In this document: in pieces, positions 1 through 64,000 of the stretch
Position numbering within the stretch: the stretch's first letter is position 1
Layout of the letters: each line of letters starts with the position of its first letter
Origin: Diplosphaera chodatii
Taxonomy: Eukaryota; Chlorophyta; Trebouxiophyceae; Prasiolales; Stichococcaceae
Assembly: GCA_032358165.1 (NCBI GenBank)
Contig: JAALGY010000012.1
Location: forward strand, 3,100,001 to 3,164,000
DNA length: 64,000 bases
Reading direction: 5' to 3'
Notes under the pieces: generated by a model
The model's database searches: none
What the model saw: the letters and a program-made list of their open reading frames with translations, nothing else
What the model was told of the DNA's origin: nothing
Made by a program: the position numbers and the translations under genes

Positions 1-1582
1 GTCTGTGCAAACTCGTGCTGGACGCCATACCTGATGGACATTCAGGTGCGCTGGCCATGTAGGGTCTTGCCAAGACACGCCTGAAGAGCCTGCCATGTAG
101 GCTGCTGTGCACACGCATACCCTGACGCACCCATCATACGCTGTCTTGCTGAATGCAATGGGACAGCTGTGACGTCGAGATGACTTCAAGAGCACGGAGT
201 GGCTGTTGGGGCTGCAAAGTTCCTGCAAAGCAGCCATGTGACCCTGCAGCCACTGGCACAGGCGCAGCTGTACGGCCTGATGGGATTGCTGACAGCACTG
301 GTGCGGCTGCGGTGGGAGGCCCTGGGGCCACAGCATCCAGACACGCTGCGGGCCGTCGATCACTGGAGCATCGCGCCCGCGCACCATGACGATGCAGCTA
401 CACGGTGTGTCCTGGCATGATACGCTTGCACGTATGCACTTCCATATATGGCCACACACATCAATCCAAGTGACACACACAGTGCCATGTGTCCCTGTAG
501 ATAATATCAGGCCGGCAACCATACTGCTGGGTGCCCAACAGGCATCGCCCTATGCTGGGCGCGGCCATCGCCCTGTGGGGCCGCGACAACCGAGAAGTCC
601 TGGCCGTATGGACAGCCTGGGGTGGCAGCTGCGGGAGCTGGCGCAGCTGCCCGATGCGCGGCAGCGGCACTCAGAGGCGCTCGCGGGGTGCCGTCGCATG
701 CTGAGGGAGCTGCGCCCGACCTCCATCAGTTGCGCCGGCAGCCTGGCATGTGTGGAGCACGCCCTTGGGCAGCATGGCGCAGTGGCGCAGCGGTTTCAGC
801 AGGGAATGATGTGCATTGACACTGACAACATGCCACACGCATGTGCCTGGAACCAGCTGCCAGCCTGCTGCTGCCAGCAGTGTTCAAGGCTGCTAACTGG
901 TAGTAAACAAGACAACCAGCTGCTTCTCCCTGCCTGTCCTGACGGTGATGTGTTGTTCGCCGCGCATGCAGGTGCTGGCGGCATGGGAAGACCTGTTAGG
1001 GCCGGAGCACCCAGACACGCTGGACGCCCGCTGCAATGTGGCCGCGCTGCTGGCGGCTGGTCCCACACCCTAGGGTCTGGGACGCCAAGCTCAACCTGGC
1101 GCTTAAGCTGCGCGCATGTGGGCAGCACGGCGAGGGGTTGCAGCCGCTACGAGAGGTCGTAGCGGCACAGCAGCGCCGGCTTGGCCCGGACCGTGCAGAT
1201 ACAATGCGCTCGGTAGGCAATCTGGCAGGCCAGCTGTCAGCGGATGGGCAGCTTGAACCTGCAGCGGAGCAGCATGCATGCCAGGCCTTGCTGCTGGAGG
1301 AGCGGCTCCACAGGGCTGTAAAGCAGTGGCGTGGTGCACTACACAGCAAAGCGGCCGGGCATCTTCAGGCTGCTGCAGGAGGTAGAGATTGCAGAGCAGC
1401 AGCATGTAGGAAAAGCAGCTGCGGCTCGGGGGCCTCCGAAGGCGACAACTCACCAGTCGTCGCTGGTGTGGGCTGATAAAGCAAAGGATGCCGATGCGGC
1501 GAGGCCAGGCGCGCCGCAGCTGGCAGCCAATGAGGCTCCGCTGTTAGAGCAGCCACTGCCACCTGTCCTCAGTGCTGTGTAA
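1..1582 (+). pseudogene. Gene B1, TPR-rich protein, 5' end outside window, frame-broken
   Basis: Exon-like segments on the plus strand resemble kinesin-light-chain TPRs. One at about 199-400 contains WEALGPQHPDTL. One at about 610-805 runs from MDSLGWQLRELAQL to AVAQRFQQ. One at about 970-1050 follows a TGCAG acceptor and contains LLGPEHPDTL. One at about 1075-1320 contains RRLGPDRADTM and LLLEERLH. A C-terminal segment begins near 1331 (VHYTAKRPGIFRLLQEVEIA) and ends at TAA 1580-1582. Against the other copies there is a 1-nt loss near 610 and a 2-nt loss near 1320 where copy 2 reads through, so this copy is probably decayed. The intron/exon borders are inferred, and the protein's function is unknown beyond a TPR scaffold. 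Confidence 0.45.
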
Positions 1583-1996
1583 AGGATCGAATGATCAAGA
1601 GTTCTATGTGGGCATTGTGCAGACTGGGTATTTGGACCTGAGTGTTGACTGCACCTGTCAGTGTAGGGCTGGAGTGTTTGCTCACTCGCAACAGCATGCA
1701 GCATGCTGCCAATGCCAGTAGTATTGTCAGCGTACTGAACCATTGGACACTGTTTTAGTTGCTGCAGGAAACACAATTTACACATGGTCAACCGGCTGCG
1801 CTTCATGTGCTGAGAACTTGCAAATGACTGCTGACCACAGCTATCACACCATACTCGATATGATGCGGCTCATGCAAGGTCAACGCAGACAGCACGACCG
1901 CCCAGCTGCACTACTACCAAGTGCTGAACTGCTGCCATACGTCTCAGAACAGGCACGACGTTGACATGGCTGCTGTAAAGATCGCTTACTTGACCC
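1583..1996. other. Spacer between converging genes B1 and C1
   Basis: This 0.4-kb stretch separates the B1 stop from the inferred C1 stop. It is well conserved among modules 1-4 and includes a short plus-strand frame (1743-1964) found in modules 1-3. That frame has no recognisable motif and no clear splice context, so I treat it as 3' untranslated sequence. I see no RNA gene or mobile element here. Confidence 0.4.
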
Positions 1997-4900
1997 TCAG
2001 TCCGCAATAGCGAGTAAGTAGTCTTGCTGGTTCCCAGACACCTGTGCTGCGTGCGCTGCGCCGGTAGCAACCTCCGCTGCATCGCCAACTTTCATTTTCA
2101 ACTCAGCGGCGTGCGCCAGCATGTTCGTGCGCCATTGTCGGAGCCGGCGCAGCTGTGCCACCGCCGCGGTCGACCGCCCCAGCTGGCACAGCTGCCTCGC
2201 CAGAGCGGGGCCAATGCCCAGCGTCATGTCTGGTCCGGGCCCACCACCCGCCGCATTCCCGGTGGTGCTTGCTGCATCACCCGCGCCGCCGCTGCATGCT
2301 GGCGCCAGGCTGGCACGCCGCCCTGCCACCGCAGCGACGCTGCGAACCGCGCCCGGGTGGGTGCTCCGGCCCAGCACTATCTGCACCAGCAGCCGCAGAG
2401 CACATATTTCGTAGAAGTGTCTAGCGCTGAGGGCTGAGCCACAGCAGCAAGCCACAGCACGCAGTGCGGCAGGGTCGGACTGCGTTTTGGAACACACGCA
2501 GCGGTCATAGAAGCGATACATGCTGGGCATCCAGGTGCGGCACTCTGCCGATGCCACCAGCGCACCTGGGTGGACGGCTTTTGCACTGACGTGCGTAGGC
2601 GTGCCTGCAGCCAACGGCTGTCAGCAGGCTGCCATTGCGCCAGCCCCACGCCAGCACTGACAGCGGCGCTGTTGGCCACCAGCGTTTGTGCTGAAGGGAG
2701 CACGCTGCCACGCAGCAGCCGCGGCGGCTCGTTCACAGCACAGTTGGAGCAGTGCTACAGGCATGGCGCCGGCGCCCGCACCCGGGTGGCCTGGAGACGA
2801 AAAGTACCTGGTGGCTCTCAGCAGAAAGACACTGTGTGCTGGCGAGCTGATCTGGCGACCTGCCGTGCCCAGGTTGTGGAATGTGGACATTTGCACGGGC
2901 ACTCAGCAGTGTGGCATGCCGCAAGGTTAGACAGCACTTGGTACAGCAACACAGCCATGCGCAGGTGACCACACACCTCACCACCATCTGGAACCAGCTG
3001 CCCATACGAAATGCCTGCTTTATGGCCATTGCTGTTATGCTACTACCCCCATTGGTAGTGCTGCCCATGCGCGCTTTCAGCAGCCACACCAGCGCCTGTG
3101 CACACGACAACAACCATTATTGCCTCGTCTCTGGCAGCTGTAAGGTGGCACACAGCACATGCGCGAGGCTGTCAGCAGCCACAGCCTGGTGCACTCGCAC
3201 GTGACGTCAGAATTGCGGTGAGTGGTCACAGCAGCGCAGCTGTGGCCACACACCCAGTCAGAGGTGCTACTGGTGCTACTGCTTCATGTAGCAGCGCAGA
3301 ATTTCAACCTTGACACATTCGCCAGTACGTCGCCCGAGCCTTGTCAGCCCTGCCCAGCAGCTCCATGCATATTACACAGTGGGTGATGCAGGCATGCGCC
3401 AGTGTGTCAGCATTCTGATGCCGCTTCGATTGCCCCAGCCTTGGTTCGGTCGCTGAGTCATCGTGCCGAGCAGAGGTATGGCAGGCCGGCAGGAATGGCA
3501 TCATCCGCCAGCAGCAGGCAGCAGTCAGCTCTGCGGTAGGACTTGATGGTAACCGGCATGGTAGCACGGCTTTGCACGAGCTGCCTAGACTGCTTGTTCA
3601 GGGGCTGTTGTACTGCTCAGCAGTCGTTTTCCCAGGCAAGGCTCACCTTGTATGTAGGCATGTAAACTGCCTGATTGCAGCGCCCGCTGCAGATTCGCTG
3701 CCGCCCGTGCATGGTGCCCCAGCTGGGCACAGTTGCCTCGCTGGGCTCGTGGTACTCAACGCTGTAACGTCCTAGGTTCTGTCAGCCCATTGACCAAAGA
3801 CCTGGTTTTGGGCGGCCATCATACAAGCATCTGCCTCATTGCGATTGTGAGATGTGTCCCAAGTGGAGGCCTGCAGAACTGGCCTGAAGTTCGGCCTGAA
3901 GGCAACGCTATCAAAATACGCCGTACAAGCACAGGACAGCGCCTTGTCACAGAGTGCATGGCCCAGGAGCTTTACAGCACGCATTGTGGCACTAGCTGAA
4001 GTGCGGTGCGTGTCTGGAGCGACAGGCTGTTCTTGCTCTACATCCAGTCTGGCATCCAGATCGCCAGATCTCCAGATGCACCTTCACTTTCGACGCACTA
4101 CACAACTGCCAGAGCAGGTGATGAATGTCATCACACAAATGACGTGACACTGCTGGCTCCGACCACATGATGCCGAGCGGTGCCCTTTTGGGTTGCACAT
4201 CGCCACATGTGGATCATGGTGCATGCATTTGCGGTGGCGAGTCTTGGCTGATGTGCATGATGGTGCATCTGCTGACAGCGAGCCACACTTGCACGGAGCG
4301 CCACGGTTAAGCCTCAAGGACAGGCTGATCACTTTCCCGCAAACTGCCAGCCTAAGACAGCGCGCACATTCAGCGGCCATGCAGATTCATACATACGCGC
4401 AGGTAACAGATCAAGCTCAGCTCGTCCCGCATGTCTCGCACAGTCATCAGCCATTGATGTTTCTGCTGTCTCCCGGCCTCAGAGTGCTCTGGCTGCCAAC
4501 ACAGCAGACAGCAGCACAAAGCTACGCAGCGGCTGGCCGTGCATGCTGCTCGTGGATGTGGGGCAGCAGGCTGGGCAGTTTGAAAACGTATGCGGGTCTG
4601 CTGCATAAGCCGCACCGCCTGACAGTTTCAGAGGCCAATCTGGATTCGGGAGCTACCAATGCTGCGGCTTGACAAGGTTGGTGCTTGTGTTTGATCTGCA
4701 ATGAGGGCTGATTACACAGCTGTATATACTCAACCAGGCACCTCTGCTGTGCTGTCACTGCACAATCTGTGATGCTGTCAGCAAACCTTCTGCCCTGTGC
4801 GCAGCGGCGGTGGTGCTCTAATTAGTATTGCTAGACAGCAGCCGTGGCCTGCAGCAGCTGCAGCAGCTGATCCACCAGCTCACCAGCGCTGTGTTGCAGC

Positions 4901-5330
4901 CTGCCGTCTGCACGGTGCTACTTGGCGTGGCCGCTGAGCACTGCTGCAGCGCTGCCGCTGCACTGGACGGCTCTGCCAATGCCCCGTAGCTGTAACTGCA
5001 GGGCCCTCACACAGTTTGCCAAAACTAGGTGACAGCTGTCAGTACAGAGCAATGCCCTGGCAAGTGTGCGCTGTGTATCAGCATCCGTCATGGCTTCAGC
5101 TCCCTGGATACTCTGGACCTACAGGCTTGAGGCTCTGCCAGGCGGGGCAGCACGCATTGTTATTGGTCAGCCCATGGCGACAGAGCACCTGCGTCTGCAG
5201 CACAGCAGCGGCAACTGCATCTAGCTGGCAAGACTGCCGGGCTGCTGGCTGCGAAGACACAACCGCCCCCAGATAGCCGGTACGCAAGACTAAAAGGATA
5301 CACGAGCATGTCCATCTGCTTGCTTGATGC
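1997..5330 (-). CDS. Gene C1, minus-strand TPR-like gene divergent from A1 (approximate model)
   Basis: Several minus-strand segments, conserved in all modules, look like exons of a degenerate TPR protein. From 5' (right) to 3' (left) they are: a segment around 5100-5330 (PAARQSCQLDAVAAAVL); one around 4836-5060 ending LVDQLLQLLQATAAV in other modules; one around 3950-4110 (GDLDARLDVEQEQPVAPDTH); one around 3330-3520 (NADTLAHACI then LLGRADKARA); one around 2560-2730 (LVANSAAVSAGVGLAQW); and a last one at 1997-2420 (ALARQLCQLG) with stop at 1997-1999. The A/L spacing and the LG..xxA pattern fit TPR helices. The gene points away from A1, with the putative starts within about 100 bp of each other. 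Exon borders are not resolved and function is unknown. Confidence 0.35.
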
Positions 5331-5392
5331 GCTCACGAAGCAGAGGTGCAACTGGTATGCATCACCCAGCACTTCTTTGTTGTGAAGGGGCC

Positions 5393-8300
5393 ATGGCGTG
5401 CAACGGGCACGACGTGTTTCTCAGCCACTCGGGCAGCGAAGATGGCGGCTTGGTGAAGATGGTGCTGGACTTTGTGCGGCGCGAGCTGGACGGGCTGCAG
5501 CCCCCGCGGCAGCGCACCTTTCTAGATGAGCACAGCCTCAGCCACGGGCCCGCAGATGTGGCCGTAGAGCACGCGCTGCGCAACTGTGCTGTGGGTGCGT
5601 CACCTGCTCCTCGGTGCATGTGTAGGTTCATGTCCTGGTGCCGATCGTTACAGCACACCTGCTGCTGTCTGACAACATGACGTCAGGCATGGCCAGCGAT
5701 GGGGATGCGCACCACTAAGGCGATCCCACTGGTGCTGTGTGATATCTGCGCACAGCCTCTTTCTTTGCGACTGCTCTGGTCCACATCTGGCTCAGAACTT
5801 GCCGTTAGCTCAGGACCTGTGAACTGGTAAAGGCAGGCATGCTTACAGTAGGAGTGCCCCTGTGCCATGCAACATGTGCAACCCAAGTTCAGATACACCC
5901 AACAATTGCCGGTTGTTATACAGGTGTGGTCGTCTTGAGCGAGGACTTCCTGCGCAGCAGCTGGTGCATGTGGGAGCTGGGCCTACTGATGCAGCGCCAA
6001 GCACAGCAGAGGCAGGACCGCGCGGCAGGCCGCCAGACGCCAGGGCAGCAGCAGACCGTCATCCCGGTGTTCAACAGAGTCAGCTACGAACAGTGCAGGC
6101 AGATTCGACAGAAGTATCAAGAGGACAGCTTTTGGGGCAGTCCGGAGCGTCCTTCAGCGGAGACAGTGGAAGAGTGGGCAAGCCATGTTGAGGAGCTCTG
6201 CGCTCATAGTGGCGAGCGTGGTGACCAGGTAAGGCCCTGAAGTGGCCCACAGGATGCACTCCGGCATATCACCGAGTGCTCTCAAAACCGGCTGAGTGCA
6301 TGCTCCTCATTGACAAGGCGGTTTCATCAAGGAGCTGTTTGCATGTGTGCAGACAAACGTGAAGGAGCCGACGCAGCTGGCAGATCACACGCTGGATCGT
6401 GTCGTTGCTGCGCTGAAAGACGCTGGCAAGCTCGGACAGCACGTGCAGCGTGACGCCAGGCGCATGCCACTGGTGCAGTTGGGACGCCCACCCTTGTGTC
6501 TGGGCCGCCACCATGAGCTCGCCGCTGTGGAGGAGCGGCTGTTGAGCGAGCGGCTGGTGCTCGTCGTGGGCGGCCCTGGTGAGGGTAAGAGCACGCTCGC
6601 AGCAGAGGCCGTGCACCGCATGCTCGATGGCGGCCGAGATTTCAGCGGCGTGTACCTGGTCGACCTCGCCAACGTGCCAGGTGAAGAATATGGACTGAGG
6701 ACGCACACTGAGGTCATGCAGCGCCAGTGCCGCAAGATCGTACACTGCCTGGGTTGGTCACTTGACATCGTGTGGTCAGTCATGCTCGCATTGCATTGCA
6801 GGGAGCAGGGATGATCTGACGCAGCACGTGGCAGCTGTCCTGTGCGCAGCATGCAGCCAGGCGCAGGTGCATGACTGCTTCGTGCTGGGCAGAAGCGCTT
6901 GCCTTGATGTGGACATTGCCTGTGCACATCAGCACTGCACAGCTGCTTGCTGTTTGCATGCTGCAGGAGGGCGCGTCACTGGCCTCAATCTCAAGCTGGG
7001 AGAGTCTGCTTAGGTGGATGCGCATACAGACACGACCATTGCTGGTGGCTTTTGAGAATGCCGAGGGCGTGCTGGGCACTGCAAACGAGGTAATCACAAT
7101 GCCTTTGCGACAGTCGGATGGCAGATGGTGGAAATTATAGCTGTACGTATGTGTGTGCACTCTCACATCACCGTACATCTGTGTGCAAAGTAAATGAATG
7201 ATAATGTGTTCTTCCTGAGGAGGGGCTTCACAGCAGGTTACGCCTGCAGGTGCTTTCGGACGTCATACGCGAGCTGCACGGCTGCAGCGCTGTGCATCTG
7301 CTGCTGACGTCCAGGATCAGAATGAACAATGCCAGCATCAGGCCACTGCTGCTGACACCTATGGACGCTGCCAATGCTGTCAAGCTGCTGCAGGACCAGC
7401 AGCCCAGCTGGCAGCCAGCCCAGGCGGCACTCGTGGCTGAGCATTGTCAGCACAATGCGCTGCTGCTCACCATCATTGCCAGGCTGGTGGCCGAAGAACG
7501 CTGCACTGCTCAGGTGTCTTTCACTTGTGTCGTGCATCATGCAACACCTGTATACCACCAGCACCATGAGTTGAGTTGACGACGTCTTCCATGGACAACT
7601 GGTTGTGCTAACTTCATGTGCTTGCCTGATAACTGTGGATCTGCTCCGATCAGGAAGCTGTGGAGGCAGCAGAAGGTGGCGGGCCCCTAAGTCTGTTGGA
7701 AGGCGCACGAATTGGCGGCGCCAGCAACGATCCGCATGTCCAGCGATCGTGCACCTGGTTGGAGTCGATGCTGCAGCCGGCCGAGCGAGACGCACTCATC
7801 GCGCTGGCCCTCTTCAGGTGTGCAGATTTACAACCGCGCAGTCAAGATGACCCAGGGTTCCTTCCTTGCAGTGCCAGGTGTATGCATGTGCATCAATACC
7901 TCTCCTATCTGGATTGCTCTGTCACCGCTGCTTGAAGGCTTTGCACAAGGCTCTAGCTTGACCAGGTCTCGCCGTTCCTATGGTTCATCCAAAGCTCCTG
8001 CCGCCACAGGGGCAGTTTTGGAGACACGGGCGTCGCTGCACTGCTGCAACAGTCCAGCACTCAAGTCGTCAGGGACTTGGTGGACCTGTCCCTTGTCAGC
8101 TGCAGCAGTGTTGCGACGGCGACCAGCCACGGCTTGGGACAGCAGCGGCAGCAGCGACGGCGGTACACCATGCACCCAGTGGTCTGGCACTTTTCAGAGC
8201 GCCTGCGCCTGCAGCTGCAGCAGCAGCAGCCGCCGGCGCAGCAGCTCGTTGCTGTGGAAGCTTTCATGAGCCACATGCTGCAGCGTGGCAACCGTCTGTG

Positions 8301-11300
8301 GGAGCTGCAGCCAGGAACTGGCGGCACTGCGGATCTGGGGGAGGCGCACCAGCTGCTGGCAGATGAGCTGCCCAATTTTGTTGCGTTGTCAAGTCAGCTC
8401 AGCCGGCCGCCGCTCAGCAACAGCAGTTTCAGTGTTGAGAAGCTGCCCCAGCTCGATCGCACAGCTGATGCACTTGCTGCCTATGGCAGGCACACAGCAG
8501 CAAGAAAACTCCTCAGACAGATCGTACAAATCCGCAGCAATGCTTGGGGTCCAGAGGACCCTGACACGCTGAGCAGCATCAACGACCTTGCCACGGTGCT
8601 TGGCGAAATGGGGCAGTATGAGGAGGCGGCGGCGCAGCTGCAGCAGACGCTGGAGATCCGGCAGCGGGTGCTGGGGCTGGAGCACCCAAGGACACTGCTC
8701 AGCATGAGCAACCTAGCAAGCGCACTTAGCGAAATGGGGCAGTATGAGGAGGCGGTGGCACAGCTGCAGCCGACGCTGGAGATCCAGCAGCGAGCGTTGG
8801 GGCCGGAGCACTTAGACACGCTGGCCAGCAGGCACAACCTCGCCATCGCACTCAACGAAATGGGGCAGTATGAGGAGGCGGCGGCGCAGCTGCGGCAGAC
8901 ACTGGAGATCATGCAGCGGGTGTTGGGGCTGGAGCACCCGCACACGCTGATCAGCATGAGCTGTCTCGCAACGGTGCTTGGCGAAATGGGGCAGTATGAG
9001 GAGGCGGCGGCGCAGCACCGGCAGACGCTGGAGATCCGGCAGCGGGTGTTGGGGCTGGAGCACCCAGACACGCTGATCAGCATGAGCTGTCTCGCCACGT
9101 TCCTCAGCGACATGGGGCAGTGTGAGGAGGCGGCGGCGCAGCTGCGGCAGACACTGGAGATCATGCAGCGGGTGTTGGGGCTGCAGCACCCGCACACGCT
9201 GGCCAGCATGCATAATTTAGCTGGGGCACTCGTCAAAATTGGGCAGCTCGAGGCAGCACTGACCCTGCAGCGGCGCACAGTGCCGCTTAGGCAACGGGTC
9301 CTGGGGCCAGAGCACCTGGACACGCTGGCCAGCATGAACGTTTTCGCAACGGTGCTCAGCCAAATGGGGCAGTATGAGGAGGCGGCGGCGCAGCTGCAGC
9401 AGACGCTGGAGATACAGCAGCGGGTGTTGGGTCCGGAGCACCCGCACACGCTGGTCAGCAAGAGCAACCTAGCAAGTGCACATAGGAAAATGGGGCAGTA
9501 TGAGGAGGCGGCGGCGCAGCTGCAGCAGACACTGGAGATCATGCAGCGGGTGTTGGGGCTGGAGCACCCGCACACGCTGATCAGCACGAGCAGTCTCGCA
9601 ACGGTGCTTGGCGAAATGGGGCAGTATGAGGAGGCGGCGGCGCAGCTGCTGCAGACGCTGGCGATACAGCAGCGGGTGCTGGGGCTGGAGCACCCAGACA
9701 CGCTGACCAGCATGAGCAATCTCGCCACGGTGCTCAGCGACATGGGGCAGTATGAGGAGGCAGCGGCGCAGCTGCGCCAGACGCTGGAGATCCGGCAGCG
9801 GGTGTTGGGTCCGGAGCACCCGCGCACGCTGGCCAGCATGAGCAGCCTCGCAACGGTCCTCAGCCAAATGGGGCAGTATGAGGAGGCGGCGGCACAGCTG
9901 CAGCAAACGCTTGAGATACAGCAGCGGGTGTTGGGACTGGAGCACCCGGACACGCTGGCCAGCATGGGCAACCTCGCCACAGTGCGTGGCGAAATGGGGC
10001 AGTATGAGGAGGCAGTGGCGCAGCACCGGCAGACGCTGGAGATCCGGCAGCGGGTGTTGGGGCTGCAGCACCCGCACACGCTGGCCAGCATGCATAATTT
10101 AGCTGGGGCACTCGTCAAAATTGGGCAGCTCGAGGCAGCACTGACCCTGCAGCGGCGCACAGTGCCGCTTAGGCAACGGGTCCTGGGGCCAGAGCACCTG
10201 GACACGCTGGCCAGCATGAACGTTTTCGCAACGGTGCTCAGCCAAATGGGGCAGTATGAGGAGGCGGCGGCGCAGCTGCAGCAGACGCTGGAGATACAGC
10301 AGCGGGTGTTGGGTCCGGAGCACCCGCACACGCTGGTCAGCAAGAGCAACCTAGCAAGTGCACATAGGAAAATGGGGCAGTATGAGGAGGCGGCGGCGCA
10401 GCTGCAGCAGACACTGGAGATCATGCAGCGGGTGTTGGGGCTGGAGCACCCGCACACGCTGATCAGCACGAGCAGTCTCGCAACGGTGCTTGGCGAAATG
10501 GGGCAGTATGAGGAGGCGGCGGCGCAGCTGCTGCAGACGCTGGCGATACAGCAGCGGGTGCTGGGGCTGGAGCACCCAGACACGCTGACCAGCATGAGCA
10601 ATCTCGCCACGGTGCTCAGCGACATGGGGCAGTATGAGGAGGCAGCGGCGCAGCTGCGCCAGACGCTGGAGATCCGGCAGCGGGTGTTGGGTCCGGAGCA
10701 CCCGCGCACGCTGGCCAGCATGAGCAGCCTCGCAACGGTCCTCAGCCAAATGGGGCAGTATGAGGAGGCGGCGGCACAGCTGCAGCAAACGCTTGAGATA
10801 CAGCAGCGGGTGTTGGGACTGGAGCACCCGGACACGCTGGCCAGCATGGGCAACCTCGCCACAGTGCGTGGCGAAATGGGGCAGTATGAGGAGGCAGTGG
10901 CGCAGCACCGGCAGACGCTGGAGATCCGGCAGCGGGTGTTGGGGCTGCAGCACCCGCACACGCTGGCCAGCATGCATAATTTAGCTGGGGCACTCGTCAA
11001 AATTGGGCAGCTCGAGGCAGCACTGACCCTGCAGCGGCGCACAGTGCCGCTTAGGCAACGGGTCCTGGGGCCAGAGCACCTGGACACGCTGGCCAGCATG
11101 AACGTTTTCGCAACGGTGCTCAGCCAAATGGGGCAGTATGAGGAGGCGGCGGCGCAGCTGCAGCAGACGCTGGAGATACAGCAGCGGGTGTTGGGTCCGG
11201 AGCACCCGCACACGCTGGTCAGCAAGAGCAACCTAGCAAGTGCACATAGGAAAATGGGGCAGTATGAGGAGGCGGCGGCGCAGCTGCAGCAGACACTGGA

Positions 11301-12141
11301 GATCATGCAGCGGGTGTTGGGGCTGGAGCACCCGCACACGCTGATCAGCACGAGCAGTCTCGCAACGGTGCTTGGCGAAATGGGGCAGTATGAGGAGGCG
11401 GCGGCGCAGCTGCTGCAGACGCTGGCGATACAGCAGCGGGTGCTGGGGCTGGAGCACCCAGACACGCTGACCAGCATGAGCAATCTCGCCACGGTGCTCA
11501 GCGACATGGGGCAGTATGAGGAGGCAGCGGCGCAGCTGCGCCAGACGCTGGAGATCCGGCAGCGGGTGTTGGGTCCGGAGCACCCGCGCACGCTGGCCAG
11601 CATGAGCAGCCTCGCAACGGTCCTCAGCCAAATGGGGCAGTATGAGGAGGCGGCGGCACAGCTGCAGCAAACGCTTGAGATACAGCAGCGGGTGTTGGGA
11701 CTGGAGCACCCGGACACGCTGGCCAGCATGGGCAACCTCGCCACAGTGCGTGGCGAAATGGGGCAGTATGAGGAGGCAGTGGCGCAGCACCGGCAGACGC
11801 TGGAGATCCGGCAGCGGGTGTTGGGGCTGCAGCACCCGCACACGCTGGCCAGCATGCATAATTTAGCTGGGGCACTCGTCAAAATTGGTCAGCTCGAGGC
11901 AGCACTGACCCTGCAGCGGCGCCCAGTGCCGCTTGTGCAACGGGTCCTGGGGCCAGAGCACCCGGACACGCTGGCCAGCATGCATAATTTAGCTGAAGCA
12001 CTTTTCTGCAATCGTCAGCTTGAGGCAGCACTGACCCTGCAGCGGCGCACAGTGCCGCTTACGCAACGGGTCCTGGGGCCGGAGCACCCGGACACGCTGG
12101 CAGCTGTATCCCTCTATGACCATATCATCGCACTGAGATAG
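5393..12141 (+). CDS. Gene A1, TIR-NB-ARC-TPR receptor (NLR-like), intact
   Basis: Eight exons join in one frame: 5393-5594, 5924-6228, 6353-6680, 6802-6866, 6967-7089, 7250-7513, 7654-7817 and 8010-12141. All junctions are GT-AG and the product is 1,860 residues. TIR, residues 1-~165: HDVFLSHSG (strand A), RTFLDE (strand B), then VVVLSEDFLRSSWCMWEL, whose E85 sits at the position of the TIR NADase catalytic glutamate, and VIPVF. NB-ARC: P-loop GGPGEGKST 242-250; Walker-B-like RPLLVAFENAE near 323-333; sensor LLLTSR 358-363. The winged helix follows, with GSFGD near 485 and YTMHPVV at the MHD position (~538). About 28 TPRs of 42 residues, typified by MGQYEEAAAQL and LGLEHPDTL, end in a cap at AAVSLYDH. 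The start at 5393 is chosen because homology among copies begins there; an in-frame upstream ATG is not supported. NLR proteins of this kind act as cytosolic switches: ligand binding to the repeats, NTP-driven oligomerisation, TIR signalling. That role is inferred. Confidence 0.9.
9202..10083 (+). repeat. 882-bp higher-order repeat, copy 1 (seven TPRs)
   Basis: A block of seven TPR units begins at the codon for ASMHNLAGALVKIGQ. The same sequence follows twice more with a period of exactly 882 bp. By eye I find no base difference between copies. Confidence 0.92.
10084..10965 (+). repeat. 882-bp higher-order repeat, copy 2
   Basis: Second consecutive copy of the seven-TPR block, with the same unit order and the same silent sites as copy 1. 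Confidence 0.92.
10966..11847 (+). repeat. 882-bp higher-order repeat, copy 3
   Basis: Third consecutive copy. It is followed at 11848 by a single related unit (ASMHNLAG...) that already differs, for example AAATTGGTCAG in place of AAATTGGGCAG. That marks the end of the homogenised tract. Confidence 0.92.
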
Positions 12142-14150
12142 CGCCATGAGGTGAGGTCTGAGGAGGTTTGCGGTCCTTCCGATGCTGTAGCCAAGTACGA
12201 CAAGATGGTCTTTCATAACATCAGCCACATCACCAATGCGCCTTCTATTTGCACTTATGTCTGCAGTGCAAGAGCGCCCTGACCTAGTCTGTAGTGCGGG
12301 CATGCAGCTACCTGGGCAGCAGTGGCAGCGTGCTAGTGGCATGGTGGCGGAGGTTTGATGTGCTGCGCCGGCGGCGTTGGGGTCTGGCGCGCAGTCGAAC
12401 ATTTCCCAGGGCTATGGAGGCTGGACCTACGGCGCACCGCCGTCAGCAAAAGCTTCAGCTGTGCGGTGCCACAGCACCCGCTCCACACGCTATGGGATCT
12501 GACGTCGCCAGGGTGGCCGGCGGTGAGGCACCATGATTGACACAGCACGGCCACCGATGCTTTTGAAGCGGCAAGGCCCAGATGCTGAGGGCAAGTGGGG
12601 GTGGGGGCGTGGGGCAGCGGTGTATAGTAGGTGATGTCCAGATGATGTATTAGGGTGTCAAGCAGCATGGAACCAGCAGCACCGAAGGCGCCCGATAGGC
12701 GCCTGTCAGGCGCGCCACTCCTTGCTGTCTCGCAGCCGGCTGGGACGGCACATACTCTCCCGTAGGTACTCTACGCTTTCGACCCTGACACCCCAACCTG
12801 CAGGGAGCCTCAGCGGGAGCCCGGTGGCGTACGGCGGCGAGCTCATGGCGGCTGGCACGGCTGCTGCTCGCCCCGCTGCACAGCGCTGCCTGGCACCTGC
12901 CTCGCCCAGCTCGCCTGCTCGGCAAAGTACGACACCTGAAGGTACTGTGTCTGCGAGAGCATGCCACAGCACGCTCACCTGTACTTCATGCCACCAACTT
13001 TCCATGTCTGCCTGTGTCCAGCCAATGTCGCCACTCATACAGCACTACTGTGCAGATCTGGTGACAGCTGCATAGCATATGCGAGGTTTTGGGATGATGC
13101 CCAACCTGTGAGCCTGGTCACGCACGAAGAAGATGCGCCACTCGCGAGCTGGTCGTTCTGCTGCAGGAGCTGGCCCTTGCGGGATGCAGGCAGCTGCAAG
13201 GCGCTGACTTCTACCGTGCAATGGGGGGCTCTCATCACTGCGGGAGCTGCAGGCAGCCGGCTGCTGGCTGCCAACCGATGCCGGTAACTCAGTTTACGAG
13301 CCATTAACTGGGCTTTTGTGCGCGTGATTGCATAGCTGGCGGGCATAGGTACAGTGAATCACTCCGCCTGACTGTGCGCATGATTGCTCTCGGCAGCAGG
13401 TGGCTGCCGTGTTAGCACAGGCTAGACTGCTTGGGGAAGAGGGGGCCACTTAAATGCCCAGGACCTGTCGTGCAGTCAATCATGTTGGTGCGTTCTTCAG
13501 GCATCAGAGCGCTACAACCATTGTGGGGCCAGCTGGAGACCCTGGATATTTGCAAGTGCACTCATGTGGCCGGCGTACTGTTAGCGCCCCTCACACAGGC
13601 GCGCCTCTGCCACTCGATAGTGCTCTTGCACACGGACACCTGAATCTCAGAATGGACTGCCATAGATGAGGCGCTTTGTGACGGTGTCGCATCACTAGGT
13701 ACATATGAACGTGAAGGTTTTGCACATACACATGCTGCAGGCTGCAGCTGCTGCACACGACATGCTCTGTGCTCTTGAAACATCACTCAGCTGTCGAGTC
13801 CAGGTCCTGGGATGGCTGGGAGCCGACTTGCGCGCACCGGTTTGGTCTGTGGCCCGCACCACGACAACTCGGCGGCGCTGCTGCGGGCTGGACTGGCCAT
13901 GGGCCCCTCGGGCAGCAGCGGCAGGTGGTCAGGGGATGGGGAGAGGCTCAGGCACCTCGCCACTGCGGTGGGTATCGAGCTGGTTAAGTGAGGCGCATAT
14001 CCCACGGGCCAGGATCATGGAACGGCCCTGCAGCGGCCACCAGACCATCACGTCTGCAGTGGTCTGTACCTGTTCATCGAGCATCCCGCTGATCACATTG
14101 TGCCCGAGAGACCAACATGTTTGGCACTCTTGCAAAGGCTGTCTCGTAAT
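12142..14150 (-). other. D1 region: TPR-like minus-strand fragments downstream of A1
   Basis: Converging on A1, minus-strand frames conserved with module 3 include HALADTVPSGVVLCRAGELG in 12730-13000 and VSALQLPASRKGQLLQQ in 13050-13270. The first resembles a TPR helix pair. I cannot assemble a full gene, and modules 2 and 4 have lost parts of the region, so this may be a decayed TPR gene or only spacer. No start codon or terminator is resolved. Confidence 0.25.
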
Positions 14151-14169
14151 GAGGCGTCAGCTTGCTACC

Positions 14170-16734
14170 CTGCCCAGGCCTGCGCACCGTGTCAAAAGGG
14201 GCAGCTGTGTATTGTTGAATGCGCTGCTGCAGCTGCAGTGCTGGACTGCCTGCCTCAAGTCAGCGATGCTTGAGCCATGCAGCTGTGTCCTGTCAAGCAT
14301 TTTCGCCCCTAGACGGCTGTTTTGTAGCATGTGGCGCTTCGTGCTGTTTGCAGGCAGGCATGCCCTCCATGCTGACCACCCTGCAGCACCTGTCAGCGCC
14401 ATCCGTGCAAGATGCCCAATACAGTCTGCCCCACTGCTCCGTCTCGGCTGCCCGCACAGCCGACAGCCTGAACAATGTGAGCACCAGTACTCACTGGCCG
14501 TTTGGGCATGTGCTGTTGAACATTTAGGATTTGAGGCAGCCAGGCACACCCAGGAAGGCTGCCGCATGCACGAAGCAGGGGATGACTGTTCATTCAAGTG
14601 AGCAGTGCATCCTGTGAGATGCCTGATCAAAGGCTATGTTCTGCTGCGACACCACATGCGCGGCGATGAACTCTGCAACTGACTTGATATCCTTCTTCTT
14701 GACAGACCGGCTCTGGGCCCTGGGCGCAGCTGCACGAAGCAACGGCAAAGGCTGCTTCCATCGGTGGAGCACTGGACTGTGGGACTACACATTGTCTCTG
14801 CTGTGGCTGCAGGTGCGACTCCCTGCTCTGATGCTTTGTTGGCATCAGCACCTAGGGTACCTAAGCAGCGTGCTACTTTCGTGTGGTTCCACTGCCAAGC
14901 AGACCTCTGTCCTGACAGCGACCTGGCTTGCAAGTTCCCGCTTTGCATGGATGCCCTGAAATGCCAGTTGCAGATGTTTAACAGGCCGCTAAGGGCGCCG
15001 TTTCGTCGTCCTGCAGCGGTTGTCGGGGCTGGCGCTGGCGTCACATGTGCAGCAGCACAGCGCTGCTGCCACCCTGCACGTGGGTCTGCTGTGGGCCGTG
15101 GCGCAGTAGCCGCGTCTGTGCAAACTCGTGCTGGACGCCATACCTGATGGACATCCAGGTGCGCTGGCCATGTAAGGTCTTGCCAAGACGTGCCTGAAGA
15201 GCCTGCCATGTAGGCTGCTGTGCACACGCATACCCTGACGCACCCAGCATACGCTGTCCCGCTGAATGCAGTGGGATTGCTGTGTCGTCGAGTTGACTTC
15301 AAGAGCACGGAGTGGCTGTTGGGGCTGCAACGTTCCTGCAAACCAGCTATGTGACCCTGCAGCCACTGGCACAGGCGCAGCTGTACGGCCTGATGGGATT
15401 GCTGACAGCACTGGGGCGGCTGCGGTGGGAGGCCCTGGGGCCACAGCATCCAGATATGCTGCAAGCCATCGATCACTGGAGCATCGCGCCCGCGCACCAT
15501 GACGATGCAGCCACACGGTGTGTCCTGGCATGATATGCTTGCATGTATGCACTTCCATATATGGTCACGCACATCAATCCAAGTGATGCACACAGTGCCA
15601 TGTGTCCCTGTAGATGGTGTTAGGCCGGCACCCATACTGCTGGGTGCCCGACAGGCATCGCCCTATGCTGGACGCGGCCATCGCCCTGTGGAGCCGCGAC
15701 AACCGAGAAGTCCTTGCCGTGATGGACAACCTGGGGTGGCAGCTGCGGGACCTGGCGCAGCTGCCGAGGCGCGGCAGCGGCACTCAGAGGCGCTCGCGGG
15801 GTGCCGTCGCATGCTGAGGGAGCTGCACCCGACCTCCATCAGCTGCGCCAGCAGCCTGGCATGCGTGGAGCACGCCCTTGGGCAGGATGCCGCAGTGGTG
15901 CAGCGGTTCCAGCAGGCAATAATGTGCATTGACACTGACAACATGCCACACGTATGTGCCTGGAACCAGCTGCCAGCCTGCTGCTGCCCAGCAGTGTTTG
16001 AAGCTGCTAAGTGGTAGTAAACAAGACAGCGAGCTGCTTCTCTCTGCATGGCCTGATTGTGATGTGTTGTTTGCCGTGCATGCAGGTGCTGGCGGCACGG
16101 GACGACCTGTTGGGGCCGGAGCACCCAGACACGCTGGACGCCCGCTGCGATGTGGCCGCGCTGCTGGCGGCTGGGTCGCGGCCCGGCAGCGCGTGCTGGG
16201 GCCGTCTCACCCTAGGGTCTGGAACGCCAAGGGCAACCCGGCGCCCAAGCTGCGCGCATGTGGGCAGCACGGCGAGGGGTGGCAGCTGCTACGAGAGGTC
16301 GCAGCGGCACAGCAGCGCCTGCTTGGCCCGGACCGTCCAGATACAATGCGCTCGATAGGCAATCTGGGGCCAGCTGTCAGCGGATGGGCAGCTTGAACCT
16401 GCGGCGGAGCAGTATGCATGCCAGGCCGTGCTGCTGGAGGAGCGGCTCCACAGGACTTATCTAAACAGTGGCGTGGTGCACTACACAGCAAAGCGGCCGG
16501 GCATCTTCAGGCAGCGCCAGGAGGTAGAGATCGCAGAGCAGCAGCGTGTAGCAAAAGCGGCTGCAGCTCAGGGGCTTCCGAAGGCGGACAATGTACCAGT
16601 CGTCGCTGGTGTGGGCTGAGAAAGCAAAGGAGGCGTATGATGCCGATGCAACGATGCCAGGTGCACTGCAGCTGGCAGCCAATGAGGCTCCGCTGTCAGA
16701 CAAGCCGCTGCCGCCTGTCCCCAGCGCCGTGTAG
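14170..16734 (+). pseudogene. Gene B2, TPR-rich protein, degenerate
   Basis: Candidate exons run from about 14350-14477 (LTTLQHLSAPSVQDAQ, flanked by TTTGCAG and GTGAGC) through an AG-preceded segment at 14706-14810 and one near 14870-14970. TPR segments follow at 15312-15520 (LGPQHPDML), 15650-15920 (LDAAIALW then SEALAGCRRML), 16086-16190 (LLGPEHPDTL), 16180-16400 (VLGPSHPRVW, RLLGPDRPDTM) and a C-terminal segment starting LHRTYLNSGVVHYTAKRP near 16445, with consensus stop TAG 16732-16734. This copy preserves the join into the C-terminal segment that copy 1 lost. However, it has a 1-nt change after the LAQL motif near 15765 and an extra G near 16590, so it does not read through. The 5' boundary is uncertain. 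Confidence 0.4.
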
Positions 16735-17141
16735 AGGATCAGACGATCGATGTTCCTACGTGGGCACTGTGTAGACTGGATAGCTGGACCTGAGGGTTGA
16801 CCTGTCAATGTAGGGCTGAAGTGTTTGCTCACTCGCAACAGCATGCAGCATGCTGCCAGTGCCAGTAGTATTGTCGGCGTACTGAGCCATTGGGCACTGT
16901 TCTAGCCGCTGCAAGAAACACAATTTACACATGGTCAACCGGCTGTGCTTCCTGTGCTGAGGACTTGCAAATGACTGCTGACCACAGCTATCACAACATA
17001 CTCGTGATGCGGCTCATGCAAGGTCGACGCAGACAGCACGACCGCCCAGCTGCACTACTACCAAGTGCTAAACTGCTGCCATACGTCTCAGAACAGTCAC
17101 GATGTTGACATGGCTGCTGTAAGAGATCGCTCACTTGACCT
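16735..17141. other. Spacer between converging genes B2 and C2
   Basis: This is conserved with the same spacer in the other modules. It probably holds the two 3' untranslated regions. I see no gene in it. Confidence 0.35.
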
Positions 17142-20100
17142 TCAGTCCGCAATAGCCAGTAAGCAGTCTTCCTGGTTCCCAGACACCTGTGCTGCGTGCG
17201 CTGCGCCAATAGCAACCTCCGCTTCATCGCCTACTTTCACGTTCCCTTCTCAGCGGCGTGCGTCAGAACGTTCGTGCGCCATTGTTGGAGCTGGCGCAGC
17301 TGTGCCACCGCCGCGGTCAACTGCCCCACCTGGCACAGCTGCCTCGCCAGAGCGGGAGCAATGCACAGCGTCATATCTGATCCGGGCTCACCACCCGCCG
17401 CATTGCCGGCAGTGCTTGCTGCAGCATGCCGCGCCGCCGCTGCAGGCTGGCGCCAGGCTGGCACGCCGCCCTGCCGCCGCAGCGACGCTGCGAACCGTGG
17501 CCAAGTGGGTGCTCCGGCCCCAGCACTATCTGCACCAGCAGCCGCAGAGCACATATTTCGTAGAAGTGTCTAGCGCTGAGGGCTGAGCCACAGCAGCAAG
17601 CCACAGCACGCAGTGCGGCAGGATCACGGACTGCCGGGTGGAACACACGCAGCGGTCATAGAAGCGATACATGCTGGGCATCCAGGTGCGCCACTCTGGT
17701 TATGCCACCAGCGCGCACCTGGGTGAACGAGTTTTGCATTGACGTGCCTAGGCGTGCCTGCAGCCACGGGCTGTCAGCATGCTGCCATTGCGCCAGCCCC
17801 ACGCCAGCACTGACAGCGGCGCTGTTGGCCACCAGGGTTTGTGCTGAAAGGAGCACGCTGCCACGCAGCAGCCACGGCGGCTCGATCACGGCACAGTTGG
17901 AGCAATGCTACAGGCATGGCGCCGGCGCCAGCACCCGGGTGGCCAGCACGAAAGGTACCTCGTGGCCCTCAGAAAGTAGACACTCGTGTTGTGGTGTGCT
18001 GGCGAGCTAGTCTGGCGACCTGCCGTGCCCAGGTTGTGGATGTGGACACTTGCATGGGCACTCAGCAGTGTGGCATGCCGCAAGGTTAGACAGCACGTGG
18101 TACAGCAACACAGCCATGCGCAGGTGACCACACACCACACCACCATGTGGAACCAGCTGACCACAGGATAAGCCTGCCTTGTGGCCACTGCTGCTTACCA
18201 TTGCCCCCATGGGTAGTGCTGCCCATGCGCGCTCCGCTTTCAGCAGCCACACCAGCGCCTGTGCACACTACAACAACCATTATTGCCTCGTCCCTGGCAG
18301 CTGTCAGGTGGCACACAGCACATGCGCGAGGCTGTCAGCAGCCACAGCCTGGTGCACTGGCCAACAAATGTCAGAATAGCGGTGAGTGGTCATAGCAGCG
18401 TAGCTGTGGCCACACACCCTGTCAGAGGCGCTAATGGTGCTACTGCTTGATCTAGCAGCGCAGAGTTTCAACCCTTGACACATTCGCCAAAGCGTCGCCC
18501 AAGCCTTGTCAGCCCTGCCCAGCAGCACCATGCATATTACACAGGGGGTGATGCAGGCATGCGCCAATGTGTCAGCATTCTGATGCCGTTTCAACTGCCC
18601 CAGCCTTGGGTCGGTCGCTGAGTCATTGTGCCTAGCAGAGGTATGGCAGGCGGGCAAGAATGGCAGCATCCGCCAGCATAAGCAGCAGGCAGGACTTGAT
18701 GGTAACCGGCATGATTGCACGGCTTTGCACGAATTGCATAGAATGCTTGTTCAGGGGCTGTTGTGCTGCTCAGCATTCGTTTTCCTGGGCAACGCTCACC
18801 TTGTATGTGGGCATGTAGAACGCCTGATTGCAGTGCCCGCTGCACATTTGCTGCCGCCCGTGCATGGTGCCCAAGCTGGGCACAGTTGCCTCGCTGGGTT
18901 GGTGGTACTTAACGCTGTAACGTCCTAGGTTCTGTCAGCTCAATGACCAAAGACCTGGTTTTGGGCGGCCATACATACTCGCATCTGCCTCATTGCGATC
19001 ATGAGATGTCCCGACCAGTGGAGGCCAGAAGGCAACGTTGTCAAAACACGCCGTACAAGCACAGGACAGCGCCTTGTCACAGCGTGCTGGGCCCAGGAGC
19101 ATTACAGCATGCATTGTGGCACTAGCTGAAGTGCGGTGCGTGTCTGGAGCGACAGGCTGTTCTTGCTCTACATCCAGTCTGGCATCCAGATCGCCAGATG
19201 CACCTTCACTTTCGACACACTGCACAACTGCCAGATCAGGTGATGAACGTTATGAGACGAGTGTCGTGACATTGCTAGCTTCGACCACATGATGCTGAGC
19301 GGTGCCCTGTTGAGTGCACATTCCTACACGTGGATCATGGTGCATAGATGTGCAGTGGCGTTGACGAGTCTTGGCTGATCTGCTTGATGGTGCATCTGCT
19401 GACAGCGAGCCACACTTGCACGGAGTGCCGCGGGCAAGCCTCACGGACAGGCTGAGCACTTTCCCGCAAATTGCCAGCCTCAGACAGCGCGCACAGTCAG
19501 CGGCCATGCAGATTCATACATATGCGCAGGTAACAGATCAAGCTCAGCTCGTCGCGCATGTCTCGCACAGTCATCAGCCATTGCTGGTTCTGCTATCTCC
19601 GGCCCTCAGAGTGCTCTGGCTGCCCGACACAGACAGCAGCACACAGCTACGCATCGGCTGGCCGTGCGTGCTGCTCGTAGATGTGGGGCAGCAGGCTGGG
19701 CAACTTGCAAACGTGCTGCGGGTCTGCTGCATGAGCCGCACGGCATGACAATTTCTAAGGCCAATCTGGATGCAGAACCTGCCGATGCTGCGGCTTGACA
19801 AGGTTGGTGCTTGTGTTTGACCTGCTATGCAAGGGCTGTTTACATAGCTGAATGCTATACAAACTCAACCATGCATCTCTGCTGCGCTGTCACTGCACAA
19901 TCTGTGATGCTGTCTGCAAACCTTCTGCCCTGTGCGCAGCGGTGGTGTTGCTGTAATTAGCATTGCTAGACAGCAGCCGTGGCCTGCAGCAGCTGCAGCA
20001 GCTGATCCACCAGCTGTAACTGCAGGGCCCTCACGCAGAGTGCCAACACGAGGTGACAGCTGTCAGTACGGAGCAATGCCCTGGCAGGTGTGCGTTGTTG

Positions 20101-20400
20101 TGTATCAGCATGAGTCATGTCTTCAGCTCCGTGGGTATTCTGGACCTGCAGGCTTGCGGCTCTGCTGGCAGCCAGGCCAGGGGGGGAGCAGGCATTGCTA
20201 TTGGTCAGCTCATGCCAACAGAGCACCTGCGTCCGCAGCACGGCAGCGGCAACTGCATCTAGCTGGCAAGACTGCCGGGCTGCTGGGTCGTGATCCAATT
20301 GATACACACAATCGCCTTCAGATAGCAGGTACGCAAGACTAGAGGGATGAACGAGCATGTCCGTCTGCTCGCTTGCTGCGCTCACGAAGCAGAGGTGCAA
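17142..20400 (-). CDS. Gene C2, minus-strand TPR-like gene divergent from A2 (approximate model)
   Basis: The exon-like segments seen in C1 recur. The 5' one at about 20180-20360 (HPSSLAYLLSEGD, then QSCQLDAVAAAVLRTQVL) runs into a segment ending LVDQLLQLLQATAAV near 19966. The part between DSCHLVL and LVDQLL is about 100 nt shorter than in modules 3 and 4. Further segments are 19060-19225 (VESEGASGDLDARLDVEQEQ, preceded on the minus strand by GGCAG), 18490-18650 (NADTLAHACI...LLGRADKA), 17720-17889 (LVANSAAVSAGVGLAQW) and 17142-17550 (ALARQLCQVGQLTAAV), with inferred stop at 17142-17144. A 1-nt change after THAAEKG shifts the last segment relative to C1. The inferred start is under 100 bp from the A2 start codon on the opposite strand. 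Function unknown. Confidence 0.35.
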
Positions 20401-20441
20401 CTGGTATGCATCACCTAGCAGTTCTTTGTTGTGAAGGGGCC

Positions 20442-23400
20442 ATGGCGTGCGACGGGCACGACGTGTTCCTCAGCCACTCGGGCAGCGAGGATGGCGGCTT
20501 GGTGAAGATGGTGCTGGACATTGTGCGGCGCGAGCTGGACGGGCTGCAGCCCCCGCGGCAGCGCACCTTTCTAGACGAGCACAGCCTCAGCCACGGCCCC
20601 GCTGATGTGGCCGTGGAGCACGCGCTGCGCCACTGCGCTGTGGGTGCGTCACCTGCTCCTCGGTGCATGTGTAGCTGCATATCCTGGTGCCAATCGTTAC
20701 AGCACATCTGCTGCTGTCTGACAACGTGACGTCAGGCATGGTCAGCAATGGGAGTGCGCACCACTAAAGCAATCCCATTGGTGCTGCGAATTATCTGCGC
20801 ACAGCCTCTTTCCTTTGCGACTGCTCTGGTCCACATCTGGCTCAGAACTTGCCGTTAGCTCAGGACCTGCGATGCGGGAAAGGCAGGCATGCTTACAGTA
20901 GGAGTGCCCCTGTGCCATGCAACATGTGCAACCCAAGTTCAGCTACACCCAGCAATTGCCGGTTGTTATACAGGTGTGGTCGTGTTGAGCGAGGACTTCC
21001 TGCGCAGCAGCTGGTGCATGTGGGAGCTGGGCGTACTGACGCAGCGGCAAGCACAGCAGAAGGCGGACCGCGGGGCAGGCCGCCAGACGCCAGGGCAGCA
21101 GCAGACCGTCATCCCCGTGTTCTTCAGAGTCAGCTACGAACAGTGCAGGCAGATTCGTCAGAAGTATCAGCAGGACAGCTTTTGGGGCAGTGCGGAGCGT
21201 CCTTCAGCGGAGACAGTGGAAGAGTGGGCAAGCCATGTCGAGCAGCTCTGCGCACATGCGGCGAGCGCGGTGACCAGGTAAGGCCCTGAAGTGGCCCACA
21301 GGATGCACTCCGGCATATCATCATTGCGCGCTCTCAAGACAGGCTGAGTGCATGCTCCTCATTGACAGGGCGGTTTTATCAAGGAGCTGTTTGCATGTGT
21401 GCAGACAAACGTGAAGCAGCCGACGCAGCTAACAGATCGCACGCTGGATCGCATCGTTGCTGCGCTGAAAGACGCTGGCAAGCTCGGACAGCACGTGCAG
21501 CGTGACCCCAGGCGCATGCCACTGGTGCAGCTGGGACGCCCACCCTTGTGTCTGGGCCGCGATGATGAGCTCGCCGCAGTAGAAGAGAGTCTGTTGAGCA
21601 AGCGGCTGGTGCTCGTCGTGGGCGGCCCTGGTGAGGGTAAGAGCACGCTTGCAGCAGAGGCGGTGCACCGCATGCTCGATGTCGGCCGAGTTTTCAGCGG
21701 CGTGTACCTGGTCGACCTCGCCAACGTGCCAGGTGAAGCGTCATGGACTGACGACGCACACTGAGGTCATGCAGCGCCAATGCCGCAAGATCGTACACTG
21801 TCCGGGTTGGTCTTTGACATCGTGTGGTCAGTCATGCTTGCGTTGCATTGCAGGGAGCAGGGATGATCTGACGCAGCGTGTGACAGCTGCCCTGTGCGCA
21901 GCATGCAGCCAGACGCAGGTGCATGACTGCTTCGTGCTGGGCAGGAGCGCTTGCCTCGATGTGGACGTTGCCTGTGCAAATCTGCACTGCACAGCTGCTT
22001 GCTGGTTTGCATGCTGCAGGAGGGCGCGTCACTGGGCTCAGTCGCAAGCTGGGAGAGTCTGCTTAGGTGGCTGCGCATACAGACACGACCATTGCTGGTG
22101 GCTTTTGAGAATGTCGAGGGCGTGCTGGGCACTGCAGACGAGGTGATCACAATCCTTTTGCGACCGTCGGATGGCAGATGGTGGATTTTACGGTACACAA
22201 GCTGTATTTGTGTGCACTCTCACATCACCGTACATCTGTGTGCGAGTACATGAATGACAATGTGTGCCTATCTGATGGGGGGGCTTCACAGCAGGTTACT
22301 CCTGCAGGTGCTTTCGGAGGTCCTTCGCGAGCTGCACGGCTGCAGCGCTGTGCATCTGCTGCTGACGTCCAGGATCAAAATGAACAACGCCAGCATCCGC
22401 GAGCCACTGCTGCTGACACCTATGGACGCTGTCAATGCTGTCAAGTTGCTGCGTGACAAGCGGCACAGCTGGCAGCCAGCCCAGGCGGCACGCGTGGCTG
22501 AGCTTTGTCAGCACAATGCGTTGCTGCTCACCATCATTGCAGGGCTAGTGGCCAACGAACGCTGCACATTTCAGGTGTCTTCTACTTGTGTCGTGCATCA
22601 TACGATACTTGCTTACCACCAGCACCATGAGTTGACGACATCTTCCATGAACAACTGGTTGTGCCAACTTCATGTGCTTGCCTAATAACTCTGAATCTGC
22701 TCCAATCAGGAAGCTGTGGAGGCAGCAGAAAGGGGCGGCCCCCTAAGTCTCCTGGCGGGCTCACGGATTGGCGGCGCCAGCAGTGATCCGCATGTCCAGC
22801 GAGCGAGCACCTAGTTGGAGTCGGTCCTGCAGCCGGCCGAGCAAGATGCACTCATGACGCTGGCCCTTTTCAGGTGTGCAATTTCGGCGCAGTCACAGTG
22901 GCGCAGGTTCCTTCCTTGCAGTGCTAGGTGTATGCATGTGCACCAATACCTTTTCTTTCTATTTGGTTTGCTCAGTGACCGCTGCTTGATGGCTTTCCAC
23001 ATGGCTCAAGCTTGGCCAGGTGTCGTCGTTCTTATGGTTCATCCACAGCTCCTGTCGGCACAGGGGCAGTTTTGGAGACGGGAGCGCTGCTGCGTTGCTG
23101 CAGCATTCCAGCACTCAGCTTCTCAGGGACTTCGTGGACCTATCCCTTGTCAGCTGCAACAATGTTGCGTCGGCCGGCAGCCATGGCTCAGGACAGCAGC
23201 GGCAGCAGCAACGGAGGTACACCATGCACCCAGTGGTCTGGCATTTTTCGGATTGCCTGCGCCAGCAGCAGCAGCAGCAGCAGCAGCCGTCGGAACAGCA
23301 GCTCGTTGCTGTGGAAGCTTTCATGAGCCACATGCTGCAGTGTGGCAACCGTCTGTGGGACTTGCGGCCAGGAAATGGCGGCACTGCCGAGCTTGTGGAG

Positions 23401-24678
23401 GCGCACCAGCTGCTGGCAGATGAGCTGCCCAACTTTGTTGCGTTGTCAGGGCAGCTCAGCCGGCCGCCGCTCAGCAACAGCAATTTCAGTCTTGAGAGGC
23501 TGCCCCAGCTTGATCGCACAGCTGATGCACTTGCTGCCTATGGCAGGCACACAGCAGCAGAAAAACTCCTCAGACAGATGGTACAAATCTGCAGCAATGC
23601 TTGGGGTCCGGAGAAGCCATACACGCTAAGCAGCAATCACAAACTTGCCCACCAGCTTGTCGAACTGGGGCAGCACGTGGAGGCGGCGGCTCTGCACCAG
23701 CAGACGCTGGAGATCCGGCAGCGGGTGTTGGGTCCGGAGCACTTGGACACGCTGGCGAGCAGGCACAACCTCGCCATCGCACTTAGCCAAATGGGGCAGT
23801 ATGAGAAGGCGGCGGCAGAGCTGCAGCAGACCCTGGAGATCCTGCAGCAGGTATTGGGGCTGGAGGACCCGCGCACGCTGGCCAGCATGAACTACCTCGC
23901 CACGGTGCTTGGCGAAATGGGGCGGTATGAGGCGGCGGCGGCACAGCTGCAGCAGACCCTGGAGATCCGGCAGCGGGTGTTGGGTCCGGAGCACTTGGAC
24001 ACGCTGGCCAGCAGGCACGGCCTCGCAGCAATGCTTGGCGCAATGGGGCGGTATGAGGAGGCGGCCGCGCAGCTGCAGCAGACGCTGGCGATACAGCAGC
24101 GGGTGTTGGGGCTGGAGCACCCGCACACGCTGACCAGCATGAACAATCTCGCCATGGTGCTTGGCGAAATGGGGCAGTGTGAGGAGGCAGTGGCGCAGCA
24201 CCGGCAGACGCTGGAGATCCGGCAGCGGGTGTTGGGGCTGGAGCACCCGGGCACGCTGATCAGCATGAGCAACCTTGCAGCGGTGCTTGGCGAGATGGGG
24301 CAGTATAAAGAGGCGGCGCCGCAGCTGCAGCAGACGCTGGAGATCCGGCAGCGGGTGTTGGGGCTGGAGCACCCGGACACGCTGGCCAGCACGAGCAGCC
24401 TCGCAGCGGTGCTTGGCCCAATGGGGCAGTATGAGGAGGCGGCGGCACAGCTGCAGCAGACGCTGGAGATACAGCAGCGGGTGTTGGGGCTGGAGCACCC
24501 GGACACGCTGGCCAGCATGCATAATTTAGCTGGGGCACTTGTCAGAATTGGTCAGCTCGAGGCAGCACTGACCCAGCAGCGGCGCACAGTGACGCTTATG
24601 CAACAGGTCCTGGGGCCGGATTACCCGTACACGCTAGCAGCTGTATCACTCTATGACCATTTCATCGCATCGAGATAG
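20442..24678 (+). pseudogene. Gene A2, TIR-NB-ARC-TPR copy with premature stop
   Basis: Exons correspond one-to-one with A1: 20442-20643, 20974-21277, 21405-21732, 21854-21918, 22020-22142, 22308-22574, 22710-22873 and 23064-24678. Two lesions are visible. Exon 2 is one base short near CAHAAS. A donor 8 bp upstream (GTGACC at 21270) would restore the frame with three fewer residues. Exon 7 has TAG at 22812-22814 where the other copies encode Trp, so translation would stop after about 461 residues, leaving the TIR and most of the NB-ARC domain. The P-loop GGPGEGKST, FENVE, LLLTSR and TMHPVV are all preserved, and exon 8 is open with eight TPRs, so decay is recent. A truncated TIR-NB product remains possible. 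Confidence 0.85.
23263..23286 (+). repeat. (CAG)8 microsatellite encoding polyglutamine in A2
   Basis: Eight CAG codons lie just after the MHPVV winged-helix motif. In A1, A3 and A4 the same place holds a mixed CTG/CAG/CAA run encoding LQLQQQQPP. The linker between the ATPase and the TPRs is therefore length-variable. Confidence 0.9.
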
Positions 24679-26180
24679 CGCCATCAGGTGAGGTCTGAGA
24701 AGGTTTGCGGTCTTTCCGATGCTCTATTGCCAAGTACAACAAAAAGGTCTTTCATGCCATCAGCCACATCACAGCCAAGTACTAGGGTGTCAGGCAGCAT
24801 GCAACCGGCAGCACCAAGGGCGCCCAATCAATAGGCGCCTGTCAGGTGCGCCTCTCCTTGCTGTCTCGCAGCCGGCTTGGAGGGCACATATTCTCCCGTC
24901 GGTACGCTTTCGACCCTGACACCGCAACTTGCAGGAGGCTGAGCGGGAGCCCGGTGGCGTACAGCGGCAAGCTCACGGCGGCTGGCACGGCTGCTGCTCG
25001 CCCCGCTGCGCAGCGCTGCATAACACATGCAAGTTTTTGTGATGCTTCCCAACCTGTGAGCCTGGTCACGCACGAAGCAGATGCGCCACTTGCGAGCTGG
25101 TCGTCCTGCTGCAGGAGCTGACCCTTGCGGGATGCAGGCAGCTGCAAGGCGCTGACCACTACCGTGCAATGGGGGCTCTCATCACTGGGGGAGCTGCAGG
25201 CGACCGGCTGCCGGCTGCCAACCGATGCCGGTAACTGAATTTAGAAGCCATTTACTGGGCTTTTTGTGTGCGTAACTGCATAGCTGGCGGGCATAGGTAC
25301 CACTGAACCACTCCGCTTTGACTGTGCGCATGAAGCTGATTGCTCTCGGCACCAGGTAGCTGCCGTGTCAGCACAGGCTAGACTGCTTGGGGAAGAGGGG
25401 GCCACTCAGCCCCAGGACCTGTCGTGCAGTCAATCATGTTGGTGCTTTCTTCAGGCATCAGCGCGCTACAACCCTTGTGGGGCCAGCTGGAGACCCTGGA
25501 GATTTGCAAGTGCACTCGTGGGGCCGGCGTGATGTCAGCGCCCCTCACACAGGCGCGCCTCTGCCACTCGATAGTGCTCTTGCACACGGACACCTGCATC
25601 TCAGAACGGAATGCCACAGATGAGGCGCTTTGTCGATGGTGTTACATCACTAGGTACATGTAAACATGAAGGTCGTGCACATACAGATGCTGCAGGCTGC
25701 AGCTGCTACACACGACATGCTCTGTGCTGCTCAAATATCACTCTGCTGTTGAGTCCAGGTCCCGAGTGGCTGGGAGCCGACTTGCGCGCACCGGCTGGTC
25801 TGTGGCCCGCACCACGGCAACTTGGCGGCGCTGCTGTGGGCTGGACTGTGCCATTGGGCCTCTCGGGCAGCGGCGGCAGGTGGTCAGGGGATGGGGAGAG
25901 GCTCAAGCATCTCGCCACTGCAGTGGGTATCGAGCTGCTTACATGAGGCGCATACTACCATGGACGGCCAGGATCATGGAAAGGCCCTGCAGCGGCCACC
26001 AGACCATCACATCTGCAGTGGTCTATGCCTGTTCGTCGAGCATCCCGCTGATCACACTGTGCCCGAGAGACCAACATGTTTGGCACTCTTGCAAAGGCTG
26101 TCTCGTAATGAGGCGCCAGCGTGCTGCCCTGCACAGGCCTGCGCACCGTGTCAAAAGGGCAGCTGTGTATTGTTGAGAAC
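24679..26180 (-). other. D2 region: shortened TPR-like fragments
   Basis: This is the equivalent of D1 with two deletions. The minus-strand frame VSALQLPASRKGQLLQQ remains near 24930-25150, but the segment carrying the TPR-like GELGEA pair is mostly gone. No complete gene can be drawn. The rest of the stretch shows only conserved spacer sequence. Confidence 0.25.
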
Positions 26181-28623
26181 TGGCAGGCAGTCCAGCAGCT
26201 GTAGTGCGATGCTGAAATCAGCGATGCTTGAGTCAGCAATGCAGCTGTGTCCTGTCAAGCACTTTCGCCCCTAGACGGCTGTTCATAGCATGTGGCGCTT
26301 CGTTCTGTTTGCAGGCAGGCGTGCCCTCCACGCTGACCACCCTGCAGCACCTGTCGGCGCCATCCGTGCAAGACGCCCAAGACAGTCTGGCCCGCTGCTC
26401 CGCCTCGGCTGCCCGCACAGCCGACAGCCTGAACAATGTGAGCACCAGTACTCACTGGCAGTTTGGGCATTGGCTGTTGAGCACTCATAATTTGAGGCAG
26501 CCAGGCACACCCAAGATGGCTGCCGCATGCAAAGCAGGGGATGACTGTTCATTTAGGTGATCAGTGCATCCCAGTAAGACGCCTGATAAAAGGCCATGTT
26601 CTGCTGCGACACCACATGCGCGGCGATGAACACTGCAACTGACTTGATATCCTTCTTCTTGACAGATCGGCTCTGGGCCCTGGGCGCAGCTGATCGTTGC
26701 TGCAGGCGGTGACACTGAGCTGCACGAAGCAACGGCAAAGGCTGCTTCCCTCGGTGGAGCACTGGACTGTGGGACTATGTATTGTCTCTGCGCTGGCTGC
26801 AGGTGCGGGCTCCCTGCTCTGATGCTTTGTAGGCATCGGCAACTAAGGATACCTAGAAAGCGTGCTACTTTCGCGTGGTTCCACTGCCAAGCAGACCTCT
26901 GTCCTGGCAGCAACCTGGCTTGCCAGTTCTCGCTTTGCACGCATGCCCTGAATGCCAGTTGCAGATGGTAAACAGGCCGCTAAGGGCGCCGTTCCGTTAT
27001 CTAGCAGCGGTTGTTGGAGCTGGCGCTGGCGCCACATGTGCAGCAGCACGGCGCTGCTGCCACCCTGCACGTGGGTTTGCTGTGGGCCGTGGCGCAGTAG
27101 CCGCCTCTGTGCAAACTCGTGCTGGACGCCATACCTGATGGACATTCAGGTGCGCTGGCCATGTAGGGTCATGCCAAGACATGCCTGAAGAGCTTGCTAT
27201 GTTGTTGTGTACATGCATACTCTGACGCACCCCTCATACGCTGTCCCACTGAATGCAATGGGATAGCTGTGTCGTCGAGTTGACTTCAAGAGCACGGAGT
27301 GGCTGTTGGGGCTGCAAAGTTCCTGCAAAGCAGCCATGTGACCCTGCAGCCACTGGCACAGGCGCAGCTGTACGGCCTGGTGCGATTGCTGACAGCACTG
27401 GGGCGGTGGGAGGCCCTGGGGCCACAGCATCCAGACATGCTGCGGACCGTCGATCACTGGCTCATCGCGCCCGCGCACCATGACGACGCAGCCACACGGT
27501 GTGTCCTGGCATGATACGCTTGCACGTATGCACTTCCATATATGGCCACGATCAATCCAAGTGACGCACACAGTGCCATGTGTCCGTGTAGATGGTATTA
27601 GGCCGGCAACCATGCTGCTGGGTGCCCGACAGGCATCGCACTATGCTGGACACGGCCATCGCCCTGCGGGGCTGCGACAACCGAGAAGTCCTGGCCGCAA
27701 TGGACAACCTGGGGTGGCAGCTGCGGGAGCTGGCGCAGCTGCCGAGGCGCGGCATCAGCACTCAGAGGCGCTCGCGGGGTGCCGTCGCATGCTGAGGGAG
27801 CTGCGCCCGACCTCCATCAGTTGCGCCGGCAGCCTGGCATGCGTGGAGCATGCCCTTGGGCAGCATGGCGCAGTGGCGCAGCGGTTTCAACAGGCAATGA
27901 TGTGCATCGACACTGACAACATGCCACACGTATGTGCCTGGAATCAGCTGCCAGCCTGCTGCTGCCCAGCAGTGTTTGAAGCTGCTAAGTGGTAGTAAAC
28001 AAGACAGCCAGCTGCTCTTATCCCCCTGGCCCTGACGGTGATATGCTGTTCGACGTGCATGCAGGTGCTGGCGGCACGGGAAGACCTGTTGGGGCCGGAG
28101 CACCCAGACACGCTGGACGCCCGCTGCTCAAGCTCAACCTGGCGCTTCAGCTGTGCGCATGTGGGCAGCACGGCGAGGGGTGGCAGCTGTTACGAGGGGT
28201 CGTTGCGGCACAGCAGCGCCTGCTGGGCCCGGACCGTCCAGATACAATGCGCTCGGTAGTCAATATAGCGGGACAGCTGTCAGCGGACGGGCAGCTTGAC
28301 ACTGCAGTGGAGCAATGTGCATGCCAGGCCGTGCTGCTGGAGGAGCGGCTCCACAGGGCAGTGGCGTGGTGCACTACACAGCAAAGCGGCCGGGCATCTT
28401 CAGGCTGCTGCAGGAGGTAGAGATCGCAGAGCAGAGCAGCAGCGTGTAGCAAAAGCGGCTGCGGCTCGGGGGCCTCCGAAGGCGACAAACTTACCAGTCG
28501 TCGCTGGTGTGGGCTGCTCAAGCAAAGGATGCCGATGCGACGAGGCCAGGCGCGCCGCAGCTTGCAGCCAATCAGGCTCCGCTGTCAGAGCAGCCACTGC
28601 CACCTGTCCTCAGTGCTGTGTAA
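26080..28623 (+). pseudogene. Gene B3, TPR-rich protein, degenerate
   Basis: The segments parallel B2: 26311-26437 (LTTLQHLSAPSVQDAQ, with TTTGCAG before and GTGAGC after), 26680-26790, 26860-26950, then TPR segments at 27299-27500 (LGPQHPDML), 27640-27900, 28064-28140 (LLGPEHPDTL) and 28135-28340 (RLLGPDRPDTM). The C-terminal VHYTAKRP-type segment is altered near 28370, and the consensus stop TAA lies at 28621-28623. About 75 bp is missing between the two LGP-type repeats near 28125, a different small deletion from those in copies 1 and 4. The frame change after LAQL is also present. Function unknown. Confidence 0.38.
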
Positions 28624-29038
28624 AGGATCGAATGATCAATATTTCTATGTGGGCATTGTGCAGACTGGGTAGGTGGACCTGAGTGTTGACTGCACCTGTC
28701 AGTGTAGGGCTGGAGTGTTTGCTCACTCGCAACAGCATGCAGCATGCTGCCAATGCCAGTAGTATTGTCAGCGTACTGAACCAGTGGACACTGTTTTAGT
28801 TGCTGCAGGAAACACAATTTACACATGGTCAACCGGCTGTGCTTCATGTGCTGAGAACTTGCAAATGACTGCTGACCACAGCTATCACACCATACTCGAT
28901 ATGATGCGGCTCATGCAAGGTCAACGCAGACAGCACGACCGCCCAGCTGCACCACTACCAAGTGCTGAACTGCTGCCATACGTCTCAGAACAGTCACGAC
29001 GTTGAAATGGCTGCTGTAAGAGATCGCTTACTTGACCT
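28624..29038. other. Spacer between converging genes B3 and C3
   Basis: This is almost identical to module 1 (1583-1996). It probably contains both 3' untranslated regions. I see nothing else in it. Confidence 0.35.
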
Positions 29039-32000
29039 TCAGTCCGCAATAGCGAGTAAGCAGTCTTCCTGGTTGCCAGACACCTGTGCTGCGTGCGCTG
29101 CGCCAGTAGCAACCTCCGCTTCATCGCCTGCTTTCACGTTCCCTTCTCAGTGGCGTGCGTCAGAACGTTCGTGCGCCATTGTTGGAGCTGGCGCAGCTGT
29201 GCCACCGCCGCGGTCAACTGCCCCAGCTGGCACAGCTGCCTCGCCAGAGCGGGCGCGATGCCCAGCGCCATGTCTGATCCGGGCCCACCACTCGCCGCAT
29301 TCCTGGTAGTGCTTGCTGCAGCAGCTGAGCCGCCGCTGCATGCTGGCGCCAGGCTGGCACGCCGCCCTGCCACCGCAGCGACGCTGCGAACCGCGGCCGG
29401 GTGGGTGCTCTGGCCCCAGCACTATCTGCACCAGCAGCCGCAGAGCACATATTTCGTAGAAGTGTCTAGCGCTGAGGGCTGAGCCACAGCAGCAAGCCGC
29501 AGCACGCAGTGCGGTGGGATCGGACTATCATCGTGGAACACACGCAGCGGTCATAGAAGCGATATACATGCTGGGGACCCAGGTGCGGCACTCTGGTTGT
29601 GCCACCAGCGCATTTGGGTGAACGAGTTATGAATTGACATGCCTAGGCGTGCCAGCAGCCAACGGCTGTCAGCAAGCTGCCATTGCGCCAGCCCCACGCC
29701 AGCACTGACAGCGGCGCTGTTGGCCACCAGGCTTTGTGCTGAAAGGAGCACGGTGCCACGCAGCAGCCGCGGCGACTCGTTCGCAGCACAGTTGGAGAAA
29801 TGCTACAGGCATGGCGCCGCCACCAGCACCCGGGTGGCCTGCACGAAAGGTACTCGTGGCTCTCAGAAAGTAGACACTCATGATGTGGTGTGCTGGCGAG
29901 CTGATCTGGCGACCTGCCGTGGGTTGTGGAATGTGGACATTTGCATGGGCACTTGGCAGTGTGGCATGCCGCAAGCTTAGACGGCACGTGGTGCAGCAAC
30001 ACAGCTATGCGCAGGTGACCACACACCACACCACCATGTGGAACCAGCTGACCACAGGATATGCCTGCCTTATGGCCATTGCTGTTGTGCTACTGCCCCC
30101 ATGGGTAGTGCTGCCCATGCACGCTCCGCTTTCAGCAGCCACACCAGGGCCTGTGCACACTACAACAACCATTATTGCCTCGTCTCTGGCAGCTGTCAGG
30201 TGGCACACAGCACATGCGCGAGGCTGTCAGCAGCCACAGCCTGGTGCACTGGCCAACAGACGTCAGAATTGCGGTAAGTGGTCACAACAGCGTAGCTGTG
30301 GCCGCACACCCAGTCAGTGGTGCTCATGGTGCCACTGCTTCATCTAGCAGCGCAGACGTTCAACCCTTGATACATTCGCCAGTGCGTCGCCCGAGCTTTG
30401 TCAGGCCTGCCCAGCAGCACAATGCATACCCATGGGTATTACACGGTGGGTGATGCAGGCATGCGCCAATGTGTCAGCACTCTCATGCCATCCCGATTGC
30501 CTCAGCCTTGGTTCGGTCGCTGAGTCATCGTGCCTAGCAGAGGTATGGCAGGCCGGCAAAAGTGGCCGCAGCCGCCGGCATAAGCAGCAGGCAGCAGTCA
30601 GCTCTGCGGCAGGACTTGATGGTAACCGGCATGATTGCACGGCTTTGCACGAAATGCATAGACTGCTTGTTCAGGGGCTGTTGTGTTGCTCCACAGTCGT
30701 TTTCCCAGGCAAGGCTCACCTTGTATGTAGGCATGTAAAACGCCTGATTGCAGCGCCCGCTGCAGATTTGCTGCCGCCTCTGCATAGTGCCCCAGCTGGG
30801 CACAGTTGCCTCGCTGGGCTGGTGGTACTGAACGCTGTAAACGTCCCAGGTTCTGTCAGCCCATTGACCGAAGACCTGGGTTTGGGCGGCCGTACATACG
30901 AGCATCTGCCTCATTGCGATTATGAGATGTGTCCCGACAAGTGGAGGCCTGAAGGCAACGTTATCAAAACACGCCGTACAAGCACAGGACAGCGCCTTGT
31001 CACAGAGTGCATGGCCCAGGAGCATTACAGCATGCATTGTGGCACTAGCTGAAGTGCGGTGCATGTCTGGAGCGACAGGCTGTTCTTGCTCTACATCCAG
31101 TCTGGCATCCAGATCGCCAGATGCACCTTCACTTTCGATACACTGCGCAACTGCCAGATCAGGCGATGAATGTTTATCAGACGACTGACACGACATTGCT
31201 GGCTTTGACCACAGGAAGCCGAGCGGTGCCCTGTTGAGTTGCACATTGCCACATGTGCATCATGGTGCATGCATTTGCGGTGGTGTTGACGAGTTTTGAC
31301 TGATCTGCTTGACGGTGCATCTGCTGACAGCTCGCCACACTTGCACGGAGTATCGCGGGCAAGCCTCAAGGACAGGCTGAGTACATCCCCGCAAATTGCC
31401 AGCCTAAGACAGCGCGCACAGTCAGCGGCTATGCAGATTCATACATATGCGCAGGTGACAGATCGAGCTCAGCTCGTCCCGCCTGTCTTGCACAGTCATC
31501 AGCCATTGCTGGTTCTGCAATCTCCGGCCCTCACAGTGCCCTGGCTGCCAACACAGACAGCAGCACAGAGCTACGCAGCGGCTGGCCGTGCATGCTGCTC
31601 GTAGATGTGGGGCAGCAGGCTGGGCAATTTGCAGGCGTGCTCCGGGTCTGCTGCATGAGCCGCACCGCCTGACAGTGTCAAAGGCCAATCTGGATGTGGA
31701 TACTGCCAATGCTGCGGCTTGACAAGGTTGGTGCTTGTGTTTGACCTGCAATGAGGGCTGATTACACAGCTGAACGCCTTACAAACTCAACCAGGCATCT
31801 CGGCTGTTCTGTCACTGCAGAATCTGTGATGCTGTCAGCAAACCTTCTGCCCTGTGCGCAGCGGTGGTGGTGCTGTAATTAGCATTGCTAGACAGCAGCC
31901 GTGGCCTGCAGCAGCTGCAGCAGCTGATCGACCAGCTCACCAGCGCCGTGTTGCAGCGTGTCGTCTGCACGGTGCTGCTTGGCGTGGCCGCAGAGCAATG

Positions 32001-32440
32001 CTGCAGCGCTGCCGCTGCACTGGATGGCTCTGCCAAAGCCTTGCAAGTCTGACTGCAGGGCGCTCGCACAGTCTGCCAACACGAGGTGACAGCTGTCGGT
32101 ACAGTGCACTGACCTGGCAGGTGCGTGCTTTGCCTCAGCATCAGTCATGGTCCTCAGCTCCCTGTGCATTGTGGGCCTGCAGGCTTGCGGCTCTGCTGGC
32201 AGCCTGGCCAGGGAGGCAGCAGACACTGTCAGTGGTCAGCTCATGGCGCCAGAAAACCTGCGACCGCAGCACGGCTGTGGCGACTGCAATTAGCTGGCAA
32301 GACTGCTGGGCTGCTGGGTCGTGATCAACATGCATCACCCGGTCACATCCAGACAGCGGGTACGCAAGAGCAGAAGGATGTGTTGTCGTTCTGCTTGACG
32401 CAACACAATGCAGAGGTGCAAACCACCGGTGTGTATCACC
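29039..32440 (-). pseudogene. Gene C3, minus-strand TPR-like gene divergent from A3, probably broken
   Basis: Segments match C1 and C2: 32200-32420 (HPSALAYPLSGCDRVMHVDH), 31888-32150 (SVHCTDSCHLVLADCASALQ, ending LVDQLLQLLQATAAV), 30990-31160 (GDLDARLDVEQEQPVAPDMH), 30400-30560 (ADTLAHACITH), 29570-29750 (LVANSAAVSAGVGLAQW) and 29039-29420 (ALARQLCQLGQLTAAV). A duplication-like insertion near 30425-30440 (ACCCATGGGTATTAC) shifts the frame after ADTLAHACITH, where the other copies continue with LLGRADKA. The model is approximate and function is unknown. Confidence 0.33.
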
Positions 32441-32464
32441 CAGCGACCCTGGTGTGCAGGGGCC

Positions 32465-35400
32465 ATGGCGCGCGACGGGCACGACGTGTTCCTCAGCCAC
32501 TCGGGCAGCGAGGACGGCGGCTTGGTGAAGCGAATGCTGGACTTCGTGCGGCGTGAGCTGGATGGGCTGCAGCCCCCGCGGCAGCGCACCTTTCTAGACG
32601 AGCACAGCCTCAGCCATGGCCCCGCAGATGTGGCCGTGGAGCTCGCACTGCGCCACTGCGCTGTGGGTGCGTCACCTGCTCCTCGGTGCATTTAGCTTCA
32701 TGTCCTGGTGCCAATCGTTACAGCACATCATCTGCTGTCTGACAACATGACGTCAGGCATGGTCAGCGATGGGGATGCGCACCACTAAAAGGCAATCCCA
32801 TTGGTGCTGCGTTATATCTGCGCACAGTCTCCTTCCTTTGCAACTGCTGTGGTCCACATCTGGCTCAGAACTTGCCATTATGTCAGGACCTGGGGACATG
32901 GTAACGTCAGGCATGCATGCACCAGGTTGCCCCTGTGTGCACATGTTGCCATGCAGTAGACAATTGCGGGCTGCTGTGCAGGTGTGGTCGTCTTGAGCGG
33001 GGACTTCCTGCGCAGCAGCTGGTGCATGTGGGAGCTGGGCCTACTGATGCAGCGGCAAGCACAGCAGAAGGCGGACCGCACGGCAGGCCGCCAGACGCCA
33101 GGGCAGCAGCAGACCGTCATCCCCGTGTTTTTAAGAGTCACCTACGAAGAGTGCAGGCAAATTCGACAGAAGTATCAAGAGGACAGCTTTTGGGGCAGTG
33201 CGGAGTGTCCTTCAGCGGAGACAGTGGAAGAGTGGGCAAGCCATGTTGAGGAGCTCTGCGCACATAGCGGTGAGCGCGGTGACCAGGTAAGGCCCTGAAG
33301 TGGCCCACAGGATGCACTCCGGCATATCATCAAGTGCTCTCAAACAGGCTGAGTGCATGCTCCTCATTGACAAGGCGGGTTCATCGAGGAGCTGTTTGCA
33401 TGTGTGCAGACAAACGTGAAGCAGCCGACGCAGCTGGCAGATCGCACGCTGGATCGCATCGTTGCTGCGCTGAAAGACGCTGGCAAGCTCGGACAGCACG
33501 TGCAGCGTGACGCCAGGCGGTCGCCACTGGTGCAGCTCAACCGCCCACCCTTGTGTCTGGGCCGCGACCATGAGCTCGCCGCTGTGGAGGAGCGGCTGTT
33601 GAGCGAGCGGCTGGTGCTCGTCGTGGGCGGCCCTGGTGAGGGTAAGAGCGCGCTCGCAGCAGAGGCGGTGCACCGCATGCTCGATGGCGGCCGAGTTTTC
33701 AGCGGCGTGTACCTGGTCGACCTCGCCAACGTGCCAGGTGAAGCGTTATGGACTGAGGACGCACACTGATGTCATGCAGCGCCAATGCCGTCGCAAGATC
33801 GTATACTGTCTGGGTGGTCACTTGACATCGTGTGGTCAGTCATGCTTGCGTTGCAATGCAGGGAGCAGGGATTATCTGACGCAGCATGTGGCAGCTGTCC
33901 TGTGCGCAGCATGCAGCCAGACGCAGGTGCATGACTGCCTCGTGCTGGGCAGGAGCGCTTGCCTGGATGTGGATATTGCCTGTGCACATCAGCGCTGCAC
34001 AGCTGCTTGCTGCTTTGCGTGCTGCAGGAGGGCGCGTCACTGGGCTCAGTCGCAAGCTGGGAGAGTCTGCTTAGGTGGCTGCGCATACAGACACGACCAT
34101 TGCTGGTGGCTTTTGAGAATGCCGAGGGCGTGCTGGGCACTGCAGACGAGGTGATCACAATCCACTTGCAACAGTCGGATGGCAGATGGTGGAAGCATGG
34201 TACACATAGCTGTATGTGTGTGCACTCTCACATCACCGTACATCTGTGTGCAAGTCAAATGAACGGTAATGTGTACCTCCTGAGGAGGGGCTTCACACAG
34301 AAGGTTACGCCTGCAGGTGCTTTCGGACGTCATTCGCGAGCTGCACGGCTGCAGCGCTGTGCATCTGCTGCTGACGTCCAGGATCAGAATGAACAACGCC
34401 AGCATCAGCACACTGCTGCTGACACCTATGGACGCTGCCAATGCTATCAAGCTGCTGCGGGACCAGCAGCCCAGCTGGCAGCCAGCCCAGGCGGCACGAG
34501 TGGCTGAGCTGTGCCAGCACAATGCGTTGCTACTCACCATCATTGCCAGGCTGGTGGCCGAAGAACGCTGCACTGCTCAGGTGTCTTTCACTTGTGTCGT
34601 GCATCATGCAACACCTGTGGTGGACCAGCACCATGAGTTGACGACGTCTTCCATGGACAACTGGTTGTGCTAACTTCATGTGATTGCCTGGTAACTGTGG
34701 ATCTGCTCCGATCAGGAAGCTGTGGAGGCAGCAGAAGGTGGCGGGCCCCTAAGTCTGCTGGAAGGCGCACGAATTGGCGGCGCCAGCAACGATCCGCATG
34801 TCAAGCGGTCGCACAGCTGGTTTGAGTCGGTGCTGCAGCCGGCCGAGCGAGACGCACTCACCACGCTGGCCCTTTTCAGGTGTGCAATTCATAAGTGCAC
34901 AATCACAATGACTTCCTTGCAGTGCTAGGTGTACGCATGTGCACCAACACCTTCTCTGTCTGACTTGCTCAGTTACCGCTGCTTGAAGGCTTTGCACACG
35001 GCTCAAGCTTGACCAGGTCTTGTAGTTCCTATGGTTCATCCACAGCTCCTGCTGCCACAGGGGCACTTTTGGAGACACGGGCGTCGCTGCACTGCTGCAG
35101 CAGTCCAGCACTCAAATCCTCAGGGACTTGGTGGATCTGTCCCTTGTCAGCTGCAGCAATTTTGCGACGGCGACCAGCCACAGCTTGGGACAGCAGCGGC
35201 AGCAGCGACGGCGGTACACCATGCACCCGGTGGTGTGGCATTTTTCAGAGCGCCTGCGCCTGCAGCTGCAGCAGCAGCAGCCGCCGGCACAGCAGCTCAT
35301 TGCTGTGGAAGCTTTCATGAGCCACATGCTGCAGTGTGGCAACCGTCTGTGGGACTTGCGGCCAGGAAGTGGCGGCACTTCGGAGCTGGGGGAGGCGCAC

Positions 35401-36696
35401 CAGCTGCTGGCAGATGAGCTGCCCAACTTTGTTGCATTGTCAGGTCAGCTCAGCCGGCCGCCGCTCAGCAACAGCAGTTTCAGTCTTGAGGAGCTGCACC
35501 AGATCGATCGCACAGCTGCTGCACTTGATGCTTATGGCAGGCACACAGCAGCAGAAAAACTCCTCAGACAGATTGTACAAATTCGCAGCAATGCTTTGGG
35601 TACGGAGGATCCATACACGCTGAGCAGCACTCACGCACTTGCCCACCAGCTTGTCGAACTGGGGCAGCACGCGGAGGCGGCGGCTCTGCACCAGCAGACG
35701 CTGAAGATCCGGCAGCGGGTGTTGGGTTCGGAACACTTGGACACGCTGGCCAGCAGGCACAACCTCGCCATCGCACTCAGCCAAATGGGGCAGTATGAGG
35801 AGGCGGCGGCACAGCTGCAGCAGACGCTGGAGATCCTGCAGCGGGTGTTGGGGCTGGAGCACCCGGACACGCTGATCAGCATGAGCAACCTCGCAACGGT
35901 GCTTGGCAGAATGGGGCAGTATGAGGAGGCGGCGGCCCAGCACCGGCAGACGCTGGAGATTGAGCAGCGGGTGTTGGGGCTGGAGCACCCGGACACACTG
36001 ACCAGCATGAACAACCTCGCAACGGTGCTTGGCAGAATGGGGCAGCATGAGGAGGCGGCAGCTCAGCTGCAGCAGACGCTGGACATCCAGCAGCGGGTGT
36101 TGGGGCTGGAGCACCCGCACACGTTGATCAGCATGAGCAACCTCGCAACGGTGCTTAACAGCATGGGGCAGTATGAGGAGGCGGCGGCGCAGCACCGGCA
36201 GACGCTGGACATCCAGCAGCGGGTGTCGGGGCTGGAGCACCCGGACACGCTGGCCAGCATGAGCAACCTCGCAATAGTGCTTGGCCCAATGGGGCAGTAT
36301 GAGGAGGCGGCGGCACAGCTGCAGCAGACGCTGGAGATACAGCAGCGGGTGTTGGGGCTGGAGCACCCGGACACGCTGGCCAGCATGAGCAACCTCGCAA
36401 TGGTGCTGGGCAAAATGGGGCAGTATGAGGAGGCGGCGGCACAGCTGCAGCAGACGCTGGCGATACAGCAGCGGGTGTTGGGCCTGGAGCACCCGGACAC
36501 GCTGGCCAGCATGAGCAACCTTGCCACGGTCCTTGGCGAAATGGGGCAGCACGTGGAGGCGGCGCCTCTGCACCAGCAGACGCTGGAGATCCGGCAGCGG
36601 GTCCTGGGGCTGGAGCACCCGGACACGCTGGCCAGCATGAACAATCTCGCCACGGTGCTTGACAAAATGGGGCAGTGTGGGGAGGCGGCGGCATAG
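32465..36696 (+). CDS. Gene A3, TIR-NB-ARC-TPR receptor, C-terminally truncated
   Basis: Exons: 32465-32666, 32982-33286, 33410-33737, 33862-33926, 34028-34150, 34317-34580, 34716-34879 and 35061-36696. They join in frame to 1,028 residues. The TIR retains SSWCMWEL, but strand C reads VVVLSGDF (E to G next to the conserved Asp). The P-loop is GGPGEGKSA, with Lys and Ser kept. LVAFENAE, LLLTSR and TMHPVV are present. Eight full TPRs precede TAG at 36694-36696, where every other unit has CAG (AAAQL). Twenty bases on, one nucleotide is also missing, and the ancestral last two repeats and cap continue in another frame to 36908. The receptor may still function with fewer repeats. Confidence 0.85.
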
Positions 36697-36908
36697 CTGC
36701 AGCAGACGCTGGAGATCTGGAGCGGGTGTTGGGGCTGGAGCACCGGGACACGCTGGCCAGCATGCATAACTTAGCTGCGGCACTTGGCAGCATTGGTCAG
36801 CTCGAGGCAGCACTGACCCTGCAGCGGCGCACAGTGCCGCTTATGCAACGGGTCCTGGGGCCGGATTACCCGTACACGCTGGCAGCTGTATCACTCTATG
36901 ACACATAG
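36697..36908 (+). pseudogene. Detached 3' end of A3 (last TPRs and cap)
   Basis: Reading in the shifted frame gives ASMHNLAAALGSIGQLEAA, RRTVPLMQRVLGPDYPYTL and AAVSLYD, closely matching the ends of A1, A2 and A4. It is cut off from A3 by the TAG at 36694 and a 1-nt deletion near 36715 (GAGATCTGGAGCGG where the consensus is GAGATCCGGCAGCGG). Confidence 0.85.
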
Positions 36909-39000
36909 ACCGCATATACATCGGACCGAGATTGCGCCATCAGGTGAGGTCTGAGGAGGTTTGTGGTCCTTCCAATGCTGTGTTTCACACCGTCAGCCAC
37001 ATCACATATGCGCCTTCTATTTGCACTTATGCCTGACACTGCAGAAGCGCCCTGACCCTGGCTGTAGTGCGGGCATGCAGCTACCTGGGCAGCAGTGGCG
37101 GCGGGCTGGTGGCATGGTGGCGGAGGTGTGGTGTGTTGCGCCAGCGGCGATGGGGTCTGTCGCGCAGTCAGACATGTCCCAGGGCTACGGAGGCTGGACC
37201 TACGGCACATCGCCGTCAGCAAAAGCCAAAGCGTCGCCGTCAGCTCTGCGGTGCCGCAGCACCTGCTCCACACGCGATGGGGTCTGATGTCCCCGGGTGT
37301 CCGACGGTGAGCCACCACGACTGACACAGCGCAGCCACCGATGCTTGTGAAGCAGCAAGGCCCAGATGCTGAGGGCAAGTGGGAGTGAGGGCATGGGGCA
37401 ACATTGCATAGTAGGTGATGTCTCGATGATGTATTAGGGTGTCAGGCTGCATGCGACCAGCAGCACCGAAGGCGCCCGATAGCCGTCTGTCAGGCGCGCC
37501 TCTCCTTGCTTTCTCGCAGCCGGCTGGGAGGGCACATACTCTCCCGTAGGTACTCTGCGCTTTTGACCCTGACACCTCAACTTGCAGGAGGCTGAGCAGG
37601 AGCCCGGTGGCGTACGGCGGCGAGATCACGGCGGCTGGCACGGCTGCTGCTCGCCCCGCTGCACAGTGCTGCCTGGCATCTGCTTCGCCCAGCTCACCTG
37701 CTCGGCAAAGTACGATACCTGAAGGTACTGTGTCTGCGAGAGCATGCCACAGCACGCTCACCTGTCCTTCGTGTCACCAACTTTGCATGTCTGCCTGTGT
37801 CCAGCTAGTGTTGCCACTCATACAAAACTACTGTACAGATCTGGTGACAGCTGCATAACATTTGCAAGGTTTTGGGATAATTCCCAACCTGTGAGCCTGG
37901 TCACGCACGAAGCAGATGCGCAGCTTGCGAGCTTGTCGTTCTGCTGCAGGAGCTGACCCTTGGGGGATGCAGGCAGCTGCAAGGCGCTGACCTCTACCGT
38001 GCATTGGGGGGCTCTCGTCACTGCGGGAGCTGCAGCCGACTGGCTGCTGGCTGCCAACCGATGCCGGTAACTGTATTTACGAACCATTTTCTGGGCTTTT
38101 TGTGTGCGTGCATAAGCATAGCTGGCTGGCATAGGTACCAATGAGCCACTCCGCTTGACTGCGCGCATGAAGCTGATCGCTCTCGCCACCGGTTAGCTGC
38201 CGTGTTAGCACAGGCAAGACTGCTTGGAGACGAGGAGGCCCTTACATGCCCAGGAGCTGTCGTGCAGTAATCATGTTGGTGCTTTCTTCAGGCATCAGCG
38301 CGCTACAACCATTGTGGGGCCAGCTGCAGACCCTGGAGATTGGCAAGTGCACTCGTGTGGCGGGCGTGATGTCAGCGCCCCTCACACAGGCGCGCCTCTG
38401 CCACTCGATAGTGCTCTTGCACACGGACACCTGAATCTCAGAACGGACTGCCGTAGATGAGGCGCTTTGTTCGATGGTGTCACATCACAACATACATATG
38501 AACATGTAGGTCCTGCACATACACATGCTGCAGGGCTGCAGCTGCTGCACACGACGTGCTCTGCGCTGCTCAAATATCACTCAGCTGTCGAGTCCAGGTC
38601 CCGAGTGGCTGGGAGCCGACTGGCGTGCACCGCTGGTCTGTGGCCGGCACCACTGCAACTTGGAGCCGCCGCCAAGTTGCCGGCGCTGCTGCGGGCTGGA
38701 CTGTGCCATGGGCCCCCTCGGGCAGCGGAGGCAGGTGGTCAGGGGATGGGGAGAGGCTTGAGCACCTCGCCACTGCGGTGGGTATCGAGCTGGTTAAATG
38801 AGGCGCATACTACCACGGGCGACCAGGATCATGGAGAGGCCCTGCAGCGGCCACCAGACCATCACATCTGCAGTGGTCTATGCCTGTTCATCGAGCATCC
38901 TGCTGATCACATTGTGCCCGAGAGCCAACATGTTTGGCACTCTTGCAAAGGCTGTCTCGTAATGAGGCGTCAGCTTGCTGCCCTGCCCAGGCCTGCGCAC
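36909..39000 (-). other. D3 region: TPR-like minus-strand fragments downstream of A3
   Basis: Conserved with module 1: minus-strand HALADTVPSGIVLCRAGELG at 37520-37761 and VSALQLPASPKGQLLQQ near 37860-38070. The former keeps an open frame through LLLSLLQVEVSGSK. These may be remnants or exons of another TPR gene transcribed towards A3. Borders cannot be set. Confidence 0.27.
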
Positions 39001-41528
39001 CGTGTCAAACGGGCAGCTGTGTACTGTTGATGCGCTGCTGCAGCTGCAATGCTGGACTGCCTGCCTTAAGTCAGCGACGCTCGAGTCAGCAATGCAGCTG
39101 TGTCCTGTCAAGCGTTTTCGCCCCTAGACGGCTGTCTACAGCAGGTGGCGCTTCGTGCTGTTTGCAGGCAGGCATGCCCTCCACGCTGACCACCCTGCAG
39201 CACCTGTCGGCGCCATCCGTGCAAGACGCCCAAGACAGTCTGGCCCGCTGCTCCGCCTCGGCTGCCCGCACAGCCGACAGCCTGAACAATGTGAGCACCA
39301 GTACTCACTGGCAGTTTGGGCATTGGCTGTTGAGCACTCATAATTTGAGGGCAGCCAGGCACACCCAGGATGGCTGCTGCATGCACGAAGCAGGGGATGA
39401 CTGTTCATCTAAGTGATCAGCGCATCCCTGTGAGATGCCTGATGCACAGGCTGTGTTCTGCTGCGACACCACATGCGCGGCGATGAACACTGCAACTGAC
39501 TTGATATCCTTCTTCTTGACAGATCGGCTCTGGGCCCTGGGCGCAGCTGATCGTGGCTGCAGGCGGTGGCACTGAGCTGCACGAAGCAACGGCAACGGCT
39601 GCTTCCCTCGGTGGAGCACTGGACTGTGGGACCATATGTTGTCTCTGCTGTGGCTGCAGGTGCGGGTTCCCTGCTCTGATACTTTGTAGGCATCGGCAAA
39701 TACCTAAACAGCGTGCTACTTTCGTGTGGTTCCACTGCCAAGCAGACCTCTGCCTTGACAGCAACCTGGCAGCAGGTTCTCGCTTTGCATGCGTGCCCTG
39801 AAATGCCAGTTGCAGATGATACACAGGCCGCTAAGGGCGCCGTTCCGTCAGCCCGTAGCGGTGGTTGGAGCTGGCGCTGGCGCCACATGTGCAGCAGCAC
39901 GGCGCTGCTGCCACCCTGCACGTGGGTTTGCTGTGGGCCGTGGCGCAGTAGCCGCGTCTGTGCAAACTCGTGCTGGACGCCATACCTGATGTACATTCAG
40001 GTGCGCTGGCCATGTAGGGTCTTGCCAAGACATGCCTGAACAGCCTGCCATGTAGGCTGCTGTGCACACGCATACCCTGACGCATCCATCATACGATGTC
40101 CCGCTGCATGCAATGGGATAGCTGTGTTGTCGAGCTGACTTCAAGGGCACTGGCTGTTGGGCTGCAACTCTGCTGCAAAGCAGCCATGTGACCTGCAGCC
40201 ATTGGAACCGGCGCAGCTGTACGGCCTGATGGAATGGCTAATGGCGCTGGTGCGGCTGCGGTGGGAGGCCCTGGGGCCACAGCATCCAGATACGCTGCAA
40301 GCCATCGATCACTGGAGCATCGCGCCCGCGCACCATGACGATCCAGCCACACGGTGTGTCGTGGCATGATACGCTTGCACACATGCACTTCCATATATGG
40401 CCACGCACATCAATCCAAGTGATGCACACAGTGCCATGTGTCCCTGTAGATGGTATTAGGCCGGCAACGATACTCCTGGGTGCCCGACAGGCATCGCCCT
40501 ATGCTGGACGCGGCCATCGCCCTGTGGGGCCGCGACAACCGAGATGTCCTGGCCATATGGACAACCTGGGGTGGCAGCCGCGGGAGCTGGCGCAGCTGCC
40601 GATGCGCGGCAGCGGCACTCAGAGGCGCTCGCGGGGTGCCGTCGCATGCTGAGGGAGCTGCGCCCGACCTCCATCAATTGCGCCGGCAGCCTGGCATGCG
40701 TGGAGCACGCCAATGGGCAGCATGGCGCAGCGGTTCCAGCAGGCAATGATGTGCATTGACACTGACAACATGCCACACGTATGTGCCTGGAACCAGCTGC
40801 CAGGCTGCTGCTGCCCAGCAGTGTTTCAAGCTGTTAAGTGGTAGTAAACAAGACAGCCAGCTGCTCTTATCCCCCTGGCCCTGACGGTGACATGTTGTTC
40901 GCCTTGCATGCAGGTGCTGGCGGCACGGGAAGACCTGTTGGGGCCGGAGCACCCAGACACGCTGGACGCCCGCTGCAATGTGGCCGCGCCGCTGGCGGCT
41001 GGTCCCGCACCCTAGGGTCTGGGACGCCAAGGGCAACCTGGCGCTTAAGCTGCGCGCATGTGGGCAGCACGGCGAGGGGTTGCAGCTGCTACGAGAGGTC
41101 GCAGCGGCACAGCAGCGCCTGCTTGGCACGGACCGTCCAGATGCAATGCGCTCGATGGGCAATCTTGCGGGCCAGCTGTCAGCGGATGGGCAGCTTGAAA
41201 CTGCAGCGGAGCAATATGCGTGCCAGGCCGTGCTGCTGGAGGAGGCTCCACAGGACTTGAAACAGTAGCGTGGTGCACTACACAGCAGAGCGGCCGGGCA
41301 TCTTCAGGCTGCTGCACGAGGTAGACCGCAGAGCAGCAGCCTGTAGCAATAGCGGCTGCAGCTCTGGGGCCTCCGAAGGCGACAACTTACCAGTCGTCGC
41401 TGGTGTGGGCTGAGAAAGCAAGGGGGGCGTTCAATGCCAATGCGGCGAGGCCAGGTGCACCGCAGCTGGCAGCCGATGCGGCTCCGCTGGCACAGCAGCC
41501 GCTGCCGCCTGTCCCCAGCGCCGTGTAA
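38990..41528 (+). pseudogene. Gene B4, TPR-rich protein, degenerate
   Basis: Segments: 39165-39292 (LTTLQHLSAPSVQDAQ, TTTGCAG/GTGAGC borders), 39520-39660, 39710-39815, 40157-40365 (LGPQHPDTLQAIDH), 40500-40740 (LDAAIALW; HSEALAGCRRML), 40914-40990 (LLGPEHPDTL), 41000-41260 (RLLGTDRPDAM) and a C-terminal segment ending at TAA 41526-41528. Lesions include the 1-nt loss in GCCATATGG near 40555, a 9-nt loss at AVAQRFQQ near 40735, loss of the VLGP linker near 41005 (shared with copy 1) and a missing CGG codon near 41242. It is nearly identical to B5 in its 5' half. Confidence 0.4.
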
Positions 41529-41944
41529 AGGATCAGACGATCAATGTTCCTGTGTGGGCACTGGGCAGACTGGGTAGCTGGACCTGAGTGTTGACTGCAC
41601 CTGCCAGTGTAGGGCTGGAGATGTTTGCTCACTCGCAACAGCATGCTGTCAATGCCAATAGGGATTGTCAGTGTACTGAACCATTGGGCACTGTTTGAGT
41701 TGCTGCAGGAAACACAATTTACACATGGTCAACCGGCTGTGCTTCATGTGCTGAGAACTTGCCAATGACGCTGACCACAGCTATCACAACATACTCGATA
41801 TGATGCGGCCCATGCAAGGTCAACGCAGACAGCACGACCGCCCAGCTGCACTATTGCCATACTACCTGTGCTAAACTGCTGCCATACGTCTCAGAACAGT
41901 CACAATGTTGACATGGCTGCTGTAACAGATCGCTGACCTGACCT
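41529..41944. other. Spacer between converging genes B4 and C4
   Basis: This is the homologue of the other B/C spacers, with several small deletions. No gene seen. Confidence 0.35.
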
Positions 41945-43985
41945 TCAGTCCGCAATAGCGAGTAAGCAGTCTTCCTGGTTCCTAGACACCTGTGCTGCGT
42001 ACGCTGACCCAGTAGCAACCTCCGCTTCATCACCTACTACTTTCCCTTTTCCAGCGGCGTGCGTCAGAATGTCCGTGTGCCATTGTTGGAGCTGGCGCAG
42101 CTGTGCCACCGCCGCGGTCAACTGCCCCAGCTGGCACAGCTGCCTCGCCAGAGCGGGCGCGATGCCCAGCGTCGTGTCTGGTCCGGGCCCACCACCCGCC
42201 GCATTGCCGGTAGTGCTTGCTGCAGCACCCGCGCCGCCGCTGCAGGCTGGCGCCAGGCTGGCACGCCGCCCTGCCACCGCAGCGACGCCGCGAACCATGC
42301 CCGAGTGGGTGCTCCGGCCCCAGCACTATCTGCACCAGCAGCCGCAGAACACAAGATTATGAGCAGTGTCTAGCGCTGAGCCACAGAAGCAAGCCACAGC
42401 ACACAGTGCGGCAGGATCGGACTACGTTGTGGAAAATACGCAGCGGTCATAGAAGCGATATATGCTGGGCATCCAGGTGCGGCACTCTGCTTGTGCCACC
42501 AGCGCGCACCTGGGCGAACGGATTTTGCATTGATGTGCGTAGGCATGCCTGCAGCCAATGGCTGTCAGCAGGCTGCCATTGCGCCAGCCCCACGCCAGCA
42601 CTGACAGCAGCGCTGTTGGCCACCAGGGTTTGTGCTGAAAGGGGCACGCTGCCACGCAGCAGCCGCGGCGGCTCGTTCACGGCACAGTTTGAGCAGTGCT
42701 ACAGGCATGGCGCCGGCGCCAGCACCCGGGTGGCCTGCACGAAGGGTACCTGGTGGCTCTCAGAAAGTAGACATTCATGATGTAGTGTGCTGGCGAGCTG
42801 ATCTGGCAACCTGCCGTGCCCAGGTTGTGGAATGTGGATATTTGCATGGGCACTTAGCAGTGTGGCATGCCGCAAGGTTAGACAGCAGGTGGTACAGCAA
42901 CACAGCCATGCGCAGGTGACCACACACCACACCACCATGTGGAACCAGCTGACCACAGGATAAGCCTGCCTTATGGCCATTGCTATTATGCTACTGCCCC
43001 CATGGGTAGTGCTGCCCATGCGCGCTCCGCTTTCAGCAGCCACACCAGCGCCTGTGCACACTACAACAACCATTATTGCCTCGTCTCTGGCAGCTGTCAG
43101 GTGGCACACAGCACATGCGCGAGGCTGTCAGCAGCCACAGCCTGGTGCACTGGCCAACAGACGTCAGAATTGCGGTGAATGGTCACAGCAGCGTAGCTGT
43201 GGCCGCACACCCAATCAGTGGTGCTCATGGTGCTACTGCTTGATCTAGCAGCGCACAATTTCAATCCTTGAGACATTCGCCGGTGCATCGCCCGAGCTTT
43301 GTCAGCCCTGCCCAGCAGCACAATGCATATCACACGGTGGGTGATGCAGGCATGCGCCAATGTGTCAGCACTCTGATGCCATTTCATCTGCCTCAGCCTT
43401 GGTTCGGTCGCTGAGTCATTGTGCCTAGCAGAGGGTATGGCAGCCGGCAAGAGTGGCAGCATCCGCCAGCATAAGCAGCAGGCAGCAGTCAGCTCCTGTG
43501 GCAGGACTTGATGGTAACCGGCATGATTGCACGGCTTTGCACGAATTGCATAGACCGCTTGTTCAGCCGCTATTGTTTTGCCCCACAATCGCTTCCCAGG
43601 CAAGGCTCACCTTGTTTGTAGGCATGTTAGAAGCCTGGTTGCAGCGCCTGCTGCAGATTTGCTGCCGCCTCTGCATAGTGCCCCAGCTGGCACAGTTGCC
43701 TCGCTGGGCTGGCGGTACCGAACGCTGTAAACATCCCAGGCTCTATCAGCCCATTGACCAAAGGCCTGGTTTTGGGCGGCCGTACACACAAGCATCTGCT
43801 CATTGCGAAGTGAGATATGTCCCGACCAGTGGAGGCCAGAAGGCAGCGTCATCATAGCACGCTGTTACAAGCACAGAACAGCGCCTTGTCACAGCGTGCA
43901 TGGCCCAGGAGCATTACAGCATGCATTGTGGCACTAGCTGAGGTGCGGTGCGTGTCTGGAGCGACAGGCTGTTCTTGCTCTACAT

Positions 43986-43992
43986 CCAGTCT
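43986..43992 (+). repeat. Target-site duplication CCAGTCT, left
   Basis: The 7 bp before the element repeat exactly after it (49535-49541). The uninterrupted site in modules 1-3 reads CATCCAGTCTGGCATCC with a single CCAGTCT. Confidence 0.95.
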
Positions 43993-44560
43993 CAGTCATG
44001 TAGGGCACCTTAACACTAGGCAAGAAAGGGTGGTTTTGATAGCAGAATTTCAGTGGGGCTGTGCCGATTGATAGCTGGTCCTGTGCAGATTGATAGCTGC
44101 GAACGCGGCTAAGTGCCGCCAGCACACAGCCCCTCAACATGCGCGACCCGTCTCAGAACATACTTTGCCATCTTGTCGGGGCCATCTGGTAGGGTGTGAC
44201 CTCTCGCACCGGCGATGCGGCACGCTATACCGTCCTGCGTCGAGGACCCTCCGGCAGCTAAACCGGCAGCAGTCGAGGCCCACGCACAGTGACAGCCCCG
44301 CGTGCCGCAGCGGCGAAGGCTGGACAGTCCTGAGACTGCACTTTGCCGGGCAGACATGCGGTGGGGGCCTAGGCTGGCCGTGCACGGGTGTTTTTGGTCT
44401 GCAGGCTTGTCAGGCATGGCGTCGTGCTGCGCGCGCCTTGGGCAAATGCAGCAGGTGAGCGGCAACCTGGGAGTGGGTCTGGCATCAGCAGCACCTTCTG
44501 TGCGGCTGTGCGCCCCGTACGCCTGAGTCTGCAGCGACATCGAAGCCTTTGCTCTGAGTC
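43993..44560 (+). repeat. Left long terminal inverted repeat
   Basis: It is the inverted copy of the right arm (about 48965-49534). The outer 50 bp are perfect. Further in there are substitutions and a 9-bp extra segment (TGGACAGTC near 44322). Weaker similarity continues to about 44725, where both arms contain CACATCCATCAGATG. Confidence 0.9.
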
Positions 44561-44739
44561 GGGTTGGGCGCGTCTCCGGGCTGTTAGCTGCCTGTCTGCG
44601 GCCGACTGCCCATCCGGGACGTCTAACTGGGCTTTACAGTCATATTACGTGCCCGCAACGATGCTTCCTGTCCCATCGGGCTGCTACTAGAAGGATTGCC
44701 TCCATGCACATCCATCAGATGCGATGCCCAGGTTCCATC

Positions 44740-47700
44740 GGTTGCATGAGAGAGCTGTCAAGCGAGCAAACAAGGCTCCCGCGTGATGCCATCACCCCCT
44801 GTAGGCCCTTTTACGTGCGGGCAACATTGGCACGTCGCAAAGCTGAAGCATTACATTGCACAACGCCCTGCGCTGCACATGCGCTTTCAGTGTTGGGAAC
44901 CAGCATGGAAGCAGCTGCTGCTGTCAGCAAAGGCCTGAAACTGCCCACAGCAGATTGTCAGCTCCAGAAGCACCCGCAGATTGCTGGCGTGTAGCAGGTG
45001 CAGCACTGAGCATCAGCGCCATGGACGATCCACCACCGACAGCCGCAACCAGGCCAGCTGCTGTTGCAACTGTTGCCCTGTAACCGTTCAGACCCTACAG
45101 ATACACACTCACAAAGTGTCCCGTTGCTTCTCAGTATGTGGCAGCCTCACTGTCATATGTACCAGCAGCGCAACATGCGTCAAGCTGCAACATACATCTA
45201 CGCCAATGCTTGCACCTGCCATTTGGCTGCACCTCTCTCCTCTCTAGGATGTCCAGCTGCCTCTGCACGGGCAGCGAAGATTTCAGCTGCTTTTGCCTAC
45301 AGACTGTACAGCACCCCTGAGTGCACATGGGATGGTCCTGTGCGGACGCTTGTACGCCTAACATGAAGTCTTGGCTGAACGCGAGCAGCTGAAGTGTTGT
45401 TGCTAAAGTGTTGCTGGTGCACGTGTATTGCATGTGCGGCCTGCAACACCATTGCTGGTTGCCAGCGGAAGACACCTGGACTGAAAACCTGCACCTGGAC
45501 TGGAAACCTGCACCTGGACTGGCTTCAGTAGTCGGTGCTCTCTAACCACACCGCTTGTTCCCTGCTGATATCGGTGGATTGCGTGGCGCTACGCTGTACT
45601 GGGACACCTCTCAAAGTGTCTACTTGAAAGCCTGCTGCTGGGTCCCTTCCACCTGCATCATGCAGACCACAAGCTCTTTGTGCAGTAGAGTGCAATTCCT
45701 AAGTGTGCACGTGTGGCACACCCTGAGGCTATAGTGCCTGCATGCAGGCGAGTGACCTGAGAAAGGTCATCGCTCACACACTGCCGGCAGAGCGTTGCTG
45801 TGCAGCGCAGCAGCAGCGGGTGGGATAATCGACGCGTGCGCATACATACACCAGAACACTCTCACGTACTCCGTACACGGTCCAGTCCTGCATGTATGAA
45901 GCCTGCACAGCAATCAGTTTTTGCGCCAGGTTGTTGACATGCTGGACATGTCACTGTGATCTGCTGAAAGAAGCGATAGATGGTACTTGCATACCCAACT
46001 GCAACAAGCTCCCAGGCAAATTGTCTGCTCTCCCAATCAGATCATACCAATCGTGATTGCAGTGAACGTCCAGCACTCGCTGAATGTGGCATGCCTGGTG
46101 TCTGAAAGTCAACTGTTGACAGTAACCTCGCCACTGAGACTGCATACGTGTATCATATTGGATATTCGGCGGTCAAGATTGTGGCAAAACCCAGGGTTTG
46201 TTGCAGTGACCTGCAGTGTAGGAGTGATCTACTGATCCGTCACATTTGAGCATAAGAACAGGCACAGTCACCGCACTATGTGAAGTCGCACATGCACTTC
46301 TCAGACCAGTACTGATGGGGTTGTTGTCAACGGTGGACACCAGCGTTGCGACATATATAGCAGTGAAAGCAGGTGCCCTGCTGGCATCTCACCATGACAT
46401 CGACAACAGTGACCAGCAGCAGAGCAGGGCGGTATATGCTTGATGACGGAGATCTCTGCTACGCTGGGATTGCTAGCAGGCAAGTGTCCTGCTTTGCCGC
46501 AAGTGGCGACGGTGCAGCGTCTACGTTGTGCGCAGGGGCGTCAGCGGTGATACAGTTGTATGCGCAGCATAGCAGCAATCAACGGAGTGCGATGTGAGGC
46601 ATGTCATGAGCAGGCATCGGCATTGCTGGTTACAAGTGGACCCCTGAATACTCCTGCATGCAACCTCGTGCTAGCTGACAGTCCTGTTCGCATAACCATC
46701 AGACTGCAGGCTGGCAATGGCACATCCGGTCGGCAGCGCCCCAACAAAGGACATGGCCAAGATGCTGCTCCTGCGTTCCTCCTACAGTGGCCGCACCTTC
46801 ACAACTTCCACCACAGTAAGGTTTGAGCTGTCGAATGTCCAGGTGATTCAGAGAGTGATACATTCACCACGGGGATGGACACCCGATTGATTGCGACATG
46901 ACCTGCTATGTGCTCAACTGGAACCATGCCTGCAGGTAGATACGACTGTTCCCGTCCACCAGCGTCAGTGAAACATCAGATGCAGCATTGCTTGTGGAGC
47001 TAGCACATGTAATGCTCGAGGACATAGCGGAAGTCCGTGCGCAGTGCGCAGTGCTTGAAGCTCAGTTTGCAATGCGCAGGATGCGCTGCCTGTGAGCGCA
47101 GGGCAAAGTGCAGGCGCATGCCTGAGGACGCATTGTGTGCACGCAGAGCATGGTTCTGTTCCAGGCCATTCTACAAGGTATTCTGACACCGCCGCGCAGG
47201 TAGGAGCAAATGAGAGCCGCACATGGCGGTCCGGCCTGTATAGTTATTTCCATCGACCATAAGTATGTGGTATCCACTGCATTGGCAGCGTCCCAGTTCG
47301 TGTCGAACATGCTGCAAACAAAGCGCTCCTCAGGTGTGGTCTTTAGGTAGCGGTAGATCTTCCCTGGGATGCAGGGTGCCATGTGGAGCAATTGTCATAG
47401 GCTTGGCAGGTCAATGTGCAAAAGCCGGCACGAATGTGTTTGGGAAGCGCTGGAACAGCGGTGAGGACAAGTTGCATGTTTGGTCCGGAGATTGAACTGC
47501 CGCTACCATGCACATCAGACCATGTATGCTTGTGTGTGAGTGCCGCCATTCGTATGGTGCAGGAGTGCCGAAGGGTGACTGCCGTGCACAGGTTTGCTCG
47601 TGCATCGAGTGGTCATCAATGCATGTCTGCCACTGATCAATTGTGACACCCCTGCTATTGCAGACCTACAGAACCATGACGCACTCCATCTGTCCGGACA

Positions 47701-48800
47701 AGCTGGCATGTGTAACACCACATACAGGACAGGTGCCCTCTCCTGCACTTTGCAATGTCGTGCTGCTCCAGGACAAATACTGCTGTGCGCATGACTCCTG
47801 ACAGACCACCAAATGTCATGCAGCGTCCTTAGAGCACTAATGGTTCCAAGAGAAATAGGCTGCAGACACCACTGCCTGCATCTGGCAGGTGCAATGTGGG
47901 CAGCAACGCATGCTGCAGCCGCCTGCAGCTGGCACCCACATACGACGGTGATGTTGGCGGCAGACGCGGTGCCACCTGCGAGGGCATGAGATGTTCAGTG
48001 CCCAGCAGCACATCCAGCGTTTCAGTTGCAGCAGTTTGGCACATCAAGGGCTAGCTGCTTCAACACGAATGTGGCGCACCCGTGCAACCCACCGCAATGA
48101 CTCGAGGACTGCGCCTCTGCTGGCTGGCTATGCCTTGTGGAAGTGTTCACTTGATGGCGACAGCACACCTGAATGGCATTGGAAGTTGTCAATGCAGCGC
48201 ATCGCACCCGCTCACACTGTGCAGCCTCGCACCCTCCCATCTAATTGCCACATCTGCTCATGTGCGCAATGGCTGCCATCATCCCTCAGAAGAGGAGAAT
48301 TTGCTCTGCACAGCACTACCAGCATGTGGTTCATGGGCACGATGCTGTACTGGCAGCATGCAAAATGTCGAAGCACAAACGAGATACACAGCTCATCAGC
48401 CTGGGAAGCTGCAGAAGTCCTATGTCATACGATACGTGGCAGCTGCTTGCCAATGTGCAGACTGCATCATGACATGTGTGGCGCACCAAGATGGTGGTGG
48501 TTCCAGGCACAGGCACAGGCACAGGCTGCGCCTCAGTCGGCACTGAAAGCCGTGACTGCCGCGAGACTGCTGCCTGACGCTGTGCTGCTCAGCTGTGCTG
48601 CTAGGTTCTCGGAATTGTACATCAGCCACGGCTAGCATTGGTGCGCTGGTGGCAATCTGCGAGGCCTGCGCAGTGCGTCAATGTAAAGGCTCTTCTCTGA
48701 AAGAAGAGCCTTGAGAGACACCCAACGCTCTGCGATGTGTGGATGTCACAAGATCAGGATGGCAACGTGCACATAGGTCCGGCGGATCGCCACTCCGTGC
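44740..48800. other. Interior of the transposable element
   Basis: The base composition is less GC-rich than the surrounding modules and no open frame exceeds about 215 codons. The most coding-like stretch is on the minus strand at about 47190-47391 (GKIYRYLKTTPEERFVCSMF and DTNWDAANAVDTTYLW), possibly continued by 47430-47549 (MQLVLTAVPALPKHIRAGF). These may be exons of a decayed transposase. I recognise no catalytic motif. A plus-strand frame at 47991-48635 has no recognisable domain. Confidence 0.4.
45473..45529 (+). repeat. Short tandem repeat, three copies of 19 bp
   Basis: CACCTGGACTG(A/G)AAACCTG repeats with a 19-bp period inside the element. The third copy is imperfect after CACCTGGACTGG. 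Confidence 0.85.
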
Positions 48801-48964
48801 AGTCAACGCACCTGACATCTGATGGATGTGCATAGGGCGGACCCTCGGCCAGCAGCCTGATCGGCGCATGGCGATCCGTTCAGAGTACAGGATGTGACAG
48901 AAACGCATCCTGCAGATTGCCGAGTATGCAATCAGCCAAGAGCACGCAGTATCAGCCCAAGAAC

Positions 48965-49534
48965 GCACCCGGCCAGGGGCAGGGCAATGGCTTCGATGTC
49001 CATGCAAAAGCAGGCGTACGGGGCGCACAGCCGCACAGAAGGTGCTCCTGATGCCAGACCCACTCCCAGGTTGCCGCTCACCTGCTGCATCTGCCCAAGG
49101 CGCGCGCAGCACGACGCCATGCCTGACAAGCCTGCAGACCAAAAACACCCGTGCACGGCCAGCCTAGGCCCCCACCGCATGTCTCCCCGGCACAGTGCAG
49201 TCTCAGGCCTTCGCCGCTGCGGCACGCGGGGCTGTCACTGTGCGTGGGCCTCGAATGCTGCCGGTTTAGCTGCCGGAGGGTCCTCGACGCAGGACGGTAT
49301 AGCGTGCCGCATCGCCGGTGCGAGAGGTCACACCCTACCAGATGGCCCCGACAAGATGGCAAAGTATGTTCTGAGACGGGTCGCGCATGTTGAGGGGCTG
49401 TGTGCTGGCGGCACTTAGCCGCGTTCGCAGCTATCAATCTGCACAGGACCAGCTATCAATCGGCACAGCCCCACTGAAATTCTGCTATCAAAACCACCCT
49501 TTCTTGCCTAGTGTTAAGGTGCCCTACATGACTG
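48965..49534 (-). repeat. Right long terminal inverted repeat
   Basis: Reverse complement of the left arm, ending CATGACTG at 49534. The shared frames in the two arms (for example VSEHTLPSCRGHLVGCDL on opposite strands) simply reflect the inverted duplication. Confidence 0.9.
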
Positions 49535-49541
49535 CCAGTCT
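49535..49541 (+). repeat. Target-site duplication CCAGTCT, right
   Basis: Exact repeat of 43986-43992. The following GGCATCCAGATCGCC resumes the C-gene exon sequence of the other modules. Confidence 0.95.
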
Positions 49542-50897
49542 GGCATCCAGATCGCCAGGTGCACCTTCACTTTCGACACACTGCAAAACTGCCTGATCGG
49601 GTGACGAACGTTATCAGACGAATGTCGTGACATTGCTGGCTTCGACCACATGAGCCGAGCGGTGCCCTGTTGAGTGCAAATTCCTACACGTGGATCATGA
49701 TGCATGCATGTGCGGTGGCGTTGACGAGTCTTGGCTGATGTGCTTGATGGTGCATCTGCTGACAGCGAGCCACACTTGCACGGAGTGCCGCGGGTAAGCC
49801 TCAAGGACAGGCTGAGCACTTCCCCGCAAACTGCCAGCCTCAGACAGCGCGCACAGTCAGCGGCCATGCAGATTCATACATATGCGCAGGTAACAGATCA
49901 AGCTCAGCTCGTCCGGCATGTCTCGCACAGTCATCAGCCATTGCTGGTTCTGCTATCTGCGGCGCTCAGAGTGCTCTGGCTGCCAACACAGACAGCAGCA
50001 CAGAGCTACGCATCGGCTGGCCATGCGTGCTGCTCGTAGATGTGGGGCAGCAGGCTGGGCAATTTGCAGGTGTTCTACGGGTCTGCTGCATGAGCCGCAC
50101 CGCCTGACAGTGTCAAAGGCCAATCTGGATGTGGAAACTGCCAGTGCTGCGGCTTGACAAAGCTGGTGCTTGTGTTTTACCTGCAACGAGGGCTGTTTAC
50201 ACAGCTGAACGCCATACAAACTCAACCAGGCATCTCTGTTGTTCTGTCACTGCACAACGTGATGCTGTCAGCAAACCTTCTGCCCTGTGCGCAGCGGTGG
50301 TGGTGCTGTGATTGGCATTGCTAGACAGCAGCCGTGGCCTGCAGCAGCTGCAGCAGCTGATCGACCAGCTCAACAGCGCCGTGTTGCAGCCTGCCATCTG
50401 CACGGTGCTGCTTGGCGTGGCCGCAGAGCAATGCTGCAGCGCTGCCGCTGCACTGGATGGCTCTGCCAAACCCCTGCAGCTTTGACTGCAGGGCGCTCGC
50501 ACAGTCTGCCAACACGAGGTGACAGCCGGCGGTACAGTGCACTGACCTGGCAAGTGTGTGCTTTGCATCAGCATCAGCCATGGGCCTCAGCTCCCTGTGC
50601 ATTGTGGGCCTGCAGGCATGCGGCTCTGCTGGCAGCCTGGCCAGCGAGGCAGCAGACACTGTCAGTGGTCAGCTCATGGCGACAGAACACCTGGATCCGC
50701 AGCACGGCTGCGGCGACTGCAACCAGCTGGCAAAACTGCCGGGCTGCTGGGTCGTGATCAACATGCATCACACGGTCAAGTTCGGACAGCGGGTACGCAA
50801 GAGCAGAAGGATGTATGTCGTTCTGCTTGACGCGCTCACAATGCAGAGGTGCAAACCACGGGTGTGCACCACCCAGCGACCCTGGTGTGAAGGGGCC

Positions 50898-53800
50898 ATG
50901 GCGCGCGGCGGGCATGACGTGTTCCTCAGCCACTCGGGCAGCGAGGACGGAGGCTTGGTGAAGATGGTGCTGGACTTTGTGCGGCGCGAGCTGGATGGGC
51001 TGCAGCCCCCGCGGCAGCGCACCTTTCTAGACGAGCACAGCCTCAGCCACGGCCCCGCAGATGTGGCCGTGGAGTTCGCGCTGCGCCACTGCGCTGTGGG
51101 TGCGTCACCTGCTCCTCGGTGCATGTGCAGCTGCATGTCCTGGTGCCAATCGTTACAGCACATCAGCTGCTGTCTGACAACATGACGTCAGGCATGGCCA
51201 GCAATGGGGATGCGCACCACTAAGGCAATCCCATTGGTGCTGCGTGATATCTGCACACAGCCTCTTTCCTTGGCGACTGCTCTGGTCCACATCTGGCTCA
51301 GAACTTGCCGCTAGCTCAGCACCTGTGAACCGGTAAAGGCAGGCATGCTTACAGTAGGAGAGCCCCTGTGCCATGCAACATGTGCAACCCAAGTTCAGCT
51401 ACACCCAGCAGTTGCCGTTTGCTATACAGGTGTGGTCGTCTTGAGCGAGGACTTCCTGCGCAGCAGCTGGTGCATGTGGGAGCTGGGCCTGCTGAAGCAG
51501 CGGCAAGCACAGCAGAAGGCGGACCGCGGGGCAGGCCGCCAGACGCCAGGGCAGCAGCAGACCGTCATCCCCGTGTTCTTCAGAGTCAGCTACGAACAGT
51601 GCAGGCAGATTCGACAGAAGTATCAAGAGGACAGCTTTTGGGGCAGTGCGGAGCGTCCTTCAGCGGAGACAGCGGAAGAGTGGGCAAGCCATGTTGAGGA
51701 GCTCTGCGCACATAGCGGCGAGCGCGGTGACCAGGTAAGGCCCTGAAGGTGGCCCACAGGATGCACTCCGGCATATCATTGAGTGCTCTCAAAACAGGCT
51801 GAGTGCATGCTCCTCATTGACAAGGCGGTTTCATCAAGGAGCTGTTTGCATGTGGGCAGACAAACGTGAAGGAGCCGATGCAGCTGGCAGATCGCACGCT
51901 GGATCGCATTGTTGCTGCGCTGAAAGACGCTGGCAAGCTCGGACAGCATGTGCAGCGTGATGCCAGGCGCATGCCACTGGTGCAGCTGGGACGCCCACCC
52001 TTGTGTCTGGGCCGCGACGATGAGCTTGCCGCTGTGGAGAAGCGTCTGTTGAAGGAGCGGCTGGTGCTCGTCGTGGGCGGCCCTGGTGAGGGTAAGAGCA
52101 CGCTCGCAGCAGAGGCGGTGCACCGCATGCTCGATGTCGGCCGAGTTTTCAGCGGCGTGTACCTGGTCGACCTCGCCAACGTGCCAGGTGAAGCGTTATG
52201 GACTGAGGACGCACACTGAGGTCATGCAGCGCCAATGCCACAAGATCGTACGCTGTCTGGGTTGGTCACTTGACATCGTGTGGTCAGTTATGCTTGCATT
52301 GCATTGCAGGGAGCAGGGACGATCTGACGCAGCATGTGGCAGCTGTCCTGTGCGCAGCATGCAGCCAGACGCAGGTGCATGACTGCTTCGTGCTGGGCAG
52401 GAGCGCTTGCCTTGATGTTGGTATTGCCTGTGCACATCAGCAATGCACAGCTGCTTGCTGTTTGCATGCTGCAGGAGGGCGCGTCACTGGGCTCAATCGC
52501 AAGCTGGGAGAGTCTGGTTAGGTGGCTGCGCATACAGACACGACCATTGCTGGTGGCTTTTGAGAATTCTGAGGGCGTGCTGGGCGCTGCAGATGAGGTG
52601 ATCAAAATTGCTTCGCGACAGTCGGATGGCAGTTGGTGGATTTTATGGTACACATAGCTGTATTTGTGTGCACTCTCACATCACCGTACATCTGTGTGCA
52701 ACGTAAATGAATGACAATGTGTTCCTATCTGAGGGGGGGCTTCACAGCAGGTTACGCCTGCAGGTGCTTTCGGACGTCATTCGCGAGCTGCACGGCTGCA
52801 GCGCTGTGCATCTGCTGCTGACGTCCAGGATCAGAATGAACAACGCCAGCATCAGGCCACTGCTGCTGACTCCTATGGACGTTGTCAATGCTGTCAAGCT
52901 GCTGCGGGACCAGCAGCCCAGCTGGCAGCCAGCCCAGGCGGCACGCGTGGCTGAGCTTTGTCAGCACAATGCGTTGCTGCTCACCATCATTGCCAGGCTG
53001 GTGGCCGAAGAACGCTGCACTGCTCAGGTGTTTTTAATTTGTGTCGTGCATTATGCGATACTTGTATACCACCAGCACCATGAGTTGACCACGTCTTCCT
53101 TGGACAACTGGTTGTGCTGACTTCATGTGCTTGCCTGATAATTGTGGATCTGCTCCGATCAGGAAGCTGTGGAGGCAGCAGAAGGTGGCGGCCCCCTAAG
53201 TCTGCTGGAAGGCGCACGAATTGGCGGTGCCAGCAACGATCCGCATGTCCAGCGATCGCGCACCTGGTTGGAGTCGGTGTTGCAGCCGGCCGAGCGAGAC
53301 ACACTCATCACGCTGGCCCTTTTCAGGTGTGCAAATTCACAAGCGCGCAGTCACAATGACCCAGGGTTCCTTCCTTGCAGTGCTGCATGTGCACCAATAC
53401 CTTTTCTATCTGGATTGCGCAGTCACCGCTGCTTTAAGGCTTTGCACAAGGCTCAAGCTTGACTAGGTCTCGTCGTTCCTATGCTTCATCCACAGCTCCT
53501 GCCGCCACAGGGGCAGTTTTGGAGACGCGGGCGCTGCTGCACTGCTGCAGCAGTCCAGCACTCAAGTCCTCAGGGACTTGGTGGACCTGTCCCTTGTCAG
53601 CTGCAGCAATGTTGCGACGGCTACCAGCCACGGCTTGGGACAGCAGCGGCAGCAGCGACGGCGGTACACCATGCACCCAGTGGTGTGGCACTTTTCAGAG
53701 CGCCTGCGCCTGCAGCTGCAGCAACAGCAGCCGCCAGCACAGCAACTCGTTGCTGTGGAAGCTTTCATGAGCCACATGCTGCAGCGTGGCAGCCGTCTGT

Positions 53801-55206
53801 GGGAGTTGCAGCCAGGAACTGGCGGCACTGCGGAGCTTGTGGAGGCGCACCAGCTGCTGGCAGATGAGCTGCCCAACTTTGTTGCGTTGTCAAGTCAGCT
53901 CAGCCGACCGCCGCTCAGCAACAGCAGTTTCAGTCGTGAGAGGCTGCATCAGCTCAACAATACAGCTGATGCTCTTGCTGCATACGGCAGGCACACAGCA
54001 GCAGAACGCTTCCTCAGACGGGTTGTACAAATCTGCAGCAGTGCTTGGGGTCCGGAGCACCCGGACACGTTGGCCAGCATCAACAGCCATGCCGCTCAGC
54101 TTGGCGAAATGGGGCAGTATGAGGAGGCGGCAGCGCAGCACCAGCAGACGCTGAAGAGCCAGCAGCGGGTGTTGGGGCTGGAGCACCCGCACACGCTGGC
54201 CAGCATGTGCAACCTCGCAATGGTGCTTGGCGAAATGGGGCAGTATGACGTGGCGGCGGCACAGCTGCGCCAGACGCTGGCGATCCTGCAGCGGGTGTTG
54301 GGGCTGGAGCACCCGGGCACGTTGGCCAGCATGTCCAACCTCGCAATGATGCTTGGCGCAATGGGGCAGTATGAGGAGGCGGCGGCGCAGCAGCAGCAGA
54401 CGCTGGCGATCCGGCAGCGGGTGTTGGGGCCGGAGCACCCGCACACGCTGGCCAGCAGGCACAACCTCGCCGTCGCACTCAGCCAATTGGGGCGGTACGA
54501 GGAGGCGGCGGCGCAGCACCGGCAGACGCTGGCAATACGGCAGCGGGTGTTGGGGCTGGAGCACCCGCGCACGCTGATCAGCATGAGCAGCCTCGCAACG
54601 GTGCTTCTCAAAATGGGGCAGTATGAGGAGGCGGCGGCGCAACTGCAGCAGACGCTGGCGATCCGGCAGCGGGTGTTGGGGCCGGAGCACCCGCACACGC
54701 TGGCCAGCATGCACAACCTCGCCCGCGCACTCTGCGAAATGGGGCAGTATGAGGAGGCGGCGGCGCAGCACCGACAGACGCTGGCGATACAGCAGCGGGT
54801 GTTGGGGCTGGAGCACCCAGAAACGCTGGGCAGCTTGAGCAATCTCGCCACAGCGCTTGGCGAAATGGGGCAGTATGAGGAGGCGGCGGCACAGCACCGG
54901 CACACGCTGGAGGTCCGGCAGCGGGTGTTGGGGCTGGAGCACCCGCACACGCTGATCAGCATGAGCAATCTCGCCACGGTGCTTGACGACATGGGGCAGT
55001 ATGAGGAGGCGGCGGCGCAGCACCGACAGACGCTGGCGATACAGCAGCGGGTGTTGGGGCTGGAGCACCCGCACACGCTGGGCAGCTTGAGCAATCTCGC
55101 CACAGCGCTTGACGACATGGAGCAGTATGAGGAGGCAGTGGCGCAGCACCGGCAGACGCTGGCGATACAGCAGCGGGTGTTGGGCTGGAGCACCCGCACA
55201 CGCTGA
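50898..55206 (+). CDS. Gene A4, TIR-NB-ARC-TPR receptor, frameshifted near its end
   Basis: Exons: 50898-51099, 51430-51734, 51860-52187, 52310-52374, 52475-52597, 52764-53027, 53163-53326 and 53511-55206. They join in frame to 1,048 residues. The TIR (HDVFLSHSG, RTFLDE, VVVLSEDF, SSWCMWEL, VIPVFF), P-loop GGPGEGKST, FENSE, LLLTSR and TMHPVVWHF are all intact. About nine TPRs follow; many units use AAQHRQTLAIQQ, unlike A1. At about 55183 the usual TTGGGGCTGG is TTGGGCTGG, one G short. This switches frame and ends the protein at TGA 55204-55206. Three more repeats and the cap lie intact beyond. A base-calling error in the G run could explain the shift, in which case the protein would end at 55634. 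Confidence 0.87.
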
Positions 55207-55634
55207 CCAGCAAGAATAATCTCGCCACAGCGCTTGGCGAAATGGGGCAGTATGAGGAGGCGGCGGCACAGCACCGGCACACGCTGGAGGTCCGGCAGCG
55301 GGTGTTGGGGCTGGAGCACCCGGACACGCTGACCAGCATGAGCAACCTCGCCATGGTGCTTGTAGGAATGGGGCAGTATGAGGAGGCAGTGGCGCAGCAC
55401 CGGCAGACGCTGAAGATCCGGCAGCGGGTGTTGGGGCTGGAGCACCCGCACACGCTGACCAGCATGCATAATTTAGCGTGGGCACTTGGCAGCATTGGTC
55501 AGCTCGAGGCAGCACTGACCCTGCTGCGGCGCACAGTGCCGCTTATGCAACGAGTCCTGGGGCCGGATCACCCGTACACGCTGGCAGCCGTAGCAGACCT
55601 TGACACATACAATGGAACGCAGTCGTCGCATTGA
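55207..55634 (+). pseudogene. 3' end of A4 beyond the frameshift
   Basis: The original frame reopens with TSKNNLATALGEMGQYEEAA, two further TPRs and a cap. The cap here (AAVADLDTYNGTQSSH) differs from the AAVSLYDH of A1-A3, so A4 has its own C-terminus. If the missing G at ~55183 is an error, this is simply the end of exon 8. Confidence 0.85.
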
Positions 55635-56320
55635 GGCGACTCCTCGAGGTGAGACCTGGGAGGTTAGCCATCTTTATATTTGCTATGAGACGGTCGTTCA
55701 CATCATCAGTCGCACGACCAGTCAGAATAATGCACTGCTGGCAGGAGCCTGACCCTGGCTGTAGAGTGGGCACGTCGCTGCCAGGGCAGCAATGATTCCG
55801 TGGCATTGGTGGCGGTGGGATCTGTTGCATAGCTGGGGATGTTACCCGGGCTGGGGATAATGACATCACAACACAAGGTAAACATGAATGTCAGAAAGTC
55901 CTGCGCATGCAGCTGCTGCAAATGCCATGCTCTGAGCTGCACGGATGTCATCTCAGCTGCTGATTCCAGGTCCTAAGACGGCTAGGAGTCGACTGGCGTG
56001 CACCGCTGGTCTATGGCCCATGCCACCGAAACCTGGTGGCGCCTGGATAGTGCCGGCAGCCGCCCTGGGCAGCGAACGCAGCTGTTCAGAGCAAGGGGAG
56101 ACGCTTACGCACCTCGCCACCGGCGGTGGGTAGTTGTGGGGTGACCAAGTCAGGCACATACCACCATAGGCGGCCACGGTTATGTGAGAGGCCTGCAGTG
56201 GTCGCCAGACCATAGTGCCTGCAGTGGTCTGTGCTAGTTCATCGAGCAGCCGGCTGATCAAAATTGTGCCCAATAGCCGACGTAATCGCACTCTTGCAAA
56301 CCTGTCCCGCAAGCATATGT
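55635..56320. other. Diverged spacer after A4 (D region mostly deleted)
   Basis: The first part is a strongly diverged form of the sequence after A1 and A3. The TPR-like D segments are absent. From about 55860 it resembles the later part of the D region (equivalent to ~38480 onward). No gene seen. Confidence 0.4.
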
Positions 56321-56329
56321 CAGCTTGCT

Positions 56330-58887
56330 GCCCTGCCCAGGCCTGTGCACCGTGTCAAAAGGGCAGCTGTGTGTCGTTGAATGCGCTGCAGCAGCTGCAG
56401 TGCTGGACTGCCTGCCTAAGTCAGCGATGCTTGAGTCAGCAATGCAGCTGTGTCCTGTCAAGCATTTTCGCCCCTAGACGGCTGTTCATAGCATGTGGCG
56501 CTTCGTTCTGTTTGCAGGCAGGCGTGCCCTCCATGCTGACCACCCTGCAGCACCTGTCAGCGCCATCCGCGCAAGATGCCCAATACAGCCTGGCACGCTG
56601 CTCCGTCTTGGCTGCCCGCAAGGCCGGCCGCCTGAACAATGTGAGCACCAGTATTCACTGGCAGTTTGGGCATTGGCTGTTGAGCATTCAGAGTTTGAGG
56701 CAGGCAGGCACACCCTGGATGGCTGCCGTATGCACGAATCAGGGGATGATTGTTCATTTCAGTGATCAGTGCATCCCAGTAAGATGCCTGATCAATGGCT
56801 ATGTTCTGCGGCGACACCACATGCGCGGCGATGAACACTGCAACTGACTTGATATCCTGCTTCTCGGCAGATCGGCTCTGGGCCCTGGGCGCCGCTGATC
56901 GTGCAGGCGGTGGCCCCAGCTGCACGAAGCAACGGCAAAGGCTGCTTCCCTCGGTGGAGCACTGGACTCCGGGACTATGTATTGTCTCTGCTGTGGCTGC
57001 AGGTGCGGGCTCCCTGCTCTGATGCTTTGTAGGCATCGGCAAATACCTAAGCAGCGTGCTACTTTCGTGTGGTTCCACTGCCAAGCAGACCTCTGTCCTG
57101 ACAGCAACCTGGCTTGCAGGTTCTCGCTTTGCATGCGTGCCCTGAAATGCCAGTTGCAGATGATACACAGGCCGCTGAGGGCGCCGTTCCGTCAGCCCGT
57201 AGCGGTGGTTGGAGCTGGCGCTGGCGCCACATGTGCAGCAGCACGGCGCTGCTGCCACCCTGCACGTGGGTTTGCTGTGGGCCGTGGCGCAGTAGCCGCG
57301 TCTGTGCAAACTCGTGCTGGACGCCATACCTGATGTACATTCAGGTGCGCTGGCCATGTAGGGTCTTGCCAAGACACGCCTGAAGAGCCTGCCATGTAGG
57401 CTGCTGTGCACACGCATACCCTGACGCATCCATCATACGATGTCCCGCTGCATGCAATGGGATAGCTGTGTTGTCGAGCTGACTTCAAGGGCACTGGCTG
57501 TTGGGCTGCAACTCTGCTGCAAAGCAGCCATGTGACCTGCAGCCATTGGAACCGGCGCAGCTGTACGGCCTGATGGAATGGCTAATGGCGCTGGTGCGGC
57601 TGCGGTGGGAGGCCCTCGGGCCACAGCATCCAGATACGCTGCAAGCCATCGATCACTGGAGCATCGCGCCCGCGCACCATGACGATCCAGCCACACGGTA
57701 TGTCGTGGCATGATACGCTTGCACACATGCACTTCCATATATGGCCACGCACATCAATCCAAGTGATGCACACAGTGCCATGTGTCCCTGTAGATGGTAT
57801 TAGGCCGGCAACGATACTCCTGGGTGCCCGACAGGCATCGCCCTATGCTGGACGCGGCCATCGCCCTGTGGGGCCGCGACAACCGAGATGTCCTGGCCAT
57901 ATGGACAACCTGGGGTGGCAGCCGCGGGAGCTGGCGCAGCTGCCGATGCGCGGCAGCGGCACTCAGAGGCGCTCGCGGGGTGCCGTCGCATGCTGAGGGA
58001 GCTGCACCCGGCCTCCATCAGTTGCACCGGCAGCCTGGCATGCGTGGAGCACGCCCTTGGGCAGCATGCTGCAGTGGCGCAGCAGTTCCAGCAGGCAATA
58101 TTGTGCAGTGACATCAGCAACGTGCCGCACGTGTGTGCCTGGAACCAGCTGCCAGCCTGCTGCTGCCCAGCAGTGTTTGAAGCTACAAAGTGGTAATCAA
58201 CAAGACAGCCAGCTGCTTCTCTCTGCCTGCCCTGACGGTGACATGTTGTTCGCCTTCCATGCAGGTGCTGGCGGCACGGGGAGACCTGTTGGGGCCGGAT
58301 CACTCGGACACGCTGGACGCCCGCTGCAATGTGGTCGCGCTGCTGGCGGCTGGTGGCGACCCCCGCACCCTAGGGTCTGGGACGCCAAGGGCGACCCGGC
58401 GCTTCAGCTGCGCGCATGTGGGCAGCACAGCGAGGGGTGCAGCTGCTACGAGAGGTCGTAGCGGCACCGCAGCGCCTGCTTGGCCCGGACCGTCCAGATA
58501 CAATGCGCTCGATAGGCAATCTGGCGGGCCAGCTGTCGGCGGATGGGCAGCTTGAAACTGCGGCGGAGCAGCATGCATGCCAGGGCGTGCTGCTGGAGGA
58601 GCGGCTCCATAGAACTTTAAGCAGTGACGAGGTGCACTACACAGCAAAGCGGCCGGGCATCTTCAGGCAGCGCCAGGAGGTGAACATCGCAGAGCAGCAG
58701 CGTGTAGCAAAAGCGCCTGCAGCTCAGGGGCCTCCGAAGGCGACACGTACCAGTCGTCGGTGCTGTGGGCTGATGAAGCAAAGGAGGCGTATGATGCCAG
58801 TGCAACGACGCCAGGTGCACTGCAGCTGGCAGCCTGTGTGGCTTCACTAGCAAGCAGCTGCTGCTGCCTGTCATGGGTGCTGTGTGA
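56330..58887 (+). pseudogene. Gene B5, TPR-rich protein, last copy of the array
   Basis: Segments: 56519-56640 (LTTLQHLSAPSAQDAQ, TTTGCAG/GTGAGC), 56870-57000, 57060-57160, 57501-57705 (LGPQHPDTLQAIDH), 57845-58100 (LDAAIALW; HSEALAGCRRML; ALGQHAAVAQQFQQ), 58266-58350 (LLGPDHSDTLDARC), 58380-58600 (RLLGPDRPDTM) and a C-terminal segment reading LHRTLSSDEVHYTAKRP through EIAEQQ-type residues. The consensus stop is TGA 58885-58887. Frame breaks lie at GCCATATGG near 57898 and after PPKAT near 58745. The 5' half is almost identical to B4 and the 3' half is not. Confidence 0.4.
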
Positions 58888-58990
58888 GGTATTCAATGAT
58901 CGATGTTGCTGATTTGACACTGTGCGCAGCTGGACCCGGATGCTTACTGCACGTAGTAGTAGTGCGGGGCTGAGTATTTGATCAGTTTGC
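57300..58990 (+). repeat. Partial module 5, edge of the array
   Basis: Only gene B5 and a diverged remnant of its downstream spacer are present. Similarity to the module fades around 58990, after which single-copy sequence leads to PSB27. The segment from about 57040 to 58010 is almost identical to 39700-40660 of module 4. Confidence 0.85.
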
Positions 58991-59352
58991 ATCAGCGTGA
59001 CGCCACAACAGGATGCAAGCGGCAGGTGCAATGTCCGTACCTGGGGACCAGGGCACAAGGGTGCAGTTTTCCCCAAGTCGCCAATCTCAGTCAGTCTTTG
59101 GCATGGCTGCAGAGTCACATGTTATAGAATGGGCGTTGAATGGGCGTTGCCAGTCTGTCACACCCCAGGGTGGCCTGCATGTGGTCCCCGTCAGCTCACA
59201 TCAGCCACTGCCATCTGCATGGCCGGCAGGAAATGGTAACAAGCAGCGAAAGAGCGGCCGCACCCTATAACTGCAGCAGAAAGACACAGCGGCTACCAGC
59301 ATGCATCCTCACCTTGCATCAGCAGGTGCCGTCACAACAGTGCTGCCGCATC
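58888..59352. other. Array edge and upstream region of PSB27
   Basis: The first ~100 bp are a diverged remnant of the B/C spacer. The rest is single-copy and should contain the PSB27 promoter and 5' untranslated region. No gene or clear core promoter motif seen. Confidence 0.4.
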
Positions 59353-60668
59353 ATGCCGCACCACATGCAACTAGGCCGCCATGCACGCCTAACACAGCCC
59401 ACATCAGTGCTAGAACGGATTGCTGGCAGCAAAGCAGCACCTCCACCACAGAAGGTGCACCAAATGTCGTATGCTGTGCTGCTGCATGTGCTGTTGCCCG
59501 CAGTGGTACAGATCAGCAGCAAACGTCCCACCAGGAAGGGCCCATATTTTGAGTGCCGTGTCAAGCAGAAGTTCAGGCGCAGCCAAGCAGCTCCTGCTTC
59601 ATCACCAGCGCGCCATCACGACGCTCAGCGCTGGCGCAGCTGTGTCGGGGTGCGGCAGCAGTCGCAGCGGCGGCAGCATGTCAGGAGCTGAAGTGGCAGC
59701 CGGCAGCAGCTGCGGCGCTGGCGGAGGAGCAGCTGCCGAGAGGTGCGGCAACTGCCCTACATGCAACTGTGCATCTGCACCTCATTGCGCACGCACATTG
59801 CAGCGCTTGGGGGAAACCCGCCGCAGGCTGGATGCACCTTAAACTATGGACGCTGCTAGATCAAGGCCTCACATGCGGTGTGACGGTTCGTGGTCTGCTG
59901 CTCAGGCTACCAGGACCTGTCGTCTCGCCTGGTGAAAGCGCTGCGGGAGGCGATAGAGACGGACATGGGGGATGCCACAGAGCGAGAGGTACAGGCCTTC
60001 TGAGAAAGTTTCTTGATATCATTCACATTGGACCAGAGTGCATGACGTTGAACGTTCAGCATAGCTGCACGCGTTAACAGCGCAATTGGTGGCCAAGGCA
60101 GCGCTGGGCTTGCTGCGTAGATGCATGTGTTGAGTGGCCATCTGCATCAGATCTGACAGGAGACGGGAGTGTTGATTGCGCACAGTCAAGTCTCTTCGTA
60201 TGCTGCTCTGCGCGTGGAGGCGGCAGGCGGCACGTCGTCGTCCGAGCGCCTGGCTGAATGGCTGCCAGTCCGCAACTCGGTGCTGCCGCCCTGCAGGTGC
60301 GGCGGAGGGCGGACGGCGCCAAGGGGCTGGTGCGGGAGTGGATCGCCAACTGGCGGGACAGCCCCCTGGTCACCTCCAGCGACTCGCACCGCCAGCTGAC
60401 AGGCAGGGCGCTTGGTCCATCTGCTGTGCTGCTGCACGCTGCGACATGCGCTGTCCATGGCGGCCATGCTGCGCTGAGGATGAGGGCATTACACGAAGAA
60501 GATCAAGGGGTGTAGTTGTGACGCAGGGGTGCGCCATTGAATGCAGGCACCATCCAGGACCTGGGGCAGTACTACACGAAGAACGGCCAGCGCGCGCGCA
60601 TGTCCACGGCGGCAGGCAATGCCCTGCTGCAGCGGCTGGATGCGGCGGCCGTCTCGCTGCCGCCGTGA
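59353..60668 (+). CDS. PSB27: Psb27, lumenal photosystem II assembly/repair protein
   Basis: Five exons join in frame: 59353-59454, 59577-59742, 59906-59988, 60297-60402 and 60547-60668, giving 191 residues. The N-terminus (MPHHMQLGRHARLT...) is a plausible chloroplast transit region. It is followed by SRRSALAQL and an Ala-rich stretch, the twin-arginine signal for the thylakoid lumen, with likely cleavage before EEQLPRG. The mature part (GYQDLSSRLVKALREAIETD, AKGLVREWIANWRDSPL, GTIQDLGQYYTKNGQ, LLQRLDAAAVSLPP) has the four-helix pattern of Psb27, which binds CP43 during assembly and repair of photosystem II. The last intron would use a GC donor (CTGACAG|GCAGGG), the only way I find to join exons 4 and 5. 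The first exon is the least certain part. Confidence 0.75.
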
Positions 60669-61916
60669 TCGCCACAGCCGGGCGGGCACAGCAGCCTGCG
60701 CCTTTTGACCGGAGAGGGGCACGGCAGTAGTGAAGCCACTTGGGGAAGCAGCCAGCGTGTGTCGTCACGCAGCAGCGTGCACGTCTTCAGTCTACCGTAG
60801 ACATCTGGGTAGTACAGGCAGGTGTTGATCCTGCAGAGTTTGTTGTCACTGCACCTCAGTTGTTTGACTGTTCAGGGCATTGGCGCTTTGGCGGCATGAC
60901 CCAACATGAGCTGCCTTTGCGGTTGGACGATCAGATCAGATGGATGTCTCGTACGGCTGTTCTGCAAGTCACATTCGTGAAGTGCAGTCTGCAAGGTCGT
61001 GTTAGAGCCGGTATGGAAGCAAGTCCAGCTGGGACTACACACTTGCTGCATCCTTAAGATTCCCCGGCACTCAAAACCCCGGCCCGAGCCAATCGATCGC
61101 CCTCTTGCTCGCTTGCACACCGCGCCGTCGCTCGCAGCAGCTCTCTTGCCTCCAGCGTTCCCAGCCTTCGTCACCACGGCCGTCATATCGCTCGTAGCCA
61201 TCGGCTGCAGCCGCTCAAGCTTTCAGGTGAGGCACAAGCAATCGCCGAGAGCAACTCTGGTCCAGCCACCTACTTCTGGCCGTGTCTGCCGGATACAGAT
61301 TTGCTTTCAGTGCCGCTCCTATCCGTCTTCCACAGTTGCGTCTCCTGCAGCTGTGAGGCCCAGCAGGGTCAGGTCCCAGTTGCCATCCCACACGACCCTC
61401 ATGTTTGAATCTGCTTCTAGCAGGTGATCATCACCTTCGTCGCCATGGCGTTCACTAACATGACATTGCCACGCACTGCGTCGGTCGCTGGCCCCACCGG
61501 TAAGTCTATGGGTATGCCCTACCTACCGTCATTATGTCAGGAGCAGGTTGCATTTCGTCTTGTCTCATCTCCGCGCATGACTTGCACAGAAGGTACGATG
61601 CTACTGCCAAGTACGTTGCATGACGCAATGTTAGCTCTCATCACCATCGTTCCTGCTGTGCAGGCAAGGCCTCCGAGGCGGTCCGGGCGCCCTGCAGCAG
61701 CAGGTGCCACTTCACTCGTCTTGCTCATTTCGTTTCGAAAGTTTGTGACGCTTTCGTGCCCTGCGCAGCCATGATGTGCAAAGCTGGAAAGCTGCAGCAC
61801 GTTCCGTCGTATGTTTGACGTCTATGGGCCGTATCCGACATCCTGCGTGCACAAGTTCCGATCCCTGCCTCGTCTGCACCGTCTCGTCTCGCTCTCTGAC
61901 TCACAGCTTCTGAACG
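60669..61916. other. Intergenic region and probable 5' exons of the next gene
   Basis: No supported gene. At 61060-61230 there is a C/T-rich stretch that could be a transcription start region. At 61445 an ATG in good context (CGCCATGGCG) opens MAFTNMTLPRTASVAGPTG and is followed by GTAAGT at 61500, so it could be a first exon. A candidate next exon at 61664-61703 does not join in frame to the exon at 61917, so I leave this unresolved. Confidence 0.3.
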
Positions 61917-64000
61917 ATGGCTGGCTACAGATGCAACAGGCCCGAAGTGAAGCCCAAGGCCAGTCCTCTCAAGAAGGCGCTGCGCAGGCCGCTCCGCTGC
62001 GTCAAGGCCGCTGCCGCAAGCATTGCTGCAAAGGTGTGCCCCTTTTACTGTTGCCTGATTAGCACACAGTGCGTCGCATTACATCTTCTTTCATCTCTAT
62101 ATGTGTGATGAGGACTGCTACCAGCATATAGCTGCTGGCACACTGCAGTAACAGCATTGCTGCACGTGTCTCAGGGTGGCCATCGCTGCAGGGGCAGCGT
62201 GACAGGGGGTCTGGTTGCTACCCTGACGGCTAAAGTTTGTTCACGGTCGACACCGCAGGTGCAGCCCAAGGTCAAGGAGCCCACCCTGGAGGTGGACATC
62301 ACGGACCTGCTGCACCCGGCCGCCTTCCGCCTGCCGGTGCGCTTCCCGCTTCCTGCTGCCCTGTGCGTGGTCATGTGGTGCACAACATATTCTGCCAGCG
62401 TGTTCTCGACTGTATGTGGTCCTCCACAATGATGTCAACAGCTACGGGCCAGGCACATGTGCTACATGTCAATCGCCCCTTTTGCTGACGACACATCGCC
62501 TCTGGTGATGACAGGCCAACCCCCTGGACCTGGACATCTCCTTCCGACGCCCCTCGCGCGCCTGGGCCCTCGCCTGCGCCAAGGTATCTGCCCCCTGCGC
62601 CGCTGCTTTCATGCTGCCACGACGAGTGCCGCCTGTCCATGCAAACGCACTATTCAACACCTGCACACGCACGCCTATGGCGCCTCATTGTCGCCGGTTC
62701 ACACTCAGCGCAGCGACTGACCCCGCCGTTGGTGCTTCCTGACCCTGCCGTTGGTGCTTCCTTTCCGAGCAGAAGGGCGGGCGGCTGCCGGGCCGGTGGG
62801 AAGTGGAGCTGGAGGAGAAGCTGCTGGCGGTGCGCAACTACGGCACAGGGCTGCTCCAGCAGGTGCCCGACCACCTGGCCTTCCAGTGGGCCGCCGCCGA
62901 CGCCCTGATGGCCTGCCGCACGCCCACGGAGCTCGCGCACGCCATCGCGGCCCGCTTCCCCCACAGCACCTACGCGGTGCGGCTGCGTATCACTGCGATT
63001 CTGTTACCACTTGCATGTTCTGCGATGATGTGCCTGCAGCATGTTGCCATCTACGACTGCCGGGTGAGCATCATTCTTGCAGAACACTGTGCATAGTGTC
63101 CTGAAAGCTGAAGATGAGACTCACTAATGATATGGGCACCTCAGTCTTGGCCTCCCTATGCTGCTGCAGGAGATGGTGCAGCCCGAGCAGCGGAAGCCAT
63201 TGAGCCCAGCAACTGCCCCTGCTGCCGCCCCCGCTGACAACATCCAGGACCCCAGCCCTGCGCTGGAGTATGCCGCCAGCACACACCACGTCAGCGTCTG
63301 CCCCATCACCTTCAGCGTGCGGACCCTCGACTACGTGCCGCTGACCCGCAGCATCAGCTCCTGCCACTCCAGCCCCAGCACCCCGCCCACCCCGCAGCAA
63401 TGCACCTCCAGCGCCCCGCCCACCCCGAAGCATGCCACCTCCAGCCCTCCAGCCACCCCGCAGCAGTCGAGCTGCAGCGCACCGCCCACCCCGCGGCATG
63501 CCGGCACCAGCCCTCCAGCCACCCCGGAGCAGTCAAGCCGCAGCCCTCCAGCCACTCTGCAGCCCACCAACAGCCACCATCAACCCTGCGCCGACAGCAG
63601 CCCCTCCAGCATCGCCTCCCAGGTGCAGCCTGGTCCTTTGCATGCTGTTCTGTTCAAGCATCGTGACCGCAATTGAGGAGCTGCAGATTGCATGCTCCTC
63701 TGCACAGACAGGCTTATGTCATGTATTGCCCTGAACATCGACACGTGCAATTGACCACCTGCAAAGAAGCGATACTGATCTCTGACATGTACCCCGCGCA
63801 GGCCAGCGGCAGCACGCGCTCGACGCCGCAGTGGCGGCAGCGCACGGCCAGCGGCCTGGAGGTGGACGTGTCCCCCGTGCCGTGGGGCAGCCGCAGCCGC
63901 TTCGCCGAGATGCGCGCCGGCGGCTGCATCAGCCCCCCCGCAGCGCACCCTTCCTTCTATGGGAGGCAACCGGCTTTCTTGCCGGCCTGTGAGCCTACTG
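61917..64000 (+). CDS. Unrecognised Pro/Ser/Thr-rich protein, 3' end outside window
   Basis: Six exons, all in phase 0: 61917-62033, 62259-62336, 62515-62583, 62773-62976, 63170-63622 and 63802-64000 (open at the window end). The chosen start is an ATG in context AACGATGGCT. Residues 1-39 are very basic (VKPKASPLKKALRRPLR). Next comes LEVDITDLLHPAAFRLPANP, then an acidic helical segment (WEVELEEKLLAVRNYGTGLL) and FQWAAADALMA. Exon 5 encodes a low-complexity stretch of repeated S-x-P-P-(A/T)-T-P-x(2-3)-(S/A) units after LDYVPLTRSISSCHSS. The final part reads GLEVDVSPVPWGSRSRFAEM. I do not recognise the family. The disordered tail suggests a regulated scaffold or phosphoprotein, but that is a guess. 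Confidence 0.7.
63360..63570 (+). repeat. Degenerate Pro-rich repeat in exon 5
   Basis: Units of about 36 bp encode variants of SSAPPTPKHATSSPPATPQQ. They alternate between CACCCCGCCC-type and CCAGCCACCCC-type cores. This creates long antisense shadow frames that are not genes. Confidence 0.7.

Follow-up and report, generated by a model that had tools for sequence, protein, structure and literature searches.

The window analysed here, a stretch of 64,000 nucleotides (C10:3100001-3164000 in a genome of 85.6 Mb and 55 contigs), probably covers one section of a tandem cluster of intracellular TIR-NB-ARC-TPR receptors, for which the most likely mechanism is ligand binding followed by NAD+ cleavage by TIR and signalling through an EP protein. 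An earlier note made from the window sequence had recognized the receptor family. It overlooked that most copies are broken, as well as the predicted EP genes beside TIR receptors elsewhere in the genome, one apparent fusion of EP to TIR there, and the EP relics in the window spacers.

Layout, domains and decay of the receptor array

Alignment of four repeated regions yielded the genes g1-g4 (Table 1), all on the plus strand, and splicing reproduced the common eight-exon layout that had been proposed for them, with identical phases and GT-AG borders at 28 of 28 introns. The tandem cluster is real; its reported size of four was too low, since a whole-genome search located two copies upstream of the window (u1 and u2, at C10:3080310 and 3092895), giving at least six in total. 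The repeat unit is ~12.5 kb, and is longer at g1, which has a long TPR array, and at the 5.5-kb insertion. An exon 8 acceptor used at first was rejected because g3 lacks an AG there and an upstream acceptor, giving LALFRGSF, suits all four copies.

Table 1. Features of the array and the fusion gene (window positions unless a contig is named)
Feature	Position	Strand	Remarks
g1, TIR-NB-ARC-TPR	5393..12141	+	8 exons, 1867 aa; sole fully open copy of six
g1 exons	5393-5594, 5924-6228, 6332-6680, 6802-6866, 6967-7089, 7250-7513, 7654-7817, 8010-12141	+	
g1 TPR array	8569..12096	+	28 units of 42 aa
Three seven-unit TPR blocks of 882 bp in g1	9199-10080, 10081-10962, 10963-11844	+	0 mismatches
g2, eight-exon receptor layout	20442..24678	+	pseudogene in present assembly
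g2 exons	20442-20643, 20974-21277, 21384-21732, 21854-21918, 22020-22142, 22308-22574, 22710-22873, 23064-24678	+	
g3, eight-exon receptor layout	32465..36696	+	open across NB-ARC and eight complete TPR units after it
g3 exons	32465-32666, 32982-33286, 33389-33737, 33862-33926, 34028-34150, 34317-34580, 34716-34879, 35061-36696	+	
g4, eight-exon receptor layout	50898..55206	+	other frame open to 55634
g4 exons	50898-51099, 51430-51734, 51839-52187, 52310-52374, 52475-52597, 52764-53027, 53163-53326, 53511-55206	+	
EP-gene relic, unit A	1331..1564	+	C-terminal tail VVHYTAKRPGIF..TTHQSSLVWADKAK..LPP; EP core missing
EP-gene relic, unit B	16473..16716	+	~3.7 kb upstream of g2, same strand, after TPR fragment
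EP-gene relic, unit C	28345..28605	+	upstream of g3; one in-frame TAG
EP-gene relic, unit D	41270..41510	+	upstream of g4
EP-gene relic, unit E, short	58632..58688	+	beyond the downstream end of g4; tblastn match at E 0.01 only
Decayed TPR fragment between units	15923..16396	+	TPR_10 8e-5, 22.9 bits, under cut-off 27.5
5.5-kb insertion in spacer before g4	43993..49534		terminal inverted repeats of ~600 bp, 94% identical
TIR-EP fusion gene	C51:123264-125065 (L022:3264-5065)	minus	TIR exons, linker and two EP exons; GT-AG junctions

According to the gene models, each product of g1-g4 combines in one protein a TIR domain, an NB-ARC domain with winged helix and MHP, and then TPRs (8-28 per receptor gene). 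In this layout, TIR is encoded by exons 1-2, NB-ARC through the winged helix and MHP by exons 3-8, and the TPRs by exon 8. The TIR of g1 matched PF01582 at 4e-8 (33.7-34.9 bits, cut-off 21.3), and TIR was found in all three members scanned (g1, g3, g4). The Glu of SSWCMWEL, described earlier as the catalytic residue of a plant-type TIR, falls, in an alignment with two bacterial TIR chains (one of them named an NAD+ hydrolase), on the E of their WTNYEL, so that by sequence the array receptors have the TIR with catalytic Glu of plant-type NLRs. As the note had also stated, a long TPR array (TPR_12 5e-79, TPR_10 3e-77 by Pfam in g1) occupies the C-terminus, where a plant-type NLR would have LRRs. 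Of the NB-ARC domain, the P-loop GGPGEGKS, the FRGSF winged helix, and YTMHP can be read in the sequence; the PF00931 match of g1 (19.8-20.8 bits, E 5e-4 to 1e-5) stays under the cut-off of 23.5; g1, g3, and g4, the three members scanned, all match at E<0.1 (best 1.1e-5). The HMM search suggested in the note places TIR and TPR of the joined g1 protein above the cut-off and NB-ARC below it. NCBIfam FxSxx_TPR matched residues 226-549 weakly (33.4 bits, cut-off 300), and a protein search that scored the 8000 candidates with most shared words gave one weak actinobacterial match.

The repeats were compared as 69 TPR units, 55 of them distinct, from six copies including the broken ones, in canonical TPR numbering. 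At positions 1, 8, 20, 32, and 36 the residue is invariant while the codons change. Positions 2, 5, 9, 12, and 13 show a mean of 2.33 bits versus 0.81 at the remaining positions; only 3 of 200,000 random sets were equally extreme, and the excess has the same direction in each of the six genes taken singly. The signal weakens when positions 33 and 34 are added (1609 of 200,000 random sets). Excerpts of PMC1261162 give 2, 5, 9, 12, 13, 33, and 34 as the variable concave face of TPRs in general; hence the pattern points to a recognition surface and is not by itself a sign of selection. As read from the sequence, variation concentrated at ligand-contact positions fits a recognition receptor. The three identical blocks in g1 arose either by expansion in the very recent past or as an artefact of assembly.

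Stops or frameshifts were found in five of the six copies. In g2, exon 2 has lost 1 nt by deletion and exon 7 is interrupted by a TAG; g3 has a TAG and a frameshift in the last TPRs. The reading frame of g4 shifts inside the TPR array, near its end, and is open before that across NB-ARC and at least eight TPR units. The copy u1 is interrupted by an internal stop, and u2 by a deletion of 1 nt. The lesions of g2, u1, and u2 fall in the TIR-NB-ARC part. For the TIR-NB-ARC exons of the six copies (670 of 674 codons), dN/dS is 0.35-0.52 in all 15 pairs, and therefore these exons were under constraint during much of their history.

Every window spacer contains an EP tail that follows a TPR fragment and lacks the EP core (the last spacer is weak). 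By its sequence, the companion between receptors thus combines a fragment of a TPR gene with the tail of an EP gene, best explained by a deletion that would have fused the two genes ahead of the amplification of the array. An active TPR gene in this place was considered and rejected in view of weak TPR matches and no clear codon-position bias (largest codon-position share 0.33-0.50 per scanned segment, in a scan uncalibrated on receptor exons). The 5.5-kb insertion is no part of the receptor unit; its inverted repeats end in CAGTCATGTAGGGCACC, it is flanked by a 7-bp target duplication (ccagtct), and four of its ORFs gave no usable Pfam match. Short tandem repeats, proline-rich in one frame by eye, are present in the right flank of the window (62717-63563), with no Pfam match in the single ORF scanned.

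EP genes beside receptor loci and the TIR-EP fusion

Protein queries against the genome identified 11 stand-alone EP loci besides the window relics. All of them have a TIR or NB-ARC match at a distance of 0.85-3.4 kb; the regions up to 5 kb from such an anchor make up only 0.46% of the genome. Nine are head-to-head with the neighbour and two are codirectional, with EP upstream. The neighbour of the C51:126k EP gene is the TIR-EP gene, so that 10 of the 11 adjoin a receptor-type locus. The pairs are non-independent because of tandem duplication; nevertheless, they are spread over seven contigs. By a crude rule that includes TIR-EP, ~41 NLR-type anchor loci were counted among the matches listed, ~30 of them with no EP partner detected.

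The EP assignment is based on PF18117 (28.0-51.0 bits in four proteins scanned, cut-off 23.1), on a PDB profile match, and on a fold match for a metagenomic relative. The profile match spans the stretch with EDS1 R493 and reaches all three EDS1-family members. The lipase-like domain, which is N-terminal in the EDS1 family, had no match in the five EP proteins scanned; the algal N-termini form a short hydrophobic helix, judged by hydropathy, or a coiled coil. In six of the eight non-fused EP cores, Lys or Arg precedes the conserved Trp, as in PAD4, where we take this residue to belong to the pocket. By alignment, the equivalent of EDS1 R493, a positive residue of the cavity (PMC6377607, in excerpt), is kept in TIR-EP and missing in eight of the nine EP cores.

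The C9:786k EP was counted on a partial and weak protein match alone (E 1.8e-5), with no PF18117 or other Pfam match in the fragment. At C3:139k (L018:4500-5400) the EP gene is decayed, with the core deleted, and lies upstream of a window-related receptor, much like in the window. The C10:3043k EP (L014:3147-4262, minus) has a repetitive Gln/Glu/Ala stretch, the coiled coil, instead of the hydrophobic helix, and is codirectional with a receptor related to those of the window. LRRs were seen in the receptor clusters examined on C51, C14, and C1 (by Pfam in one ORF, by eye in the rest); at C10:3050-3074k, the loci examined show repeats that look TPR-like by eye. On C51, a frame of 949 aa (L020:647-3493, minus) resembles a plant NB-ARC-LRR and has a TIR match upstream. 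A genome search for an RPW8-type helper gave a best E of 0.68, which was not accepted.

The TIR-EP gene stands head-to-head with the N-terminal-helix EP gene at L022:6211-7350 (C51:126k). Its EP part scores 51 bits against PF18117, and its linker resembles, by eye, the start of exon 3 in the window. Among the loci compared, its TIR is nearest to the window-array TIRs: five copies score 85-99 bits (u2 in two pieces) and the next locus 32; in the other direction, a window-array TIR scores 101 bits against TIR-EP and 62 or less against the remaining loci. TIR exon 1 carries a frameshift, so this copy may be broken. Public metagenome proteins include an EP exon with 98% identity and another, 77% identical, with the same borders. 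One might guess that TIR-EP and the helix EP form a pair with complementary pocket halves.

Proposed signalling mechanism and its alternatives

The receptor architecture and the TPR pattern support a ligand-recognition receptor, and the genomic linkage and the fusion support EP as its signalling partner. It is proposed that a ligand would bind to the TPR superhelix on its concave face, with specificity shifted by array expansion and by changes of contact residues. Binding would release the NB-ARC switch and gather TIR domains, which would then cleave NAD+ into nucleotide messengers. An EDS1-like EP protein, whose gene neighbours such receptors at other loci of the genome and which one N-terminal helix usually holds at a membrane, as hydropathy suggests, would sense the messenger and carry the response; reading of the TIR nucleotide by EP is assumed by analogy with EDS1 biology. 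In this array only a tail is left of the neighbouring EP gene, so that the surviving receptors would have to rely on EP proteins encoded at other places, C10:3043k and C10:3063k among them. The immune role suggested in the earlier note is likewise conditional: the array receptors may serve immunity.

A wider proposal, to which we give slightly less than even credence, is that a chlorophyte TIR-EP module predates seed-plant EDS1. It would consist of a divergent TIR-NLR/membrane-anchored EP pair or of a single TIR-EP protein, with EP reading the TIR product and acting directly at the membrane without lipase-like domain or RPW8 helper, and EDS1 would be a later fusion of EP to a lipase-like fold.

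The decay of the array allows another interpretation, that the array in the window is a relic: its receptors would have been functional once, most would today be pseudogenes that tandem duplication maintains, and g1 would be the only one that might still be active. The five broken copies, the decayed EP companions in the window and at C3:139k, and the insertion inside one unit agree with it; we nevertheless regard it as rather unlikely, as the reading frames of g1, g3, and g4 run uninterrupted across TIR, NB-ARC, and at least eight TPR units, dN/dS is well below 1, and the identical g1 blocks point to recent growth, unless they are an assembly effect. Moreover, NLR clusters usually contain broken paralogues. 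That the models combine TIR, NB-ARC, and TPR exons of separate genes is highly improbable: in these models, built from genomic sequence, all 42 introns of the six copies are GT-AG with the same phases, and the joins are in frame through all domains, the frame being broken by the listed lesions only.

Other alternatives accept working receptors and concern their output. We doubt that the algal EP, though related to that of EDS1, senses no TIR-made nucleotides and is instead a membrane scaffold or executor contacted directly by the receptor. The loss of the R493-equivalent Arg in most cores and the failure to detect a lipase domain in the proteins scanned or a helper RNL would be expected in that case; the EP match, however, covers the R493 stretch and extends to the whole EDS1 family, TIR-EP retains the Arg, and most non-fused cores have the PAD4-like Lys/Arg before Trp. 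Fungal NB-TPR proteins function in self/non-self, mating, or symbiosis recognition or in cell death, and the ligand of the algal receptors is itself conjectural; a role of this kind, including programmed cell death unrelated to pathogens, is nonetheless quite unlikely in our judgment, as the linkage of TIR and EP resembles seed-plant immune signalling, a likeness that does not separate the options. The preferred mechanism remains a receptor whose TIR product would be read by EP.

Relation to known systems

The suggestion that the DNA comes from a green alga is supported by Rubisco. The genome has two nuclear genes for the small subunit, and one of the proteins aligns with PDB 1gk8 without gaps over 140 residues (5.8e-62). 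The six best PDB chains (132-140 residues aligned, down to 1.6e-58), which we take to be green-algal, are followed from about 1e-47 by chains of ~122 residues, presumably from land plants. We therefore consider the host to be a chlorophyte.

Land-plant TNPs (XTNX), a conserved group (excerpts of PMC9806590 and PMC12856790), share with the window genes the domain order, a TIR with catalytic Glu, an NB-ARC with an MHD-type site, and TPRs replacing LRRs, a likeness of domain order and description. The alga differs in that the genes form a tandem array and that their TPRs are 42-aa units of kinesin-light-chain-like type, which number as many as 28 in one gene and vary at contact positions. The excerpt of PMC9806590 reports no TNP orthologue in two charophytes and no chlorophyte sequences in its four shared TIR groups. 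Bacterial STAND/NB-ARC-TPR proteins (FxSxx_TPR) share NB plus TPR, whereas the algal genes score far under that family's cut-off, have introns, and fuse TIR to NB-TPR. The view that such clusters are little described in green algae needs correction, as a TIR-NB-LRR cluster of Chromochloris zofingiensis (CzNLR) is in print, together with NB-TPR genes of the charophyte Klebsormidium and of brown algae (PMC7145615, in excerpt); algal NLRs are also treated by Feng et al. 2024, cited by the review PMC12856790. These are likewise algal NLR-like genes, clustered in Chromochloris, and the present genome similarly has TIR and NB-ARC-LRR clusters. The window genes, in contrast, unite TIR, NB-ARC, and TPR, and an EP partner is unmentioned in the excerpt of PMC7145615.

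With EDS1/PAD4/SAG101, the algal proteins share the genomic link to TIR receptors and the EP domain, as Pfam, a PDB profile, and, for a metagenomic relative, the fold indicate. They differ in having an N-terminal hydrophobic helix, a coiled coil (C10:3043k), or a TIR fusion in place of the lipase-like domain, and in occurring in a chlorophyte instead of a seed plant, with no RPW8-type helper detected in its genome. As far as the excerpts go, the EP domain uniquely defines the EDS1 family (PMC9806590), EP proteins and RPW8-NLRs are restricted to seed plants (PMC10834447), and an EDS1-type module is proposed for seed plants (PMC9153377; see also excerpts of PMC10952240, PMC8813719, PMC10805603, and PMC10442000). 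If true, a chlorophyte EP beside or fused to TIR would move the TIR-to-EP step back to early green plants or imply transfer between lineages; it hints at a signalling partnership older than believed. How TIR signals were read before EDS1 would become directly testable in a unicellular alga, for which the simple one-helix EP proteins offer material for biochemistry; the window's TPR array contributes a recognition surface in which blocks of repeats are copied exactly.

No report of EP in algae was found by title and abstract start in the literature searched, which leaves most subscription papers and preprints outside, so that prior notice is possible. In that literature, the accession PF18117 occurs in four papers. 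In viral contigs, 52 matches to one peptide pattern gave no confirmed EP, and the 31 pattern matches in GTDB genomes, a set that may leave out genomes near that of the window, gave none either. EP domains are present in public, mostly metagenome proteins (P0002-P0022), and we guess that the metagenome proteins likely come from uncultured algae.
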